A program made the translations under genes and the position numbers. From the NCBI RefSeq assembly GCF_000428945.1, contig NZ_AUAX01000019.1, positions 124,001 to 188,000 of the forward strand: a stretch of 64,000 bases of DNA. Direction: 5' to 3'. Shown piece by piece: positions 1-64,000 of this stretch (within the stretch, counting starts at the first letter, position 1; each line of letters opens with the position of its first letter). Below the pieces are notes generated by a model. The model did no database searches. It worked only from the letters and a program-made list of their open reading frames with translations, and was not told the origin of the DNA. The stretch comes from Hamadaea tsunoensis DSM 44101 (lineage in GTDB: Bacteria > Actinomycetota > Actinomycetes > Mycobacteriales > Micromonosporaceae).

Positions 1-641
1 AGGGGCAGTACGCGAAGGACGATGCGCCCGTCCGTGATGTCGCGCAGGAGGGCGGTCAGCTGGTTCACCATCGTCAGCGCGCCGCCGATCCTGCGCAGGA
101 GGACGGCCTCGTCGAGTACCAGGTGGTATTCGAGGGGGTCGGGCCGGTCGAAGACCTGTGCGCGGCGACGCATCCGGGCCTCGAAGCGCTTCGTGAGCGT
201 CTCCGCCGGAATCTGCCCCGCCCACATGTCCAAGGTGCTTTCGGCCATCTCGCGGGTCTGCAGCACGCCGGGGAACATCATCGGCTGGAAGGTGCGGATG
301 CGGCGCGCCTCGGTCTCGAACTGGCAGAGTTTGATCGTCGCCGGCGTCAGGTGAAGGCGATACACCGAGGTACTCCACCAACCCCGCTGCCGGGCGGCCC
401 GCACGTCGGCCGTCAGCTCCTCCGCCACCACGGGGTCGGCGACCTTGAGGTCGAGGAGAAGTTCGTCCAGGTCGGTTTCGGAGATGGCCACATGGCCGGA
501 CTCGATGCGCTGGACCTTGGAGAGCGACCAGTGCAGCCGCTCGGCGAGCTGACCCTGCGTCAGCATGGCGGTCTCCCGCAACCTGCGGAGGGTGGAGCCC
601 ATCCGCCGCCGGGCGACGGCGGCCGCGACCTTGCTGGTCAT
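1..641 (-). CDS. Helix-turn-helix regulator with DUF5753 domain (C-terminus outside window)
   Basis: The reverse strand reads as an open frame from the ATG at 641 to the window edge (213 codons). Residues about 15-62 form an XRE-type helix-turn-helix (TLRRLRE...LTQGQLAERL...VQRIESG). From about residue 75 the sequence matches the DUF5753 type (RGWWSTSVY, FQPMMFPGVLQTREMA, RFEARMRRRAQVF). Such proteins usually have about 280 residues, so roughly a quarter is missing. Family knowledge: these Scr1-like regulators are abundant in Streptomyces and Micromonosporaceae and are often followed by a small DUF397 gene, which would lie outside the window. DNA binding is inferred from the HTH; the target is unknown. 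No Shine-Dalgarno is visible before the ATG. Confidence 0.9.
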   Translation of the reverse strand, partial: MTSKVAAAVARRRMGSTLRRLRETAMLTQGQLAERLHWSLSKVQRIESGHVAISETDLDELLLDLKVADPVVAEELTADVRAARQRGWWSTSVYRLHLTPATIKLCQFETEARRIRTFQPMMFPGVLQTREMAESTLDMWAGQIPAETLTKRFEARMRRRAQVFDRPDPLEYHLVLDEAVLLRRIGGALTMVNQLTALLRDITDGRIVLRVLP

Positions 642-658
642 AGGGTGAGGGGTCTTTC

Positions 659-670
659 TGCTATATGGCA
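659..670. promoter_or_regulatory. Imperfect dyad TGCTATATGGCA before the DUF5753 regulator
   Basis: A 12-bp dyad with one mismatched pair lies 18 bases upstream of the regulator ATG and includes a TATA-like core that could be the -10 region on the reverse strand. An autoregulatory operator is an inference from position and symmetry only. The rest of the 642-963 gap shows no convincing gene. Confidence 0.3.
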
Positions 671-926
671 CATCAGGGGTATGCGGTTACGACGCTGAAA
701 ATTACACGACTCCGCGTGACTCTGGTGACATTGGCTATGTGGACGATGCGGATTGCGCGCGAAGATTCTCGATCAACTGGATCTGACCTTGGCGTTCGCC
801 AGCAGATCCACGTGTGTTGATGCTGATGGAGGCGGTGTCCGCGTCGCTCAATCGAGTGACTTTCGGTCAGGCGCGGGCCGTGCGGACGACCGTTCCCGCC
901 GAAATCTGCCTACCGCATATTTGTGT

Positions 927-947
927 GACCCTTCATCTTTCAGGGTC
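927..947. terminator. Stem-loop downstream of the response regulator
   Basis: A 6-bp perfect stem (GACCCT/AGGGTC) closes a 9-base loop 17 bases beyond the stop codon of the response regulator. A T-rich tail follows on the plus strand and an A-rich run on the other side. Its position fits the 3' end of the two-component operon. Confidence 0.5.
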
Positions 948-963
948 CTTTATTAATAGTGGA

Positions 964-1608
964 TCAGGAGTCGAGGCCGCGTTCGAGCGCGTACCGCACC
1001 AACTCCACCCGGTTGTGCAGCTGCAATTTCCCGAGCGTGTTCTGAACGTGGTTCTGGACCGTCCTCGGCGACAGCACCAGCCGCTCCGCGATCTGCTTGT
1101 ACGACAGCCCTTTCGCGACCAGCCGGAGCACTTCCGTCTCCCGGTCGGTCAGCACGGGCGCGTCCGATGCCGGGGCCGTGGCCAGTCGCCGGTACTCCCC
1201 GAGGACGAGTCCGGCGAGGCCGGGCGTGAACACCGCGTCGCCGTCGGCCGTACGCCGGACCGCCTCCAGGAACTCTTCGCGGCCGGCGGACTTGATGAGG
1301 TAGCCGGTCGCGCCCGCCTTGACGGCGTCGAGGACGTCCTGCTGCTCGCCGGAGGCCGACAGCACGAGGATGCGCCAGGGCGACTGGTCGGCGCAGAGGG
1401 CGGTGATCACCTCCACCCCCGACAGGTCCGGCAGCTGGAGGTCGAGGACCACCACGTCGGGGCGCAGCGAGCGGCCTACGCGGACGGCCTGCGTACCGTC
1501 GCCGACGGCGGCGATCACCTCGTAGCCGGCCTCGGTCAGGTCCCGGGCGACACCTTCGCGCCACATGGGATGGTCGTCGACGACGAGTACGCGTACCGGG
1601 GCGGTCAT
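964..1608 (-). CDS. NarL/FixJ-type response regulator
   Basis: 214 residues. The N-terminal receiver domain has the acidic pair D11-D12 and the phospho-acceptor D56 in VVVLDLQLP. A LuxR-type HTH covers residues about 150-214 (LTDRETEVLRLVAKGLSYKQIAERL...TVQNHVQNTL). It is the cytoplasmic DNA-binding partner of the histidine kinase encoded immediately upstream on the same strand: the kinase stop and this ATG are only 4 bases apart, so the two are almost certainly cotranscribed. By the MacS/MacR-like architecture it should be phosphorylated by that kinase. The regulon cannot be read from the window. A stem-loop follows the gene. Confidence 0.93.
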   Translation of the reverse strand: MTAPVRVLVVDDHPMWREGVARDLTEAGYEVIAAVGDGTQAVRVGRSLRPDVVVLDLQLPDLSGVEVITALCADQSPWRILVLSASGEQQDVLDAVKAGATGYLIKSAGREEFLEAVRRTADGDAVFTPGLAGLVLGEYRRLATAPASDAPVLTDRETEVLRLVAKGLSYKQIAERLVLSPRTVQNHVQNTLGKLQLHNRVELVRYALERGLDS

Positions 1609-1612
1609 GAGG

Positions 1613-2722
1613 TCACGGTAGCTTCCGGGGAACCCGCAGCTCCACCTCGGTACCTTCGCCGGGGGTGGTCGTGATGGCCACGGCGCCGCCGAGGTCGCGC
1701 AGGCGGCCGCGGACGGACTGGCTGATGCCGAGGCGGCCGGCCGCGGCGGCTTCGGCGAGGCGGCCGGGTGCGATGCCGGGGCCGTCGTCGCGGACGGTCA
1801 CCACGATGGTGTCCGGCTCGTCCTCCACGAGCACCCAGGCTCGCGTACCCGGGGGAGTGTGCTGGACGACGTTGTCGAGGGCGGCGCCGACGGCGGCCGA
1901 GATTTCCGCGGCCGTCGCGCAGGGGAGCGGGACGGCCGTGGCGGGGGAGGCGATGGTGACCGTCGCGGAGGCGAAGGGGCTGAGGAAGGAGCGCAGGTCG
2001 CAGGAGCCTTCCGAGGTCCGGAAAGGGGTGACGCCGACCAGCGCGCGGAGGGTGGCCTCCTGCTCGCCCGCGAGGCGGCCGAGTTCCGCGGCCTCGCCGC
2101 CGAGCTCGGTGCCGCGGCGCTGGACGAGCGCGAGGACCTGCAGGACCGAGTCGTGGATGCCGCGGGCCAGGCGCTCGCGCTCGCGGGTGGCGGCCTCCAG
2201 TTCGGTCGCGCGCTGCATGCGGGCCTCGGCCTCGCCGGCGACCTTGATCATGTAGCCGATGCAGAACGCGGCGAGCAGGAGCAGCACGGTGCCGTTGAGG
2301 GTGGTCGCGGTGATCGAGCCGCGCAGGGTGAGGTCGACGACGCCGACGAGGAAGACGGCGAAGACGCCCCAGCGGCGGCCGCCGGCGATGGCCCAGGCCA
2401 GGACGCCGCCCGCGACCCAGGCCATCGGCAGCGTCGGCGAGCCGTGGCGGAGCATGTCGCGGGGGATCACCCAGGAGCTGGCGAGCAGGCTGAGCAGGGT
2501 GATGAACAGGTCGACCCCGAGCAGCGGCCAGCGGCGGCGGCCCGGATCCGCGTACGCGACCGCCGTCACGATCGACCAGCCGAGCATGCCGGCGAGCACG
2601 ACCACGCCCAGCCACGGCCGTGAATACTGACGGTGATAGGTGAGCAGGAGAATGGCCGCGTAGCAGAGCGCCGCGAACCGGAAGACGGCCACGGCGCGCC
2701 AAAGAGGTGTCCTGAGGCCCAC
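1613..2722 (-). CDS. MacS-type (DUF5931) membrane sensor histidine kinase
   Basis: About 369 residues. The N-terminal half has several hydrophobic segments of the DUF5931/MacS sensor type. After a short coiled linker comes the HisKA_3 dimerisation motif ERERLARGIHDSVLQ with phospho-accepting His at about residue 190. The HATPase domain follows with N-box Asn about 284 (LDNVVQHT), DDGPGI about 312-317 and a weak G2 region. It should autophosphorylate at the membrane and pass phosphate to the adjacent response regulator. Start choice: a TTG at 2731 extends the frame by three codons, but the GTG at 2722 is preferred because TACGTT lies exactly 7 bases before it, as expected for a leaderless transcript. 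The promoter is shared head to head with the DUF2157 gene. Confidence 0.9.
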   Translation of the reverse strand: MGLRTPLWRAVAVFRFAALCYAAILLLTYHRQYSRPWLGVVVLAGMLGWSIVTAVAYADPGRRRWPLLGVDLFITLLSLLASSWVIPRDMLRHGSPTLPMAWVAGGVLAWAIAGGRRWGVFAVFLVGVVDLTLRGSITATTLNGTVLLLLAAFCIGYMIKVAGEAEARMQRATELEAATRERERLARGIHDSVLQVLALVQRRGTELGGEAAELGRLAGEQEATLRALVGVTPFRTSEGSCDLRSFLSPFASATVTIASPATAVPLPCATAAEISAAVGAALDNVVQHTPPGTRAWVLVEDEPDTIVVTVRDDGPGIAPGRLAEAAAAGRLGISQSVRGRLRDLGGAVAITTTPGEGTEVELRVPRKLP

Positions 2723-2745
2723 GGTGGACAACGTACCGTTGACGG
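2723..2745. promoter_or_regulatory. Overlapping divergent -10 boxes (kinase / DUF2157 gene)
   Basis: On the plus strand TACCGT (2734-2739) stands 6 bases before the ATG at 2746. On the minus strand TACGTT (2735-2730) stands 7 bases before the GTG at 2722. The two hexamers share the base pairs at 2734-2735. Both fit leaderless actinobacterial promoters, so only one polymerase could open the site at a time. No clear -35 is visible in either direction. Confidence 0.5.
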
Positions 2746-3657
2746 ATGGAAGAGGCGTTACGCGATCTCGTCCGCCGCGGTGTCCTCACCGAGGAGCAGG
2801 CTGTCGAGGTCCACGAGGCACTGCACAAGAACGCCGGCTCGCCGAAGTGGCTGGCCGAGGCCGCGGGCTACGTGGGCGGCGTACTCATGCTGGGCGGGGC
2901 GGGATTCCTGCTCGCCACCCAGTGGGACGCGATGTCCCGGGTCACCCGGACGCTCAGCCTGCTCGGGATCACCCTGCTGCTCGTCGCCGCGGCCGCCGTC
3001 TTCGGCCGGCGTACGGCCGTGCGCGGTCGGGTCGCCGCGGTCCTGCTGACGCTCGCCTCCGGCACCGCCGCGGCCACCGCCGGCACCGCCGTCGAACACG
3101 GCTCCGGGACGACCGCCGGGCTCGCGGGACTCATCGTCGCCTTCTGCGCGTACGCGTTCCTCCGCTCGCCGATCCTGCTGATCGCCGCCGGGGCGCACAC
3201 GATCGTGCTGCTGCTCGGAGTGACGGGCGAACACCTGCACACCACCGAACTCGGCACCGGACTGCTGTTCCTGCTCGCCGGACTGGTGTGGACGGGACTC
3301 GCGTACTGGCTGCCGCCCCGGCCGGTGACCCTGGCCGTCGGCATCACCCTGGCGATCATCGGCGCGCAGGTCACCCCCGGCGCCTGGCGGTACGCGCTCA
3401 CCTTCGCGATCGCGATCGGCTGCTTCGTCCTGTATCGACAGACGCGTACGGCGATCGTGCTCGTGGGCGGCGTCGTCGGCGTAGCGCTCGCTGCACCAGA
3501 AGCCGTCTGGGACTGGACCGGCGGCGCCGCCGGCGGAGCAGTCATCCTCCTGGTAGCAGGAGCAGCCCTGGTAGCAGCATCCTTCGCCGCCCTCCGCCTC
3601 CGAGCGGACAACTCCCCACCCGAAGCGCCGACACCCCCGAGCCCCAAGGCGGAGTGA
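2746..3657 (+). CDS. DUF2157-like polytopic membrane protein
   Basis: 303 residues. A short soluble N-terminus (EEALRDLVRRGVLTEEQAVEVHEAL) resembles the cytoplasmic lead of DUF2157 proteins. About ten hydrophobic segments follow, starting with GYVGGVLMLGGAGFLLATQWD, and the C-terminus is short, polar and Pro-rich. No catalytic motif is visible and the function is unknown. It is transcribed divergently from a sensor kinase through overlapping -10 boxes, which suggests, without proving, a link to the envelope signal sensed by that kinase. The ATG is 6 bases after TACCGT. Confidence 0.8.
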   Translation: MEEALRDLVRRGVLTEEQAVEVHEALHKNAGSPKWLAEAAGYVGGVLMLGGAGFLLATQWDAMSRVTRTLSLLGITLLLVAAAAVFGRRTAVRGRVAAVLLTLASGTAAATAGTAVEHGSGTTAGLAGLIVAFCAYAFLRSPILLIAAGAHTIVLLLGVTGEHLHTTELGTGLLFLLAGLVWTGLAYWLPPRPVTLAVGITLAIIGAQVTPGAWRYALTFAIAIGCFVLYRQTRTAIVLVGGVVGVALAAPEAVWDWTGGAAGGAVILLVAGAALVAASFAALRLRADNSPPEAPTPPSPKAE

Positions 3658-3658
3658 G

Positions 3659-3729
3659 GGACGACGGCGAACGACGGAGCGAGGGGACGACGGCGAACGA
3701 CGGGTGAGGGGACGACGGCGAACGATGCG
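3659..3729. repeat. 26-bp tandem repeat, about 2.8 copies
   Basis: The unit GGACGACGGCGAACGACGG plus a variable 6-7 base tail (agcgagg or gtgagg) starts at 3659, 3685 and 3710. The last copy merges into the end of the dispersed repeat R at 3714-3817. The array begins within the stop region of the DUF2157 gene. Confidence 0.8.
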
Positions 3730-3817
3730 TCGCCCCACTCACCTGGCAGTGGAGGCCCCCCAGGGCCGGAACGGTCTCCCGCGCGAGGAGCGGAGGTGAG
3801 ATCGACGGACCCGGGAC
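3714..3817 (-). repeat. Dispersed repeat R, copy 1
   Basis: About 104 bp, nearly identical to the reverse complement of 50509-50612 (a handful of substitutions and one base of length difference). It contains internal complementary words (CTCACCT/AGGTGAG near the ends, GGCCC/GGGCC, a CTCCTCGCGCGGGAG dyad), so it can fold. It lies in the gap between the convergent DUF2157 and tex genes. No reading frame is conserved. Confidence 0.85.
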
Positions 3818-3849
3818 AAAGTCTTGAGAGATCTTGAATTTGATCGAGG

Positions 3850-6216
3850 TCAGGCGAGTCCAGCCCGGCGGAGGGCGTCGGCGAGGGCCGTGTCGGCGGG
3901 CGCCTGCTGACGCTGCGGCCGTCCCTGCTGCTGCGGCCGCCCACCACCCTGACGATTGCCACCGCCTTGCCGATTGCCGCCACCCTGCCGGTTGTTGCCA
4001 CGATCTTCCGGGGAGGACGGGGTGGCTTCGTCGTCCAAACGCAGAGTCAGGGAGATTCGCTTGCGCGGCACGTCCACGTCGATCACCTTGACCCGGACCA
4101 CGTCCCCGGACTTCACGACGTCGCGCGGGTCCTTGACGAAGGTCTTGGACATCGCCGACACGTGCACGAGCCCGTCCTGGTGTACGCCGATGTCGACGAA
4201 CGCCCCGAACGCCGCCACGTTGGTGACGACCCCTTCGAGCAGCATGCCGGGCAGGAGGTCGCCGATCTTCTCGACGCCCTCCTTGAAGGTGGCCGTCTGG
4301 AAGGCCGGGCGCGGGTCGCGGCCGGGCTTCTCCAGCTCCTTGAGGATGTCGGTGATGGTGGGCAGGCCGAAGGTCTCGTCCACGTAGTCCGTCGGCTTGA
4401 TCTTGCGCAGCGCGGTCGTGTTGCCGATGAGCTGCCCGATGTCGGTCTGCGCGCCGTCGAGGATCCGCCGCACCACCGGGTACGCCTCCGGGTGCACGCT
4501 GGACGAGTCCAGCGGGTCGTCGCCGCCCCGGATCCGCAGGAAGCCCGCGCACTGCTCGTACGCCTTCGGGCCCAGTCGCGGCACCTGCTGCAGGGCGCGG
4601 CGGTTGGTGAACGGGCCGGTGGCCTCGCGGTGCGCGACGATGTTCTTGGCCAGCGACTCGGTGATGCCCGAGACGCGGGTCAGCAGCGGTGCCGAGGCCG
4701 TGTTGACGTCGACGCCGACCGCGTTCACGCAGTCCTCGACGACCGCGTCGAGCGAGCGGGACAGCTTGCCCTCGGTCAGGTCGTGCTGGTACTGGCCGAC
4801 GCCGATGGACTTCGGGTCGATCTTCACCAGCTCGGCCAGCGGGTCCTGCAGCCGCCGGGCGATCGAGACGGCACCGCGCAGCGAGACGTCCATGTCCGGC
4901 AGTTCCGCGGACGCGTACGCGCTGGCGGAGTAGACGGAGGCGCCGGCCTCGGAGACCACGATCTTCGTGAGGTTCAGCTGCGGGAACATCTTGATCAGGT
5001 CGGCGGCCAGCCGGTCGGTCTCCCGGGAGGCCGTGCCGTTGCCGATGGCGATGAGCTCGACGGCGTGCACCTGGCACAGCCGGGCCAGGACCGCCAGCGA
5101 CTCGTCCCACTTGTTGTGCGGCACGTGCGGGTAGATCGTGTGGGTCGCGACGACCTTGCCGGTCGCGTCCACGACGGCGACCTTCACGCCGGTCCGGAAG
5201 CCGGGGTCGAGGCCCAGGGTCGCCCGGGTGCCGGCCGGCGCCGCGAGCAGCAGGTCGCGCAGGTTGGCCGCGAAGACGCGTACGGCTTCTTCCTCGGCCT
5301 GCTGCCAGAGCCGCATCCGCACGTCGATGCCGAGATGCGTGACGATCCGCGTACGCCACGCGTACCGGACGGTGTCGGACAGCCACTTGTCGGCCGGGCG
5401 GCCGCGGTCGGCGACCCCGACGCGGGCGGCGATGTGCTGCTCGAACCGCGTCGGCCCGATCTCGGGCGCGTCGGCCGGGTCCTCGGGCTGCACGACGACG
5501 TCGAGCATCTCCTCCTTCTCGCCGCGGAACATGGCGAGGATGCGGTGCGAGGGCAGCTTCGTGAACGGCTCGGCGAAGTCGAAGTAGTCGGCGAACTTCG
5601 CGCCGTCGGTCTCCTTGCCGGCCTTGACCTTCGAGGCGAGCCGGCCGCGGGCCCACACCTGCTCGCGCAGCTCGCCGATGACGTCGGCGTTCTCGGCGAA
5701 GCGCTCGATGAGGATCGCGCGGGCCCCGTCCAGGGCCGCCGCGACCTCGGTCACCGTCTCGGTGAGGTAGTCCGCCGCGGTGCTCTGCGGGTCCAGGTTC
5801 GGGTCGCCGATGAGCGCGTCGGCCAGCGGCTCCAGCCCGGCCTCGCGGGCGATCTGCGCCTTGGTCCGCCGCTTCGGCTTGTAGGGCAGGTAGATGTCCT
5901 CCAGGCGCGCCTTCGTGTCGGCGCCGAGGATCTGCGCCTTCAACGCGTCGTCCAGCTTGCCCTGGCTCGCGATCGACTCCAGGATGGCGGACCGCCGCTC
6001 CTCCATCTCCCGCAGGTAGCGCAGGCGCTCCTCCAGCGTACGCAGCTGGGCGTCGTCGAGCGCGCCGGTCACCTCCTTGCGGTACCGGGCGATGAACGGC
6101 ACGGTCGCGCCGCCGTCGAGCAGCTCGACCGCGGAGCTCACCTGCCCCTCGCGGACGCCGAGCTCCTCGGCGATGCGGGCGTTGATCGGCGGCAGGGCGG
6201 TCTCGGTGGAAGTCAC
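3850..6216 (-). CDS. tex: Tex family RNA-binding transcription accessory protein
   Basis: About 788 residues, collinear with the Tex/YqgF-HhH-S1 family. The N-terminal Tex domain reads RIAEELGVREGQVSSAVELLDGGATVPFIARYRKE. A YqgF-like core (LGLDPGFRTGVKVAVVD), helix-hairpin-helix repeats (ASAPLLTRVSGI...LQQVPRLGPKAYEQCAGFLRI) and an S1 RNA-binding domain at about 650-725 (GMLLEGVVTNVAAFGAFVDIGV) follow. Family knowledge: cytoplasmic RNA/DNA-binding protein affecting transcription elongation. Odd feature: a Gln/Gly/Arg-rich tail with three NRQGGG repeats. The GTG at 6216 is preferred: homologues begin near here and CAGAAT lies 6 bases before it. An ATG at 6270 is the alternative. Confidence 0.95.
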   Translation of the reverse strand: MTSTETALPPINARIAEELGVREGQVSSAVELLDGGATVPFIARYRKEVTGALDDAQLRTLEERLRYLREMEERRSAILESIASQGKLDDALKAQILGADTKARLEDIYLPYKPKRRTKAQIAREAGLEPLADALIGDPNLDPQSTAADYLTETVTEVAAALDGARAILIERFAENADVIGELREQVWARGRLASKVKAGKETDGAKFADYFDFAEPFTKLPSHRILAMFRGEKEEMLDVVVQPEDPADAPEIGPTRFEQHIAARVGVADRGRPADKWLSDTVRYAWRTRIVTHLGIDVRMRLWQQAEEEAVRVFAANLRDLLLAAPAGTRATLGLDPGFRTGVKVAVVDATGKVVATHTIYPHVPHNKWDESLAVLARLCQVHAVELIAIGNGTASRETDRLAADLIKMFPQLNLTKIVVSEAGASVYSASAYASAELPDMDVSLRGAVSIARRLQDPLAELVKIDPKSIGVGQYQHDLTEGKLSRSLDAVVEDCVNAVGVDVNTASAPLLTRVSGITESLAKNIVAHREATGPFTNRRALQQVPRLGPKAYEQCAGFLRIRGGDDPLDSSSVHPEAYPVVRRILDGAQTDIGQLIGNTTALRKIKPTDYVDETFGLPTITDILKELEKPGRDPRPAFQTATFKEGVEKIGDLLPGMLLEGVVTNVAAFGAFVDIGVHQDGLVHVSAMSKTFVKDPRDVVKSGDVVRVKVIDVDVPRKRISLTLRLDDEATPSSPEDRGNNRQGGGNRQGGGNRQGGGRPQQQGRPQRQQAPADTALADALRRAGLA

Positions 6217-6296
6217 CCGAGCATTCTGCCCGAAACATCGCGTGACATCCGGCAGGGGGATGCTCGGCATGGCGCCGCATCGATTACCTTCCGCTC

Positions 6297-9242
6297 ATGA
6301 CCGCCGATGCGCGTACCGAGCCGCTGCCCCGGGTGCTGCCGTGGGCGACCCTCGCGCTCACCGTCTACCTCGTGCTCCGCGCCGTGGGAGGCCTGCTCAC
6401 CGAGGTGCAGCTGGCCTCCGGCTCGACCTTCGGCGACCTGGAGGGCCTGGCCAGTGGCCTCAGCCTGGACTTCGTCGCCGACACGCGCGCCCTGCTCGCC
6501 GTCTGGCAGGCCGCGGCGCAGACCCCCGCGACCGCCGCGCTCATCGCCTGGACGACGCGCGCGTACACCTTCGCGGATCTTCTCTTCATGGCCGCGTACG
6601 CGATGCTGCTGATCCGGCTCGGCGCACGGGTGCGCGGGCACGTTCCGGCGTACGCGTCGCGCGACGGCTGGTCGCGGCTGCGGATCTGGGCGCACGACGT
6701 GCGGCTGCCGTACCTCGTGCTGGCGGCGGTCGGGTTCGACCTGCTGGAGGACGTCGCCCGGCTGGTGATGGTCGAGCGGACGGTCGCGGGGTGGAGCGTG
6801 CCGACCTGGCTCGTCTGGGCGTCGTGGGTCTGCACGACGCTGAAGTTCGCCGCGCTCGGCGCCTTCGCGGTCTTCCTGGTCGTGCTGCTGCTCGACACCG
6901 GCCGGCTGAAGGTCTGGCTGCGCAACGGCGGCTGGGCGCTGTGGCGGCTGCGGGTGGCCGTCGTCGCCGTGGCCCTGTACGCCGCCCTGCTCCTCCTCGA
7001 CCCCACCGGCCAGGCCCGCGACCTCGTACGCCGGTGGGTCGGCGGTCCGGCCGACCTGGTCGCCGGCGTGCTGACCGTGCTGGCGGCGGCGGTCCTCGGC
7101 CTCGCGGCGTGGCTGCTGACCCGGCGGCTCGTGCTGGCCGAGCACGCCCCCGACCCGGCCCGGCACGAGGTGACCTGGGCGATCTGGCTGTTCGTCGCGG
7201 CGGCCGCGGCCGCGTTCTGCGCCCTCGCGTTCGGCTGGATCGAGCTGTGGGCCACCGCCGCCGTGCTCGCCGGGCTGCTCCTGCTCGGGCTGCTGTGGCG
7301 TACGCGGGTGGACCAGGAGCAGCGGGACCGGCTCGTCGAGGCCGCACAGGCCAGCCGGGCCGGGGACGCCGCCGCACCCGAGACCGGCCACGTGCTCGCC
7401 GCCCGGCGTACCGCCCGGTTCCTCGCGATCGTCCCGCTCGTCACGCTGCTGCTCCTGACGGCCGCGGCGTACGCGCCCGCGCTGGTGGTGCTGCCGCTGT
7501 CGGGGGAGAGCGACTCGTTCCGTTTCGTGGTCGCCTGTGTCCTCACCGGACTGTCGCTCATCGGTACGCCGCTCGTGGCGATGGGCGGCTGGGCGCTGCT
7601 GCGTTCCTGGGACGGCGCGGTCGACCAGCGCCCGGACCCGTTCGAGCGCAAGTATCTGTTCAGCATCATCGGGTTGGCCGTCGCCGTCGCGGCCGCCTTC
7701 ACCGGTGCCGTACGCGGCGTCGCGTACGTCGGCGCGATCTGTTTCATCGGGCTGTTCCTGGCCGCGCTGATGATCGCGCTCGGCGAGGCGCAGCGCTGGT
7801 CGGAGACCCATGCCGCCCCGCCCGGACTGCTGGTGCTCGGGTTCACCCGGGTCCCGGTGGCCGCCCTGCTCGTCGGGGTGCTGCTGCTGGCCAGCTTCTG
7901 GCTCGGCGACGGCTCCGAGCACGCCGTGCACCGGCAGCGGGACGTGGCGGTTGCGCGTACCGGGCTGAGCCTGGACGACGCCTTCTCGGCCTGGGCCGCC
8001 GCGAACTGCGCCGGATCCGGACACAGTGGACAGACGGTCCCGCTGTATCTCGTCGCCGCGCCGGGCGGCGGGTTACGGGCGGCGTACTGGACGTCGTCGG
8101 CGCTCACCGGGCTGTTCGGCGCCGACCGGCAACGAGCGGTCGACGGCTGCCCGGGCGCGGCGGCGGCCGACCGGATCTTCGCGATGGGCGGGGCGTCGGG
8201 CGGCTCGCTCGGTGTACTCGCGTATGAAGCGGACCTGGCGGGCACGCGGACCGCGACCTGGTACGACGAGCAGCTGGGCCGCCAGGATTATCTGACCGAC
8301 GGGCTGACCTGGATGCTGACCGTGGACCTCGCGCGCGGCTACGCCGGATACGGCGGGCAGGATCGCGCCCGGCGCCTGGAGGACGACCTCGCCCGGCACG
8401 TGACCGGCCTCGACGCGGACTTCCTCGGCGGGCAGTGGGGGACGGGCCGCACGCCGCTGATGCTCCTCACCGGTACGCAGGCCGAAAGCGGCTGCCGCCT
8501 CAACATCGCGGGCCTGCGGCTGACCGACGCGGACGCGCGGGCCGCCGGCGGGACCTGCGCCACGCTGGGCACGGGCGCGGCCCGGTCGGACGCCCCGGTG
8601 ACCACGGACCTGCTGGACTTCCTCTGCGACCCCGACGGTACGCACCCGCAGAGCATCTCCCGAGCGACGGCGGCCGTCCTGTCCGCCCGATTCCCCTACG
8701 TCTCCCCGTCCGGCCACCTGTACGGATGCGACACGATGCGCGGCCAGAAGACGGCGATCGTCGACGGCGGGTACGCCGAGGACACCGGTATCGGCATGCT
8801 GCTCGCCCTGTGGCCGCGGCTCGCGACGTTGATCGCGACGCACAACGCCGCCACCGGCAATGCCCGGATCGTCCCCGTGCTGATCGAGATCGACAACGGG
8901 TACGCCCAGGTCGCCGCCCCACGCGCGGCCGGCCGCACGATCGAGGGCCTGGTACCGCCGTCGACCAAGGCCAAGCCGGACGAACTCGACGACCGGGCGA
9001 TGGAACAGCTGGCGGGGAGCACGTTCACCGGTCCCGTCCCGGGCCTGTCCGCGTCGTGCGACGTGGCGGACGGGCAGGGGCGCTTCCTGGTGATCTCGCC
9101 GCGGACGTCGCCGGGGCTGCCGGCTCCGCTGGCGTGGACACTGTCGTCGCTCGCCGTGGACGATCTGCGCGCCCAGCTGGGGACGGCGCTGGCCGACCCG
9201 GGGGCTTCGCGGGTGGCCGCGGGCTTCCCGTCCTGCGCCTGA
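6297..9242 (+). CDS. Membrane-anchored patatin-like acyl hydrolase
   Basis: 981 residues. The first about 560 residues hold about ten hydrophobic segments. The C-terminal half carries a patatin-type hydrolase core: oxyanion loop APGGGLRAAYW from about residue 586, nucleophile elbow GASGGS with Ser634, and DGGY with Asp823 completing a Ser-Asp dyad. Family knowledge: patatin folds hydrolyse acyl esters, usually of phospholipids. The long membrane half is unusual and suggests a substrate in or at the membrane. Orientation of the catalytic half cannot be fixed from the sequence. The ATG is 6 bases after TACCTT, fitting a leaderless start. A hairpin (family A) lies downstream. Confidence 0.8.
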   Translation: MTADARTEPLPRVLPWATLALTVYLVLRAVGGLLTEVQLASGSTFGDLEGLASGLSLDFVADTRALLAVWQAAAQTPATAALIAWTTRAYTFADLLFMAAYAMLLIRLGARVRGHVPAYASRDGWSRLRIWAHDVRLPYLVLAAVGFDLLEDVARLVMVERTVAGWSVPTWLVWASWVCTTLKFAALGAFAVFLVVLLLDTGRLKVWLRNGGWALWRLRVAVVAVALYAALLLLDPTGQARDLVRRWVGGPADLVAGVLTVLAAAVLGLAAWLLTRRLVLAEHAPDPARHEVTWAIWLFVAAAAAAFCALAFGWIELWATAAVLAGLLLLGLLWRTRVDQEQRDRLVEAAQASRAGDAAAPETGHVLAARRTARFLAIVPLVTLLLLTAAAYAPALVVLPLSGESDSFRFVVACVLTGLSLIGTPLVAMGGWALLRSWDGAVDQRPDPFERKYLFSIIGLAVAVAAAFTGAVRGVAYVGAICFIGLFLAALMIALGEAQRWSETHAAPPGLLVLGFTRVPVAALLVGVLLLASFWLGDGSEHAVHRQRDVAVARTGLSLDDAFSAWAAANCAGSGHSGQTVPLYLVAAPGGGLRAAYWTSSALTGLFGADRQRAVDGCPGAAAADRIFAMGGASGGSLGVLAYEADLAGTRTATWYDEQLGRQDYLTDGLTWMLTVDLARGYAGYGGQDRARRLEDDLARHVTGLDADFLGGQWGTGRTPLMLLTGTQAESGCRLNIAGLRLTDADARAAGGTCATLGTGAARSDAPVTTDLLDFLCDPDGTHPQSISRATAAVLSARFPYVSPSGHLYGCDTMRGQKTAIVDGGYAEDTGIGMLLALWPRLATLIATHNAATGNARIVPVLIEIDNGYAQVAAPRAAGRTIEGLVPPSTKAKPDELDDRAMEQLAGSTFTGPVPGLSASCDVADGQGRFLVISPRTSPGLPAPLAWTLSSLAVDDLRAQLGTALADPGASRVAAGFPSCA

Positions 9243-9338
9243 CCCTCCGGACCCTCGCCCCTCCGCCGCCCTCCGGCCCTGCCGCGCTCCGGCCCTGCCG
9301 CGCTCCGGCCTCCGTTGCCCTGCCGACCCGAGGCTCTT

Positions 9339-9414
9339 CCGACGATCTTGCGCGAATGTCCGGGCTATTGGGGCAAAGCGGACAGAATCCGGGGCATTCG
9401 CGCAAGATCGTCGG
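9339..9414. repeat. Inverted repeat family A, copy 1
   Basis: A 76-bp element with outer arms of 20 perfectly paired bases (CCGACGATCTTGCGCGAATG and its complement) and a second internal pairing (TGTCCG/CGGACA). It lies between the convergent patatin and Gfo/Idh genes and recurs at 36154-36235 and 46561-46638. It would act as a strong hairpin in RNA read from either side. The remainder of the 9243-9624 gap is GC-rich with short repeated words and no gene. Confidence 0.9.
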
Positions 9415-9624
9415 CAAGTGGGTCGGCGGCTCGCGGAGGCGGCCGCAAGCGGGGCCGCCCCTTGCGGGCGGCGGGAAGCAAGATCACGCCGCCCAGCGGC
9501 ACGCCGCAGGCAAGCCGGGCGACCGGCAGACCGGGAGACCAGCGGACCGGTACGCAGGCGGATCGGCACGCCGGCACGCCGTGGTGACGCGCAGGATCGC
9601 CGGGAGTGGTGGTGTGAAGGCCCG

Positions 9625-10638
9625 TCAGAGGTGGACGATCTCGCCGGTCGCACCCGCTTCGCGGGCCGCGTCCAGTACCTCCATCACATGCACGACGTCC
9701 GCGGGGTCCACCGGCAGCGGCCCCTCGCCGCGCAGTGCCGCGAGGACCGCCGGGTAGTACCCCGCCCAGTTTCCGGCCACTGGTGGCACCGGCGTCATCG
9801 AGGGATCGGCGAGGACCCGGGCGATCGCCGGCCGGGCCTGGTCCGCGCTGAGACCCTCGCGGAGCGCGTCCTCCTGCCCGTCGAGATCTTCGACGACGAA
9901 CGCCCCTTTGGTGCCGAGGACGCGCATCCGGGGTCCGGGCGACCCCATGATCGCGCCGCAGGACAGGTGCGAGTGGACGTCGGCGTGCCGGAGGCTGAGG
10001 AACACCTCGTCGTCGGCGGCGAGGCCGCGGCGGGCGGCGATCTCGGCGTACACGGATCGGACGGGGCCGAAGAGCTGGACGGCCTGGTCCACGAGGTGGC
10101 TCCCGAGGTCGAGCAGCGTACCGCCGCCCTGGTCGGGGCCGAGTTCCTCGCGCCACTTGCCCGGCGCCACCTCCGGGCGCCACCGCTCGAACCGGGATTC
10201 GAAGCGGATGACGTGGCCGAGGCCGCCGTCGGCGATCGTCCGTTTGAGGGTCAGGAAGTCGCTGTCCCAGCGCCGGTTCTGGAAGACCGTCAAGGGCACG
10301 CCCGCGGCCCGCGCCTGGTCGAGCACGTCGCGCGCCTGCGCGGCCGTCGTGGCGAAGGGTTTGTCCACCACCACGGGTACGCCGGCGCGGACGCACTCGG
10401 CGGCGGCCTCGGCATGGGCGGCCGTGGGGCTGGCGACGACGGCCAGGCCGAGCCGGTCGTGGGCGAGCATGGCCGCGACGTCGTCCCGGCAGGCCGCCGA
10501 CGGGAAGTCCGCGGCGACCTCCGCCCGGCGTTGCGGATTCCTGGTGACGACCGCGACGACGTCCGCCCCGGCCGCCTTGAGCAGCCGGCCGTGGAAGATC
10601 CGTCCGGCCAGTCCGTATCCGATGATCCCGACGCGCAC
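9625..10638 (-). CDS. Gfo/Idh/MocA family NAD(P)-dependent oxidoreductase
   Basis: 337 residues. The N-terminal Rossmann fold starts VGIIGYGLAGRIFHG. The family Lys sits in VVVDKPFATT, and the C-terminal beta-sheet domain has the typical GGGTLLDLGSHLVDQ motif. Family knowledge: these enzymes oxidise or reduce sugars, inositols or related polyols; the substrate cannot be assigned here and no sugar operon surrounds it. The start is GTG at 10638, 37 bases from the divergent NUDIX gene. The gene converges on the patatin gene across hairpin A. Confidence 0.9.
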   Translation of the reverse strand: MRVGIIGYGLAGRIFHGRLLKAAGADVVAVVTRNPQRRAEVAADFPSAACRDDVAAMLAHDRLGLAVVASPTAAHAEAAAECVRAGVPVVVDKPFATTAAQARDVLDQARAAGVPLTVFQNRRWDSDFLTLKRTIADGGLGHVIRFESRFERWRPEVAPGKWREELGPDQGGGTLLDLGSHLVDQAVQLFGPVRSVYAEIAARRGLAADDEVFLSLRHADVHSHLSCGAIMGSPGPRMRVLGTKGAFVVEDLDGQEDALREGLSADQARPAIARVLADPSMTPVPPVAGNWAGYYPAVLAALRGEGPLPVDPADVVHVMEVLDAAREAGATGEIVHL

Positions 10639-10675
10639 GCCACCATGATTCCACCGCGATGGCTACGCTGCCTGC

Positions 10676-11128
10676 ATGACCACGGAACGCGTACGCGGTG
10701 TGATCTTCGACGGGGACCGGATCGTCCTCTTCCAGCGCGACCGGCCGAACTGGCCCCGGTACTGGACGCTGCCGGGCGGCGGGGTCGAGGCCGACGACGC
10801 CGACCTGGTCGCCGCGCTCTACCGGGAGCTGGACGAGGAACTCCGGGCCGTGGTCACCGAGCCGGTCTACCTGGCCGGGGTCGAGACCGACAACATCGAG
10901 GGCAGGCGGGAGACGCAGCACCTGTTCGCCTGCCACCTGGTCTCGATGGACTTCGCGAACCGGTTCGGCCCGGAGTTCAGCAACCCCGCGAAGGGGATCT
11001 ACGAGGTCGTCTACTTCCCGCCGACCGCGGCCGCGCTGAGCGGCCTGCTCATCCACCCCGTCGCGGTCGGTGCGTACCTGATCGACAACATCGAGGAGAT
11101 CACTGCTCGCGCGACAGCTCCTCGGTGA
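10676..11128 (+). CDS. NUDIX hydrolase with a divergent NUDIX box
   Basis: 150 residues. The fold and position of the box are clear (LPGGGVEADDADLVAALYRELDEEL), but the conserved Glu of the GX5E part is Asp and the Gly after EE is replaced. Catalysis on a nucleoside diphosphate-linked substrate is therefore likely but specificity is unknown. TACGCT lies 6 bases before the ATG, fitting a leaderless transcript divergent from the oxidoreductase. Its 3' end overlaps the convergent SRPBCC gene by 29 bases. Confidence 0.85.
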   Translation: MTTERVRGVIFDGDRIVLFQRDRPNWPRYWTLPGGGVEADDADLVAALYRELDEELRAVVTEPVYLAGVETDNIEGRRETQHLFACHLVSMDFANRFGPEFSNPAKGIYEVVYFPPTAAALSGLLIHPVAVGAYLIDNIEEITARATAPR

Positions 11129-11528
11129 GGCGCCGCCAGAGGTTCGACCGCCAGCCCCCGTCGAGGATCATGCGTACGCGCTGCTGAGCCGGGTCGTCCG
11201 GGGCGAAGCCGGCGTGTTCGAGGAGCAGCCGCGTGCCGGTGCCCTCGGGGTGCAGCCGCCAGGTGACCGTGGTGTCCAGCCCGACCCGGCCCCAGGAGAT
11301 CTTGAGCAGCCGTTCGGGCTCGATCTCCAGCACCGAGCAGTCGATGATCCCGTCGAACCCCTGCGACGGCACGGGTTCGGTGCGGAAGGTGAACCGGTGG
11401 CCGACCACGGGCTCGAAGTCGTTGGCCATCAGCCAGCGGGCGAGGCGTACGGGGTCGGTCAGGGCGCGCCACACCTTCGCGGGCGGGTGCGGCAGGAACT
11501 CGTCGACCTCGATCGCGGTGTCCGTCAT
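11100..11528 (-). CDS. SRPBCC (AHSA1-like) domain protein
   Basis: 142 residues, a single START/AHSA1-like ligand-binding fold (VDEFLPHPPAKVWRALTDPVRLARWLM at the start, VTWRLHPEGTGTRLLLEHAGF in the middle). It is the third gene of a coupled operon: its ATG overlaps the stop of the ArsR gene by four bases. ArsR-SRPBCC pairs are common in Actinobacteria, and the SRPBCC protein is assumed to bind a small hydrophobic ligand. Nothing in the sequence identifies the ligand. Confidence 0.88.
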   Translation of the reverse strand: MTDTAIEVDEFLPHPPAKVWRALTDPVRLARWLMANDFEPVVGHRFTFRTEPVPSQGFDGIIDCSVLEIEPERLLKISWGRVGLDTTVTWRLHPEGTGTRLLLEHAGFAPDDPAQQRVRMILDGGWRSNLWRRLTEELSREQ

Positions 11529-11833
11529 GATTCCTCACTGTCCAGCAGCTCGTGCAGGTTGCGCAGCTTCCTGCGCCAGAACTCCTCGTAGGGCGTCAGC
11601 CAGTCGCGTACCTCGGAAAGGGGTTCGGCAAGCAGCTCGTAGCGGCGGTGGCGGCCGTCGCGCGACTCACCGACCAGGCCGGCCTCGCGCAGCACCTTGA
11701 GGTGCTCGGACACGGACGGGCGGCTCATGTCGAAGCGCTCGGCGAGCGCGTTGACGGGTTGGGGCCCGGTGAGCAGGAGGCGCAGGATCTCCCGCCGGAC
11801 CGGGCTGGCCAGGGCCCCGAAGACGTCCGTCAT
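11525..11833 (-). CDS. ArsR-type winged-helix repressor
   Basis: 102 residues. A winged helix-turn-helix (GALASPVRREILRLLL...VNALAERFDMSRPSVSEHLKVL) with a basic wing (ESRDGRHRRYELL). No CXCXXC metal site is present, so it belongs to the non-metal ArsR group usually found with SRPBCC proteins. The ATG at 11833 overlaps the VOC stop by four bases and the stop overlaps the SRPBCC start by four, so all three are translationally coupled. It probably autoregulates through the 18-bp palindrome at 12209-12226; this is inference from position and symmetry. Confidence 0.92.
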   Translation of the reverse strand: MTDVFGALASPVRREILRLLLTGPQPVNALAERFDMSRPSVSEHLKVLREAGLVGESRDGRHRRYELLAEPLSEVRDWLTPYEEFWRRKLRNLHELLDSEES

Positions 11834-12195
11834 CGCGCCTGGCGCAGGACGATCCCGTTGCCGTCGGGGTCGCGGAAGGTCGCGTGCCGGCCCCAGAACT
11901 CGTCGTGCGGGCCGTCGACCTCGACCCCGGCGCCCGCCAGCGCGGCGGCGTCGCCGTCGATGTCGGTGGTCTCCAGGACGAGGCCGTTCAGGCTGCCCGC
12001 GGGCATGGTCGGGAACCAGGTGACCAGCGTGAGGCTGGTCTTCGAGCCCTTCGGGCCGACCTGGACCCAGCGGCCCTCGTCGCCCATCGGCTGGTCGGCG
12101 ATCACGGTGAAGCCGAGCGTGTCGGCGTAGAAGCTCTTGGCCCGGTCCTGGTCGGCGACGGGCACGGAGACGACCTGTACATGGGTGATGTTCAT
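11830..12195 (-). CDS. VOC family (glyoxalase/bleomycin-resistance-like) protein
   Basis: 121 residues with two VOC half-modules (VQVVSVPVADQDRAKSFYADTLGF at the start, ATFRDPDGNGIVLRQ at the end). This family includes metal-dependent lyases, dioxygenases and drug-binding proteins; the sequence does not decide which. It is the first gene of the VOC-ArsR-SRPBCC operon. The ATG at 12195 is chosen over a GTG at 12204 because TATCGT lies exactly 7 bases before it. Confidence 0.9.
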   Translation of the reverse strand: MNITHVQVVSVPVADQDRAKSFYADTLGFTVIADQPMGDEGRWVQVGPKGSKTSLTLVTWFPTMPAGSLNGLVLETTDIDGDAAALAGAGVEVDGPHDEFWGRHATFRDPDGNGIVLRQAR

Positions 12196-12202
12196 GCGAC
12201 CC

Positions 12203-12232
12203 ACGATACGTAGGAAATTTCCTACGCGTCAA
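12203..12232 (-). promoter_or_regulatory. Promoter of VOC-ArsR-SRPBCC operon with palindromic operator
   Basis: Read on the minus strand: -35 TTGACG (12232-12227), then an 18-bp perfect palindrome CGTAGGAAATTTCCTACG (12226-12209), then -10 TATCGT (12208-12203), then the ATG 7 bases on. The palindrome fills the spacer exactly, the classic place for a repressor to block polymerase. The ArsR protein of the operon is the natural candidate to bind it. Confidence 0.7.
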
Positions 12233-12251
12233 ACTCCTCCGTCGAGGGGGA

Positions 12252-12283
12252 TTGTAGAGACTTCTTTCTAAAGCTATCTTTAG
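12252..12283 (+). promoter_or_regulatory. Promoter and dyad operator of the ArsR-like/MFS operon
   Basis: TTGTAG (12252-12257), 17-base spacer, TATCTT (12275-12280), then ATG 7 bases later. An inverted repeat CTAAAG-CTAT-CTTTAG (12268-12283) overlaps the -10. Autoregulation by the HTH protein encoded immediately downstream is inferred. Confidence 0.55.
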
Positions 12284-12287
12284 CATC

Positions 12288-12878
12288 ATGAGCGACGGCA
12301 CTCTGAACGAGCCCTTCGTCAGCCTCGACGACCCCGTGGCCCTGCGGGCCTACGCGCACCCGCTCCGCATGGCGCTCGTCGGCCTCCTGCGCCGGGAGGG
12401 ACCGATGACCGCGACCCAGGCCGCCCAGCGGCTGGGGGACAACGTGCCGAACTGCTCCTTCCACCTCCGCCAGCTCGCCAAGTACGGGCTGGTCGAACGG
12501 GTGCCGGGAGCCGACGGTCGCGAGAAGCCCTGGCGCGCCACCGCTCCGGCCACCCGCTGGAACAGCGGCCGCACCGACCCCGAGTCGCAGGCGGCCGTCG
12601 ACCACCTCGAAGGCGTCCTGATCGCGCGGTACGCCGAGAAGGCGCGCGAATGGCTGGCGCGGGCCGACCAGGAGCCGCCCGAGTGGCGGGAGCACACCGG
12701 TCCCGGCGACGCGCAGCTCTACGTCACCGCCGCCGAACTGGCCGAGATCCAGGAACGCATGCAGGCCATCGCCGACGAGTACGCGTACCGCAACGCGGAT
12801 CCGGCGAGCCGGCCGGACGGGGCCCGCGGCGTGACGGTCGTCCAGTTCGTGATCACCAACGAGGCCCCCCGGAGCTGA
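12288..12878 (+). CDS. ArsR-like winged-helix regulator
   Basis: 196 residues. The N-terminal winged helix (AYAHPLRMALVGLLRREGPMTATQAAQRLGDNVPNCSFHLRQLAKYGLVERVP) is of the HTH_20 type. The C-terminal 100 residues are an uncharacterised effector region rich in charged residues. It is cotranscribed with the MFS transporter that starts three bases after its stop, so it probably controls that exporter. A dyad overlaps its own -10 box. No Shine-Dalgarno is seen; a leaderless start fits. Confidence 0.9.
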   Translation: MSDGTLNEPFVSLDDPVALRAYAHPLRMALVGLLRREGPMTATQAAQRLGDNVPNCSFHLRQLAKYGLVERVPGADGREKPWRATAPATRWNSGRTDPESQAAVDHLEGVLIARYAEKAREWLARADQEPPEWREHTGPGDAQLYVTAAELAEIQERMQAIADEYAYRNADPASRPDGARGVTVVQFVITNEAPRS

Positions 12879-12880
12879 CG

Positions 12881-14134
12881 ATGACGACGACCGCCCCCAT
12901 CCTCGACCAGCCCCCGGTGAAGGCCACGAGCCTGCTGCGCCGGCCGATGTTCCGTCGCTACTGGACGGCCCAGAGCATCTCCCTGTTCGGCGACCAGATC
13001 ACCGCGCTGGCCCTGCCGCTGCTCGCCGTCCTCGCCATCCACGCCGGGCCGAGCCAGATGGGCCTGCTGACCGCCGCCGAACTGCTCCCGAGCCTGCTGT
13101 TCTCGCTGCTGCTGGGCGCGTGGGTGGATCACCGGCCGGTGAAGCGGCGACTGATGATCGTCGCGGACGCCGGGCGCGCCCTGCTCCTGCTCACCGTCCC
13201 GGCGCTGTACCTGCTCGACCTGCTGACCCTGACGCAGCTCTACGTCGTCGCGTTCGCCGTCGGCACGTTCAGCGTGCTGTTCGAGGTCTGCCGCAACACC
13301 CTCTTCGTCTCGCTGGTGTCGCCGGCCGAGTTCATCCCGGCGAACACGCTGCTCAACGGCTCCCGGGCGATGTCGTTCGTGGCCGGGCCGACCGCCGGCG
13401 GGCTGCTCGTCCAGCTGCTGTCGGCGCCGCTCGCGCTGGTGGCCGACGCTCTGTCCTATGTGGGCTCGGCGCTCTTCCTGCGGCGCATCGACGTCACCGA
13501 GCCGCCGCCGGCCCGGCAGCGGGGTCTCGGGCTGGGCACCGGGCTGCGCTTCCTCGTCCGCGATCCGATCCTGCGGCCGCTGCTGCTGGGAGCCACCACG
13601 CTCAACCTGTTCAACTACATGTTCGGCGCGCTCGTCATCCTGTACGTGACGGCGTACCTGCACGTGTCGCCGGGGGTGCTCGGTGTCGTGCTGGGGATGG
13701 CGTCGGCCGGCGCGCTCATCGGGGCCACCGTCACGCCGTGGCTCAGCCGGCGGCTCGGGATCGGCCGGGCGGCCCTGCTCGGCTACTTCCTGTTCCCGGC
13801 CCCGCTGATCCTCGTGCCGATCGTGTCCGGCAACGGGATCGGGTCGCTGGCGCTGCTGTTCGCGGCCGAGTTCGTCTCCGGGTTCGGTGTGATGCTCCTC
13901 GACATCTGCAGTGGCTCGATCCAGGCCGCCACGATCCCCGACGATCTCCGCGCGCGCGTGGCCGGCGCGCAGCGTACGGTGAACTACGGCATCCGTCCCC
14001 TCGGTGCGCTTATCGGTGGCTTTCTCGGAACCGCTCTCGGGGTGCACACGACACTGTGGATCAGTGTCGTAGGGGCCGTCGCGGGGGTGTTGTGGCTGCT
14101 CCCGTCGCCTGTCCCGGCCATGCGTACATTGTGA
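12881..14134 (+). CDS. MFS transporter (MDR-type exporter)
   Basis: 417 residues with about twelve hydrophobic segments. The N-terminal motif RRPMFRRYWTAQSISLFGDQITALALPLLA is typical of the MFS_3/enterobactin-exporter-like group. A loop-2 basic motif (DHRPVKRRLMIVADAGRALLL) follows. It should export a small molecule across the membrane by proton antiport; substrate unknown. The ATG lies two bases after the stop of the regulator gene, with a weak GGAG sequence before it, so expression is coupled to the regulator. Confidence 0.9.
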   Translation: MTTTAPILDQPPVKATSLLRRPMFRRYWTAQSISLFGDQITALALPLLAVLAIHAGPSQMGLLTAAELLPSLLFSLLLGAWVDHRPVKRRLMIVADAGRALLLLTVPALYLLDLLTLTQLYVVAFAVGTFSVLFEVCRNTLFVSLVSPAEFIPANTLLNGSRAMSFVAGPTAGGLLVQLLSAPLALVADALSYVGSALFLRRIDVTEPPPARQRGLGLGTGLRFLVRDPILRPLLLGATTLNLFNYMFGALVILYVTAYLHVSPGVLGVVLGMASAGALIGATVTPWLSRRLGIGRAALLGYFLFPAPLILVPIVSGNGIGSLALLFAAEFVSGFGVMLLDICSGSIQAATIPDDLRARVAGAQRTVNYGIRPLGALIGGFLGTALGVHTTLWISVVGAVAGVLWLLPSPVPAMRTL

Positions 14135-14248
14135 ACCATCCAGTACGGACAGTCACCGTGACAGACGTGTGGACGAACGGCGATGTTTCGTGTCGGTAAA
14201 TTTACATCGATGTTTATGGACCTCCTAACCCTGATCTGATGCGCCCGT

Positions 14249-14276
14249 GGGCTACCAGGTTTCCGTGAGGTAGCCC
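14249..14276 (+). promoter_or_regulatory. Stem-loop in the leader of the RTX gene
   Basis: GGGCTACC and GGTAGCCC form a perfect 8-bp stem around a 12-base loop, 33 bases before the start of the giant secreted protein gene. It could be an attenuator, an mRNA-stabilising hairpin, or the end of the upstream transcription unit. It does not match a riboswitch class I recognise. Confidence 0.4.
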
Positions 14277-14309
14277 CTTCCGCATTCCGGCCAGGGAAAC
14301 GGGTGGGTC

Positions 14310-17300
14310 ATGTCGCGGCTGTTCCGCACCGCTCTGCGCGCCTTCATGGCGTCCGTCCTCGTCACCCCCGTCGCGGTGGTGGTCGCCGGACCACCGGCGC
14401 ACGCCGACCCGCCCGCCTGGGAGACGGCGATCGACCAGACCCTCGCCGACACCGCCGGCTGGGCGGACGGCCTGGCCAAGGTCGGCCGGCTGGGCCAGTC
14501 GCTGCCACTGCTGGGGGTCAGCCCCGGCAGCCTCGTGGACGCCGATCACCTGATCAAGAAGGCGTCCGACGCGATCGCCGCGAACGGGCTCGCCAACGCC
14601 GACCGCGACCTGGGCGGCGGCGTACACCTGACGAGCGCGGTGTCGGACGTGGACGGTGATCACCTCCTCGACCTCACCCTGACCGCGAAGCGCGAATCCG
14701 ACCCCGTCGACTTCACGGCGGGCGGCATCACCGCCGCGGCCGCCGTCCGGGTCACCGGCTGGGCGACCCTCCGGCTCAAGGTCCGCGCGGGCGCGTCCGG
14801 CGCCTACCTCGTCCGGGACGCCGACGCGCCGCGACTCGACATCGACGCCGTGGCGCATCTGCGTACCGACCTCGACCAGGCCCATGCCTCCGTGGGCATC
14901 CTGGAGGTCGCCCTGCAGGCGGGCGCGTCGTTGTCGGCCTCCACACATCTCGTCGTACGCGTGAACGACCCCAACGGTGACGGCCGGCTGGCGTTCGGCC
15001 AGGGCGGCGAGCTGAGCGCGACCGGCTCCCTGGCGGGTCTCGTGCAGGCCGGGTTCGACAGCAACGGCGGCGGCAAGATCTCCGATACGGAGACGGAGAC
15101 CGGTCCCGGCAAGGTGTCGGCGTCGCTGCACCTCGGCGCGGCCGCCACGGGCGCTCCGCTCGGCCTGCCCCCGCTGGACGCGACGGTCAACGTCACCTGG
15201 CCCGACATCACCGCCGGTACGCCCACAGTGGACACTCCGGGCCTCGACGGCACGATCGCCAAGTTCCGCAACATGAGCCCGCTCGATCTCGGGGCGGGCC
15301 TGGCGCAGCTGGCGACCCTGCTCTCGGGCATCCAGGCCAGCAAGGGCGCGGGCAACCTCGACCTGCCGTTCCTCAAGGGCACCTTCGCCGACGCGGTGAC
15401 GATCAACGAGAAGATCACGGCGTTCCTGAAGGCGAACACCTACCCGAAGACCGACGACCCGAACTTCCAGCCGGGCGTCGACGATCCGGGCCGGGCCGGG
15501 CAGCCGAAGTTCACCTCGATCCAGCAGCTGCTGAAGCTGCTCGCGGACGCCGGGCTGCTGCAGAACACGCCGCTGACCTTCGCCGGTGACAAGCTCGCCT
15601 TCACGCTGACCCTCGCCAAGAGCGCCACCGCGAACGTCGCTCTCGACGCGGGCGCGGCGCAGGTCTCCGGCAAGGGCGCGACGTTCACCCCGAGCGGCTT
15701 CACGTTGCCCGCCAACCGGTTCCAGCCCGGCGCGCTCAAGGGCCAGCGGGTCGTCGCGGGCACCTCGGCCGGCCAGATCACCGACAACACCGCGAACTCG
15801 GTCACGCTGGACGCCGAGTGGATCGGCGGCCGGCCCGCGGACGACAGCACCTGGGTGATCTCCAGCTCCGACGCGCACATCGGCGCTGTGCAGCTGGGCA
15901 GCATGTTCACCGCGACGACGGGCGACGACAAGAAGGTCGGCCTCAAGATCGGCAACGCCCAGTCCAGCCTCGCCCAGGTGAAGCCGTCGTACGCGGCGAG
16001 CGTCACGCTCGTGCTCGACCTGCGGGACGGGATCACCGACCCGGTCGCCAACGCCGACCGGGTGCTGCTGCGTACCGACCCGGCGACGCCCCTGTTCACG
16101 GCGGACTTCCCGATCACGTCGCAGATCGACTTCTACGGCAAGATCGGCTTCCTCAAGGTACGCGTGAACGGCTCGCTCGCGGTCGGCCCGGTGACCGGCG
16201 CGGCGCACATGCTGTCGATCAAGTTCAAGACCGCCCAGGACATCAGCCTCGGACAGCTGTTCGCGCAGTTGCAGACGAATCCGGCCGGCCTGTTCGACAT
16301 CACGTCGTCGGTACGCACGACCGGCACCGCCAAGATCAGCGTACCGGGGGACACGGGGATCCTGGGCGAGGGCGTGTCGGCGTCGTTCAGCTGGACCGCC
16401 GGCAGCGACCCGGTCGTCACCAAGACCAACCTCAGCGGCCTGTTCTCGCTGGACTTCAACCCGGACGACCCCAACGCGCTGTTCGGCTCGGTCGTCGAGG
16501 CGCTGCGGCTGGTCAACAAGGCGCTCGCCACGACCAGCGGCGGCAGCGGCCTCATGGACCAGAAGATCCCGCTGCTCAACAAGTCCCCGCGCGAGCTGAT
16601 GGGCAGCGACGAGAGCGGTGTCGGCGCCTCCGTCACGTACGCGGCCGACAACTCCGACTTCGACCTCCACGACGCGGCGCGTACCGGGGATGCGGTCTTC
16701 GCCGACAAGCTGAAGGACCGCACGGTCGTGATCGGCAGCAAGGCGTACCGCGTGCTGGCGGTGATGGACGGGCAGACGCTGAAGATCGCCGGAGCCGGTT
16801 CGCCGGTGCCCGCGGCCGGTTCCGCGTACGCCTTCCGCCCCGAGCTGGCCGAGGCGGTCGACCGCCTGCTGGCCAACCCGCCGGAGACCCTGCAGGACGC
16901 GCTGGACCTGGTGAACAACGCGATCGGTGCGGGCAGCGGCCTGTCGTTCGCGCTCGACCAGCGTGAGGGCGGCCCCTACCTGCGGATGGACCTGGCCTGG
17001 AAGCGGAACTTCCACACGGGCGCGCCGCTGAACTTCGCGTGGTCCGGCGCGGGCGACCTGGTGAGCCTCGACTCGTCGGGCGTCGTGGCGCTGGACGTGA
17101 CCGGTGACGCGCACCTCGGCCTGCTGCTGCCGCTGGCGCTGAACGCCGGCCCGCTGCTCGACCACGAGTCGTCGGCGAGCGTGACGGTGTCGGCCGGCGC
17201 GAGCCAGGTCGTGCTGGCCGCCCGGGTCGGGCCGCTGGCGCTGAGCCTGGGCAAGGACGGCGACTTCGCCGCGGTCCAGGGCAACCTGAAGTTCGGGCTG

Positions 17301-20300
17301 GGTACCACCGACGAGGACGACAAGCCGGTCCTCGACGGCCTGCTGGGCCTGACGCCGGAACTCACCACCGACGGGACGGACTGCGGCGGCGGGGTCGGCG
17401 GGGCGAGCGTACCGCTGTGCGCCCGGGCACCGGTGTTCCTCAACGACTGCGACCCGCCCGCGGGCACCAACGTGCTGTCGTTCCAGATCGACACCGACTT
17501 CCACACCACGTCGAGCCTGCCCGACCTCGGGCCCTGTCTGCAGAGCCTGGCGATCAAGCTGACCGACTTCAACGTCGGCATCGACGGATACCTGTCTAAA
17601 TTGGAGGAAGCGCTCCGGCTGGCGAGCTTCGACGGCAAGCTGCCGCTCGTCGGCGACGACCTCCAGCAGGGCCAGCACTTCATCCACCAGCTGCGCGACG
17701 ACATCAAGGCCGCCATCGGCCCGGTCCTCGCCAACGCCCCGGCCAACAGCGACGGCCTGACGACCGCGCTGCACGAGGCGCTGAAGAACATCGACCCCGG
17801 TCTGACCGTCTCGGTCGCCTGCGCCACCGGTGTCACCTCGCCGTGCGCGCTGACCGACGTGCAGTCCGTGCGCATCCAGCTCACCAAGGGCGAGGGCGAT
17901 CCGTCCGCGGCCGCCGGCTGCACGACCGACTGCCTCGCCACCAACGTGCCGCTGAACCTCGGCATCCCGGGCCTGTCGCTCAAGGCGGCGAAGGGCGCGC
18001 CGAACGGCGTGTCGGTGAAGCTCGGCTGGAAGCTGCACCTCGACATGGTGCTCGACCGGTCCGAGGGCTTCTACATCGCGACGCACGGGGCCGACAACCT
18101 TGCCCCCGAACTGCAGATCGGCGCCTCGTTCGACGCGGCCGACCTGGACGCGCAGCTGGCGTTCATCAACGTCAACGCGCACAAGAACACCAGCGCGCCG
18201 CTCGCGCGGGCGTACTTCGGGATCGACCTGAAGGGCGCGCCGGACGAGGAGAGCTGCTTCAACGGCACCGACGCGGCGCACTGCACGGCCGACGAGGACG
18301 CCCGGCTCACCCTCGCCGAGTTCGGCGACCTGGGCTCGCTCGTCAAGACCGACGTCGAGGCCAGCGTCAACATCGACTGGGCGCTGACCGCCAAGATCGA
18401 CCCCACCTCCGACATCGGCTCCGCGCTGCCCGGCGTGAGCGCCACGTTCCGGCTCAGCTGGGGCGTTTCCAACACCACGGGTACGCTGCAGGCCGGCGAC
18501 CTGCACATCGAGTTCACCGACATCGCGCTGGACGTCGGCTCGTTCTTCTCGAAGATCCTCAAGCCGGTGCTCGACAAGCTGAAGGCCGTCACCGGTCCGC
18601 TGCAGCCGGTCATCGACACCCTGTACGCGCCGATCCCCGTCCTGTCCGACCTCTCGCACGCGACCGGCGGACCCGACATCACGCTGGTGTGGCTGGCGAA
18701 ACAGTTCAGCACGCTGACCGGCGGCCCGAACCTCCAGTTCGTGGACACCATCCGCGCGGTGATCGACTTCATCAACCACATGCCGTCCTGCGGCTCGGGC
18801 GACTGCAAGATCCCGATCGGCCAGTTCTTCGTCAACCCGGCGAAGGCGCTCGACACCCTGGCGTCCCCGGCGTCGGCGGCGAGCCTGATCGACAACCCGC
18901 AGCCGAAGACCGCCGACGAGGTCAAGAACGCGATCGACGGCAAGACGACCGGCCGGAAGCTGTTCGGTACCGGCCTGGCCGCGAACAACGCCTCGAAGAT
19001 CGGCTTCTCGTTCCCGGTCTTCGACAACCCCGGCTCGCTGTTCGGCCTGCTCATGGGCCAGGACGTGGAGCTGATCGGGTTCGACAGCGGTCCGCTGGAG
19101 CTCGGGTTCAGCTGGCGGCAGTCGTTCGGCCCGGTGTACGCGCCGCCGCCGGTCCTGATCACGCTGTCGGGCAGTGCCTCGGTGACCGCCCGGTTCATCG
19201 CCGGCCTGGACACCAAGGGCATCCGCTCGGCGGTCGAGGCGATCCAGAACGGCGGCCCGGTACGCGCGATCGACATCCTCGACGGCCTCTACTTCAAGAC
19301 GGCCGACGCGAGCGGCAAGGCGGTCCCCGTCGTGACGCTGCGCGGCGAGATCGCGGCCGGCGCCGAGGTGAGCGTACTGATCGTGAAGGCGGGCATCGAA
19401 GGCGGAATCCGGCTCACCGTCGGGTTCAGCTGGAACGACCCGAACAACGACGGCAAGTTCCGGCTCAGCGAGTTCCTCCAGGCGCTGCTGACCAACCCGA
19501 TCTGCCTGTTCACCACCAGCGGCCAGCTGTCGGTGTTCCTGCGGGTCTACATCACGATCGACCTGTTCCTGTTCTCCAAGACGTGGAGCTTCACCCTGGT
19601 CAACGCGACCCTGCTGGACTTCCGCGCCCAACCGGACTGCTCGCCACCGCCACCGCAGCTCGGCGGCACCGTCGGTGACACGCTGGTCGTCTTCGCCGGC
19701 AAGTTCGGCGGGCAGTCCCAGCGTGGCGACAAGGTCTGGGACAACACGAAGGACACCTACAACGGCGACGTCATCAAGGTGTACGCGTTGCACTACGCGG
19801 ACTCCGGCCAGGACGGCGCGACCAACGGCTTCGACGGCTTCGCGGTCGAGGCGCTGGGCCGCAAGCAGGAGTTCCTCGACCCGAACCTGACCCGGGTGGT
19901 CGTCGACGGCCGCGACTACCACCTCGACGACGCGAGCAAGACGGCGATGTCGGTCGTGTTCCTCGGCGACGGCGACCCGGCCGGCGACGGCACCGCCACC
20001 TCGCCGTTCGACAAGACGGCCGTGGTGATGGGCTCCGACGGGGCCGACAACATCAAGACCGGCACCGGACCGTCCTTCGTGGACGGCGGCAAGGGCGACG
20101 ACACGATCGTGACCGGCGAGGCGGCCGGCGTCACCTCCTGGGTGACCGGCGGCGAGGGCAACGACTCGATCACCACCGGCGCCGGCGACGACGTGGTGGC
20201 CGGCGACACCGGGCTCGGCACGGCCCAGAAGGACCTGACGGTCCACGGCGAGAAGGGCGACAAGAGCCTCAGCGGCGTCATCGACTGGACGCAGCTGCAC

Positions 20301-23300
20301 GCGCCCGGCGACGACGCGACCGCGGGCACGGGTGCCGACACGCTGACCGTCGGACACGGCGCGAACAAGGTCTACGGCAACGGCGGTGACGACGTGATCG
20401 CCGCGCTGGTGGACGAGCGTACGCCGAACGGCGCGAACATCATGGTCGGCGGGGCCGGCGCGGACACCCTCAACGGCGGCAACGGCGACGACAGGATCTA
20501 CACCTACGACCAGAACCCGCCCGCCGATCCGGACCAGTCCGGGAGCGGTGACGAGAATCTGGTCAACAACGTCAACACCGGTGGCGGCCAGGACAAGGTC
20601 TACGGCGCGGCCGGGACCGACCTCGTGGTGTCGCACTCGGCCAACGGGCAGACCGGCGAGATCTACGGCTTCGGCGGGGACGACGTCCTGTCCGGCGGCT
20701 ACGGCACCGACAAGATCTTCGGCGGCCCCGGCGACGACTACGTGCTCGCCGAACCCTCGGCCGTCGGCCCGGCCGGCGCCTCGGACGGGTACGGCGCGGC
20801 GCGTACGGTGGTGCACCAGGATCTGCCGCCGCGCGTCGAATCCGAGCCGAAGCTCCTCGTCGGCGGGGCCGGGCACGACCACATCATCGGCGGCGACGGC
20901 GGAGCGACGGTCTTCGGCGACGCGTACCTGGTGAACGAGGCCTGTGTGGACGGTGCCTCGGCGACCGCCCAGCCGGCCGCGGCCGACCAGGGAGCCTCGG
21001 ACCTCATCCTCGGCGGCTCCGGCGTGGAGAAGGTCTCGGCGGGCGGTGGTGACGACCGCTCCGATCTGGGCGGCGGCAACGACATCGCCTGCGGCCAGCG
21101 CGGCGACGACACGCTCAACCTGGGCGACGGCGACGACAAGGCGTGGGGCGGCCTCGGCAAGGACCAGCTGCTCGGCGACTCCGGAACCGACACGCTCTAC
21201 GGCAACGAGGGCGACGACGGCCTCTACGGCGGCACCGGGATCGACACCATCGAGGGCGACGACGGCAGCGACTACGCCTTCGGCGGCGACGACGCCGACA
21301 CCATCTACGGCGGTACGCGTACCGCCGGGGCGGCCGACTCGACGGACTACCTGTTCGGCGAGGCCGGCAACGACTGGATCGTCGGCGACAACGGGGACAC
21401 GACGCCGTATCCGCTCGACCTGTCCGGGGCGACCCCGGCGGCCGGCGCGGGCGACGTGATCTCCGGCGGCTCCGGTGACGACCACGCGTACGGCGGGCTC
21501 GGCGACGACTCCGTCAAGGGCGACGAGGGCAACGACTACCTCGAAGGCAACAACGGTACGGACGTCGTGCACGGTGACGACGGCGACGACCAGCTCATCG
21601 GCGGTTCCTCGGAGTCGCTGAGCGGCACGGGGCGGCCGGACGCCACCGACTACCTGTACGGCGACGCCGGCAACGATCTGATCGCGGGTGACAACGCCCG
21701 GTTCACCACGGACGGCGTGACCCGGCTCGTGCAGGGGCGCGGCGTACCGCAGGTGCGGATCGAACTGCTCGATCTCGGGGCGGCACCGGCGGCCGGGACC
21801 AGCGCGGCCGACTACATCTCCGGCGACGCCGGTGACGACGTGCTGCTCGGCCAGGGCGGGCCGGACCGCGTACGCGGCGGGGCGGACAAGGACTACGCCG
21901 AGGGCGGCCCGGGCAGCGACTGGGTCGAGGGCGACACCGGCGACGACGACGTGGTGGGCGGTTCGTCCACTCCGGACGGTGTCGTGACCGTGCCGCCGGC
22001 CGGCCGGCCTGACACGGCCGACGCGCTCTTCGGCGGCCCCGGCAGCGACATCCTGCTCGGCGACAACGGTGCGATCCTGCGCCCGCTCGCCGGGGACACG
22101 CCCGCCGCGGTCACCAACCGGCTCGCGGCCGACGGGACGGCCTTCCCGCCGCGTGTCGTCACCTTCCTCGACCGGGGTACGCCGGACGCCGCCAAGTTCG
22201 GCGACGACCGGATCAGCGGCGGCGACGGGGTCGACCTCGCGTACGGGCAGGACGGGTCGGACGCGATCACGGGTGACGGCGGCGCAGACTACCTGGAAGG
22301 CAACGGCGGCAACGACATCCTGCGCGGTGACCTGCCGCTCGGCGCGGCCGGGCACGCCGCCGTGACCCCGATCGCGGCCCAGCCGTGGCCGGGTGCCGCG
22401 GGCACGGCCGCCGACCTGGTCGGCCCCGGTACGCCGGACGGCCAGGACGACCTCATCGGCGGCAGTTCGGCCCAGGGCTTCCGGGACGGCGCCGATGTGA
22501 TCGAGGGCGACGGCGGTGACGACGTGCTGCTCGGCGACGACGGCTCGCTCGTCCGCACGGTCGTGAACGGGAAGGAGAAGGTCTACTCCGAGCGCTACCC
22601 GACCGGGGCCGACCTGACCAACGCCACGGTGGCGCGTACGCACGACCCGGCGCTGCCCGGCCCGTCGACCCGGTTCTGCTCGGCGACCAGCCTGTTCACC
22701 TGCGAGCCGGCGGGCTCGTTCGGCAACGACACGCTCTACGGCGACGGTGGCAACGACGGTGTCTGGGGCCAGGACGGTGACGACACCGTCTACGGCAACG
22801 ACGGGAACGACGACCTGTTCGGCGAGCTCGGCGCGGACACGATCTACGGCGGGGCCGGCGAGGACGCGATCGTCGGTGACCGCGGCGGCGTCGTGAACCA
22901 GTACGTCAACGCCGACGACAACGCCGCGCTCGGGTTCTCGATGGACCTGAACCAGGTGCCGAAGGAGCACTACACCGGGTTCGCCGTCGGCACCTACGAC
23001 CGGCGGGTGGACCTGCTCCACGACACCGACGGCGACCAGTGGATCGGCGGGCCGGCCAGCCCGGCGATGCCGCACGACGGGTACACCACCGGCGACAGCG
23101 ACCTGATCCGGGGCGGGTCCGGCAACGACAACATCCACGCGGGCTGGGGCAACGACATCGCCAACGGTGACAGCGGCGGTGACCAGATCTTCGGGGCGCA
23201 GGGCTCGGACGTGCTGTGGGGCGGCAAGGGCTGCGACCCGGTCCTCGACGCGGCCAACCCGGACTGCCTGAAGAACGGGGTGTTCGACCCGACCGCCCGG

Positions 23301-23894
23301 GGCAGCCTCGACCAGTTCGTCGACCACACGTTCGGCGGCTCCGGCGAGTCGAACGACGAGGGCTTCGGCTCGGATCTGCTCGACATGAAGCCGCGCGGGG
23401 TCTACCCCGACTGCGTCGCCGGCCGCTGGCCGGTGACCACCGGGAGCGTCACCAAGGACCCGTGCATCTGGTACCAGATGACCGACATGGACAACGCCAC
23501 CGACACGGACAACCAGACGCACCAGGGCACCGACTGGATCTACGGCGGCTGGGACCGGGACGCGATGCAGGCCGACGTGGCGGCGAACGGGCCGAACAAC
23601 GGCGACCGGCTCATGGACTGGAACGGCGCGTACAACCTCTACACCCACTGCAACGCGGCGTACGGCGGCTACAACGACATCCGCCAGCACAGCCCCGCGA
23701 TGCAGGACTTCCTCACCCATGTGGCCTGGGCCAGCGGGGCGGGGCAGACCGCGGCCGACGTGAACACGCCGGGCACCTCGGCCTTCCTCGAACTCGCCTA
23801 CACCTACACCAGCGACAACAACGATCACGGGGCGGGGAGGGCGTACCCGGGCACGCCGGGGCACTTCGACGACCCGGTCGCCTGCACCGATTAA
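14310..23894 (+). CDS. Giant secreted RTX (hemolysin-type calcium-binding repeat) protein
   Basis: 3194 residues. A Sec signal peptide (residues 1-32, basic start, hydrophobic core, AHA cleavage before D33) is followed by about 1870 residues of repetitive, beta-rich sequence that I do not recognise. Residues about 1907-2970 hold dozens of nonapeptide repeats of the GGxGxDxux type (GGKGDDTIV, GGEGNDSIT, GGDDADTIYGG), which in this family bind Ca2+ as a beta-roll outside the cell. A Cys-containing C-terminal region of about 220 residues ends the protein. Family knowledge covers only the RTX part; the role (adhesion, matrix, enzyme carrier) is open. It is Sec-type rather than type I secreted, and no T1SS genes are nearby. 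The ATG is preceded by GGTGGG. The GC-rich repeats also leave a very long antisense frame, which is a shadow. Confidence 0.9.
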   Translation: MSRLFRTALRAFMASVLVTPVAVVVAGPPAHADPPAWETAIDQTLADTAGWADGLAKVGRLGQSLPLLGVSPGSLVDADHLIKKASDAIAANGLANADRDLGGGVHLTSAVSDVDGDHLLDLTLTAKRESDPVDFTAGGITAAAAVRVTGWATLRLKVRAGASGAYLVRDADAPRLDIDAVAHLRTDLDQAHASVGILEVALQAGASLSASTHLVVRVNDPNGDGRLAFGQGGELSATGSLAGLVQAGFDSNGGGKISDTETETGPGKVSASLHLGAAATGAPLGLPPLDATVNVTWPDITAGTPTVDTPGLDGTIAKFRNMSPLDLGAGLAQLATLLSGIQASKGAGNLDLPFLKGTFADAVTINEKITAFLKANTYPKTDDPNFQPGVDDPGRAGQPKFTSIQQLLKLLADAGLLQNTPLTFAGDKLAFTLTLAKSATANVALDAGAAQVSGKGATFTPSGFTLPANRFQPGALKGQRVVAGTSAGQITDNTANSVTLDAEWIGGRPADDSTWVISSSDAHIGAVQLGSMFTATTGDDKKVGLKIGNAQSSLAQVKPSYAASVTLVLDLRDGITDPVANADRVLLRTDPATPLFTADFPITSQIDFYGKIGFLKVRVNGSLAVGPVTGAAHMLSIKFKTAQDISLGQLFAQLQTNPAGLFDITSSVRTTGTAKISVPGDTGILGEGVSASFSWTAGSDPVVTKTNLSGLFSLDFNPDDPNALFGSVVEALRLVNKALATTSGGSGLMDQKIPLLNKSPRELMGSDESGVGASVTYAADNSDFDLHDAARTGDAVFADKLKDRTVVIGSKAYRVLAVMDGQTLKIAGAGSPVPAAGSAYAFRPELAEAVDRLLANPPETLQDALDLVNNAIGAGSGLSFALDQREGGPYLRMDLAWKRNFHTGAPLNFAWSGAGDLVSLDSSGVVALDVTGDAHLGLLLPLALNAGPLLDHESSASVTVSAGASQVVLAARVGPLALSLGKDGDFAAVQGNLKFGLGTTDEDDKPVLDGLLGLTPELTTDGTDCGGGVGGASVPLCARAPVFLNDCDPPAGTNVLSFQIDTDFHTTSSLPDLGPCLQSLAIKLTDFNVGIDGYLSKLEEALRLASFDGKLPLVGDDLQQGQHFIHQLRDDIKAAIGPVLANAPANSDGLTTALHEALKNIDPGLTVSVACATGVTSPCALTDVQSVRIQLTKGEGDPSAAAGCTTDCLATNVPLNLGIPGLSLKAAKGAPNGVSVKLGWKLHLDMVLDRSEGFYIATHGADNLAPELQIGASFDAADLDAQLAFINVNAHKNTSAPLARAYFGIDLKGAPDEESCFNGTDAAHCTADEDARLTLAEFGDLGSLVKTDVEASVNIDWALTAKIDPTSDIGSALPGVSATFRLSWGVSNTTGTLQAGDLHIEFTDIALDVGSFFSKILKPVLDKLKAVTGPLQPVIDTLYAPIPVLSDLSHATGGPDITLVWLAKQFSTLTGGPNLQFVDTIRAVIDFINHMPSCGSGDCKIPIGQFFVNPAKALDTLASPASAASLIDNPQPKTADEVKNAIDGKTTGRKLFGTGLAANNASKIGFSFPVFDNPGSLFGLLMGQDVELIGFDSGPLELGFSWRQSFGPVYAPPPVLITLSGSASVTARFIAGLDTKGIRSAVEAIQNGGPVRAIDILDGLYFKTADASGKAVPVVTLRGEIAAGAEVSVLIVKAGIEGGIRLTVGFSWNDPNNDGKFRLSEFLQALLTNPICLFTTSGQLSVFLRVYITIDLFLFSKTWSFTLVNATLLDFRAQPDCSPPPPQLGGTVGDTLVVFAGKFGGQSQRGDKVWDNTKDTYNGDVIKVYALHYADSGQDGATNGFDGFAVEALGRKQEFLDPNLTRVVVDGRDYHLDDASKTAMSVVFLGDGDPAGDGTATSPFDKTAVVMGSDGADNIKTGTGPSFVDGGKGDDTIVTGEAAGVTSWVTGGEGNDSITTGAGDDVVAGDTGLGTAQKDLTVHGEKGDKSLSGVIDWTQLHAPGDDATAGTGADTLTVGHGANKVYGNGGDDVIAALVDERTPNGANIMVGGAGADTLNGGNGDDRIYTYDQNPPADPDQSGSGDENLVNNVNTGGGQDKVYGAAGTDLVVSHSANGQTGEIYGFGGDDVLSGGYGTDKIFGGPGDDYVLAEPSAVGPAGASDGYGAARTVVHQDLPPRVESEPKLLVGGAGHDHIIGGDGGATVFGDAYLVNEACVDGASATAQPAAADQGASDLILGGSGVEKVSAGGGDDRSDLGGGNDIACGQRGDDTLNLGDGDDKAWGGLGKDQLLGDSGTDTLYGNEGDDGLYGGTGIDTIEGDDGSDYAFGGDDADTIYGGTRTAGAADSTDYLFGEAGNDWIVGDNGDTTPYPLDLSGATPAAGAGDVISGGSGDDHAYGGLGDDSVKGDEGNDYLEGNNGTDVVHGDDGDDQLIGGSSESLSGTGRPDATDYLYGDAGNDLIAGDNARFTTDGVTRLVQGRGVPQVRIELLDLGAAPAAGTSAADYISGDAGDDVLLGQGGPDRVRGGADKDYAEGGPGSDWVEGDTGDDDVVGGSSTPDGVVTVPPAGRPDTADALFGGPGSDILLGDNGAILRPLAGDTPAAVTNRLAADGTAFPPRVVTFLDRGTPDAAKFGDDRISGGDGVDLAYGQDGSDAITGDGGADYLEGNGGNDILRGDLPLGAAGHAAVTPIAAQPWPGAAGTAADLVGPGTPDGQDDLIGGSSAQGFRDGADVIEGDGGDDVLLGDDGSLVRTVVNGKEKVYSERYPTGADLTNATVARTHDPALPGPSTRFCSATSLFTCEPAGSFGNDTLYGDGGNDGVWGQDGDDTVYGNDGNDDLFGELGADTIYGGAGEDAIVGDRGGVVNQYVNADDNAALGFSMDLNQVPKEHYTGFAVGTYDRRVDLLHDTDGDQWIGGPASPAMPHDGYTTGDSDLIRGGSGNDNIHAGWGNDIANGDSGGDQIFGAQGSDVLWGGKGCDPVLDAANPDCLKNGVFDPTARGSLDQFVDHTFGGSGESNDEGFGSDLLDMKPRGVYPDCVAGRWPVTTGSVTKDPCIWYQMTDMDNATDTDNQTHQGTDWIYGGWDRDAMQADVAANGPNNGDRLMDWNGAYNLYTHCNAAYGGYNDIRQHSPAMQDFLTHVAWASGAGQTAADVNTPGTSAFLELAYTYTSDNNDHGAGRAYPGTPGHFDDPVACTD

Positions 23895-23911
23895 AGAAGA
23901 GTTGAGTTCGT

Positions 23912-23940
23912 GGCCGGCGGGGCGGTTCGCCCCGCCGGCC
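23912..23940. terminator. Perfect 13-bp stem hairpin between RTX and carboxypeptidase genes
   Basis: GGCCGGCGGGGCG pairs with its exact complement across a 3-base loop, 17 bases after the RTX stop codon. There is no T-tract, which is common for actinobacterial terminators. It probably ends or attenuates the 9.6-kb transcript before the peptidase gene. Confidence 0.7.
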
Positions 23941-23960
23941 CATCCGTATCGGAGGACGTC

Positions 23961-25910
23961 ATGCTTCGACGGTTCGCCGTCCTACTGTCCACTGTGGCGC
24001 TCGGTCTGGGTACGCTGACCGCCACGACGACCACCGCCCACGCCGGACCGCCGGACAGGAGCGGGACGCGCGTCTCCGCGTACAAGATGAAGTCCGGAGA
24101 GACGGCGGTGGCGCTCGCCCGGAAGGTCGGCGCGGAGATCTCCACGCGCGAGCCGGGGTTCACGATGATCAGGGCGACCGCCGATCAGGCCGAGCGGCTC
24201 CGCGGCCTGGGGATCAAACTGGAAGGCGGTGGCGTCGCGTCGCTCGCGACCGGTGTCGGTACGCCGGTCGACCCGGGCTACACGACCTACGCGCAGATGC
24301 TGACGGCGTTCGACGGCATCGCGACCGCGTTCCCGGGCATCGCCGCCAAGCAGGTGATCGGGCACAGCGCCGAGGGCCGGGACCTGGTGGCGCTGAAGAT
24401 CTCCGACAACGTGGCCACCGACGAGAACGAGCCGGAGGTGCTCTTCACCGCCAACCAGCACGCGCGCGAACACCTGACGGTGGAGATGGCGATCGCGCTG
24501 GCGGGCTTCCTCACCGGCCAGTACGCGATCAACCCGGACGTGCAGAAGATGGTGAACAGCCGGGAGATCTGGATCATCCCGATGGTGAACCCGGACGGCG
24601 TCTCGTTCGACATGGTCAGCGGCCTCTACCAGATGTGGCGCAAGAACCGGCAGGCGACGCCGGGCAGCACCGAGATCGGCACCGACCTCAACCGCAACTG
24701 GGGCTACAAGTTCGCCTGCTGCGCCGGATCCTCGCCGTTCCCGACCGAGGAGGACTACCGCGGCCCGTCGGCGTTCTCGGCCCCCGAGACCCAGGCGGTA
24801 CGCGACTTCGTCCTGTCCCGGCGCGTCGGCGGCGTCCAGCAGATCACCGAGGCCATCGACATCCACACGTTCACCGAGCTGGTGCTGTGGCCGTTCGGGT
24901 ACACGACGAAGACCACGGTCACCGGCACGATGTCCGCCGACGAGTACGCGACCCACAAGGCGATCGGCACGGAGTTCGCGATGCTCAACGGCTACACGCC
25001 CGGCCAGGCGAGCGGCCTCTACATCACCGACGGCAGCATCGACGACTGGCTGTGGGGCACCCAGAAGATCTACACCTTCACCACCGAGATGTACCCCAAG
25101 GAGAACGACCCCGACGCCTTCTACCCGCCGTCGAGCGTCATCTCCGCGCAGACCTCGCGCAACATCCCCGCGATCATGCGCTTCCTCGGGTACGCCGACT
25201 GCCCCCAGCGGGCGATCGGCAAGGAGGGCACCTACTGCAAGAAGACCGACGACTACACGCTGACGGCCCCCGCGACCGCGACGGTGGCCCAGGGCGCGGA
25301 CGTGACGGTCGCGTTGACCGCCACCAAGACCACGGGCGCCGCCCAGCTCGTCTCGATGACCGCCGAGGGTACGCCGCCCGGCGCGACCGTCACCTTCTCG
25401 ACGGGCTCGATCCCGACCGACGGATCGGCGCAGTCCGCGACCATCCACACCTCGGCGACCACGACCCCCGGCACCTACACGGTCGTCCTCGTCGGCAACG
25501 GCACCGCCGGCACCGTACGCACAGCCCGCGTGACGCTGACGGTCACCGGCACGGCCGCGTGCGCGGGCGGCAACGCGACCCGGCTGACGATCCCCGACGG
25601 CACCTCGACCTTCGTGTCGAACACGGTGACGATCGCGGCCTGCGGCGGCAACGCGGGAACGACGGCCCGAGTGGACCTCGACGTCACCCACACGCACATC
25701 GGTGACCTGGAGATCGCCCTCAAATCCCCGACCGGTACGCGCTTCGTCCTGCACGCGCTGGGGACGGGCGCGGACCTGAACGACATCAAGCGGTCGTACA
25801 CCGTGGACCTGTCGGGGGAGGCGGCCGACGGGGCGTGGACGCTGGAGGCCGAGGACGTCACCGGCGGCGACTCCGGCCGCGTGAATTCCTGGACCCTGAC
25901 CCTGAAGTAG
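23961..25910 (+). CDS. Secreted M14 zinc carboxypeptidase with C-terminal P-domain
   Basis: 649 residues. Signal peptide with AHA cleavage at about residue 28, then an inhibitory-like propeptide region, then the M14 catalytic domain. Zinc ligands are visible as His167 and Glu170 in HAREH and His302 in IDIHTFTE; the catalytic Glu is Glu376 in FTTEMYP. A bacterial Ig-like/linker section (residues about 430-525) precedes a proprotein-convertase P-domain (about 530-649; DVTHTHIGDLEIALKSP, GEAADGAWTLEAED). Reaction: removal of C-terminal residues from extracellular peptides. The ATG at 23961 has GGAGGA six bases before it. It follows the RTX gene across a hairpin, so partial coexpression is possible. 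Confidence 0.95.
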   Translation: MLRRFAVLLSTVALGLGTLTATTTTAHAGPPDRSGTRVSAYKMKSGETAVALARKVGAEISTREPGFTMIRATADQAERLRGLGIKLEGGGVASLATGVGTPVDPGYTTYAQMLTAFDGIATAFPGIAAKQVIGHSAEGRDLVALKISDNVATDENEPEVLFTANQHAREHLTVEMAIALAGFLTGQYAINPDVQKMVNSREIWIIPMVNPDGVSFDMVSGLYQMWRKNRQATPGSTEIGTDLNRNWGYKFACCAGSSPFPTEEDYRGPSAFSAPETQAVRDFVLSRRVGGVQQITEAIDIHTFTELVLWPFGYTTKTTVTGTMSADEYATHKAIGTEFAMLNGYTPGQASGLYITDGSIDDWLWGTQKIYTFTTEMYPKENDPDAFYPPSSVISAQTSRNIPAIMRFLGYADCPQRAIGKEGTYCKKTDDYTLTAPATATVAQGADVTVALTATKTTGAAQLVSMTAEGTPPGATVTFSTGSIPTDGSAQSATIHTSATTTPGTYTVVLVGNGTAGTVRTARVTLTVTGTAACAGGNATRLTIPDGTSTFVSNTVTIAACGGNAGTTARVDLDVTHTHIGDLEIALKSPTGTRFVLHALGTGADLNDIKRSYTVDLSGEAADGAWTLEAEDVTGGDSGRVNSWTLTLK

Positions 25911-25976
25911 CACCGCCCCTTGTGCCCTTTGCTCCAGCGGGGTCGCGGCCTTGACCCCGCGGGGCCTACCGCGGGG

Positions 25977-26050
25977 CTTGATCCCGCGGGGGCTTGATCC
26001 CGCGGGGGCTTGATCCCGCGGGGCCTTGATCCCGCGGGGGCTTGATCCCG
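25977..26050. repeat. 16-bp tandem repeat, about 4.6 copies
   Basis: Unit CTTGATCCCGCGGGGG, starting at 25977, 25993, 26009, 26025 and 26041. Each unit contains the palindrome CCCGCGGG. The last partial copy is the outer edge of hairpin B1. A degenerate earlier copy (CTTGACCCCGCGGGGC) lies at about 25950. Confidence 0.9.
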
Positions 26051-26119
26051 TTTGGATCAGGGAAATCACCCGAATCATGGCCCAAGATTCGGGTGAAAAA
26101 CCTGATCCAAACGGGATCA
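26043..26119. repeat. Inverted repeat family B, copy 1
   Basis: 77 bp. Outer arms of 19 perfectly paired bases (TGATCCCGTTTGGATCAGG and complement) and inner arms ACCCGAATC/GATTCGGGT. It lies between the convergent M14 and alpha/beta hydrolase genes. Related copies are at 52149-52233 and 50946-51034, and a split copy at 33681/34466. Confidence 0.9.
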
Positions 26120-26240
26120 TCGGGCCGCCGGGCCCGCCGGCGCAGGGCGCGGGGCCGTGGGGAGCGGGGCCGTGGGGAGCGGGGCGTGGGGCGGCGCCGT
26201 AGTCGCGACTGTCCGTCTTGCGGGAATCCACCTGTTGAGC

Positions 26241-26313
26241 GATCTTGACCGATGTGGCGAAACCAACGTCAACCCGGCCAGGAAGCGTTGATTTCGCCAC
26301 ATCCGTCAAGATC
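26241..26313. repeat. Inverted repeat G (single copy in window)
   Basis: 73 bp with 28-base arms and two mismatches (GATCTTGAC-GATGTGGCGAAA against its complement). It lies in the same convergent gap as B1. No other copy was found in the window. The rest of 26120-26461 holds no supportable gene. Confidence 0.8.
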
Positions 26314-26461
26314 AAAACCGCAACCGGCCCGCCCACCGTGCCCGATCGCACCGAATCCCGAGGTCTCCTCCGACATCGCAGGCGCCGCGACGCGTACTCC
26401 CGGATGGGCAAGGACAACGACGGCGCCGCAGCGAGCCCGAACGCTCAAAAGGGCTGAACAC

Positions 26462-27244
26462 TCATGAGGAGGTCGTCTCGAGGATGAGGCGTACTACTTC
26501 GTCGGGGGCGTCGCTCATCGGGACGTGACCGCATCCGCGTAGGCGCTCGACCCGTGCCCCGGGAAGCGCGGCCGCGGCCCGTTCCGCCTGGTGTACGCCG
26601 AAGATGCGATCCGCCTCGCCCCACCCGATCGTCACCGGAACCTCCGATGTGGACAGAGATGGGGGAAACGCGTACCCGCGGGCGGACCGGGCCACCGAGG
26701 AATAGCCCCGACCACGACGGAAGGCCAGGGCATCACCCAGAGCCTGGGCGGGGGAGATCCGGGACGTGTGCACGACCAGCGAGCCGAAGCACAGCGAGCG
26801 GACGGCCGGCGACCGCAGCGCCACCTTCATCACCGGCGCCGGGAGGTAGGTGTTCGCCCGCATCGCGCCGAGGATCCGCAGCGCGCGGCGGCGTTCGGCC
26901 TCGGTGTAGAACCCGGCGGGGGAGAAGGCGGTCGCCGACCTGGCCAGCCCGGCGGCCGCGAGTTCGAGGCTGATCGCGCCGCCGAGGCTGTACCCGGCGA
27001 CGTGCGGCCGGTCGAGCCCCCATGAATCCAGCACGGAAGCCAGCACTTCGACGGTCGCGGGCATCCCCTGTGGCATACCGGCTTCGGGGACGGGGGAGGC
27101 GCCGAAACCGGGGAGGTCCACCGCGATCACCTCGTGGTGGGCGGCCAACCGGTCGAGGACCGGCTGCCACGCCTGCCACCGGTGGCCGATCCCGTGCACG
27201 AGCACCAGCGGTTCGCCCTGACCGCGGCGTACGTGGTTAATCAT
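26462..27244 (-). CDS. Alpha/beta hydrolase (esterase-like)
   Basis: 260 residues with an alpha/beta hydrolase fold: oxyanion HGIG (17-20), nucleophile elbow GYSLGG with Ser86, candidate Asp in GWGEADRIFG and His in GCGHVPMSD. It is the last gene of a five-gene operon and overlaps the SDR gene by 8 bases. Next to a Baeyer-Villiger enzyme the likely role is hydrolysis of the ester or lactone it makes; this is inferred from context, as in known BVMO-esterase pairs. Cytoplasmic, with no signal peptide. Confidence 0.88.
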   Translation of the reverse strand: MINHVRRGQGEPLVLVHGIGHRWQAWQPVLDRLAAHHEVIAVDLPGFGASPVPEAGMPQGMPATVEVLASVLDSWGLDRPHVAGYSLGGAISLELAAAGLARSATAFSPAGFYTEAERRRALRILGAMRANTYLPAPVMKVALRSPAVRSLCFGSLVVHTSRISPAQALGDALAFRRGRGYSSVARSARGYAFPPSLSTSEVPVTIGWGEADRIFGVHQAERAAAALPGARVERLRGCGHVPMSDAPDEVVRLILETTSS

Positions 27245-28106
27245 GGCGTACTCCGACCGTCGACTTGCCGAAGGACCGGCCGAGGCCGCGTACCTCGGTC
27301 TCCATGTCGGTGACCGTGCTGCCCATGCCCTTGCGGACGACGAAGTCCGAGAATCCGCTCAGGACGACCGGGCGCATCGCCTGCACCAGGCCCATCGTGC
27401 GGGGTACGTAGACCTTCCGCTTGCGCTTCTCGATCCCGCGGACGATCGCGTCGGCGCACTTCTCGACCGAGACCACCGTCGACAGCGGCCAGGGCAGCCG
27501 CTTCAGCGCCGTGCGGAACGACGCGAGGTCCTCGCGGATGTCGCGGACCAGGTCGGTGTCGATCCAGATCGGGTGCGCGCTGCCCACCGTCACGCCGCGC
27601 TCCGCGGACTCCAGGCGCAGGACGTTCGCGTACTGCTCGACGCCGGCCTTCGACGCGCAATAGGCCGCCATCCCCGGCATCGCCGTGAACGCCGCCGCCG
27701 ACGACACGACGAGCACATGCCCCCGCGCCCGCGTCACCTCGGGCAGCGCGGCGCTCACCGTCCGCATCACTCCGATCAAGTTCACTTCCACGGTACGCAC
27801 AAGCGCGTCGACCGGTCCCAACGCGACGGTGCCCAGGTTCGCGATCCCGGCGTTGGCGACCACGACGTCGATCCGGCCGAAGTGCTCCACCGTGGATGCC
27901 ACGGCCGCGTCGAGGGCGGCGGAGTCGGTGACGTCGCACTCGTGCCAGTGGCCACCGACCTCGGTCGCCACGTTCTTCAGCAGGTCGGGTTCGAGGCCGA
28001 CCACCGACACCCGGGCACCCCGCGCGGCGGCGACCCGGGCGACCTGGGCGCCGATGCCGCGGGCGCCGCCGGTGATGAGGACGGTCTTGCCGGACAGGTC
28101 ATACAT
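27237..28106 (-). CDS. Short-chain dehydrogenase/reductase
   Basis: 289 residues, classical SDR: TGGARGIG (12-19) for NAD(P), NAG motif in VVVANAGIANLG, Ser125/126 and the Tyr139-xxx-Lys143 pair (YCASK). The C-terminal 60 residues (RKRKVYVPRTMGLVQAMRPVVLSGFSDFVVRKGMGS) resemble SDRs found with mycobacterial flavin monooxygenases and may form a membrane-associated lid. It overlaps both operon neighbours by 8 bases. Likely role: interconversion of an alcohol and the ketone used by the monooxygenase (inference). Confidence 0.9.
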   Translation of the reverse strand: MYDLSGKTVLITGGARGIGAQVARVAAARGARVSVVGLEPDLLKNVATEVGGHWHECDVTDSAALDAAVASTVEHFGRIDVVVANAGIANLGTVALGPVDALVRTVEVNLIGVMRTVSAALPEVTRARGHVLVVSSAAAFTAMPGMAAYCASKAGVEQYANVLRLESAERGVTVGSAHPIWIDTDLVRDIREDLASFRTALKRLPWPLSTVVSVEKCADAIVRGIEKRKRKVYVPRTMGLVQAMRPVVLSGFSDFVVRKGMGSTVTDMETEVRGLGRSFGKSTVGVRHD

Positions 28107-29577
28107 CGGCGTATCGCCTTTCGAGCGTGGGGGCGACGGCGGCGTACTCGGCGGGATGGAAGGAGCGCAGCTTCAGCCGGAAGCTCGTGGCGAAGCCGGG
28201 CCAGATCGTCGTGTTGCGGCCGCTGGCGTCGAGGTACCAGCTGGCGCAGCCGGTGTGCCACACCGTGCCGGCCATCTTCCGGTCGACCTCGGCCGACCAG
28301 TCGCGCTGGGCCTCGGCGGTCGGCTCCATCGCGACGATGCCCCGGGAACGCATGTGCTTCAACGCGTTCACCACGAGCTTCAGCTGCGCCTCGATCATCA
28401 GCACGACCGACGTGTGCCCGAGCCCCGTGTTCGGGCCGAGGAGCAGGAACAGGTTCGGGAAGCCGGGGACCGTGGTGCCGCGGTGCGCGTACATGCTGGG
28501 GGTCCAGGTCTCGGCCAGCGATCGGCCGTCCGTGCCCCGGATGTGGCGCATGATCGGTGCGTCGGTCACGTGGAATCCGGTGCCGAGGATGATCGTGTCG
28601 GCCGGGTGCTTCACGCCGTCGGCCGATACCACGCCGTCGGGCTCGATCCGCGCGATCCCGGCCGCCTCCACGCGTACGTTCGGGTTGGTCAGGGACGGCC
28701 AGTAGTCGTTGCTGATGAGGACGCGCTTGCAGCCCATCGCGTACGCCGGGGTGAGTTTGGCTCGCAGCTCGGGATCGCGGACCTGGCGGCGCAGCGTGCG
28801 CAGGGAGATCTTCGAGGCCAGACGGTTGACGGCGGGGTGCAGGAAGCCGACGCCCATGCCGTCGCGCATCCAGTAGAGGCCGGTCCGCACGAGGCGCTGC
28901 GCGCCCGGCACGTGCCGGTAGAGGAAGCGCTCGGCGCGGCTGATGCGGCGCGCGCCGCGATGCATGATCCACGCGGGCGTACGCTGGAACAGCGTGAGCC
29001 GCCCGACCAGCGGCTGGATCTGCGGCACGAACTGGACGGCCGACGCGCCGGTGCCGATGACGGCGACCTGGCGGCCGGTGAGGTCGACGTCGTGCCGCCA
29101 GCGGGCCGAATGGAAGACGGTGCCCTGAAACGCTTCGATCCCAGGAATGTCGGGAATGGACGGATCGCTCAGCGGCCCGGCCGCGCTGATCAGCACCCGG
29201 GCCGTGTACGCGCCCCCGGACGTCTCGATCCGCCACCGCTGGGCGGCGCCGTCCCAGACGGCCTCGCGGACGAGATGCCGGAACCGCAGATGCGGCCGCA
29301 GACCGAAGTCGTCCGCGCATCTCCGCAGGTACGCCCAGATCTCGGCCTGTCCGGAGAAGGTGTTGGACCAGTCCGGGTTGCGGGCGAACGAGAACGAGTA
29401 GAGGTGCGACGGCACGTCGCAGGCGCAGCCGGGGTAGGTGTTGTCCCGCCAGGTCCCGCCGACGTCCTCGCCCGCGTCGAAGAGCAGGAAGTCGGTGAAC
29501 CCGGCCTGTCGCAGGCGGATCGCCGCGCCGAGCCCGCCGAAGCCGGCCCCGACGATCGCGATGTCGATGTCGGTCAC
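28099..29577 (-). CDS. Flavin monooxygenase, Baeyer-Villiger type
   Basis: 492 residues. FAD-binding Rossmann GAGFGG (10-15), the GG-W-DN-YPG motif (GGTWRDNTYPGCACDVPSHLY), the type I Baeyer-Villiger fingerprint FQGTVFHSARW (150-160) and a second NADPH Rossmann GTGASA (175-180). Reaction by family: NADPH- and O2-dependent insertion of oxygen next to a carbonyl to give an ester or lactone. It sits between SDR and DUF4873 genes with 8- and 4-base overlaps. The residue after the fingerprint Trp is Arg, not the usual Pro/Asp, so heteroatom oxidation remains possible. The substrate is not visible. Confidence 0.92.
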   Translation of the reverse strand: MTDIDIAIVGAGFGGLGAAIRLRQAGFTDFLLFDAGEDVGGTWRDNTYPGCACDVPSHLYSFSFARNPDWSNTFSGQAEIWAYLRRCADDFGLRPHLRFRHLVREAVWDGAAQRWRIETSGGAYTARVLISAAGPLSDPSIPDIPGIEAFQGTVFHSARWRHDVDLTGRQVAVIGTGASAVQFVPQIQPLVGRLTLFQRTPAWIMHRGARRISRAERFLYRHVPGAQRLVRTGLYWMRDGMGVGFLHPAVNRLASKISLRTLRRQVRDPELRAKLTPAYAMGCKRVLISNDYWPSLTNPNVRVEAAGIARIEPDGVVSADGVKHPADTIILGTGFHVTDAPIMRHIRGTDGRSLAETWTPSMYAHRGTTVPGFPNLFLLLGPNTGLGHTSVVLMIEAQLKLVVNALKHMRSRGIVAMEPTAEAQRDWSAEVDRKMAGTVWHTGCASWYLDASGRNTTIWPGFATSFRLKLRSFHPAEYAAVAPTLERRYADV

Positions 29578-29849
29578 TCGTCCTCCTCCTCGTCTTCCCA
29601 GGGTGGGGTGCCCGTGCCGGTGAGGCGTACGCCGCCCCAGGGGTCGGCCTCGCCCAGCCGGCCGTCGGCGGTTCGTGTTCCAATGTGGACTGTCACGTCG
29701 CGCCGGCCCGCGCGCAGCAGCGCCACCAGGGCCGGCGCCGGTTCGATCCGGCCGTTCCAGTGGAACCGGCCGTCCGTGGGGTCGAAGCGGCCGGAGAGAT
29801 GGACGCGTACCTCGGTCCCGGCGACGACCGCCGCCCCGTGGTAGCTCAT
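29574..29849 (-). CDS. DUF4873 small protein
   Basis: 91 residues (YHGAAVVAGTEVRVHLSGRFDPTDGRFHWNGRI, DPWGGVRLTGTGTPPWEDEEED). The pattern matches DUF4873, a small beta-rich domain found beside or fused to flavin monooxygenases in Actinobacteria. The acidic tail is notable. It overlaps TetR upstream and the monooxygenase downstream by four bases each (ATGA), so the three should be made in fixed ratio. Function unknown; a partner or substrate-handling subunit of the monooxygenase is an inference. Confidence 0.85.
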   Translation of the reverse strand: MSYHGAAVVAGTEVRVHLSGRFDPTDGRFHWNGRIEPAPALVALLRAGRRDVTVHIGTRTADGRLGEADPWGGVRLTGTGTPPWEDEEEDE

Positions 29850-30565
29850 GGCAGCTTCGCCGTCATCAGCTCGTGGGGGAGGTCGGCCGACTGGCGTACG
29901 CCGGCGATGCCGCTCCACAGCAGGGTGGTGAGGTACTCGGTCAGGGCCGCGCGCCGGATCGGCTGGCCGTGCGTCAGCCACCAGTCGCCGACCGCCTGCA
30001 CGAACCCGACCAGCCCGTACGCCCACGGTTCGGCCGGCCCCGCGTCGAGTCCGAGGCTGCGCAGCCGGTCGCCGATGACCCGGGCGAGCCCGGCCGCGAT
30101 CTGCTGCGAGGTGCCGGCCACGAGCCGCTGGGCGGCCGGCTGCCGCATGACGAACATGTACAGCTTCGGCTCCGCCTCGATCACCCCGAGGTACGCGTCG
30201 ATCGTCGCCTCGATGAGGTCGCGCTCCTCGCGTACGCGGTCGATCGCGGGGGTGACCGTGTCGACGACGATGGCGGTCATGTGCTCGCCGACCGCCGACC
30301 AGAGCTCCTGCTTGTCGGCGAAGTACCGGTAGAGCACCGGCTTGGAGACGCCCGCCTCGGCCGCCACCTGATCCATGTCGACGTCCGGTCCGTTGTGGAG
30401 GACGGCCCGGATGGCAGCCGTGATCATCTCCGCCCGGCGCTGCTCGCGGTGCTTGACCCAGCGTGCCTTCCGGCCGCTGACGGGTTGGGCGGCGGCTGCG
30501 GCAGCGGGTTCGGCGGCTGGTTCGGCCGTCGGTTCGGCATTGACAGGGTTCACGTCCGCTTGCAT
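29846..30565 (-). CDS. TetR family regulator
   Basis: 239 residues. A low-complexity Ala/Glu/Pro N-terminal extension of about 30 residues precedes the TetR HTH (AAIRAVLHNGPDVDMDQVAAEAGVSKPVLYRYFADKQELW). The ligand-binding C-terminal domain (IEATIDAYLGVIEAEPKLYMFVM) is of a type common in mycobacterial lipid and aromatic regulators. As the first gene of the operon and divergent from the AurF-like gene it probably controls both directions. The dyads at 30576-30597 are the candidate operator. Confidence 0.92.
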   Translation of the reverse strand: MQADVNPVNAEPTAEPAAEPAAAAAAQPVSGRKARWVKHREQRRAEMITAAIRAVLHNGPDVDMDQVAAEAGVSKPVLYRYFADKQELWSAVGEHMTAIVVDTVTPAIDRVREERDLIEATIDAYLGVIEAEPKLYMFVMRQPAAQRLVAGTSQQIAAGLARVIGDRLRSLGLDAGPAEPWAYGLVGFVQAVGDWWLTHGQPIRRAALTEYLTTLLWSGIAGVRQSADLPHELMTAKLP

Positions 30566-30575
30566 GCTACTAGGA

Positions 30576-30597
30576 GTAACAGTTACGTCGGGTAACC
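30576..30597. promoter_or_regulatory. Candidate TetR operator between the operon and the AurF-like gene
   Basis: The 52-base divergent gap contains GTAAC-a-GTTAC (30576-30586) followed by GGTAACC (30591-30597), i.e. three half-sites in two overlapping dyads. This is the only symmetric signal between the two starts and fits a TetR dimer site acting on both promoters. Inferred from position. Confidence 0.55.
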
Positions 30598-30617
30598 GTC
30601 AAGAGTCAGGAGCGCCG

Positions 30618-31496
30618 GTGGACACTCGGGAACGCACAGCGCAACGGCTACTGGACACCTCGGCGCGGTTGAGCTTCGATCCGATCGTCGAGATCGACTG
30701 GGACGCGCCCGCCGAGCCGGGCCGCTACTGGCTTCCCCCGCGGCGCAGCAGCCTCTACGGGACCTCGCTGTGGCAGGGCCTGACCGAGGAGCAGCGGATC
30801 GAGCTGAGCAAGCACGAGGTGGCCTCGGCCGCCAGCGCCGGCGTGTGGTTCGAGACGATCCTCATGGAGATGCTGGTCCGGCACTACTACGACGCCGACC
30901 CCACCAGCCGCCACGCCCAGTACGCGCTGACCGAGGTCGCCGACGAGTGCCGCCACTCGATCATGTTCGGCAAGCTCATCGAGGCCACCGGCTGCCCGTT
31001 CTACCCGGCGAGCCGCTTCGACCACAACCTCGGCCGCTTCCTCAAGGCGACCGCGGCCGGCCCGCACATGTTCGCCTCGATCCTGATCGCCGAGGAGATC
31101 CTCGACGCGTTCCAGCGCGAGATCATGGCCGACGAGTCGCTCCAGCCGCTCATCCGCATGGTGTCGCGCATCCACGTCGTCGAGGAGGCCCGGCACGTCC
31201 GCTACGCCCGCGAGGAACTGGCCCGCCAGGTGGAGTCGGCCGGCCCGCTGCGGATCGCGTACGCGCGGACGGTCATCGCCCGGGCGGCCAACTCGATCGC
31301 CAACCGGCTCGTCAACCCCCGCGTGTACGCGTCCGTCGGCATCCGGCCCCGCGACGGGCGGGCGGCGGCGCGGACGAATCCGCACTTCCAGGCCACGCTG
31401 CGCTGGTCGGCCGAGCGGGTGTACGCGTACCTCGGGGAGCTGGGCCTCATCGGCGGCCCGGCCCACGCCCTCTGGCGCCGCTCCCACCTCATCTGA
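30618..31496 (+). CDS. AurF-like diiron oxygenase
   Basis: 292 residues from a GTG with AGGAG spaced 6-9 bases before it. Ferritin-like four-helix motifs carry the iron ligands: Glu in WFETILMEMLVRHYY, EVADECRH (E, E and H), EEILDAF and HVVEEARHVRYA. Family knowledge: AurF-type non-haem diiron oxygenases oxidise arylamines or related substrates; many homologues in Actinobacteria have no known substrate. It is divergent from the TetR-BVMO operon and probably under the same TetR. The combination suggests an oxidative pathway for one compound. Confidence 0.85.
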   Translation: MDTRERTAQRLLDTSARLSFDPIVEIDWDAPAEPGRYWLPPRRSSLYGTSLWQGLTEEQRIELSKHEVASAASAGVWFETILMEMLVRHYYDADPTSRHAQYALTEVADECRHSIMFGKLIEATGCPFYPASRFDHNLGRFLKATAAGPHMFASILIAEEILDAFQREIMADESLQPLIRMVSRIHVVEEARHVRYAREELARQVESAGPLRIAYARTVIARAANSIANRLVNPRVYASVGIRPRDGRAAARTNPHFQATLRWSAERVYAYLGELGLIGGPAHALWRRSHLI

Positions 31497-31583
31497 CCGA
31501 CTCCGGGGGGATCTTGGGCCGGGTGCGCAGGGTCGTGGTGGCGAGGGGTGGGGACCGGGACGGGGATGGCTTAGGCTCGGGGC

Positions 31584-32984
31584 GTGGATCTCCACGTCAC
31601 CCTGGCCGGACGCGGTGACCTGGCCACTCGCATCTACCGCGAGCTGCTCGACGCGATCGTCGACGGCCGGTTGCGCGCGGGCGAGCGCCTGCCCCCGACC
31701 CGGGAGCTGGGCGCGCGGCTGGAGGTCTCCCGGAACACGGTCGCGGCCGCGTACGAGCGGTTGACCGCGGAGGGATTCCTGGTCGCGCGGGTCGGCTCCG
31801 GCACGTTCGTCAGCGATCAACCGCTGCGGACCCGGCCGCGCAGCGCCGCTTCGGGCGGCGTCACGCCCCGGCGGCTCTTCTCCGCGCTGCTGGAGAAGAC
31901 CACCACCCTCGGTGCGCCGGCGCTCGCGTACGACTTCCGGGTCGGGGTCCCCGACGGCCGGCTGTTCCCCATCGAGACCTGGCGGCGGCTGCTCGCCCAC
32001 GAACTTCAGGCTTCCGCTGTACGCGACGCGGCGTACCGCGATCCGGCCGGTCATCCCGCGTTGCGGGCGGCGATCGCCCGGGCGGCCGGCCTGTCCCGCT
32101 CGGTACGCGCGGCACCCGACGACGTGCTGGTCACCCAGGGGGCGCAGCAGGCGCTCGACCTCATCGGGCGGGTGATGCTCGACCCCGGTGCCGTGGTGGC
32201 CGTCGAGGAACCGGGGTACCCGCCGGCCCGGCTGCTCTTCGAGTCGCTCGGCGCCACGATCGTGCCGGTCCCGGTGGACGAGGAGGGGCTGGTCGTCGAC
32301 GCGCTGCCGAAATCCGCCCGGCTCGTCTACACGACGCCGTCGCATCAGTTCCCGCTGGGCGTACCGATGTCGCTGGCGCGGCGGGCGGCGCTGCTCGACT
32401 GGGCCGAGCGGGCGGACGCGCTCATCGTCGAGGACGACTACGACAGCGAGTTCAGGTTCTCCGACCGGCCGCTCGAACCCCTGCAGAGCCTGGACCGCAC
32501 CGGCCGGGTCGTCTACGTCGGCACCTACTCCAAGACGCTGCTTCCCTTGCTGCGCTTGGGTTTCCTGGTCGCGCCCGCCGCGCTCGCCCCGGCCCTGCGG
32601 CTCGCCCGGCAGCTGTCGGACTGGCACGGGCACCTGCCCACCCAGGCTGCCCTCGCCCGGTTCCTCGACGACGGCCAGCTCGGGCGGCACGTCCGCAAGG
32701 CCACCCGGGCGTACGCGGCCCGGCACGAGCTCATCGTCGAGATCCTGGAACGCGACTTCGCGGACGTGCTCCAGATCGTGCCGTCCGCGGCCGGTCTGCA
32801 CCTCAGCGCGTACTCCCTGGTGGATTGCGATGTGCCGCGGGCCGTGCGGCAGGGCGTGGGCATCGAGCCGCTCGCGGGCTATTACGCCGTTCCGCCGGGG
32901 CGCGCGGGCCTGGTGCTGGGGTACGGCGCGATCCCGCTGGACCGGATTCCGGAGGGTTTGCGCCGGCTGCGGGCGTGTTTCTGA
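31584..32984 (+). CDS. MocR/PdxR-type GntR regulator with aminotransferase domain
   Basis: 466 residues. N-terminal GntR winged helix (ATRIYRELLDAIVDGRLRAGERLPPTRELGARLEVSRNTVAAAYERL) fused to a class I aminotransferase-like domain with the PLP Lys317 in YVGTYSKTLLPLLRLG. Family knowledge: such proteins sense PLP or amino acid-PLP adducts and regulate vitamin B6 or amine metabolism. No pdxST or gab genes are adjacent, so the target is unknown. GTG start, 6 bases after TAGGCT, leaderless. The short 31497-31583 gap shows only this promoter. Confidence 0.93.
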   Translation: MDLHVTLAGRGDLATRIYRELLDAIVDGRLRAGERLPPTRELGARLEVSRNTVAAAYERLTAEGFLVARVGSGTFVSDQPLRTRPRSAASGGVTPRRLFSALLEKTTTLGAPALAYDFRVGVPDGRLFPIETWRRLLAHELQASAVRDAAYRDPAGHPALRAAIARAAGLSRSVRAAPDDVLVTQGAQQALDLIGRVMLDPGAVVAVEEPGYPPARLLFESLGATIVPVPVDEEGLVVDALPKSARLVYTTPSHQFPLGVPMSLARRAALLDWAERADALIVEDDYDSEFRFSDRPLEPLQSLDRTGRVVYVGTYSKTLLPLLRLGFLVAPAALAPALRLARQLSDWHGHLPTQAALARFLDDGQLGRHVRKATRAYAARHELIVEILERDFADVLQIVPSAAGLHLSAYSLVDCDVPRAVRQGVGIEPLAGYYAVPPGRAGLVLGYGAIPLDRIPEGLRRLRACF

Positions 32985-32997
32985 AATCCTGAACGGC

Positions 32998-33669
32998 ATG
33001 TGGATGATCAACGAGCTGGCGTACGCCGGTCCCGAACATCTCGACCCGGCCTTCGTGGCGGGGTACGACCGCAAACAGGGGCACCCCGACCCGGCGCCGG
33101 ACATCGCCGAATTCCGCGACCACGGCCTCGAACCGGGCGCGAGCATCCTCGACCTCGCGGCCGGCACCGGCCGGTTCGCGATCGCGGCGGCGGAGACCTT
33201 CGCGGTCACGGCGGCGGACGTGTCCCCGGCGATGCTGTCCTACCTGCGCGCGCACGCCCCGGCCGGGTTGAAGGTCACCCAGGGCGGATTCCTCAGCTAC
33301 ACCGGCGGCCCGTTCGACGGCGTACACACCCGCAACGGCCTGCACCAGCTGCCGGACTTCTTCAAGGGAATCGCGCTGCAGCGGATCGCGGACCTGCTGC
33401 GCCCCGGCGGCATCCTGCGCGTACGCGACCTCATCTACGATTTCCACCCGGCAGAGGCACCGGCGGTGTTCGACGAATGGTTCGCGGGAGCGGTCACCGA
33501 CCCGGCAGTGGGATACACCGCCGACGACTACGCGGAACACATCCGCACGGAGTACTCGACGTACCGGTGGCTGTTCGAGCCGCTGCTGGAACAGGCGGGA
33601 TTCCAGATCGTGTCGGTGGCGTACGAACGGCGGCTCTACGGCGCGTACACCTGCGTCAAGCGCCCGTAG
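32998..33669 (+). CDS. Class I SAM-dependent methyltransferase
   Basis: 223 residues. Motif I LDLAAGTGRFA, then VTAADVSPAML for the ribose-binding acidic residue, and FDGVHTRNGLHQL as motif IV. The arrangement is of the UbiE/MerR-like type with a C-terminal half of about 100 residues (EYSTYRWLFEPLLEQAGFQIVSV). It transfers a methyl group to an unknown acceptor. It starts 13 bases after the MocR gene with AATCCT 7 bases before the ATG, so it may have its own leaderless promoter. No substrate clue in the neighbourhood. Confidence 0.88.
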   Translation: MWMINELAYAGPEHLDPAFVAGYDRKQGHPDPAPDIAEFRDHGLEPGASILDLAAGTGRFAIAAAETFAVTAADVSPAMLSYLRAHAPAGLKVTQGGFLSYTGGPFDGVHTRNGLHQLPDFFKGIALQRIADLLRPGGILRVRDLIYDFHPAEAPAVFDEWFAGAVTDPAVGYTADDYAEHIRTEYSTYRWLFEPLLEQAGFQIVSVAYERRLYGAYTCVKRP

Positions 33670-33680
33670 CCGTCGGGACT

Positions 33681-33726
33681 CCAAGACCGGGTTTGGATCA
33701 CGGTTGTCACCCGAAATCATGGGCTC
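33681..33726 (+). repeat. Left half of a split family B inverted repeat
   Basis: The word CCAAGACCGGGTTTGGATC and the following ACCCGAAATCATGGGCTC are complementary to 34422-34466. In other B elements the halves are about 10-30 bases apart; here 695 bases separate them. Confidence 0.75.
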
Positions 33727-33743
33727 TACAGCCGCGCCGCTGC

Positions 33744-33861
33744 CATGATCGAGGCGGGTTTCTGGTCGCTCCGTGAAGATCAAGGCGGAGTTCTGGTCGT
33801 CAGGACAGCCGGAACGCCACCACGATCTTCGCCGCACAACCGGAAACCCACCTCGATCATG
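33744..33861. repeat. Inverted repeat family E, full palindrome
   Basis: 118 bp, imperfect arms of about 50 bases (CATGATCGAGGCGGGTTTCTGG against its near complement at the right end), with an internal direct repeat on the left side. A half copy occurs at 61976-62036. It sits inside the split B element. Confidence 0.8.
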
Positions 33862-34140
33862 CAAGCGGTTGCGCGTTTCCTGGTTTGTCGGGAGCTTGAT
33901 CTGGACGGATCGTCACCGTCCATACCGGACAGTCGCGACATGGTCGGAGCCTGACCAGGCTGTCGGCGCCGGTCCGGCGCCATGGCTCCCCGATCCCAAC
34001 GGGGATCACTGAAGTCGGCGGCCCCTGCTCACACCGGGTGCGTCAACGTTCATGCATCGTGGGTTGGAAATGCCACCTCACCCGTCAGCGATCAAGAATG
34101 GCGACCGCGATCCGCCGGGCGGAGGATCTCGTCGGCGCCG

Positions 34141-34300
34141 CCGACGCGACCGCCTTGATCAAGTACCGCTATTACGGCACCGCGACACCGATCTCCTTGA
34201 TCAAGTACCGTCATTACGGCGGGAGAGCGCTTCCCTGCCGAATAGGCGGTACTTGATCAAGGCCATCCGCCTTGGACTGCCGAAATAGCGGTAAGTAATC
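34141..34300 (-). repeat. Repeat family C, copy 1 (reverse orientation)
   Basis: About 160 bp matching the reverse complement of 50763-50926 and 62171-62333. It contains four units of the type ACCGCtATTaCGGCA, two in each orientation, three of them flanked by TTGATCAAG. Short open frames across it are not conserved between copies. The 33862-34140 stretch has no gene that I can support. Confidence 0.9.
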
Positions 34301-34347
34301 ATCTCGCGGCGGGCCGCTCGGCGGGGCCGCTCGTTCACGGCGTGGCA

Positions 34348-34395
34348 GCTTGATCAAGTTTCCGGCTCCTACAGAAGACCGGCCGATTCCGCAGA
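34348..34395 (-). repeat. Repeat family D, copy 1 (reverse, partial)
   Basis: Matches the reverse complement of the core of D at 50647-50735 (CTTGATCAAGTT at one side, AAGACCGGCCGATTCCGCAG at the other). It is next to C1 in the same relative order as the other two D-C pairs. Confidence 0.75.
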
Positions 34396-34421
34396 TTCAG
34401 GGCACTATACGAGCGTTCATG

Positions 34422-34466
34422 GAGCCCAAGATTCAGGTGCCGACCGCGATCCAAACCCGATCTTGG
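34422..34466 (-). repeat. Right half of the split family B inverted repeat
   Basis: GAGCCCAAGATTCAGGTG...GATCCAAACCCGATCTTGG is complementary to 33681-33726. It ends 16 bases before the stop codon of the MFS gene, where a hairpin terminator would be expected. Confidence 0.75.
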
Positions 34467-34481
34467 GCACGGCTGCGGTGC

Positions 34482-35660
34482 TTAGTTCTCGGGGATCTCC
34501 GCGGGGCGTTGCCGGAGGTGGCGTACGGCGAGAAGTGTGGTGATGACCGCCGCCAACGCTCCGCCCGTCCATAATGGAACGACCAGCCCGCCGGACGCGA
34601 TGAAGCCGCTGAGGAAGGCGCCGATCGCGCCGCCGCCCGCGCTCGCGACCCGGTGGCCGGCCGCGACCCGGCCCATCAGGCCGGCCGGCGTGGCGAGCTG
34701 GCGGGCGGCCGTGCCCGCGATGGTGCCGACGGCTCCGGCGACGCCGAGGACGGCCAGGCCGAGCGCCGCCACGGTCACGCTGCCGCTCAGCGCGATCGCC
34801 GGCCAGACCAGCACCTGCGCGGCGAAGACCGGGACGTACACGGCCAGGGCGGCGGCGTCGCGCAGGAAGCGGGGCGCGACGAGGCCGGCGGCCACCGCGC
34901 CGAGCGCGCCGGCGCCGAGCAGCAGGCCGAAGCCGAGGGTGCCGAGATCCAGCCGGTCCTGGGCGTACAGGACGAGGGTGGCGGACGAGATCGCGTACGC
35001 GAGATTGAAGGAGAACGCGCACCCGGCCAGCAGGCGCAGTTCGGGGTTGCGCAGGAGGTAGGTGACGCCGCCGCCACGCGGGACGGCGGGCACGGCGGCG
35101 CGGGGGACCCGGCTGAGCAGGGCCGCGGAGATCACGAAGGTCGCGGCGTCGGCGAGGAACGGCAGCGAGCGCGCGAGCGCGAAGGCGGCGGCGCCCAGCG
35201 GCGGCCCGGCGAGCGACCGGCCGAACGCGTCCATGCTCCAGATGCGCCCGTTGAGCGTGGTCAGCCGCGCCTTGTCACCCGCGGCCAGCTGCTGGATGAG
35301 AGCGACGCTCGCCGGTTGGAACAAGCACGTCGCCACGCCGACCACGAACACGGTCACCGCCAGCGCCGCGACGCTCGCCCGCCCCGCCAGCGCGAGCGCA
35401 CCGAACACCGCGAGCGTCACGGCCCGCACGACATCCGCCCCCATCATCGCCGTACGCCGGTCCCACCGGTCCACCAGAGCCCCCGCGGGTACGCCGACCA
35501 GCAACCACGCGGCCGTGGAGGCGGCCACGACGAAGCCGATCTCGACAGGGTCCCGGGTGAGCGTGGCCGCCATGAGCGGCGTGGCCGCGACGAGCATCCC
35601 GTCACCCGTGACGGACGCTCCGGTGGCCAGAATGAGGTACGCGAAGGGGGCGCGGCGCAT
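34482..35660 (-). CDS. MFS transporter
   Basis: 392 residues, about twelve hydrophobic segments, starting APFAYLILATGASVTGDGMLVAATPLMAA. The loop-2 motif is DRWDRRTAMMGADVVRAVTL. A drug or metabolite exporter is the most likely role by family; the substrate is unknown. It is divergent from a GNAT gene with 30 bases between starts. Its end lies next to the cluster of repeats that fills 33670-34481. Confidence 0.88.
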   Translation of the reverse strand: MRRAPFAYLILATGASVTGDGMLVAATPLMAATLTRDPVEIGFVVAASTAAWLLVGVPAGALVDRWDRRTAMMGADVVRAVTLAVFGALALAGRASVAALAVTVFVVGVATCLFQPASVALIQQLAAGDKARLTTLNGRIWSMDAFGRSLAGPPLGAAAFALARSLPFLADAATFVISAALLSRVPRAAVPAVPRGGGVTYLLRNPELRLLAGCAFSFNLAYAISSATLVLYAQDRLDLGTLGFGLLLGAGALGAVAAGLVAPRFLRDAAALAVYVPVFAAQVLVWPAIALSGSVTVAALGLAVLGVAGAVGTIAGTAARQLATPAGLMGRVAAGHRVASAGGGAIGAFLSGFIASGGLVVPLWTGGALAAVITTLLAVRHLRQRPAEIPEN

Positions 35661-35690
35661 CCACCATCATGACTTATGCATCCTGTCGGC

Positions 35691-36104
35691 ATGGAGCTGC
35701 GGCCGGCGGGCGTACACGAAGTAGAAGCGGTGCTGGAATTCTGGCGTTATGCCGCCGAGGGGACCGACCGCGACGACCGGCCCGAGGCCGTGGCCGCCCT
35801 CATCGCCCGTGACCCCGACGCACTGATCCTGGCTGTCGACAATGGACAGATCGTGGGGTCTCTGATCGCGGGCTGGGACGGTTGGCGGGCCAGCCTCTAC
35901 CGGTTCGCGGTCGATCCCGCCCGCCGCCGTCAGGGCATCGGCAGCCGGCTGGTGGCCGCCGCCGAGCAGCGGTTGGCGTCGCTCGGCGCGCGCCGGGCGG
36001 ACGCGATGGTCCTCAACGCCAATGAGCAGGGCCACCTGGCCTGGAGCGCCGCCGGCTACACCCGCGAGACCAACAACGCCCGCTGGGTGAAGCGCCTCCC
36101 CTAG
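35691..36104 (+). CDS. GNAT family N-acetyltransferase
   Basis: 137 residues, a single GNAT domain. Acetyl-CoA loop in motif A: FAVDPARRRQGIGSRLV; motif B follows (LGARRADAMVLNANEQGHLAWSAAGY). Acceptor unknown. The ATG at 35691 is chosen because CATCCT lies 6 bases before it and the family begins here; an in-frame ATG at 35676 would add five residues. Convergent with the aldo/keto reductase gene across hairpin A2. Confidence 0.88.
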   Translation: MELRPAGVHEVEAVLEFWRYAAEGTDRDDRPEAVAALIARDPDALILAVDNGQIVGSLIAGWDGWRASLYRFAVDPARRRQGIGSRLVAAAEQRLASLGARRADAMVLNANEQGHLAWSAAGYTRETNNARWVKRLP

Positions 36105-36111
36105 CCCCGCC

Positions 36112-36161
36112 ATTCCGACCCCCCGATTCCGACCCCCCGATTCCGACCCCCCGATTCCGAC
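36112..36161. repeat. 14-bp tandem repeat, about 3.6 copies
   Basis: Unit ATTCCGACCCCCCG at 36112, 36126, 36140 and a partial copy at 36154. The last partial copy ATTCCGAC is the outer edge of hairpin A2. Confidence 0.9.
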
Positions 36162-36235
36162 GATCTTGCGCGAATGTCCGGGCATTACGGGCATTCGCCG
36201 CGAAATTCGAGGCATTCGCGCAAGATCGTCGGAAT
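36154..36235. repeat. Inverted repeat family A, copy 2
   Basis: 82 bp. Outer arms of 23 paired bases beginning ATTCCGACGATCTTGCGCG. It lies between the convergent GNAT and aldo/keto reductase genes; the outer arms match copy 1 and the loop differs. Confidence 0.9.
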
Positions 36236-36275
36236 GACGGGGCGGGGGAACCGCCCGGGGGACCGCCGGGGCGGG

Positions 36276-37133
36276 TCAGCCGATGAGGGCCAGGTCTTCC
36301 GGGGTGAGGGTGAGATCGCCCGCCGCGATGTTCTCCTCAAGGTGGGCGAGTGACCCCGTCCCCGGAATCAGCAGGATGTTCGGCGACCGGGCGAGCAGCC
36401 ACGCCAGCGCCACCTGCGCGACGGTCGCCCCGTGCCGTTCCGCCACCGTGGTGAGGTGCTCGGCCGTCACCGGCTGGAAACCGCCGCCGATCGGGAAGAA
36501 CGGCACGTACGCCACCCCGGCCGCCGTGCACGCGTCGATCAGCGGATCGTCGTCGCGCCGGGCCACGTTGTACTGGTTCTGTACGCAGACGATCGGCGCG
36601 ATGCTCCGGGCGAGTTCGAACTCGGGCAGGCCGATGTTGGAGACGCCGATGTGCCGGATCAGGCCCTCCTCGCGCAGCTTCATCAGGGTCTCCAGCGGCT
36701 CCGCGATCGAGGCGTCGCCGTGCCCCCGGTCGCCCATCCGCAGGTTCACCACGTCGACGCGGTCGATGCCCAGCGAGGTCAGGTTCGCCTCGATCCCGCG
36801 CCGCAGACCGTCCGGCGACAGCCCCGTGTGCTGCTCCGGCGGCAACATGATGTCCGGGCCCTCGACCAGCGCGCCGACCTTCGTCACGAGCACGAGATCA
36901 TCCGCGTACGGGTGGAGGGCGCTGCGGATCAGTTCGTTGGCGGAGACGCCGTCGCGGGCGTAGTAGTTCGAGGTGTCGATGTGGTTGACGCCCAGTTCGA
37001 CGGCGCGCCGCAGCACGGCCAGGGCGGTGTCGCGGTCGGGCCGGTCGCCGCGCGGCCAGCCGGTGAGCTTCATCGCGCCATAGCCGACGCGAGCGACGCC
37101 GAGGTCGCCCAGGTTCCCAGTCTCACAAGTCAC
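36276..37133 (-). CDS. Aldo/keto reductase
   Basis: 285 residues, an AKR barrel: Asp and Tyr in HIDTSNYYARDG, Lys in VLVTKVG; the strand that usually ends in the catalytic His reads VDVVNLRMGD, as in many COG0667 members that lack the His. NADPH binding is suggested by the C-terminal LIPGTGSLAHLEENIAA. Reduces a carbonyl compound; substrate unknown. The GTG at 37133 is supported by TAGGAT exactly 7 bases before it; an upstream ATG at 37328 would overlap the sirtuin gene on the other strand and adds a sequence unlike the family. Confidence 0.9.
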   Translation of the reverse strand: MTCETGNLGDLGVARVGYGAMKLTGWPRGDRPDRDTALAVLRRAVELGVNHIDTSNYYARDGVSANELIRSALHPYADDLVLVTKVGALVEGPDIMLPPEQHTGLSPDGLRRGIEANLTSLGIDRVDVVNLRMGDRGHGDASIAEPLETLMKLREEGLIRHIGVSNIGLPEFELARSIAPIVCVQNQYNVARRDDDPLIDACTAAGVAYVPFFPIGGGFQPVTAEHLTTVAERHGATVAQVALAWLLARSPNILLIPGTGSLAHLEENIAAGDLTLTPEDLALIG

Positions 37134-37200
37134 GATCTTGATCCTAGGTCGCCGCGGGCGGTGCCTGATATCGGATTGCCCGCGATGCCAGGATGATCGC

Positions 37201-39696
<2,496 letters not shown>

Positions 39697-39883
39697 GTGC
39701 GCCCTCCCCGCGAGTCTGCGACAGCATGCCACCTCCTCCGACAGCGCGTAAACCAACCTTCGGACAGACGGGGAGGATTGGTCCGGACGGCTCGTTAAGA
39801 AGTCTTGCCAAGTTGATGGAAATGGTGAAACTTTAACGGCGATCGCAGAATCGGAGAACCGCCCGATAGATGGAGGAACGACG

Positions 39884-41512
39884 ATGTCCCCGTCCGGCAT
39901 TTCCCGGCGCCGGCTGGCCGCAATCGCCGCGGCTGCCCCGCTCGGAGCCCTGCTGGTCCCCGAGATCGCCGCGGCGCCCGCCGCCGCGGAGGAGGCCGCC
40001 CCGGCCGCCACCCCCACCGACGTCCCCAAGCGCGAACTGCGGGCGCTGTGGATCGCCAGCGTCGTCAACATCGACTGGCCCAAGGCCCCCCACCTCGACG
40101 AGGAGACCCTCAAAGCGGATTACCGCGGCTGGCTCGACCTCGCCGAGCGCCTGAACCACAACGCCGTCGTCGTCCAGATCCGGCCCACCGCCGACGCCTT
40201 CTGGCCGTCGCCGTACGAGCCGTGGTCGGAGTGGCTGACCGGCGCCCGCGACGGCGTCGGCCCCGGCTGGGACCCGCTGGCCTTCCTCGTCGAGGAGGCC
40301 CACGCGCGCAACCTGGAGTTCCACGCCTGGTTCAACCCCTACCGCGTCTCGATGCCCACCGGCGCGGCCGGCGACGTCACCAAGCTCGCCCCCAACCACC
40401 CGGTCCGCGAGCACCCCGAGTGGGCGGTGGCCTATCCCGTGGGCAACGCCGCCACGCGGCTCTACTACAACCCCGGCATTCCTGCTGTACGCGAGTTCGT
40501 CCAGACGGCCATCATGGACGCCGTCCTGAACTACGACATCGACGGCGTGCACTTCGACGACTACTTCTACCCGTACCCGGCGTCCGGACAGGACTTCGGC
40601 GACGAGGCGACGTTCGCCGAGTACGGGGCGGGCTGGGCGACCAAGGCCGACTGGCGGCGGAACAACATCAACCTGCTCGTCAGCGAGATGAGCGAGAAGA
40701 TCCGGGCCGCGAAGCCGTGGGTGAAGTTCGGGGTCAGCCCGTTCGGCATCTGGCGCAACAAGGCGGCCGACCCGCTGGGCTCGGACACCAACGGTACGCA
40801 GTCCTACGACGCCAACTTCGCCGACACCCGCACGTGGGTGAAGGAGGGCTGGCTGGACTACATCGTGCCGCAGGTCTACTGGAACATCGGCTTCGCCGTG
40901 GCCGACTACGCGAAGCTCGTGTCCTGGTGGTCGGACGTGGTGACCGGCACCGACGTCCAGCTCTACATCGGCCAGGCCGACTACAAGATCTCCGCCGCCG
41001 GGCAGCCCGCGGCCTGGTTCGACCCCGAGGAGATGAGCCGGCACATCGCGTACAACCGGGGGTTGAACGTCAGCGGGAGCATCCACTTCTCGGCGAAGGA
41101 CGTGCTGGCCAACCGGCTCGGCGCCACCGACCTGTACGCGGCCGAGCGCTACTCGCGGCCCGCCCTCGTCCCCGCCCTGGCCCGGTACGCCGGCAAGCCG
41201 ATGCTGCCGCCCGTGATCACCCAGCTGCGCCGCGAAACGGCCGGCGTACGCCTGAAGTGGCACACGCCCGCCGACGACAAGGGCCCGTTCGCCGACACCG
41301 TCGCGTACGCGGTCTACCGGTTCGACGGGTTCGTGCCGCTCCCTGATCCGTCCATGATGGACACGGCGGCGTACCTGCTGGCGACCGTCCGCGGCGAGGA
41401 GTTCGTCGACGCGACCGCGGTCGCGGGGCAGGCGTACACCTATGTGGTCCGGGGCTTGGACCGGGTGTGGCACGAATCCGCGGCGCTGCCGGGCCGGGTC
41501 ATCTGGCGGTAG
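39884..41512 (+). CDS. Tat-exported GHL10 (glycosyl hydrolase-like 10) protein
   Basis: 542 residues. The signal region has a twin-arginine motif (SRRRLAAIAAAAPLGALL) and is followed by an Ala/Pro stretch. Then the GHL10/DUF187 barrel (ELRALWIASVVNIDWP, HAWFNPYRVS, DGVHFDDYFYPYP, PQVYWNIGF) as in YngK-like proteins. The C-terminal about 90 residues resemble a fibronectin-like domain (GVRLKWHTPADD). It acts outside the cell on a glycan not identifiable here. GGAGGA stands 5-10 bases before the ATG. It is divergent from the sensor kinase and overlaps the GbsR-type gene by 14 bases at the 3' end. Confidence 0.9.
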   Translation: MSPSGISRRRLAAIAAAAPLGALLVPEIAAAPAAAEEAAPAATPTDVPKRELRALWIASVVNIDWPKAPHLDEETLKADYRGWLDLAERLNHNAVVVQIRPTADAFWPSPYEPWSEWLTGARDGVGPGWDPLAFLVEEAHARNLEFHAWFNPYRVSMPTGAAGDVTKLAPNHPVREHPEWAVAYPVGNAATRLYYNPGIPAVREFVQTAIMDAVLNYDIDGVHFDDYFYPYPASGQDFGDEATFAEYGAGWATKADWRRNNINLLVSEMSEKIRAAKPWVKFGVSPFGIWRNKAADPLGSDTNGTQSYDANFADTRTWVKEGWLDYIVPQVYWNIGFAVADYAKLVSWWSDVVTGTDVQLYIGQADYKISAAGQPAAWFDPEEMSRHIAYNRGLNVSGSIHFSAKDVLANRLGATDLYAAERYSRPALVPALARYAGKPMLPPVITQLRRETAGVRLKWHTPADDKGPFADTVAYAVYRFDGFVPLPDPSMMDTAAYLLATVRGEEFVDATAVAGQAYTYVVRGLDRVWHESAALPGRVIWR

Positions 41513-42011
41513 CGCGCGCGTCGTTGCGGACCTCGAGCCAGCGCTCGAGCAGGCCGGTGACCTCGTCATGGAGATACTCGTAGAAGTCGGCGATCTCCTT
41601 GATGCGGGCACCGGCCGCCGTCGTCTCGCCGCCCGCGGCGCCGAGCCCCTCCCGGGACATCTTCGACAGCGTGGTGAACAGGCCGCCCTTGGTCATGGAG
41701 ACCGAGTACCACGGGTCGTCGGGCAGCCGGTAGACGTCGCGGCGCGAGCCGGGGACGGGCTCGCGGATGAGCATGCCGAGCTGTTGGAGGTAGCGGACCG
41801 AGGTGGAGACCGCGGCGGGGGACACCCCGAGGCCCGCGGCGATCTGCGCGGCGGTGAGCTCCTGCTCCTCCTGGACCATCATGAGCATCAGGATCCGGGC
41901 GGCCATCCGGGGGAAACCCCAGTCCGACAGCACGCGCGCCATCCGCTCCACGTACGCGCGCAGCGCCTCCTCATCCCGCTGGCCCTCGGGCGGGCCTGGC
42001 TGAACCGGCAT
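41499..42011 (-). CDS. GbsR/MarR-type winged-helix regulator
   Basis: 170 residues. MarR-like winged helix (AARILMLMMVQEEQELTAAQIAAGLGVSPAAVSTSVRYLQQLGML) followed by a wing (REPVPGSRRDVYRLP) and a C-terminal helical dimerisation region. The ATG at 42011 is fixed by GAGGAGG 6-7 bases upstream; another in-frame ATG at 42032 lacks a ribosome site. It is divergent from an ABC exporter, with a 20-bp palindrome between them, so it most likely represses that exporter and itself. Confidence 0.9.
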   Translation of the reverse strand: MPVQPGPPEGQRDEEALRAYVERMARVLSDWGFPRMAARILMLMMVQEEQELTAAQIAAGLGVSPAAVSTSVRYLQQLGMLIREPVPGSRRDVYRLPDDPWYSVSMTKGGLFTTLSKMSREGLGAAGGETTAAGARIKEIADFYEYLHDEVTGLLERWLEVRNDARATAR

Positions 42012-42054
42012 GGTGGCCTCCTCTTCGCGCATACGAAATTCTGACACGACTGAA

Positions 42055-42085
42055 GCTTCACAGTTTTGTGAAGCAAGTGTAGCGT
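42055..42085 (+). promoter_or_regulatory. ABC exporter promoter with palindromic operator
   Basis: TTCACA (42057-42062), 17 bases, TAGCGT (42080-42085), then ATG after 7 bases. The perfect palindrome GCTTCACA-GTTT-TGTGAAGC (42055-42074) covers the -35 and half the spacer. The divergent GbsR-type protein is the candidate ligand. Confidence 0.65.
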
Positions 42086-42092
42086 GCGAAAC

Positions 42093-42980
42093 ATGGAAAA
42101 CATCATCGAGGCGACCGGGCTGACCAAGCATTTCGGCCCGACCCGGGCGCTGGACGGCCTGGACCTGACGGTCCGCCGCGGGGAGGTCCACGGGTTCCTC
42201 GGCCCCAACGGGGCGGGGAAGTCGACCACGATCCGGGTCCTGCTGGGCCTGCTCAAGTCCGACGGCGGCACCGTCACCCTGTTCGGCGGCGACCCCTGGA
42301 AAGATGCGGTCACGCTGCACAAACGGCTCGCGTACGTGCCCGGTGACGTGACGCTCTGGCCGACCCTGACCGGTGGCGAGGTGATCGACCTGCTCGGGCG
42401 GCTGCGCGGCGGTACCGATCCCGCCCGGCGGGACGAGCTGATCCAGCGGTTCGAACTCGACCCGCGCAAGAAGGGCCGCACCTACTCCAAGGGCAACCGC
42501 CAGAAGGTGGCCCTCGTGGCGGCCCTGGCCTCCGACGCCGAACTGCTCGTCCTCGACGAGCCCACCTCCGGCCTCGACCCCCTCATGGAATCCGTCTTCC
42601 AGGCCTGCATCAACGAGGAGCGGGCGAACGGGCGTACGGTGCTGCTGTCCAGCCACATCCTGGCCGAGGCCGAGGCGCTGTGCGACCGCGTGAGCATCAT
42701 CCGGGCCGGCAGGATCGTCGAGACCGGTACGCTCGCCGAGCTGCGCCACCTCACGCGTACGAGCATCCGGGCGGACCTCGCCGGATCGCCGGACGGGCTG
42801 TCGTCGCTGGCCGGCGTGCACGACTTCACCGCCGAGGGATCGCAGGTCCGGTTCCAGGTCGACACGGCGAACCTCGACGACGCCCTGCGCAAGCTGACGG
42901 CGGTCGGCGTACGCGGCCTCACCAGCCAGCCGCCGACGCTGGAGGAGCTGTTCATGCGGCACTACCGGGACGAGCGGTGA
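42093..42980 (+). CDS. ABC transporter ATP-binding protein
   Basis: 295 residues. Walker [10 protein letters not shown] (37-45), Q-loop region near VPGDVTLWP, signature YSKGNRQKV (a degenerate LSGGQ), Walker [13 protein letters not shown] and switch His in [11 protein letters not shown]-terminal domain of about 80 residues of the DrrA/BcrA type follows. It energises the membrane partner encoded next, with which it overlaps by four bases. Drug or polyketide export is the usual role of this group. The ATG fits a leaderless start; a GTG at 42084 is the alternative. Confidence 0.93.
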
Positions 42981-44566
42981 ACGGCCTCGCCGGCACCGGC
43001 GCGCTCACGCGGCTGGCGTTGCGCCGCGACCGGATCATCCTGCCGCTCTGGGCCCTCGTCGTGGCCCTGTTCCCGATGAGCGTGGCGAGCAGCTTCAAGA
43101 GCCTCTACACCGACCCGAAGCAGCTGGCCGACTTCGCCCACCAGATGCAGGCGACGCCGGCGATCGTCGGCTTCTACGGCCCGGTCTACGGCGACACCCT
43201 GGGCGCGCTGGCCGCGTGGCGGTCGGGGATCCTGCTGGTCATCGGGGCACTGGCGGCCGGGCTGACGGTCATCCGGCACACCCGCGCCGAGGAGGAGCAG
43301 GGCCGCCGCGAGCTGCTCGGTGCCACGGCCGTCGGCCGGCAGGCCCCGCTCGCGGCCGCGTTCCTCCTCACCGGAGCGGCGTCCGTCATCATCGGACTGC
43401 TGCTCTGGGGCGGGATCTCCTCGGTCGCCCCCGGCGCCGGCGCGTTGGCCATGGGCGTCCAGTACATCGTCTGCCTCTGGTTCTTCGCGGCCGTGGCCGG
43501 CGTCGCGGCGCAGGTGACGCAGAGCGCGCGTACCGCCCGGTGGATCCTCGGCGCGGTCCTCGGCGGCTCCTTCCTGCTCCGGGCGGCCGGTGACGCCGGC
43601 GGTTCGCAGGACAGCCCGCTGTCGTGGATCTCCCCGCTCGGGTTCCTCCAGCGCATTCGGCCCTACGGCGGCGAACGCTGGTGGATCGCCGCGGTCGGGG
43701 CGGCCGTCGCGATCGGGGTGGCGCTCTGGGCGTACTCGCTGAGTTCCCAGCGCGATCTGGACGCGGGGCTCGTCGCGCCGCGGCCGGGACCGGCGCGGGC
43801 CTCGCGGCTGTTGACCGGACCGCTCGGCCTGACCTGGCGGCTGCAGCGGGGGACGCTGATCGGCTGGGCGGTCGGGTTCGCGGTGCTGAGCCTGGTGCTG
43901 GGCTCGGCGGCGAACTCGGCGGGCGACGCGGTGAAGGAGAGCCCGCAGCTGGCCGACATCTTCCGCCGCCTCGGCGGGGCGGGCGCGCTCGGCGACCTGT
44001 TCATGGTCACGCTGATCTCGATCGCGGCGATCGCCGCCGCCGCGCAGGGCATCCAGACCGCGCTGCGGGCCCGGGCGGAGGAGCAGGCCGGCCGGGTCGA
44101 GCCGGTGCTGGCCGCCGCCGTCGGCCGTACGCGCTGGTGGGGCTGGTGGATCGGGTTCGCCCTCGGCGGCCCGGCGCTCAGCCTGGTCGTGCTGGGCCTC
44201 TGCGGCGGGATCAGCTACGGCGCCGGCGGCGACGGCGTCGGCCGCCAGCTGCCCCGGGTGCTCGGCGCGGCGCTCGCCGTGCTGCCGGCGGTGTGGCTGA
44301 CGGTGGGCATCGTCGTGGCCCTGTTCGGCCTGCTGCCGCGGCTGGTGGCGGCGGGCTGGGTGCTGCTCGCGGCCTTCCTGCTGCTCGGTCAGCTCGGCGC
44401 CGTCCTGCAACTTCCACAGTGGGCGCTGGACCTCTCGCCGTTCAGCCACGTGCCCCACCTGCCCGGCGGCACCCTGAGCTGGCCGCCGCTGATCTGGCTC
44501 GCCGTCCTGGCCGCGCTGCTCACCGGGGCCGGCGTCTGGGGCTTCCGCAGGCGCGACATCGGCTGA
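42977..44566 (+). CDS. ABC-2 type permease (TnrB/polyketide-exporter-like)
   Basis: 529 residues with about twelve hydrophobic segments in two similar halves, each starting with a long loop (TYR-free, [21 protein letters not shown] and [23 protein letters not shown]). The conserved [12 protein letters not shown] and [13 protein letters not shown] motifs in the two halves mark an internal duplication typical of the COG3559 exporters. It forms the membrane part with the preceding ATPase. GTG start overlaps its stop (GTGA). Substrate unknown. Confidence 0.92.
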
Positions 44567-44590
44567 TTCTTCGATTAGATTCGACGGTGG

Positions 44591-44604
44591 TGGGAACGCT
44601 CCCG
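44591..44604. promoter_or_regulatory. CebR-like box upstream of the cellulase gene
   Basis: TGGGAACGCTCCCG differs at two positions from the 14-bp palindrome TGGGAGCGCTCCCA recognised by the cellobiose-responsive LacI-type repressor CebR of Streptomyces. The site is 174 bases before the start of a secreted cellulase, where such control is expected. No cebR gene is in the window. Confidence 0.6.
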
Positions 44605-44613
44605 CGCGTTCAG

Positions 44614-44708
44614 TTCCGAGCGGCTTTCGGTTCCGAGCGGCTTGCAGCTCCGAGCGGCTTGCAGCTCCGAGCGGCTTTCGGTGCCGAGTGGCTTTCGGTT
44701 CCGGGCGG
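44614..44708. repeat. 17-bp tandem repeat in the cellulase leader, about 5.6 copies
   Basis: Units TTCCGAGCGGCTTTCGG, TTCCGAGCGGCTTGCAG, CTCCGAGCGGCTTGCAG, CTCCGAGCGGCTTTCGG, TGCCGAGTGGCTTTCGG and a partial TTCCGGGCGG. It lies between the CebR-like box and the start codon. Whether it is transcribed leader or upstream regulatory DNA is unknown. Confidence 0.9.
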
Positions 44709-44777
44709 CGCAGGGGCGTTCCGGCCACGGGCACGCCCATGCCCGCGACATCCACCTCCACGGACGGGAGTTTCCCT

Positions 44778-46448
44778 ATGTCCCCCATCAGACGCTGGGG
44801 TGCGGCGGCGACGTCGCTGGCCCTCGCCGGCGCGGCCCTCGTGGCCGGCGCCGTGCTCACGGCGACCCCGGCCCAGGCGGCCGGCACGGGTACGGGTTAC
44901 CTGCACACGAGCGGCAGCAAGATCGTCGACAGCACCGGCGCGACGGTACGCCTGACCGGCATCAACTGGTTCGGCATGGAGACCGACAACCACACGTTCC
45001 ACGGCCTCTGGGCCAACGTGACGTGGAAGTCCATGATCGACCACATGGCCCAGCTGGGCTACAACACGATCCGCGTGCCCTACACCGGCGACTCGCTGCG
45101 CTCGGGCGCCCAGGCGACGAGCGTCAACACGAACACGAACCCGGACCTGGTCGGCCTCTCCCCGCTGCAGATCCTCGACAAGGTCGTGGACTACGCGGGC
45201 CAGAAGGGCATGCGCATCCTGCTCGACCGCCACCGCCCGACGGCCGCCGGCCAGACCGCCCTCTGGTACACGGCCTCGGCGTCCGAGGCGAGCATGATCG
45301 CGGACTGGCAGATGCTGGCCGGCCACTACGCCGGCAACCCGACCGTCATCGGCGGCGACCTGTTCAACGAGCCGCACGCCGACGGCACCGAGCCCAACAG
45401 CACCGGTTCCTGCTGGGGCTGCGGCGACACGGCCCGCGACTGGCGGCTGGCCGCCCAGCGGATCGGCAACGCGATCCTCGGCACCAACCCGAACTGGCTG
45501 ATCATCGTCGAGGGCGTGAGCTGCCCCTCCGGCGGTACGCCCAACACCTGGGACACCATCCCGGACGACCCGATGACCTGCGACTGGTGGGGCGGCAACC
45601 TCGCCCTGGCGGGCACCTACCCGGTGGTCCTCAACACCGCCAACCGGCTCGTCTACTCGGCGCACGACTACGGCATCTCGGTCTACGACCGGCAGCCCTG
45701 GTTCAAGGACGCCAACTTCCCGAACAACCTGCCCGACGTGTGGGACCACTTCTGGGGCTACCTGTACAAGAACAACACCGCCCCGATCCTCGTCGGCGAG
45801 TTCGGCAGCACCCTGGCCAACCCGCTCGACACCCAGTGGATGACCAAGCTCATGGCGTACATGGGCACCGGCACCAGCGGGATGTCGTTCACCTACTGGT
45901 CGTGGAACCCGGACTCGGGCGACACGGGCGGCATCGTCCAGGACGACTGGGTGACCGTCAACCAGAACAAGCAGAGCATCCTGCAGCCGTACCTGATCCC
46001 GCCGGTGGGCGGGGGAACGACCTCGCCGCCGCCCTCGTCGCCGGCCGCCTCGGTCTCGGCGTCGCCGTCCCGCTCGGTCTCGCCCTCGCCGTCGGCTTCG
46101 GTTTCGCCGTCGGTCTCGCCCTCCTCGGGCGGAACCGGCGGGTGTGCGGTGACCTACCACATCGACAACTCGTGGCCGCAAGGGTTCCAGGCCACGGTCA
46201 CGGTGAAGAACAACGGGACGACCACGTACAACCCGTGGGTGGTCACGCTGACCCTGCCCAGCGGAGTGTCGCTGGTCAACGGCTGGAACGCGACGGTCGC
46301 GGCCAGCGGGCAGACGCTGACGGCCACCGCGCCGTCGTGGGCGTCCAGCCTGGCGCCGGGTGCGTCGACGAACTTCAGCTTCCAGGCGAACGGGGCGTCT
46401 TCTCCGGCGCCCTCGGGGTACAAGCTGAACGGTGTCGCTTGTAGCTGA
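44778..46448 (+). CDS. Secreted GH5 cellulase with C-terminal CBM2
   Basis: 556 residues. Signal peptide ending AQA at about residue 34. GH5 domain with acid/base Glu198 in DLFNEPHAD and nucleophile Glu341 in ILVGEFGS; the strand RLTGINWFGMETDNHTFHGL is typical of GH5 endoglucanases. A Ser/Pro linker (SPPPSSPAASVSASPSRS...) leads to a cellulose-binding CBM2 (residues 456-556) bounded by Cys456 and Cys555. It hydrolyses beta-1,4-glucan outside the cell. GGAG stands 9-12 bases before the ATG. A CebR-like box precedes it and a strong hairpin terminator follows. Confidence 0.95.
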   Translation: MSPIRRWGAAATSLALAGAALVAGAVLTATPAQAAGTGTGYLHTSGSKIVDSTGATVRLTGINWFGMETDNHTFHGLWANVTWKSMIDHMAQLGYNTIRVPYTGDSLRSGAQATSVNTNTNPDLVGLSPLQILDKVVDYAGQKGMRILLDRHRPTAAGQTALWYTASASEASMIADWQMLAGHYAGNPTVIGGDLFNEPHADGTEPNSTGSCWGCGDTARDWRLAAQRIGNAILGTNPNWLIIVEGVSCPSGGTPNTWDTIPDDPMTCDWWGGNLALAGTYPVVLNTANRLVYSAHDYGISVYDRQPWFKDANFPNNLPDVWDHFWGYLYKNNTAPILVGEFGSTLANPLDTQWMTKLMAYMGTGTSGMSFTYWSWNPDSGDTGGIVQDDWVTVNQNKQSILQPYLIPPVGGGTTSPPPSSPAASVSASPSRSVSPSPSASVSPSVSPSSGGTGGCAVTYHIDNSWPQGFQATVTVKNNGTTTYNPWVVTLTLPSGVSLVNGWNATVAASGQTLTATAPSWASSLAPGASTNFSFQANGASSPAPSGYKLNGVACS

Positions 46449-46459
46449 CCGTTCTTCTG

Positions 46460-46500
46460 GGTCCCGCTCGGTGGTTCTCCGCCGGGCGGGACCTTTCCTT
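46460..46500 (+). terminator. Terminator of the cellulase gene
   Basis: GGTCCCGC pairs with GCGGGACC, with a further inner CGGTGG/CCGCCG pairing, followed by TTTCCTT. Located 11 bases after the stop codon. This is the clearest intrinsic terminator with a T-tail in the window. Confidence 0.85.
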
Positions 46501-46517
46501 GGGAAGTCCTCAAGTTC

Positions 46518-46541
46518 ATTCATGTCCCGGGTTCGTCGATC
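46518..46541 (+). repeat. Fragment of repeat R
   Basis: 24 bases identical to the left edge of repeat R at 50504-50527 (starting ATTCATGTCCCGGG). The rest of R is missing here. Confidence 0.7.
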
Positions 46542-46560
46542 CGACTTGTACCCGGAGCTG

Positions 46561-46638
46561 CTCGGCGATCTTGCACGAATGTCCGGGCATTTCGGGTACT
46601 CCGGACGAAACTCGAGACATTCGCGCAAGATCGCCGAG
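46561..46638. repeat. Inverted repeat family A, copy 3
   Basis: 78 bp. Outer arms of 23 bases with one mismatch (CTCGGCGATCTTGC against its complement), inner TCCGG/CCGGA. Relative to copies 1 and 2 the outer arms carry a change at the same pair on both sides, so pairing is kept. The 46639-47097 stretch has short words shared with other gaps (for example GTCGCGACTGTCCG at about 46697, 26204 and, inverted, 33926) but no gene. Confidence 0.9.
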
Positions 46639-47097
46639 CGCCGCTGAAGGTCCCTGAGGATCGGGGATGCCGTTCACCTCGGCCTGTTGGCCTTTGTCGC
46701 GACTGTCCGATATGGGGGCCTGGCGGCGGCGGGCGGCAGTCGGCGGTGGGCGGCGGGGTTGATCAAGAAATCGGTGATCCCGGTTCGCCTGCTGGAAGAT
46801 CGTTCCCGCATCATGGGAAGCACTCGATGGCCGGGCGGCGTCAGCGTAATCCACTGCGGCTGAACGGTAAACCCGGCTCCTCGTCCAAGATCCAAAGCGC
46901 CTCAGGTGCGGGATGCCGGCTCTGGCTGCGTCCCAGCCGCAATGGATCGAGAAAGCGGGCCGGAAATGGCATCTCAGCTGCGAATGATCACCAAGGCCGG
47001 CCGACCTTCGTCTCCACATCGGATAGTCGGGGAACGGTGCAGCGCCCCTCCGGCCTGCGATCCATGGCTTCGTGACGGGGCGGCGGCCCTGACGGGT

Positions 47098-47691
47098 TCA
47101 GCTTCCGTCGCGGAGATCGGTGAGCTTGGCCGTGCTGAAGCCGACGTGGTCGAACAGCACGTCGCACCCGTTGCCGCTCGGCGCCTGTACGCCGAAGCCG
47201 ACGTGCGTCGCGGGCAGCGCGAACTGGCGTACGAACTCCCAGCGGGAGCCGTCGTCGCCGGCGTGGAAGACGAAGGCGCCGCCGACCCGGGAGATGCGCA
47301 GCCAGACACCGTCCAACGAGGACACCGGCCACGAGTTGGCGTCGTCGGCGAGGTCCCGGCAGACCACGCTGACGACCATCGGCTGGCCGGCCGGGGAGCG
47401 TTCGAAGCAGAGTTTCGCCCAATGCTTCTCGTCGGCCCACAGCAGCAGGGTTCCGGCGTCGTACGTGTCGCGGAAGGTGACGCGTACGCGGGCGGACAGG
47501 GAGAAGTCCCCGTCGGGCAGGGGGGCGAGGGCGCGGGAACCGTTCATGGTGGACGGACTGCCGTCGGGCGGGACGAAGATGTCCGTGCGGGCGGGTGGCA
47601 CGGCGCGCAGCGATCCGTTGCGCAGTCCGCATTCCGCGGGCGGCACGGTCCAGGTGAACTCCAGGGGAACACCGGGCAGCGTGAACTCCAT
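47098..47691 (-). CDS. DUF1349 family protein
   Basis: 197 residues, a concanavalin-like beta-sandwich of the DUF1349 type (ALAPLPDGDFSLSARVRVTF, AGTLLLWADEKHWAKLCFERS, WLRISRVGGAFVFHAGDDG). No signal peptide and no catalytic motif. Function unknown; the fold binds carbohydrates in other families. The ATG at 47691 is preferred, 24 bases after the end of the AlkD gene, with an in-frame ATG at 47709 as an alternative. Probably cotranscribed with AlkD. Confidence 0.85.
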   Translation of the reverse strand: MEFTLPGVPLEFTWTVPPAECGLRNGSLRAVPPARTDIFVPPDGSPSTMNGSRALAPLPDGDFSLSARVRVTFRDTYDAGTLLLWADEKHWAKLCFERSPAGQPMVVSVVCRDLADDANSWPVSSLDGVWLRISRVGGAFVFHAGDDGSRWEFVRQFALPATHVGFGVQAPSGNGCDVLFDHVGFSTAKLTDLRDGS

Positions 47692-47715
47692 CCGGGAAGC
47701 CTGCCACACCGCGGG

Positions 47716-48396
47716 TCAGCGCGGTAGGTTCTTCAGCGCCTCCCGCCGCGACAGCCCCGACAGCTCGTGCGACTCGACGAAGCGGACGACCGCGGCCGGG
47801 TCGGTCTTCGCGTATTCGCGCAGGGCCCAGCCGATGGCCTTGCGCATGAAGAAGTCCGGGTGGTCCGCCCGCATCGCGCAGTAGCGGAACAACCGCTCGG
47901 CGTCGGTGCGCGCACGGTAGCGGAGCTGGTGCAGGATCGCCGTGCGGGCCGGCCACAGCTCCTCGCCCGCGGCCCACTCGTCCAAGATCACAACCACTTC
48001 CGGGTACGCCTCCCGCAGCGGCCCGGCCACGTGGGCGGCGAGCGCGTCCACTGTGTCCCACCACGACTTCGTGACGACGAGTTCCCGCAGGGTGGCCATG
48101 AAGCCGGCATCGAGAACCCGCACGTGCCGGCGCAGGTACGCGCACGCCACATACTGGTACTCGCGTTCGTTCATCGCCCAGCAGCCGAGCGCGATCCCGG
48201 CCGCGTCGGCGGAGGTGGGCCGGGGCAGTCCGGCGAGCGCCTGCCGGGTCAAGGCGGTCAGGGGCGTGCTCGGGATGCCCAGGAAGGCGAACTTGTCCCG
48301 CATGTACGCCGACATCGCGGCCGCGCGTACCGGATCGGCGTGCTCGGGCAGGGTCGAGCGCAACCGGCCGAGCACGGTCGGGGCCAGCTCGGCCAT
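47716..48396 (-). CDS. AlkD-like DNA alkylation repair glycosylase
   Basis: 226 residues, all-helical HEAT-repeat protein of the AlkD type. The base-excision residues are visible as Trp113 and Asp117 in SWWDTVD and a later Trp in RKAIGWALREY. The family removes positively charged alkylated purines without base flipping. No ada or alkA is adjacent. The ATG follows a G-rich stretch (GGGGTGGTGG) about 5-14 bases upstream. Confidence 0.93.
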   Translation of the reverse strand: MAELAPTVLGRLRSTLPEHADPVRAAAMSAYMRDKFAFLGIPSTPLTALTRQALAGLPRPTSADAAGIALGCWAMNEREYQYVACAYLRRHVRVLDAGFMATLRELVVTKSWWDTVDALAAHVAGPLREAYPEVVVILDEWAAGEELWPARTAILHQLRYRARTDAERLFRYCAMRADHPDFFMRKAIGWALREYAKTDPAAVVRFVESHELSGLSRREALKNLPR

Positions 48397-48458
48397 CGTG
48401 CCACCACCCCTGGATTGGATCTGGCGAAACTGTCCGTCCAGCCTGACATACTCGGCGG

Positions 48459-49517
48459 GTGGACACCTCGTGGAATTCGCCGGCCCCGTGGAATCCGCCG
48501 GCGCTGTGGCGGGCCGAACCCGGTTGGTTGAACACCGCCAGTTACGGCCTGCCGCCCGAACCCGCCTGGGAAGCGCTGCAGTCGGCGCTGGAGGACTGGC
48601 GCCGCGGGCGTACCAGCTGGGAGGTCTGGGACGGGGCGACCTCCCGCGCGCGGGAGTCCTTCGCGCGGCTGGTGGGCGTCGACGCCTCGGACGTGGCGGT
48701 CGGCGCGCAGGTGTCGCAGCTGCTCGCGCCGGTGGCGGCCGGGCTGCCCGACGGGACGACGGTGCTGGTGCCGGACATCGAGTTCACCTCGAACGTCTTC
48801 CCGTGGGCGGTGCACCAGGACCGCGGCGTGCGGGTCGAGACCGCGCCCGTCGAGGCCTACCTCGACGCCATCCGGCCGGGCATCGACGTGGTGGCGTTCG
48901 CGCTCGTCCAGTCCGCCAACGGCTACGTCGCCGACCTGCCGGCGATCGCGGCGGCGGCCCGGTCGGTGGGCGCCCTCGTGGTGGTCGACGCGACCCAGGC
49001 GTGCGGCTGGCTGCCCTTCGACGGCCGGCTGGCCGACGTCGTGGTGGTCGGCGCGTACAAGTGGATGATGTCGCCGCGCGGGACCGGATTCGCGTACCTG
49101 GCACCGGCGCTGCGTGACCGGCTGCGCCCCCTCAGCGCCGGGTGGTACGCGGGGCTCGACGTCCACGACTCCTACTACTCGATGCCGCTGCGGCTGGCCA
49201 AGGACGCGCGCGCGTTCGACCTCTCACCGGCGTGGCACCCGTGGGTGGGCACCGCGCCCGCCCTGGAGCTGATCGAGCGGATGGGCGTGGCCAACATCCA
49301 CGACTGGGACGTGGGCCTGGCCAACCGCTTCCTCACCGCGCTCGGCCAGGCGCCGGGCAACAGCGCGATCGTCACCGTCGACGTGCCCGGGGCCGAGGAG
49401 AAGCTGGCCGCCGCCGGGATCCGGGCGGCCGTGCGGGCCGGACGCGTACGCGCGGCCTTCCACGTCTACACCACGATCGCGGACGTCGACGCGGCTGTCG
49501 CGGCGCTCTCCTCGTGA
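48459..49517 (+). CDS. Class V aminotransferase-fold PLP enzyme
   Basis: 352 residues. PLP Lys in VVVGAYKWMMSPRGTGFAYL, PLP-binding Asp and nearby His-free region in VVVDATQACGWLPFD, and WLNTASYGLPP at the start. Related to isopenicillin-epimerase/cysteine-desulfurase-like enzymes; the reaction is not determined. GTG start with CATACT 6 bases before it, leaderless. Its stop overlaps the start of the acVLRF1 gene (GTGA), an unusual coupling of a PLP enzyme with a translation-rescue factor. Confidence 0.88.
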   Translation: MDTSWNSPAPWNPPALWRAEPGWLNTASYGLPPEPAWEALQSALEDWRRGRTSWEVWDGATSRARESFARLVGVDASDVAVGAQVSQLLAPVAAGLPDGTTVLVPDIEFTSNVFPWAVHQDRGVRVETAPVEAYLDAIRPGIDVVAFALVQSANGYVADLPAIAAAARSVGALVVVDATQACGWLPFDGRLADVVVVGAYKWMMSPRGTGFAYLAPALRDRLRPLSAGWYAGLDVHDSYYSMPLRLAKDARAFDLSPAWHPWVGTAPALELIERMGVANIHDWDVGLANRFLTALGQAPGNSAIVTVDVPGAEEKLAAAGIRAAVRAGRVRAAFHVYTTIADVDAAVAALSS

Positions 49518-50200
49518 CGGCGCGCCCGGCCGCGGGGGGCGGCCGCTGGGTCGACGTGCCACCCGAGCGCCTGTCCAAGTGGATCTCGGGGTTCCGCACC
49601 CGGCACGGTTCGGTCACGGTCGAACGGCCCGATGCGACACCGCCGGGCGGCTGGATCACGCTCGTCGGCGACGACGGTTCCCGGGCGACCTTCCACACCC
49701 CCGCGGGGGCCGTCGTGCCACCGCCCACCGGCGAACCCAGCCTGCTCGACCTGGACCGGCTGGTCGCCGCCGCCGAGGAGGACCGCACGCTCGGACTGCT
49801 GCTCGCCCGGAAGAACGCCGTCGCGATCGGTGTGATCAAGAACGGCGCGGTCGCGACCTCCAAGGTCGAGCGCTACTACGTCCAGGCGCGTACCGCGGCC
49901 GGCGGCTGGTCCCAGCAGCGGTACGCCCGCCGTCGCGGCAACCAGGCCACCGCCGCCGTACGCGACGCCGCCGAGATCGTGCTGAGGGTCGTCGAGCCGT
50001 ACCGCAGACAGCTGTCCGCCCTGGTCTGCGGGGGTGACCGGACGACGGTGGACGCGATCCTGGAGGATCCCCGGCTGGCGGAGCTGGCGGCGCTGCGCTC
50101 GGCCCGCCTGCTGGACGTCCCCGAACCCCGGTACGCGGTCCTCGAAGAGGCGGCGGTCACCGCCCGCTCGGTCACCATCCACGTCCTCGACCCGTCCTGA
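49514..50200 (+). CDS. acVLRF1-type peptidyl-tRNA hydrolase (Vms1-like release factor)
   Basis: 228 residues. The VLRF1 core with the Gln-containing loop AGGWSQQRYARRRGNQ, preceded by LLLARKNAVAIGVIKNG and followed by LVCGGDRTTVDAIL. Family knowledge: the actinobacterial homologues of eukaryotic Vms1/ANKZF1 and eRF1-like factors cleave peptidyl-tRNA on stalled large subunits. The Gln in the GxxGxxQ-like loop is the expected functional residue. It starts with a GTG that overlaps the stop of the PLP enzyme, so it should be translated with it. Identity is strong; the physiological link is open. Confidence 0.88.
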   Translation: MTARPAAGGGRWVDVPPERLSKWISGFRTRHGSVTVERPDATPPGGWITLVGDDGSRATFHTPAGAVVPPPTGEPSLLDLDRLVAAAEEDRTLGLLLARKNAVAIGVIKNGAVATSKVERYYVQARTAAGGWSQQRYARRRGNQATAAVRDAAEIVLRVVEPYRRQLSALVCGGDRTTVDAILEDPRLAELAALRSARLLDVPEPRYAVLEEAAVTARSVTIHVLDPS

Positions 50201-50251
50201 TCCGCCGCCCGCCGCCGCGCGGCGGGGGTGAGGGTGAGCTGGGCCACTGGG

Positions 50252-50277
50252 GGAATCGTTGCGCGTGGTCTACGGTT
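50252..50277 (+). promoter_or_regulatory. SigR/SigH-like promoter motif GGAAT-N18-GTT
   Basis: GGAAT at 50252-50256 and GTT at 50275-50277 with exactly 18 bases between, matching the consensus of thiol-oxidative-stress sigma factors SigR/SigH of Actinobacteria. It points into the gap downstream of the acVLRF1 gene, which has no annotated gene in that direction. Confidence 0.4.
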
Positions 50278-50283
50278 GGACAG

Positions 50284-50443
50284 GTCGGTGCCGCGACAGT
50301 GTCCCCGGGCCTCAACTATCGCCTTTACGGAATACCGTTCGGCTGGAGCCGTATCGTGCCACGCGCCGAGAGGCGACCGGCGGCACCGCCCTCGTGAACG
50401 GGCCTCGACCTTCTGCTGAGCGGCAGAGGCGGGGCCCGTTTTC
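50284..50443 (+). ncRNA. Candidate small RNA ending in a hairpin terminator
   Basis: From the predicted start after the SigR-like motif to the hairpin at 50397-50443 (ACGGGCC pairing GGCCCGT, inner CTTCTGC/GGCAGAGG, followed by TTTTCG) is about 160 bases. No conserved protein frame is evident. It could instead be a 3' UTR and terminator of the acVLRF1 operon. The terminator is well supported, the RNA is not. Confidence 0.35.
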
Positions 50444-50508
50444 GTCTTCCCCAGCTCACGACGTTCGAGGGCAGATCAAATTCAAGATCAAATTTAAGAT
50501 CAAATTCA

Positions 50509-50612
50509 TGTCCCGGGTTCGTCGATCTCACCTCCGCTCCTCGCGCGGGAGACCGTTCCGGCCCTGGGGGCCTCCACTGCCAGGTGAGTGGGGCGAGGCA
50601 TCGTTCGCCGCC
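50509..50612 (+). repeat. Dispersed repeat R, copy 2
   Basis: Near-identical inverted copy of 3714-3817, 46.8 kb away, in the convergent gap between acVLRF1 and NUDIX genes. Just before it, three A/T-rich AGATCAAATT words (50473-50506) are tandemly repeated. Confidence 0.85.
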
Positions 50613-50646
50613 GCCCACTCCCTCTTTCGATTCGCAAGATCTCCAT

Positions 50647-50735
50647 TGCTTGATCAAGTTTCCTGGGGCTGCGGAATCGGCCGGTTTTCTGCAGGATTTG
50701 GGAACTTGACCATGCTTTCTCGTCGTGATCGAGCG
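50647..50735 (+). repeat. Repeat family D, copy 2
   Basis: About 89 bp with nested arms: TTGATCAAGTT/GGGAACTTGACCA and CTGCGGAATCGG/CCGGTTTTCTGCAG. Matches 62068-62156 along its length. It is followed directly by C2. Confidence 0.8.
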
Positions 50736-50762
50736 GCCCCTGTCGCGCGGACCGTCACGGGG

Positions 50763-50926
50763 TGATCGTTTGCCACTATTACGGCAGGCCATGGCGAATG
50801 GCCTTGATCAAGTACCGCCTATTCGGCAGGGAAGCGCTCTCCCGCCGTAATGACGGTATTTGATCAAGGAGATCGGCGTCGTGGTGCCGTAATAGCGGTA
50901 TTTGATCAAGACGAATCGCGTCGGCG
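50763..50926 (+). repeat. Repeat family C, copy 2
   Basis: About 164 bp with four ACCGC(n)ATTnCGGCA-like units, two forward and two reverse, and three TTGATCAAG-like words. High identity with C1 (reverse complement) and C3. Confidence 0.9.
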
Positions 50927-50945
50927 ACCAACGCGTCCACCGGAT

Positions 50946-51034
50946 CCAAGACCGCGCCTACGTGGTCGCGGCCCACACGGGCCGGCGGAGAGCCCAAGAT
51001 TCGGGTGATTTCCCTGATCCAAGCGCGATCTTGG
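50946..51034. repeat. Inverted repeat family B, copy 3 (decayed left arm)
   Basis: Left CCAAGACCGCGC and right GCGCGATCTTGG are complementary with one mismatch. The inner right half (GCCCAAGATTCGGGTG) matches B1, the inner left half has diverged. It ends 8 bases before the NUDIX stop codon. Confidence 0.65.
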
Positions 51035-51041
51035 TGGGTGG

Positions 51042-51473
51042 TCAGGCGGTGAGGCGGGTGTAGGCGTCGGAGGCGAGGAACAGCGGCACGAGGAAGCGGG
51101 CCGATGCGCCGAGGTCCCGGTCGGTCGTCGCCTCGGCCGGGATGAACACCATCGCCAGCCCCTCGCCGAGGACCACGTCCTCCTGCCGGGCGTCGGTCGC
51201 CCCGCAGAACGCGTGCATCGTCACCGTGTGCGGGAAGCCTTCTTCGTAGGGGCGCGGCCCGTTCCAGAACGGTTCGAGCTCGCCGACGGTCAGGCCGGTC
51301 TCTTCCAGGAGTTCGCGGTGCGCCGCTTCGATCGGGGTCTCGCCGGGCTCGATGCGCCCGCCGGGCATCGCCCACTGGAGCGGGGCCACCTCGGCGTACT
51401 GGTCGCGTTGCTGCATGAGGAGCCGGCCGTCGCGGTCCACCAACAGGACAATGGCCACTTCGTAGGTGCTCAC
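51042..51473 (-). CDS. NUDIX hydrolase
   Basis: 143 residues with a perfect NUDIX box GGRIEPGETPIEAAHRELLEETGL (GX5EX7REUXEEXGU). It hydrolyses an organic pyrophosphate such as a nucleotide derivative; specificity unknown. GTG at 51473 starts 7 bases after the stop of the phosphoribosyltransferase gene, so the two form an operon in which a PRPP-dependent enzyme precedes a nucleotide-clearing enzyme. Confidence 0.92.
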   Translation of the reverse strand: MSTYEVAIVLLVDRDGRLLMQQRDQYAEVAPLQWAMPGGRIEPGETPIEAAHRELLEETGLTVGELEPFWNGPRPYEEGFPHTVTMHAFCGATDARQEDVVLGEGLAMVFIPAEATTDRDLGASARFLVPLFLASDAYTRLTA

Positions 51474-51480
51474 GCGAGGA

Positions 51481-52116
51481 TCATGGCACGGTTCCGGCTT
51501 CGGCGAGGGCCCGTGCCACCTCCGCGTCCGTCGTCGGGGTGAAGTCCGCGTACCAGGCGCCGACCGCGGTGAAGTGCGGCGGGACCAGGACGGCCACCAG
51601 CTCGTCCGCCACCTCCGCCAGCTCGTGGTACGCCTGTGGCGGCGCCACCGGCGCGGCGAGCACGATCCGCTCCGCACCGCGTACGCGGGCCACGTGGCAG
51701 GCGGCCGCGGCGGTGGCTCCGGTGGCGATGCCGTCGTCCACGATGATCGCCGTCCGGCCGTCGAGCGGCACCGGCGGGCGGCCGCCCCGCAACGCGATCA
51801 CTCGATTGTGGAGGGTGGCGCGTTCGGCCCGCTCGACGTCGGCCAGCCGGCCCGGGTCGACCCGGGCGGCGGCCGGCATGAGTATCCGGGCGCCCTGTTC
51901 GCCGAGGGCGCCGACGGCGTACTCCGGCTGGTCGGGGTGGCCGAGCTTGCGGACGACGATCACGTCGAGCGGGGCGCGCAGCACCCGGGCGACCTCGGCC
52001 GCGACCGGTACGCCGCCCCGGGGCAGTCCGAGCACGACGAGCCGGCCGCCGGCCAGGTGCCGCAGTTCGTCGGCGAGCCGCCGGCCGGCCTCCGCGCGAT
52101 CGGCGAAGGGCCTCAT
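51481..52116 (-). CDS. Phosphoribosyltransferase-domain protein
   Basis: 211 residues. PRPP loop AIIVDDGIATGATAAAA and the type I fold (LVVLGLPRGGVPVAAEVARVL, VRKLGHPDQPEYAVGAL). These stand-alone PRT proteins are common in Actinobacteria; the base acceptor is unknown. The ATG at 52116 is preferred because the family begins MRPFADR; the frame is open further upstream into hairpin B2. First gene of an operon with the NUDIX gene. Confidence 0.9.
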   Translation of the reverse strand: MRPFADRAEAGRRLADELRHLAGGRLVVLGLPRGGVPVAAEVARVLRAPLDVIVVRKLGHPDQPEYAVGALGEQGARILMPAAARVDPGRLADVERAERATLHNRVIALRGGRPPVPLDGRTAIIVDDGIATGATAAAACHVARVRGAERIVLAAPVAPPQAYHELAEVADELVAVLVPPHFTAVGAWYADFTPTTDAEVARALAEAGTVP

Positions 52117-52148
52117 CCCGCCATCATCCCGCGTACGCCCGCCGCCCA

Positions 52149-52233
52149 CCCAAGATCCCGCTTGGATCAGGGAAACCACCCGAATCTTGGGCCAAGATTA
52201 CGTGCGAAACCCTGATCCAAGCGGGATCTTGGG
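52149..52233. repeat. Inverted repeat family B, copy 2
   Basis: 85 bp with 24 perfectly paired bases in each outer arm (starts CCCAAGATCCCGCTTGG, ends in its complement). Unlike all other copies it lies between divergent genes. Compared with B1 the fifth base of the CCCG(T/C)TTGG word changes with its partner on the other arm. Confidence 0.9.
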
Positions 52234-52313
52234 GGCGGGCCGGCGGGCGGGCCGGCAGGAAGGGGGCGGGAAGGCGGCGGGAAGGCGGTTGCGTACTCAA
52301 GCCGCGATGCTGT

Positions 52314-52375
52314 TAGGCTCGGGCCATGTTCATCTGAGCGTGATGTCCCGCCTGTGCCGTTGTCGGCAGCCATAG
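52314..52375 (+). promoter_or_regulatory. Leaderless leader region with two tiny frames, one Cys-containing
   Basis: TAGGCT (52314-52319) stands 6 bases before ATG TTC ATC TGA (52326-52337), a three-codon frame that would be read from the very 5' end. Five bases later starts a second frame MSRLCRCRQP (52343-52375). A short CGCCC-CTA-GGGCG hairpin follows at about 52386. The next gene starts at 52451. The arrangement resembles peptide-leader attenuation with Cys codons; I have no other evidence. Confidence 0.4.
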
Positions 52376-52450
52376 TCCCCGTCCGCCCCTAGGGCGTTGA
52401 TGCGACTCACGTGATGCGAAGGCGCCCCGAAACCCTTGTCAGGAGACATC

Positions 52451-52651
52451 ATGCCAACCGAACCGCTTGCCGACGACGCCGCCGAGTCCGAGGAGACCCC
52501 GGAGACCGGCGAAGAGGTCCAGCTCACCCGGGCCGAGCGCCGGGCCAAGGGCAAGGGCGCCAAGCCGCAGCCCTACGGCTCCGGGAACTTCGTGCCGAAG
52601 GGCGGCGGCGGCCACGCCCCGCGCATCTGGTCCAACCGCCGCGCCGGCTGA
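52451..52651 (+). CDS. 66-residue protein of unknown function
   Basis: An acidic first half (LADDAAESEETPETGEEVQL) and a basic Gly/Lys/Arg-rich second half (RAERRAKGKGAKPQPYGSG, GGGGHAPRIWSNRRAG). No domain, signal or membrane segment is recognised; it may be intrinsically disordered. AGGAG lies 5 bases before the ATG, one of the best ribosome sites in the window. A leader with tiny frames precedes it and a ketopantoate-reductase-like gene follows after 76 bases. Confidence 0.75.
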   Translation: MPTEPLADDAAESEETPETGEEVQLTRAERRAKGKGAKPQPYGSGNFVPKGGGGHAPRIWSNRRAG

Positions 52652-52727
52652 TCCGTACAACCGTCGATCCACCACGACCGCCGATCCGCCACACCCGTCC
52701 CCGGAGCGCGACGCGTACGCTCGCCGC

Positions 52728-53735
52728 ATGCGCTTTGTGATCTTCGGGGCGGGTGCGGTCGGCGGTGTCGTCGGCGGTCTGCTGGCGGTGGCCGGGCACG
52801 AGGTCGCGCTGCTCGCCCGGGGCCGGCATCTCGCCGCGATCCGGTCGGCCGGGCTGACCGTCGAGACGCCCACCGACCGGCACCTGGTCCGGGTCGCGGC
52901 CGCCGAGACGCCGGCGGAACTCGGCATGCGCCCGGACGACGTCGTGTTCCTCGCGATGAAGGGCAACGACACCGGGGCGGCCCTGCGGTCGCTGGCGCCC
53001 GTCGCCGATCCGCGTACGCCTGTCGTGTGCCTGCAGAACGGCGTCGCCAACGAGCGGGCGGCGCTGCGCCTTTTCGAGCACGTCTACGGGATCTGCGTGA
53101 TGTGCCCGACGACGCATCTCGAACCGGGGGTCGTGCGGGCCGACTGCGCCCCGACACCCGGCATCCTCGACATCGGACAGTTCCCCGGCGGCGTCGACGA
53201 GACCGCGGTGGCGATCGCGAGCGCACTGGCCGACGCCGGGTTCGTGAGCGAACCGGACCCCGCCATCATGCGCTGGAAGTACGCCAAGCTGCTGACGAAC
53301 CTCGGCAACGCGATCGACGCCGTGTGTACGCGTACCCCCGAGGTGGCGGAGTTGACCGCGCGGGCCCGGGCGGAGGCGCGCGGCGTACTGGACGCGGCGG
53401 GGATCGGGTACGCGTCGGACGCGGAGGACGCCGTGCGGCGCGGGGAGATCCTGCAGGTGCGGACCGAGCGGGGCGGCGGATCGTCGTGGCAGAGCCTGAC
53501 CCGGGGGACCGGCTCGATCGAGACCGACTACCTCAACGGCGAGATCGTGCTGCTCGCGCGCGAGCGCGGGCTGGCGGCGCCGCTGAACGAGAACGCGCGG
53601 CGCTGGGCCAACCGGTTCGCGGCGGAGGGCCGCGTACCGCGTTCCCTGAGTGTCGCGGAGTGGACGGCGACGCTGGGGAGCGCGGCGCCCTGGGGCCTGG
53701 CGGCTGGACCACGAGGCCTGGGAGACAAGCCCTAG
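52728..53735 (+). CDS. Ketopantoate reductase-like (PanE/ApbA) oxidoreductase
   Basis: 335 residues. Rossmann GAGAVGG (7-13), the conserved LQNGV motif and the catalytic Lys region MRWKYAKLLTNLGNAIDA, as in 2-dehydropantoate reductases. True PanE function is not certain because many paralogues have other substrates and no other pan genes are adjacent. TACGCT lies 6 bases before the ATG. The 3' end overlaps the convergent GNAT stop by four bases. Confidence 0.88.
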   Translation: MRFVIFGAGAVGGVVGGLLAVAGHEVALLARGRHLAAIRSAGLTVETPTDRHLVRVAAAETPAELGMRPDDVVFLAMKGNDTGAALRSLAPVADPRTPVVCLQNGVANERAALRLFEHVYGICVMCPTTHLEPGVVRADCAPTPGILDIGQFPGGVDETAVAIASALADAGFVSEPDPAIMRWKYAKLLTNLGNAIDAVCTRTPEVAELTARARAEARGVLDAAGIGYASDAEDAVRRGEILQVRTERGGGSSWQSLTRGTGSIETDYLNGEIVLLARERGLAAPLNENARRWANRFAAEGRVPRSLSVAEWTATLGSAAPWGLAAGPRGLGDKP

Positions 53736-54169
53736 CCCACGGCCTGGCGGCTGGGGCCCGCGGGCCGTTCCAGGACGGTGGTGGGCTCGCCGAAGCCGAA
53801 CTTCCGGTAGAGGTCGTGAGCGTCGGAGGTGTGCAGCATCCAGCGGAACTCGGCGCCCGGCCCCTCCTCGATCATGACGTGGACCAGGGCGACGCCGAGC
53901 CGCCGGCCGCGGTGCGCCGGGTCCACGTAGACGTCGGCCAGGTACGCCAGGGCGAGCCCGTCGGAGACGGCCCGCGCGAACCCGACCATGGCGCCGGTCC
54001 CGTCGTACGCGCCGACCACCCGCCACGAGGCGCGGACCTGCGCGGCGAAGTCCTCACGGCCGCGCCACTTGCCCCAGTAAGCCTCGGTGGACAGGAACGT
54101 CCAGGCGGCGTCGAGGTCGATCCGCTCCGGATCGTCGTCGATCTCGTAACCGGGGGTCTCAGGCCGCAT
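53732..54169 (-). CDS. GNAT family N-acetyltransferase
   Basis: 145 residues, a GNAT domain with motif [21 protein letters not shown] and motif B (HTSDAHDLYRKFGF). Similar to small-molecule acetyltransferases. It overlaps the methyltransferase gene by 11 bases and is probably the last gene of a GNAT-methyltransferase-GNAT operon. Acceptor unknown. Confidence 0.88.
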   Translation of the reverse strand: MRPETPGYEIDDDPERIDLDAAWTFLSTEAYWGKWRGREDFAAQVRASWRVVGAYDGTGAMVGFARAVSDGLALAYLADVYVDPAHRGRRLGVALVHVMIEEGPGAEFRWMLHTSDAHDLYRKFGFGEPTTVLERPAGPSRQAVG

Positions 54170-55004
54170 CCGGGGCCCTCTCCGTCCTGTTCGCGGTGAT
54201 GAACGTGCCGCGCAGGCCGGGCGGCGGCCGGCGGCCGTAGCCGCGCGCGACGTCCACCCGCTCGTCGGGGTGCGGGTCCCAGCCGTGCTCGGCCAGCCAC
54301 CGCGGCGCCTCCGGGCCGAGTCCACCCTTCCACAGCGCCACGTAATGATCCAGGCCGCGCCGCGCGGTGCCGTTGTACGAGCTGTGCTCGAAGGCGAGCC
54401 GGCTGCCGTCCGCCGACAGGCCGCCCACCGTGGTCAGCAGGGCGGCGGCCTCCTCGTGGGTCAGGTAGATCAACAAGCCCTCCACCAGCCACGCCGTCGG
54501 CCGCGCGGGATCGAAACCCGCGGCCGTGAGCGCGGTGGCCCAGTCGAACCGCAGGTCCGCGGCGACCTCCCGGCGCTCGCACCGCGGCGTCGCGCCCTTC
54601 TCCCCGAGTACGCGTGCCTTGAACGCCAGGATCTGCGGCAGGTCGACCTCGAAGAGGCGTACGCCGGGCGGCCAGTCGAGGCGGTAGGCGCGGGTGTCCA
54701 GCCCGGCGGCCAGCAGCACGACCTGATCGGTGTCGCGGGCGGCGGCCAGCAGGTAGTCGTCGAAGTAGCGGGTCCGGATGATCGCCGAGAAGCCGACCAC
54801 CACCGCCAGGCTGGGTACGCCCTGCGCGTGGTCGACGTCGGCCCGGCGGCGCTCGACGAATTCGCGGGGGGCCGCGCGGACGAAGTCCCGGGCGTAGGGA
54901 TCGTCGAAGAGCCGGTCCGGCCGCGAACTCTCGTACGCGCGGACCATCGCGACGCCGATCGCGGTCTGCGAGACGCCGGGCATGGCCTCGGTCACGATGC
55001 CCAC
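54159..55004 (-). CDS. SAM-dependent methyltransferase, TIGR00027/LCMT-like
   Basis: 281 residues. Motifs of the actinobacterial TIGR00027 group: RAYESSRPDRLFDDPYA at the start, VVLLAAGLDTRAYRLDWP for SAM binding, RLFEVDLPQILAFKARVL, and PTAWLVEGLLIYLTHEEA. The family resembles leucine carboxyl methyltransferases but substrates in bacteria are mostly unknown. It starts 3 bases after the GNAT gene upstream and overlaps the one downstream. Confidence 0.93.
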   Translation of the reverse strand: MGIVTEAMPGVSQTAIGVAMVRAYESSRPDRLFDDPYARDFVRAAPREFVERRRADVDHAQGVPSLAVVVGFSAIIRTRYFDDYLLAAARDTDQVVLLAAGLDTRAYRLDWPPGVRLFEVDLPQILAFKARVLGEKGATPRCERREVAADLRFDWATALTAAGFDPARPTAWLVEGLLIYLTHEEAAALLTTVGGLSADGSRLAFEHSSYNGTARRGLDHYVALWKGGLGPEAPRWLAEHGWDPHPDERVDVARGYGRRPPPGLRGTFITANRTERAPDAA

Positions 55005-55007
55005 CTC

Positions 55008-55604
55008 CTACACCTGCCCGGGGCTGCGCCACAGTGCGGGCTGGGGCGGGCCGGAGTCGACCGGCACGTCTCCGCTGACCTCGAAGCCGTGCCGACGGTA
55101 GAACGGCAGGTTGCGGGGGTTCGACGATTCGAGATAGACCGGCAGGCCGTCGGCGTCGAACCGGCGCAGCGCGTCGCTCAGCACCGCCGAGCCTAGCCCT
55201 TGACCGCGTCCGGAGCGCGCCGTGCCGATGAACTCCAGATACCAGTGTTCCGGGGGCTGCCGCGCGTGGTGGCGGTCGACGGCCGACAGCCGGCCCAGCA
55301 ACCGCCCGGTACGCAGCCCGGCCCCGCGCAGAATCGACGGCGCCGCCTTGAGGAGTTCCTTCTGGGGCATCTCCCATTGGCGGGGCGGCGACCAGACGGC
55401 CACCGATCGCAGATCCCCGGTCGTGTAGACGTGCCCGCGCGGGAGGGCGTACGCGAGCAGGGCGCCGAAGATCCGTTCCAGTCGCTTCGGCCGGTGCGCC
55501 GCGGGGATCATCCAGGACCACACGGGATCGCCGTCGAAGGCCTCGGCGAGGGTCGTCGCCAGGGCCGGAGCGTCGGCGGGGGTCGCCCGGCGGATCTCGA
55601 TCAT
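55008..55604 (-). CDS. GNAT family N-acetyltransferase
   Basis: 198 residues. A GNAT domain with motif A FIGTARSGRGQGLGSAVLSDAL and the C-terminal FYRRHGFEVSG. The first half (TLAEAFDGDPVWSWMIPAAHRPKRL) is of the kind seen in acetyltransferases that act on puromycin-like amines. First gene of the operon 55604-53732. The ATG at 55604 matches the family start better than one 36 bases upstream. Confidence 0.88.
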   Translation of the reverse strand: MIEIRRATPADAPALATTLAEAFDGDPVWSWMIPAAHRPKRLERIFGALLAYALPRGHVYTTGDLRSVAVWSPPRQWEMPQKELLKAAPSILRGAGLRTGRLLGRLSAVDRHHARQPPEHWYLEFIGTARSGRGQGLGSAVLSDALRRFDADGLPVYLESSNPRNLPFYRRHGFEVSGDVPVDSGPPQPALWRSPGQV

Positions 55605-55687
55605 GCAGGGTATTCGAGTGGTTTTCGCGTTCGCAGTCAATGGTCCCTACGGCTGTTCTGTCGGGGGCTGGTTCTAGGGTCGTCCTC

Positions 55688-56353
55688 ATGCCGAAGACTC
55701 CCGCCGCGCCGCAACTGCCGAAGTCGTTCCCGCCCGGTCCGCCCGCGATCGAGCCGGTGATCGAGGACGAGGCGGAGTGGTGGCAGCTCGACCTCGACGG
55801 GCCCGTGCTCGCCGGCGCGGCGGCCGGCATGGAGATCGAGCAGTGCCGGCTGACCCGGCCGCGCATGTCCGGCGTACGCCTGGAGAAGTCGACGGTGATC
55901 GACTGCCTGGTCCAGCACGGCGACCTCGCCAACCTCTACGCCGAGGGCTGCGGCCTGCGCCGGGTCGAACTGGTCGAGTGCCGGATGACCGGCCTGACCT
56001 ACATCGCCGGGGCCCTGCGGGACGTCGTCGTGCGCGACTGCCGGCTGGACCTGTCGACCTGGCGCGGCTCGACCTTCACCCAGGCCGTGTTCACCGGCTG
56101 CGACCTGCGCCGGGCCGACTTCATCGGGGCGGACCTGCGCGGCGCCGTGTTCGAGAACTGCGACCTCGGCGGGGCGCAGTTCAGCAACGCGAAGATGGAC
56201 GGTGCCCGGATCGCCGGGTGTGATCTCGCCGGGCTCGGCGGCGTCGCGGCGCTCGCCGGTGCGACCGTCGCGGCCGACGATCTCGCGGTCCTCGCCGAGC
56301 TGCTGGCCGGCGCGCTCGGCATCACCGTCGAGGCGCCCACCCGGGCCGACTGA
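55688..56353 (+). CDS. Pentapeptide-repeat protein
   Basis: 221 residues. Residues about 45-190 are made of five-residue repeats with a hydrophobic central position (GCDLRRADFIGADLRGAVFENCDLGGAQFSNAKMDGARIAGCDLAG), forming a right-handed quadrilateral beta-helix. Members of the fold can mimic DNA and protect gyrase, but most have other or unknown roles. TAGGGT lies exactly 7 bases before the ATG, so it is probably leaderless. Short repeat run and no gyrase-specific feature visible. Confidence 0.9.
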   Translation: MPKTPAAPQLPKSFPPGPPAIEPVIEDEAEWWQLDLDGPVLAGAAAGMEIEQCRLTRPRMSGVRLEKSTVIDCLVQHGDLANLYAEGCGLRRVELVECRMTGLTYIAGALRDVVVRDCRLDLSTWRGSTFTQAVFTGCDLRRADFIGADLRGAVFENCDLGGAQFSNAKMDGARIAGCDLAGLGGVAALAGATVAADDLAVLAELLAGALGITVEAPTRAD

Positions 56354-56369
56354 GCTGGACTCCTAAACT

Positions 56370-59300
56370 ATGCGGGTGATCGTCGCACACGGACTGTGGT
56401 GGGAGGGCCGCCTGGCCGTGTGGGCGGAGGACCCCTCCGCCGGCTCGCCCTTCCCGGGTCCGGTGCCGCCGGTGACCTCGGACGGCATCGGGCGGCATCC
56501 GTCGGCGGCGGCGGTCGAGACCCTGCTCGCCGAGGTCGGGGCGGGGGAGCCGGGGACTCTCGAGCTCCTGCTGCCCGGCGACGGCCGCCGCCCGTACGAC
56601 TCGCCGGACGTCTTCCGCGAGCCGGTGGAGACCGACGGGTCGCCGGCGGCCGGTCCCACGCTGCTCGGCCGGTGGGCGGTGCCGGCCGTCGCGTTCGACG
56701 CCGACGAGGCGCTGTCGATGCTGCGCGACCTGCCGGCGAGCGGGATCACGATGGGGGCTTCGCTGCGCCATCTCGTCGCGCTGGCGGAGTTCGCGGCAGA
56801 CATCGTGGCGCGCGGGCGGATCCTGCCCAGCCTCGACGTGCTCGCCGGGGACGGCCGGGTCGTCGACGCAGCCGAAGCGCGGGCCGACCTGGAGCGGGCG
56901 GCCGGCGGCGGGCGGGCCGTCTGGCGGCCGGTGCTCACCGACACGGACCGGCGCCGGGCCCAGGAGTTCGCCGCCTCCCTGCCGCCCTCGGGCCGCTGCG
57001 CCGTCCGGCCCGAGTCCATAGTGGATGCGGGGTCTCCCGCGACCGGGATGCCGGCTGCCGCGGCCGTCGTGAGCGATGCGCTGGACGCGCTCGTGGACGC
57101 CACCGCCCGCGCCTTCCTCCCGTCCACCCGGCGGACGCCCAAGGACTGGCGCTCCGCGCTGACCGGCCGCCGGCGCGAGTTCCCCGCGGCGCCGGAGGAC
57201 CTGGTCCGGCTGGCGGCCGAGCTCGCCGCCTGGCAGCGCGACGCGGCCGGTGGCGCCGTGCGGGCGCTGTTCCGGCTGGTCGAACCGCCGAAGGAGGCCG
57301 GCGACGACGAGCCGTGGCGGGTCGAGCTGTCGTTGCAGGCGGCCGACGAACCGAGCCTCGTGGTCGGCGCGGCCGACATCTGGGCGGGCACCGGCGCGTT
57401 CGCCCGGCACCTCGACGCCCCGCAGGAGACCTTCCTCGGCGAGCTCGGCCGGGCCGCCCGGCTGTGGCCGGACCTCGACCGGGCGCTGAGCGAGGCCAAG
57501 CCGGCGATCCTCGATCTCGACGCCACCCGGGCGCACGCGTTCCTCCGCGACGCCGCGCCGCTGCTGGCGGGAGCGGGATTCGGCGTACTGCTGCCGCGGT
57601 GGTGGGGCAAGCCGGCGGCCCGGATCGGCGTGAAACTCACCGCGTCGTCGCCGGCGGCACCGGCCACGGTCGCGAACAAGTCCACGGTCGGCCTCGAAGC
57701 GATGGTCGACTACGAGTGGGAGCTGGCGCTCGGCGAGCACACCCTGACGCAGGAGGAGCTCGAACGGCTGGCCGGGCTCAAGGCCCCGCTGGTACGCGTA
57801 CGCGGGCAGTGGGTGGAGCTCGATCCGAAACGGCTGGCCGCCGGGCTGGCCCTGCTGGCCGATCAGGGCCAGATGACCGTGCTCGACCTGCTGACCGGGC
57901 GAGCCGCGTCCGATGTGGAGCTTCCGGTCGTCGAGGTGGCCGCGACCGGCTGGGTCGGCGACCTGCTGACGGGACAGCAGATCCCGCCGGCCGAGCTGAC
58001 CGACGCCTTCACCGGGACGCTGCGCCCGTACCAGCTGCGCGGCGTGTCCTGGCTGTGCTTCCTCGAACGGCTCGGGCTCGGCGCGGTGCTGGCCGACGAC
58101 ATGGGGCTCGGCAAGACCGCCCAGATCCTGGCCCTGGCGAGCACCGCCGGCGAAGGGGGCAAGACGCTCATCGTCTGCCCGATGTCCCTGGTCGGCAACT
58201 GGCAGCGGGAGGCCGCCAAGTTCGCGCCGGCGCTGCGCGTACACGTGCATCATGGCGCGGAACGCGTGCAGGGCAAGAAGTTCACGGACGCCGTCGAAGC
58301 CTCGGACCTGGTCGTCACGACCTATTCCCTCGCGACGCGCGACGCGGCGGCGCTGCGCAGGATCGGCTGGCACCGGATCGTGGTCGACGAGGCGCAGGCG
58401 ATCAAGAACGCCGCGACCAAGCAGGCCGTCGCGATTCGGTCGCTGCCCGCGCTGCACCGCGTCGCCGTCACGGGTACGCCGGTCGAGAACCGCCTCGCCG
58501 ACCTCTGGTCGATCATGGAGTTCGCCAATCCCGGACTGCTCGGCCCGGCGGCCGAGTTCAAGCGGGCGTACGCCGAGCCCATCCAGCGGCACGGCGACGA
58601 GCTGGCGGCCGACCGGCTGCGGCGGTTGACGGCGCCGTTCGTGCTGCGCCGGTTGAAGACGGACAAGACGATCATCACCGACCTGCCGGAGAAGCTGGAG
58701 ATGGAAGTGGTCTGCAACCTGACCACCGAGCAGGCCACGCTCTACCAGGCGGTGGTGGACGACGCGCTGCGGGCGATCGAGAACGCCGAGGGGATCGAGC
58801 GGCGCGGCCTGGTGCTGGCGACGATGACGAAGCTGAAGCAGGTCTGCAACCATCCCGCGCAGCTGCTGCGGGACGGGTCGCGGCTGGCCGGGCGCTCGGG
58901 CAAGCTCGCCCGGCTGGAGGAGATCCTCGAAGAGGTGCTCGCGGCCGGCGAGAAGGCCCTGCTGTTCACCCAGTACGCGGAGTTCGGGGGCGCCCTGCAG
59001 GGCCACCTGTCGGGCCGGTTCGGTCGCGAGGTGCTCTACCTGCACGGCGGGGTGTCCAAACCGGACCGTGACGCGATGGTGGAGCGGTTCCAGGCCGACG
59101 GCGGCCCGTCGGTGTTCGTGCTGTCGCTCAAGGCGGGCGGCACCGGCCTGACCCTGACCGCGGCCAACCATGTCGTGCACGTGGACCGGTGGTGGAACCC
59201 GGCCGTCGAGGACCAGGCGACCGACCGGGCCTTCCGGATCGGCCAGCGCCGCAACGTCCAGGTCCGCAAGTTCGTCTGCGCCGGCACCCTGGAGGAGAAG

Positions 59301-59435
59301 ATCGCCGCCCTCATCCGGGACAAGCGGGAGCTGGCCGACCGCATCGTGGGGACGGGGGAGGGATGGCTGACCGAACTGAGCACCGCGGAACTCAAGGACC
59401 TGTTCCGGCTGGAGACGAACGCGGCGGTCGAATGA
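56370..59435 (+). CDS. SNF2-family DEAD/DEAH-box ATPase (HepA-like)
   Basis: 1021 residues. The N-terminal about 480 residues form the SNF2-associated bacterial region. The motor follows: Walker A DDMGLGKTAQ with Lys582, motif II DEAQ (673-676), motif III GTPVENRL, and helicase C-terminal motifs LSLKAGGTGLTL and DQATDRAFRIGQ. It translocates on double-stranded DNA using ATP. The start may be ATG 56370 or GTG 56376; TAAACT directly abuts the ATG and is 6 bases before the GTG, which fits a leaderless GTG start. Translationally coupled to the SWIM gene (ATGA). Confidence 0.93.
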   Translation: MRVIVAHGLWWEGRLAVWAEDPSAGSPFPGPVPPVTSDGIGRHPSAAAVETLLAEVGAGEPGTLELLLPGDGRRPYDSPDVFREPVETDGSPAAGPTLLGRWAVPAVAFDADEALSMLRDLPASGITMGASLRHLVALAEFAADIVARGRILPSLDVLAGDGRVVDAAEARADLERAAGGGRAVWRPVLTDTDRRRAQEFAASLPPSGRCAVRPESIVDAGSPATGMPAAAAVVSDALDALVDATARAFLPSTRRTPKDWRSALTGRRREFPAAPEDLVRLAAELAAWQRDAAGGAVRALFRLVEPPKEAGDDEPWRVELSLQAADEPSLVVGAADIWAGTGAFARHLDAPQETFLGELGRAARLWPDLDRALSEAKPAILDLDATRAHAFLRDAAPLLAGAGFGVLLPRWWGKPAARIGVKLTASSPAAPATVANKSTVGLEAMVDYEWELALGEHTLTQEELERLAGLKAPLVRVRGQWVELDPKRLAAGLALLADQGQMTVLDLLTGRAASDVELPVVEVAATGWVGDLLTGQQIPPAELTDAFTGTLRPYQLRGVSWLCFLERLGLGAVLADDMGLGKTAQILALASTAGEGGKTLIVCPMSLVGNWQREAAKFAPALRVHVHHGAERVQGKKFTDAVEASDLVVTTYSLATRDAAALRRIGWHRIVVDEAQAIKNAATKQAVAIRSLPALHRVAVTGTPVENRLADLWSIMEFANPGLLGPAAEFKRAYAEPIQRHGDELAADRLRRLTAPFVLRRLKTDKTIITDLPEKLEMEVVCNLTTEQATLYQAVVDDALRAIENAEGIERRGLVLATMTKLKQVCNHPAQLLRDGSRLAGRSGKLARLEEILEEVLAAGEKALLFTQYAEFGGALQGHLSGRFGREVLYLHGGVSKPDRDAMVERFQADGGPSVFVLSLKAGGTGLTLTAANHVVHVDRWWNPAVEDQATDRAFRIGQRRNVQVRKFVCAGTLEEKIAALIRDKRELADRIVGTGEGWLTELSTAELKDLFRLETNAAVE

Positions 59436-60292
59436 GGTTCGCCGACGGCTTCCCCGGCCCGGCCAAGTCCGTCCAAGGTGGACTGAAGGCTCGCAGCACC
59501 CGCGGCGCGATCGGCGACACGTGGTGGTCGAAGGCGTTCCTCGGGGCGCTCGAACGGCTGGCCGACGGCGGTCGCCTGCAACGCGGCCGGGCGTACGCGC
59601 GCAAGGGCCAGGTCGTCTCGATGCAGCTCTCGGCCGGCGTGGTGACCGCCGTCGTGCAGGGTTCGCGGGACGAGCCGTACCAGGTCCGGATCGCGTACGC
59701 GGCGGTGCCGTCCCCGGTCTGGCGGCGGATCGAGGACCGCCTCGCGGCCCAGGCCCGGTACGCCGCCCACCTGCTCGCCGGCCAGGTCCCGCACGAACTG
59801 GTGGACGTGTTCGAAGCCGAGGGGGTGGACCTGTTCCCGGCCGCGACCCGGGACCTCGACCTGGAGTGCAGCTGCCCGGACTGGGGCTGGCCGTGCAAGC
59901 ACGTGGCGGCCGCCTGCTACCTGCTGGCCGAGGCGTTCGACGCCGACCCGTTCGAGCTGCTGCGCTGGCGGGGCCGCGATCGGGAGGAACTGCTCGGGCG
60001 GCTGCGGAAGCTGCGCGGGGCCGCCGAACCCCCGGCGAAGCCCGCGGTGGCGGCGCCGACGATCGGGACCCGGGCGGCGCTCGGTGCGATGCCGCCGGCC
60101 GCCGGGGCAAGCCCGGCCGTCCCGGCGCAGTGGTGGACGCCGCCGAGCCCCATCCCGGCGGAGATCCCCGCCGACCGGCCCGACGTCCCCGTGCTCCGGC
60201 AGCTGCCGGTGCCGTCGGCGTACCTGGGCGGGGAGGGGTTGTCCCAGGAGCTGGCCGAGCTGTACCGGCGGCTGGACGCGCCCGAGGTCTGA
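59432..60292 (+). CDS. SWIM zinc-finger protein
   Basis: 286 residues. The SWIM motif CxCx6CxH is Cys146, Cys148, Cys155 and His157 (CSCPDWGWPCKH). The C-terminal third is Pro/Ala-rich and low in conservation. SWIM proteins occur next to bacterial SNF2 ATPases and are assumed to be DNA- or protein-binding partners. The ATG overlaps the SNF2 stop by four bases, so a fixed-ratio complex is likely. Confidence 0.92.
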   Translation: MRFADGFPGPAKSVQGGLKARSTRGAIGDTWWSKAFLGALERLADGGRLQRGRAYARKGQVVSMQLSAGVVTAVVQGSRDEPYQVRIAYAAVPSPVWRRIEDRLAAQARYAAHLLAGQVPHELVDVFEAEGVDLFPAATRDLDLECSCPDWGWPCKHVAAACYLLAEAFDADPFELLRWRGRDREELLGRLRKLRGAAEPPAKPAVAAPTIGTRAALGAMPPAAGASPAVPAQWWTPPSPIPAEIPADRPDVPVLRQLPVPSAYLGGEGLSQELAELYRRLDAPEV

Positions 60293-60309
60293 CCGGTAGT
60301 TTCATCTAC

Positions 60310-60921
60310 GTGAACGATGTTCAGCTGGACGGAACGCGCGTCATCCCGATCGTCACCATCCGCGACGCCGCCGTCGCCGAGGATCTCGGCCGGGCCCTGG
60401 CCGCCGGCGGCCTGCGTACGGTCGAGGTCACGTTGCGGACGCCGGCGGCGCTCGCCGCGATCCGGATCCTCGCCGAGCGGACCGACCTGATCGTCGGGGC
60501 CGGCACGGTGCTCACCGCCGCCCAGGTCGCCGAGGTCGTCGACGCGGGCGCCCGCTACGTCCTCAGCCCCGGCTTCTCCCCGGCCGTCGTGCTGCGCTGC
60601 CTGGAGCTGGGCGTACCGGTGGTGCCGGGGATCGCCACCGCGACCGAGCTGCAGAACGCGCTCGAGCACGGGGTCGGCACGGTCAAGTTCTTCCCGGCCG
60701 AGCAGCTCGGCGGCCCGGCCGCGATCCGCGCGCTGGCCGGACCGTTCCCCGAGGTCCGGTTCATCCCGACCGGCGGCGTCTCGCCGGCGACGATGCCCGC
60801 CTACCTGGCCGAGCCGAGCGTGTTCGCCGTCGGGACGTCGTTCCCGGCCGCCCCCGACCTGCTGGCCGCCGGCGACTGGGCCGAGGTCGCCCGTCGGGCC
60901 GCGGCCGTGGCGGCGCTGTGA
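60310..60921 (+). CDS. eda: KDPG/KHG aldolase
   Basis: 203 residues, TIM-barrel class I aldolase: Glu39 in VEVTLR, Lys126 Schiff-base residue in TVKFFPAE, and PTGGVSPATM phosphate site. Reaction: cleavage of 2-keto-3-deoxy-6-phosphogluconate to pyruvate and glyceraldehyde 3-phosphate. GTG start with TAGTTT exactly 7 bases before it and TGGACG 18 bases further up, i.e. its own promoter inside the SWIM 3' end. Its stop overlaps the kinase start (GTGA). Confidence 0.93.
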   Translation: MNDVQLDGTRVIPIVTIRDAAVAEDLGRALAAGGLRTVEVTLRTPAALAAIRILAERTDLIVGAGTVLTAAQVAEVVDAGARYVLSPGFSPAVVLRCLELGVPVVPGIATATELQNALEHGVGTVKFFPAEQLGGPAAIRALAGPFPEVRFIPTGGVSPATMPAYLAEPSVFAVGTSFPAAPDLLAAGDWAEVARRAAAVAAL

Positions 60922-61934
60922 GCCTCGACCTGGTCGCCCTCGGCGAGGTGATGCTCCGCCTCGACCCCGGTGACGCCCGCGTACGCACGGCGCGCAGCTT
61001 CGCCGTCTGGGAGGGCGGCGGGGAGTACAACGTCGCCCGGGCGCTGCGCCGCTGCTTCGGGCTGTCGACGGGCATCGTGACGGCGTTGGCGGACAACGAG
61101 GTCGGCCGGCTCGTCGAGGACCTGATCCTCGCCGGCGGCGTCGACACCTCCCTGATCCGCTGGCTGCCCTACGACGGGATCGGCCGCACCGTCCGCAATG
61201 GACTCAACTTCGTCGAGCGCGGGTTCGGCGTACGCGCCCCGCTCGGGGTCTCCGACCGGGGCAACACGGCCGTCGCGCAGCTGAAGCCGGCCGACGTCGA
61301 CTTCGGCGCGCTGTTCGCCACCGGCGTCGGCGGCCTGCACACCGGTGGCATCCTCGCCGGCCTCTCGGACACGACCCCCGACCTCATCGAGACCGCCCTG
61401 TACGCGGCCCGCGAGCACGGGGTGCGTACCTCCTACGACCTCAACTACCGGCCGAGTCTGTGGCACGGCCGGGGCGGGCTCACCGCGGCCCAGGCCGTCA
61501 ACCGGCGGCTGCTGCGCGGCGTGGACGTCGTGTTCGGCGTACCGACGGCCGACCCGGTCGACGTCGACTCGTTCGCCGCGCACGCCGAGCGGCTGGCCGC
61601 CGAGTTCCCGGACCTGCGGGTGGTGGCGACCACGCTGCGGCACGCGTACTCCGCGAACTGCCACGACTGGGGGGCGATCGCCTGGCGGGACGGCGAGGTC
61701 GCGGTGGCGACCCACCGCGAGCGCCTGGCCGTGCTCGACCGGATCGGCGGCGGCGACGGATTCGCCTCGGGCTTCCTCTACGGTCTGCACCAAGGGCTGG
61801 ACCTTCTGTCCTGTGTGGAGTACGGGGCGGCGCACGGCGCGCTCGCCATGACAACCCCCGGCGACACGTCGATGGCGACCCTGGCCGAGGTGCGGGCGCT
61901 GGCGGAATCCGGCACGGGCGACGTCATCCGCTGA
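60918..61934 (+). CDS. kdgK: PfkB-family kinase, probable 2-keto-3-deoxygluconate kinase
   Basis: 338 residues, PfkB fold: GGGEYNVARALRR near the start, RTSYDLNYRPSLW, and the catalytic Asp in DRIGGGDGFASGFLYG. Coupling to the aldolase strongly suggests phosphorylation of 2-keto-3-deoxygluconate (KDG) to KDPG, which the aldolase then cleaves. These two genes complete the lower branch of uronate or semi-phosphorylative Entner-Doudoroff breakdown; the upstream enzymes are not in the window. GTG start. Confidence 0.9.
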   Translation: MSLDLVALGEVMLRLDPGDARVRTARSFAVWEGGGEYNVARALRRCFGLSTGIVTALADNEVGRLVEDLILAGGVDTSLIRWLPYDGIGRTVRNGLNFVERGFGVRAPLGVSDRGNTAVAQLKPADVDFGALFATGVGGLHTGGILAGLSDTTPDLIETALYAAREHGVRTSYDLNYRPSLWHGRGGLTAAQAVNRRLLRGVDVVFGVPTADPVDVDSFAAHAERLAAEFPDLRVVATTLRHAYSANCHDWGAIAWRDGEVAVATHRERLAVLDRIGGGDGFASGFLYGLHQGLDLLSCVEYGAAHGALAMTTPGDTSMATLAEVRALAESGTGDVIR

Positions 61935-61975
61935 TCAGACGTGTGTCAACGAGCCTCCGACCAACCACGATCATC

Positions 61976-62036
61976 AGGACAGCTCGGAAAACCACCACGA
62001 TCTTCGCCCCGCGACCCAATACCGGACCTCGATCCA
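61976..62036 (+). repeat. Half copy of repeat E
   Basis: Shares AGGACAGC...CCACCACGATCTTCGCC with 33810-33861. The left arm present at 33744 is mostly absent here. Confidence 0.65.
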
Positions 62037-62067
62037 GTGCCCGGATTCTGCAGTAGTGGATCTCCAG

Positions 62068-62156
62068 AGCTTGATCAAGTTCCTTGGAGCTGCAGAATCG
62101 GCCCGTTCTCTGCAGGAATCGGGAACTTGATCATGCTTTCATGTCGTGATCAAGTG
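62068..62156 (+). repeat. Repeat family D, copy 3
   Basis: Matches 50647-50735 with the same nested arms (TTGATCAAGTT/GGGAACTTGATCA and CTGCAGAATCGG/CTCTGCAG). Confidence 0.8.
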
Positions 62157-62170
62157 ACCCTCACCTCGAG

Positions 62171-62333
62171 TGATCGCGTACCGCCGATTCGGCAGTCCAC
62201 GGCAGAACTCCTTGATCAAGTACCGTCTATTCGGCAAGGGAGCGCTCTCCCGCCGCAATGACGGCACTCGATCATGGAAATCGGTGTCGCGGTGCCGTAA
62301 TGGCGGTACTCGATCAAGGCAATCGCGTCGGCG
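62171..62333 (+). repeat. Repeat family C, copy 3
   Basis: Same order of units as C2, with substitutions at several unit ends (for example ACCGTCTATTCGGCA, TGCCGTAATGGCGGT). The sequence from here to 62450 shows no gene. Confidence 0.85.
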
Positions 62334-62450
62334 ATGCGGGACTATTATTTCTCCATCTCCAGCCCATATTGCACGAACATGGACGCGTCCGGTGCGACCA
62401 GGGCCGCCGATTTCGCCTGCGCGCCGGACGGTGCGTGAGCAGGAGAGGTT

Positions 62451-63335
62451 CTAGGTTTGGGGTGCGACGGTGGGCGAGTTGGCGAGCAACCCCACTCCGA
62501 GCGCGATCAGGCTGCCGGCCAGGGCCATGCTGCCGAGCGACATTGCCGTCGTCGGCCGGGTGGCGTCGAACAGGATCGCTCCCCAGATCGCACTGAACAA
62601 CGGGTCGGCGATGCTCATCGTGGTCAGTGCGGCCGGGAACGAGCCGCTCGCGTACGCGTCCTGGGCCAGGATCGACGCGACGACGCCGGAGCCGGCCAGG
62701 GCGTACACCGGCCAGTGCTGGAACAGTCCACCATGGACGAGAAGGTCGGTGCAGACCACGATGAGCACGGCCGACAGGCTGAATCCGATGCCGGCGGCGG
62801 TTCCGATCAGCGCCGTACGCGCGACCCGCCCGTGGAACAGCCGGGCGAGACCGATGAACAGCCCGATGAGCGTGGCGGCCGCGGCGGCGACGTACGGGAC
62901 GAGGTGCGTGCGGGACAGCGTCTGCGGCACGGCACCCCGGGCGGCCACGAGGACGACGAGGCCGACGCAGGTCGAGGCGGTTCCGATCCAGTCGCGGGCC
63001 AGCAGCGGCATCCGCGTACGCCAGGCGCCGAGCGGCAGCGCGAACATCAGCTGGACGCAGAGCAGCGCCTGGACGAGGGAGATCGAGCCGACGTGCAGGG
63101 CGGTGGAGTGGAAGAAGAAGCCGAGCACGTTGCCGCCGAGGCCGAGCCACCACACCGGATGCGACAGGACCCGGGAGGCGAAGCCGAGCACCGGCATCCA
63201 GCGGGCGACGCCGGACGGCGGGCCGGCGTCGAGCGCGATGGTGCGGGTCGCCGAGTGCTGCAGCGCACCGGCGGCGGCGAAGCAGAGGGCCGAGGTCAGT
63301 GCGAGGAGTATTCCGGCCGGCATGCTCCGGATCAT
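62451..63335 (-). CDS. DMT (EamA-like) transporter
   Basis: 294 residues with about ten hydrophobic segments (AGILLALTSALCFAAAGALQH first, MALAGSLIALGVGLLA last), the drug/metabolite exporter arrangement without a strong substrate signature. It is in the same strand sense as nothing adjacent; the divergent glycosyltransferase starts 131 bases away. Start choice: the ATG at 63335 (MIRSMPAG) or the one at 63323; a longer upstream frame has no family resemblance. Confidence 0.85.
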   Translation of the reverse strand: MIRSMPAGILLALTSALCFAAAGALQHSATRTIALDAGPPSGVARWMPVLGFASRVLSHPVWWLGLGGNVLGFFFHSTALHVGSISLVQALLCVQLMFALPLGAWRTRMPLLARDWIGTASTCVGLVVLVAARGAVPQTLSRTHLVPYVAAAAATLIGLFIGLARLFHGRVARTALIGTAAGIGFSLSAVLIVVCTDLLVHGGLFQHWPVYALAGSGVVASILAQDAYASGSFPAALTTMSIADPLFSAIWGAILFDATRPTTAMSLGSMALAGSLIALGVGLLANSPTVAPQT

Positions 63336-63465
63336 GCGGTGGCCGGTCGTCCGGCGGCATGACACTCTGTGAACATCAAGTGACCGGCGGGCAAGCAACC
63401 CGGCGGATACCGGGAAGTGGCCGGCTGTTCGCCTGCCGGAAACGAGCGGCTGGCACTCTGCCGAG

Positions 63466-64000
63466 GTGTCAAGACTCCCCAGCGTGATCGGCGCTCGCCT
63501 GCTGGGCATGGCCGGGGCGATCACGCTCGCGGGAGCCGGGCTCGCGGCCGGCGCGTTACCTGTGGGCGGCTTCGAGGTCTGGCCGGGCCCCGACCTCAGC
63601 GAGTACGCCCTGCCTGCCGTCCTCTATGGATACTTCGGCGTCACTCTGCTCGTGGCCGCCTGGCTGTGGGCCGGCCGGGTCGAGACCGACCGCCGGGGCC
63701 AGCTCACGACGCTCGCGCTGTGGTGTGCCCCGCTGCTGCTCGCCCCGCCCCTGTTCAGCCGCGACGCGTACGCGTACCTGGCGCAGGGCGCGATGGTCGT
63801 GTCCCGGATCGACGTGTACAAGGACGGTGTGGCGGAACTCGGCGGGCAGCTGGCCGCCCAGGTGCCCGGGATGTGGCAGCACACCCCGACGCCCTACGGC
63901 CCGGTGTTCCTGGCCATGGCGGCGGCGGTGTCGGCCCTCGCCGGTGCGAAGATCGTCCTCGGTGTCCTGGGCCTGCGGCTGGTCGCCGTCGGCGGTGTGG
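63466..64000 (+). CDS. MptB-like polyprenol-phosphomannose alpha-1,6-mannosyltransferase (partial)
   Basis: 178 residues to the window edge. N-terminal helix, then the conserved FSRDAYAYLAQGAMVVSRIDVYKDG loop, with the acidic pair expected in this GT-C family, and HTPTPYGPVF. Family knowledge: the enzyme elongates the mannan core of lipomannan from polyprenyl-phosphate mannose on the outer membrane face. GTG start with CACTCT 6 bases before it. The C-terminal two thirds are outside. Confidence 0.85.
   Translation, partial: MSRLPSVIGARLLGMAGAITLAGAGLAAGALPVGGFEVWPGPDLSEYALPAVLYGYFGVTLLVAAWLWAGRVETDRRGQLTTLALWCAPLLLAPPLFSRDAYAYLAQGAMVVSRIDVYKDGVAELGGQLAAQVPGMWQHTPTPYGPVFLAMAAAVSALAGAKIVLGVLGLRLVAVGGV

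What the first reader, a model, noticed from the sequence alone, without database searches (positions are those of the whole stretch)
3658..62450. Every convergent gap over 100 bp carries dispersed palindromic repeats
The eight gaps of more than 100 bp between genes that face each other (3658-3849, 9243-9624, 25911-26461, 33670-34481, 36105-36275, 46449-47097, 50201-51041, 61935-62450) all hold imperfect-palindrome elements, most in two or more copies. Short overlapping convergent pairs have no room. Only B2 (52149-52233) lies between divergent genes. Nearly all hairpin families (A, B, C, D, E, G) carry GATC in their arms (CAAGATC or TTGATCAAG). Together they suggest a targeted or selected set of bidirectional terminators, REP/BIME-like elements or nucleoid-protein sites.
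Basis: seen in the sequence. Interest (0 to 1): 0.75.

Follow-up and report, generated by a model that had tools for sequence, protein, structure and literature searches.

The report
GATC-marked hairpin repeats behind genes
This actinobacterium carries hundreds of copies of several long hairpin-forming DNA repeats that sit mostly just after the ends of genes; close relatives have different hairpin families of the same design in the same kinds of places, much like the known REP/BIME repeats of other bacteria but without a sign of their usual enzyme.

Summary
In 1.64 Mb of the same genome it is a strong bias, not a rule: 57 of 105 convergent, 54 of 265 tandem and 8 of 181 divergent gaps over 100 bp carry a family member; 5 of 258 family loci lie in called genes. 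In 44 of 56 occupied tandem gaps the element is nearer the upstream stop. A arm has 410 sites and B 287 genome-wide. GATC is the most over-represented palindromic tetramer in the arms. Families are lineage-specific: A is at background in three congeners, which share family r1, absent here. No RAYT gene (0 of 4), no clear target duplication, no U-tract. Best reading: REP/BIME-like, probably once-mobile repeats tolerated or used as transcript-end hairpins at gene 3' ends. 'Bidirectional terminator' is partly supported, but U-tails are missing and A/B arms do not covary. New variant of a known kind.

The parts
3703..3846 (-). family H element (profile match 3724-3818) in convergent gap 3658-3849
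   Evidence: repeated interval of cluster CL2, 15 intervals; H 35 loci in 1.64 Mb
9339..9413 (-). family A palindrome in convergent gap 9243-9624
   Evidence: fold z -9.5
26042..26120 (-). family B palindrome in convergent gap 25911-26461
   Evidence: fold z -10.7
26197..26216 (+). R motif (4 mismatches or fewer) between B and D
26238..26313 (+). palindrome D, single copy in the 1.64 Mb sample
   Evidence: fold z -9.6
33679..33724 (-). half of a split B element at the start of convergent gap 33670-34481
33744..33860 (-). palindrome E inside the mosaic block
   Evidence: fold z -9.0
33925..33944 (-). R motif
34015..34094 (+). partial K module
34156..34261 (-). family C palindromic module (a second partial C match at 34132-34179)
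34348..34407 (-). family F module
34417..34467 (+). other half of the split B element
36158..36231 (-). family A palindrome in convergent gap 36105-36275
   Evidence: fold z -6.9
46563..46636 (+). family A palindrome in convergent gap 46449-47097
   Evidence: fold z -5.6
46691..46710 (+). R motif after the A element
46782..47013 (.). overlapping G and K mosaic modules
50480..50622 (+). family H element (profile match 50509-50602) in convergent gap 50201-51041
50648..50715 (+). family F module
50803..50908 (+). family C palindromic module
50992..51033 (+). right half of a B element next to the mosaic block
52151..52231 (-). family B palindrome, the only one in a divergent gap of the window
   Evidence: fold z -10.5
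61969..62034 (-). partial second copy of E in convergent gap 61935-62450 (weak, 19.5 bits)
62069..62136 (+). family F palindrome
   Evidence: fold z -4.8
62211..62316 (+). family C palindromic module (a second partial C match at 62293-62342)

Best explanation
They are lineage-specific families of REP/BIME-like repeats: palindromes of about 60-110 bp, alone or combined in mosaic blocks, that copied themselves (or were copied) through the genome. They persist mainly just downstream of stop codons because there they do not break promoters and can form hairpins at transcript ends, at some genes taking the place of an ordinary terminator hairpin. The conserved GATC is inferred to be part of the recognition site of the unknown copying enzyme. 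Shown: dispersion, 3'-end placement, GATC enrichment, lineage specificity, presence/absence differences between relatives. Inferred: mobility, the enzyme, and any transcript-end function.
For: High copy: A arm 410 sites (up to 2 mismatches) and B inner arm 287 sites (up to 3) genome-wide, reversed-pattern controls 0. Placement: repeated DNA covers 26.7% of convergent, 12.3% of tandem, 5.3% of divergent gap bases and 0.11% of genes; of 188 blocks in gaps 94 are convergent against 52.1 +- 6.1 by chance and 14 divergent against 48.1 +- 6.2; in 44 of 56 occupied tandem gaps the element is nearer the upstream stop, median 40 bp after it. Relative G003 (400 kb, looser depth of 2): other families, same placement (22.6% convergent, 5.6% tandem, 1.8% divergent, 0.02% genes). 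Turnover: A near control level in G001-G003; a strict r1 pattern 0 here and 30, 61, 87 there. Presence/absence: of 29 orthologous convergent gaps 4 hold a GATC palindrome in both, 7 only here (the relative's gap is 11-26 bp in 4 of these), 4 only in the relative. GATC: enriched in arms in both genomes; unchanged in both arms of 35 of 36 A and 35 of 35 B, 28 of 28 r1 and 19 of 20 r2. Transcript-end role: ordinary hairpins in 4 of 23 comparable convergent gaps, 10.2 expected; G-U 74 vs A-C 45 in 126 tandem palindromes of both genomes, p 0.01.
Against: No clear target-site duplication; no Y1/RAYT gene in 4 of 4 genomes of the genus; no autonomous element with matching A or B ends seen in 1.64 of 9.48 Mb; paralogous empty sites only for one or two A copies and not base-exact. 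A and B arms show no covariation beyond shuffles. No U-tract; A/B have even fewer T after the hairpin than random gap positions. Hairpin replacement is not seen in tandem gaps (11 of 34, 11.8 expected) nor significant in the relative. The G-U excess is not significant in this genome alone. GATC in so many families may be common descent rather than recognition.
Confidence: 0.6

Rival explanations
1. They are functional transcript-end hairpins (U-less terminators or 3' protective stems) kept by selection at each gene, whose sequences are homogenised within each lineage by recombination (concerted evolution).
For: Tandem orthologous gaps are co-occupied by palindromes of different families more often than chance: 4 of 8 against 1 of 156, p 1e-5; with at least 40 bp of room 4 of 6 against 0 of 42. 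Arms of the relative's r1 covary: 402 of 448 concordant cells against 349.4 +- 7.3 shuffled; r2 345 of 418 against 306.6 +- 9.4. G-U excess. In Streptomyces clavuligerus 353 of 535 structured 3' ends lack a U-rich tract (PMC8269248, passages).
Against: Convergent gaps show no significant co-occupancy (4 of 11 vs 4 of 18, p 0.43). A/B do not covary. In four convergent pairs the relative has no such hairpin and only 11-26 bp between stops. Covariation of r1 could also come from hairpin-templated mutation or from a few subfamilies.
Confidence: 0.2
2. They are binding sites for a chromosome-organising protein or gyrase that relieves supercoils between convergent genes; GATCASGG would be part of the site.
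For: In the relative GATC and the later GG are unchanged in both arms of 28 of 28 r1 and 19 of 19 r2 elements that could be anchored on GATC; convergent enrichment.
Against: Families A, C and K lack the GATCASGG core (sequence); the rest of the sequence turns over between congeners. No protein was tested.
Confidence: 0.12
3. Neutral debris: old palindromic insertions remain where selection does not remove them, without any function; the 3' bias is only avoidance of genes and promoters.
For: Depletion in divergent gaps and genes explains much of the pattern; no U-tract; no A/B covariation.
Against: The sense-strand G-U excess and the scarcity of ordinary hairpins where A/B sit in convergent gaps suggest a transcript-level role at some sites.
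Confidence: 0.08

Closest known systems
REP sequences tagged GTAG or CGTC (Di Nocera et al. 2013, PMC3733652; abstract, passages, sections 6 and 15 and part 1 of section 17 read)
   Same: High-copy extragenic palindromes, mostly between convergent and unidirectional genes and next to the 3' end; some families species-specific; the CGTC class has no dedicated transposase.
   Different: Here units are about 60-110 bp instead of 20-40, show no unpaired GTAG/CGTC tag, carry GATC in paired arms, and no PF01797 gene was found.
BIME (bacterial interspersed mosaic elements of enterobacteria; passages of PMC2965389, otherwise recalled)
   Same: Mosaics of palindromic units in both orientations joined by other short motifs; BIMEs are cited there as bidirectional terminators.
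   Different: Modules A, C, F, G, K, H and the R motif were not compared with E. coli palindromic units by any search; R precedes modules at set distances.
U-lacking structured 3' ends / I-shaped terminators of Streptomyces (PMC8269248, passages)
   Same: GC-rich stem without a U-rich tract after it.
   Different: Not described as dispersed repeat families in the passages seen; here no RNA data exist.
3'-end stem-loops of prokaryotes (PMC1590033, passages)
   Same: Stem-loops favour convergent gaps and the first 50 bp after a stop codon.
   Different: [quoted passage not shown] here 127 of 185 long gap palindromes carry GATC, and A and B alone have 104 full-length copies in the same 1.64 Mb.

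Membership tests
REP (GTAG/CGTC superfamilies) | high-copy extragenic palindrome at gene 3' ends | tested here: met
REP (GTAG/CGTC superfamilies) | unit of 20-40 bp | tested here: not met
   A 74 bp, B 81 bp, r1 about 60 bp
REP (GTAG/CGTC superfamilies) | unpaired GTAG or CGTC motif at one end | tested here: not met
   by eye on the 46 A and 66 B matches printed, not by a scan; the CGTCG end of A pairs with CGACG
REP with RAYT | Y1 (PF01797) tyrosine transposase in the genome | tested here: not met
   0 of 4 genomes of the genus (one only 87% complete); the control rings in 5 of 14 known genomes
BIME | mosaic of inverted palindromic units with other fixed motifs | tested here: met
   25 gaps holding R are listed, most with several modules in order; three run H> R> modules R< H<
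BIME | gyrase, IHF or Pol I binding | not testable with these tools
   no binding data
intrinsic terminator | stable GC-rich hairpin close after the stop codon | tested here: met
intrinsic terminator | U-tract after the hairpin | tested here: not met
   at least 4 T in 9 nt on either strand: 1 of 46 A, 1 of 58 B; ordinary hairpins 49 of 164; random gap positions 46 of 437
MITE | target-site duplication | tested here: not met
   flank identity at 2-8 bp close to mispaired flanks (A at or below; B at most 0.34 vs 0.27 at 4 bp; highest K 0.48 vs 0.31 at 3 bp; no significance computed)
MITE | autonomous partner with the same ends | tested here: inconclusive
   no pair of orphan A or B arms in 1.64 of 9.48 Mb; C has some pairs, not followed

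The most novel reading that the evidence does not exclude
An undescribed, non-RAYT copying system that recognises GATC in hairpin DNA drives successive waves of palindromic repeats in this genus; each wave reoccupies the same gene 3' ends, so that a selfish repeat keeps renewing the host's transcript-end hairpins.
Probability: 0.25. Interest if true: 0.8.

Novelty: new variant of a known kind. Interest (0 to 1): 0.5.

Why it matters
PMC3733652 places REPs predominantly in Proteobacteria. The paper listings showed me no description for Micromonosporaceae; these are open-licence papers only, several listings were cut, and few papers were opened (in the one Micromonospora paper opened, PMC5765111, the three 'palindromic repeat' passages are about CRISPR). 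A genus whose members carry different hairpin families of one design, some in the same orthologous gaps and most with one conserved tetramer, offers a natural experiment on how such repeats spread without a RAYT and whether hosts use them to end transcripts.

Tried and rejected
Insertion into pre-existing terminator stems: flanks of A and B are C-rich on the left and G-rich on the right, but left flanks pair with their own right flank hardly better than with others (A at 12 nt z -2.1, at 24 nt -0.3; B 1.2 and 0.0); not supported.

Target-site duplication: no clear one. RAYT: none. Known RNA families: 0 gathering-threshold hits in the window. Exact A arm in viral contigs: 0. Plasmids: no match for 50480-51041; phages: none for 33670-34481 (one block each).

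Covariation in A and B: fewer double changes than shuffles for A (14 vs 34.0, 36 distinct 74-mers) and about equal for B (20 vs 22.6, 35 distinct 81-mers); I had expected support and did not get it.

Autonomous element: orphan arms of A (6) and B (3) form no pairs; C has 52 orphan arms with some pairs, not followed. Joined-flank search: 26 of 104 A/B queries matched elsewhere, but by reading them only A at C1:453489 and, more weakly, C1:148742, both beside K modules, look real; the rest look like GC-rich chance or related mosaic.

GATC palindromes as a family-wide trait: 4 of 37 gap palindromes in 16 tiles of nine other genera of the family and 1 of 10 in 4 tiles of the order (score 12 or more, not 14; the two G016 tiles had poor gene calls), so not family-wide in this sample. 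G013 (140 kb) has a shared AAGGGGCCCTTCC core in 3 of 14 gap palindromes: too few to conclude.

One search crashed half-way; its printed gap table is used, the rest was rerun. Rows dropped: conserved gene pairs whose orientation differed; gaps under 60 or over 1200 bp; A/B copies not of the full length 74 or 81 and duplicates; one of 20 r2 elements that could not be anchored on two spaced GATC (that tally is anchored on GATC). Tile L083 was fetched but not used in the 1.64 Mb sample.
Full report
What was checked. The window lies in a 9.48 Mb genome of 68 contigs. Of five named relatives of one window protein the closest is a Hamadaea metagenome bin at 76% identity, so the genus is probably Hamadaea or near it in Micromonosporaceae; this is inference from one protein, the family name being recalled. 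No annotation was available; I wrote a codon-model gene caller, so all gap classes rest on it.

Observation. In 1.64 Mb (C1 whole, parts of C2, C3, C4, C17) the bias persists but is not absolute: 57 of 105 convergent, 54 of 265 tandem, 8 of 181 divergent gaps over 100 bp. Chance placement by gap length gives 52.1 +- 6.1 convergent blocks (94 seen), 87.8 +- 6.9 tandem (80 seen), 48.1 +- 6.2 divergent (14 seen). In tandem gaps 44 of 56 lie nearer the upstream stop, median 40 bp after it and 109 bp before the next start. Of 258 family loci 5 lie in called genes, some at gene edges where the call may be wrong.

Anatomy. Profile searches in 1.64 Mb gave A 46, B 66, H 35, C 19, F 11, G 45, K 33, D 1, E 2 loci; G and K overlap each other. 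A is a 74-bp palindrome CGACGATCTTGCGCGAATG...; B is an 81-bp double-stem palindrome CAAGATCCCGTTTGGATCAGG.... Larger blocks are ordered mosaics: a motif R (CCTTTGTCGCGACTGTCCGA; 51 sites at up to 4 mismatches, 45 in convergent or tandem gaps) often precedes A, C or G/K modules, with R-C-R spacing of 197-199 bp in four cases; three blocks run H> R> modules R< H<. Of ten partial B matches eight break between model positions 31 and 55 of 81, near the apex, beside mosaic blocks, for example C1:202041 and C2:207476; window 33670-34481 is a further split B: either mosaics entered B at its apex or B is a shortened mosaic.

GATC. Among 185 gap palindromes (score 14 or more) 127 have GATC in the left arm, 15.9 expected from shuffled arms; after dropping arms that share a 9-mer, 16 of 64 against 3.9. 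In the relative G003 59 of 86 (5.7), and 16 of 40 (2.3). GATC is first in all four tallies, but it does not stand quite alone: in the relative CATG has 22 of 86 (6.2) and 9 of 40 (2.0), and here CCGG has 28 of 64 (14.4) among non-redundant arms. The surviving arms could still be distant homologues, so GATC may be inherited rather than converged upon. GATC is unchanged in both arms of 35 of 36 A and 35 of 35 B. In the relative's r1 family GATC and the later GG are unchanged in 28 of 28 elements while neighbours covary in both arms. In 16 tiles of other genera only 4 of 37 gap palindromes have GATC.

Relatives. B-like DNA is found in 3 of 3 congeners and 0 of 57 other genomes of family and order at that sensitivity. 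Arms of A, B, C, H, R and K have 0 hits in 0.8 Mb of G003, and arms of r1 and r2 have 0 in 1.64 Mb of G000; genome-wide, A is near control level in G001-G003 (6, 3, 5 sites against 2, 4, 0 at up to 3 mismatches) and a strict r1 pattern gives 0 in G000 and 30, 61, 87 in G001-G003. G003's own families sit in the same gap classes. Of 236 conserved gene pairs, for GATC palindromes, convergent: 4 both, 7 here only, 4 relative only, 14 neither (p 0.43); tandem: 4, 4, 1, 155 (p 1e-5); divergent: 0, 2, 0, 41. Where only this genome has an element the relative's convergent gap is 11, 12, 14, 26, 64, 78 and 122 bp.

Function. For: in convergent gaps of 60-1200 bp an ordinary hairpin occurs in 10 of 61 with an element and 39 of 70 without; matched for free length, in 4 of 23 gaps with A, B or other single GATC palindromes against 10.2 expected (z -3.0), 19 further such gaps having no room; in mosaic gaps the lean is z -1.6 (convergent) and -2.0 (tandem). 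G-U exceeds A-C on the sense strand of 126 tandem palindromes of both genomes, 74 vs 45 (p 0.01), elements 36 vs 17; by genome 45 vs 33 (p 0.21) here and 29 vs 12 (p 0.01) in the relative; in convergent gaps, where no strand is privileged, 66 vs 55 (p 0.36) (all long palindromes, not only GATC ones). Against: no replacement in tandem A/B gaps (11 of 34, 11.8 expected) nor significantly in the relative (4 of 10, 5.3 expected; 4 of 18, 5.4 expected); no U-tract; no covariation of A/B. In Streptomyces clavuligerus most structured 3' ends lack U-rich tracts (PMC8269248, passages), so absence of U does not exclude termination.

Comparison. Placement matches REP repeats as described in PMC3733652 (abstract, passages and sections read), and 3' stem-loops in general (PMC1590033, passages). 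Membership in the GTAG/CGTC REP families fails on length, tag and RAYT; 'works like REP/BIME' stands. I therefore call it a new variant of a known kind.

Noticed in passing
window 33670-34481; C1:202041-202695 and C2:207476-207970 of the same genome: Mosaic blocks sit between two halves of a B palindrome; in the C1 and C2 cases both halves keep part of the apex as a direct repeat of roughly 12-19 bp (by eye).
   Followed up: partly
own genome, 25 gaps listed: A 20-bp motif R often precedes palindromic modules at set distances, and three blocks are large inverted repeats (H> R> ... R< H<), cassette-like.
   Followed up: partly
window 25977-26050: CTTGATCCCG recurs five times at 16-bp spacing, the fifth being the start of the B element.
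   Followed up: no
L137-L138, L151-L155 (G013): Another genus of the family shows a shared AAGGGGCCCTTCC core in 3 of 14 gap palindromes, hinting at its own repeated 3' hairpins.
   Followed up: partly
L131 (G004), two places: The same long perfect-arm palindrome AGTCATACGTCAGGTACCTCAACC... occurs twice within 20 kb, once in a convergent and once in a tandem gap.
   Followed up: no
window 14310-23894 (+): One open frame of 3194 codons, by far the longest called gene of the window; function not looked up.
   Followed up: no
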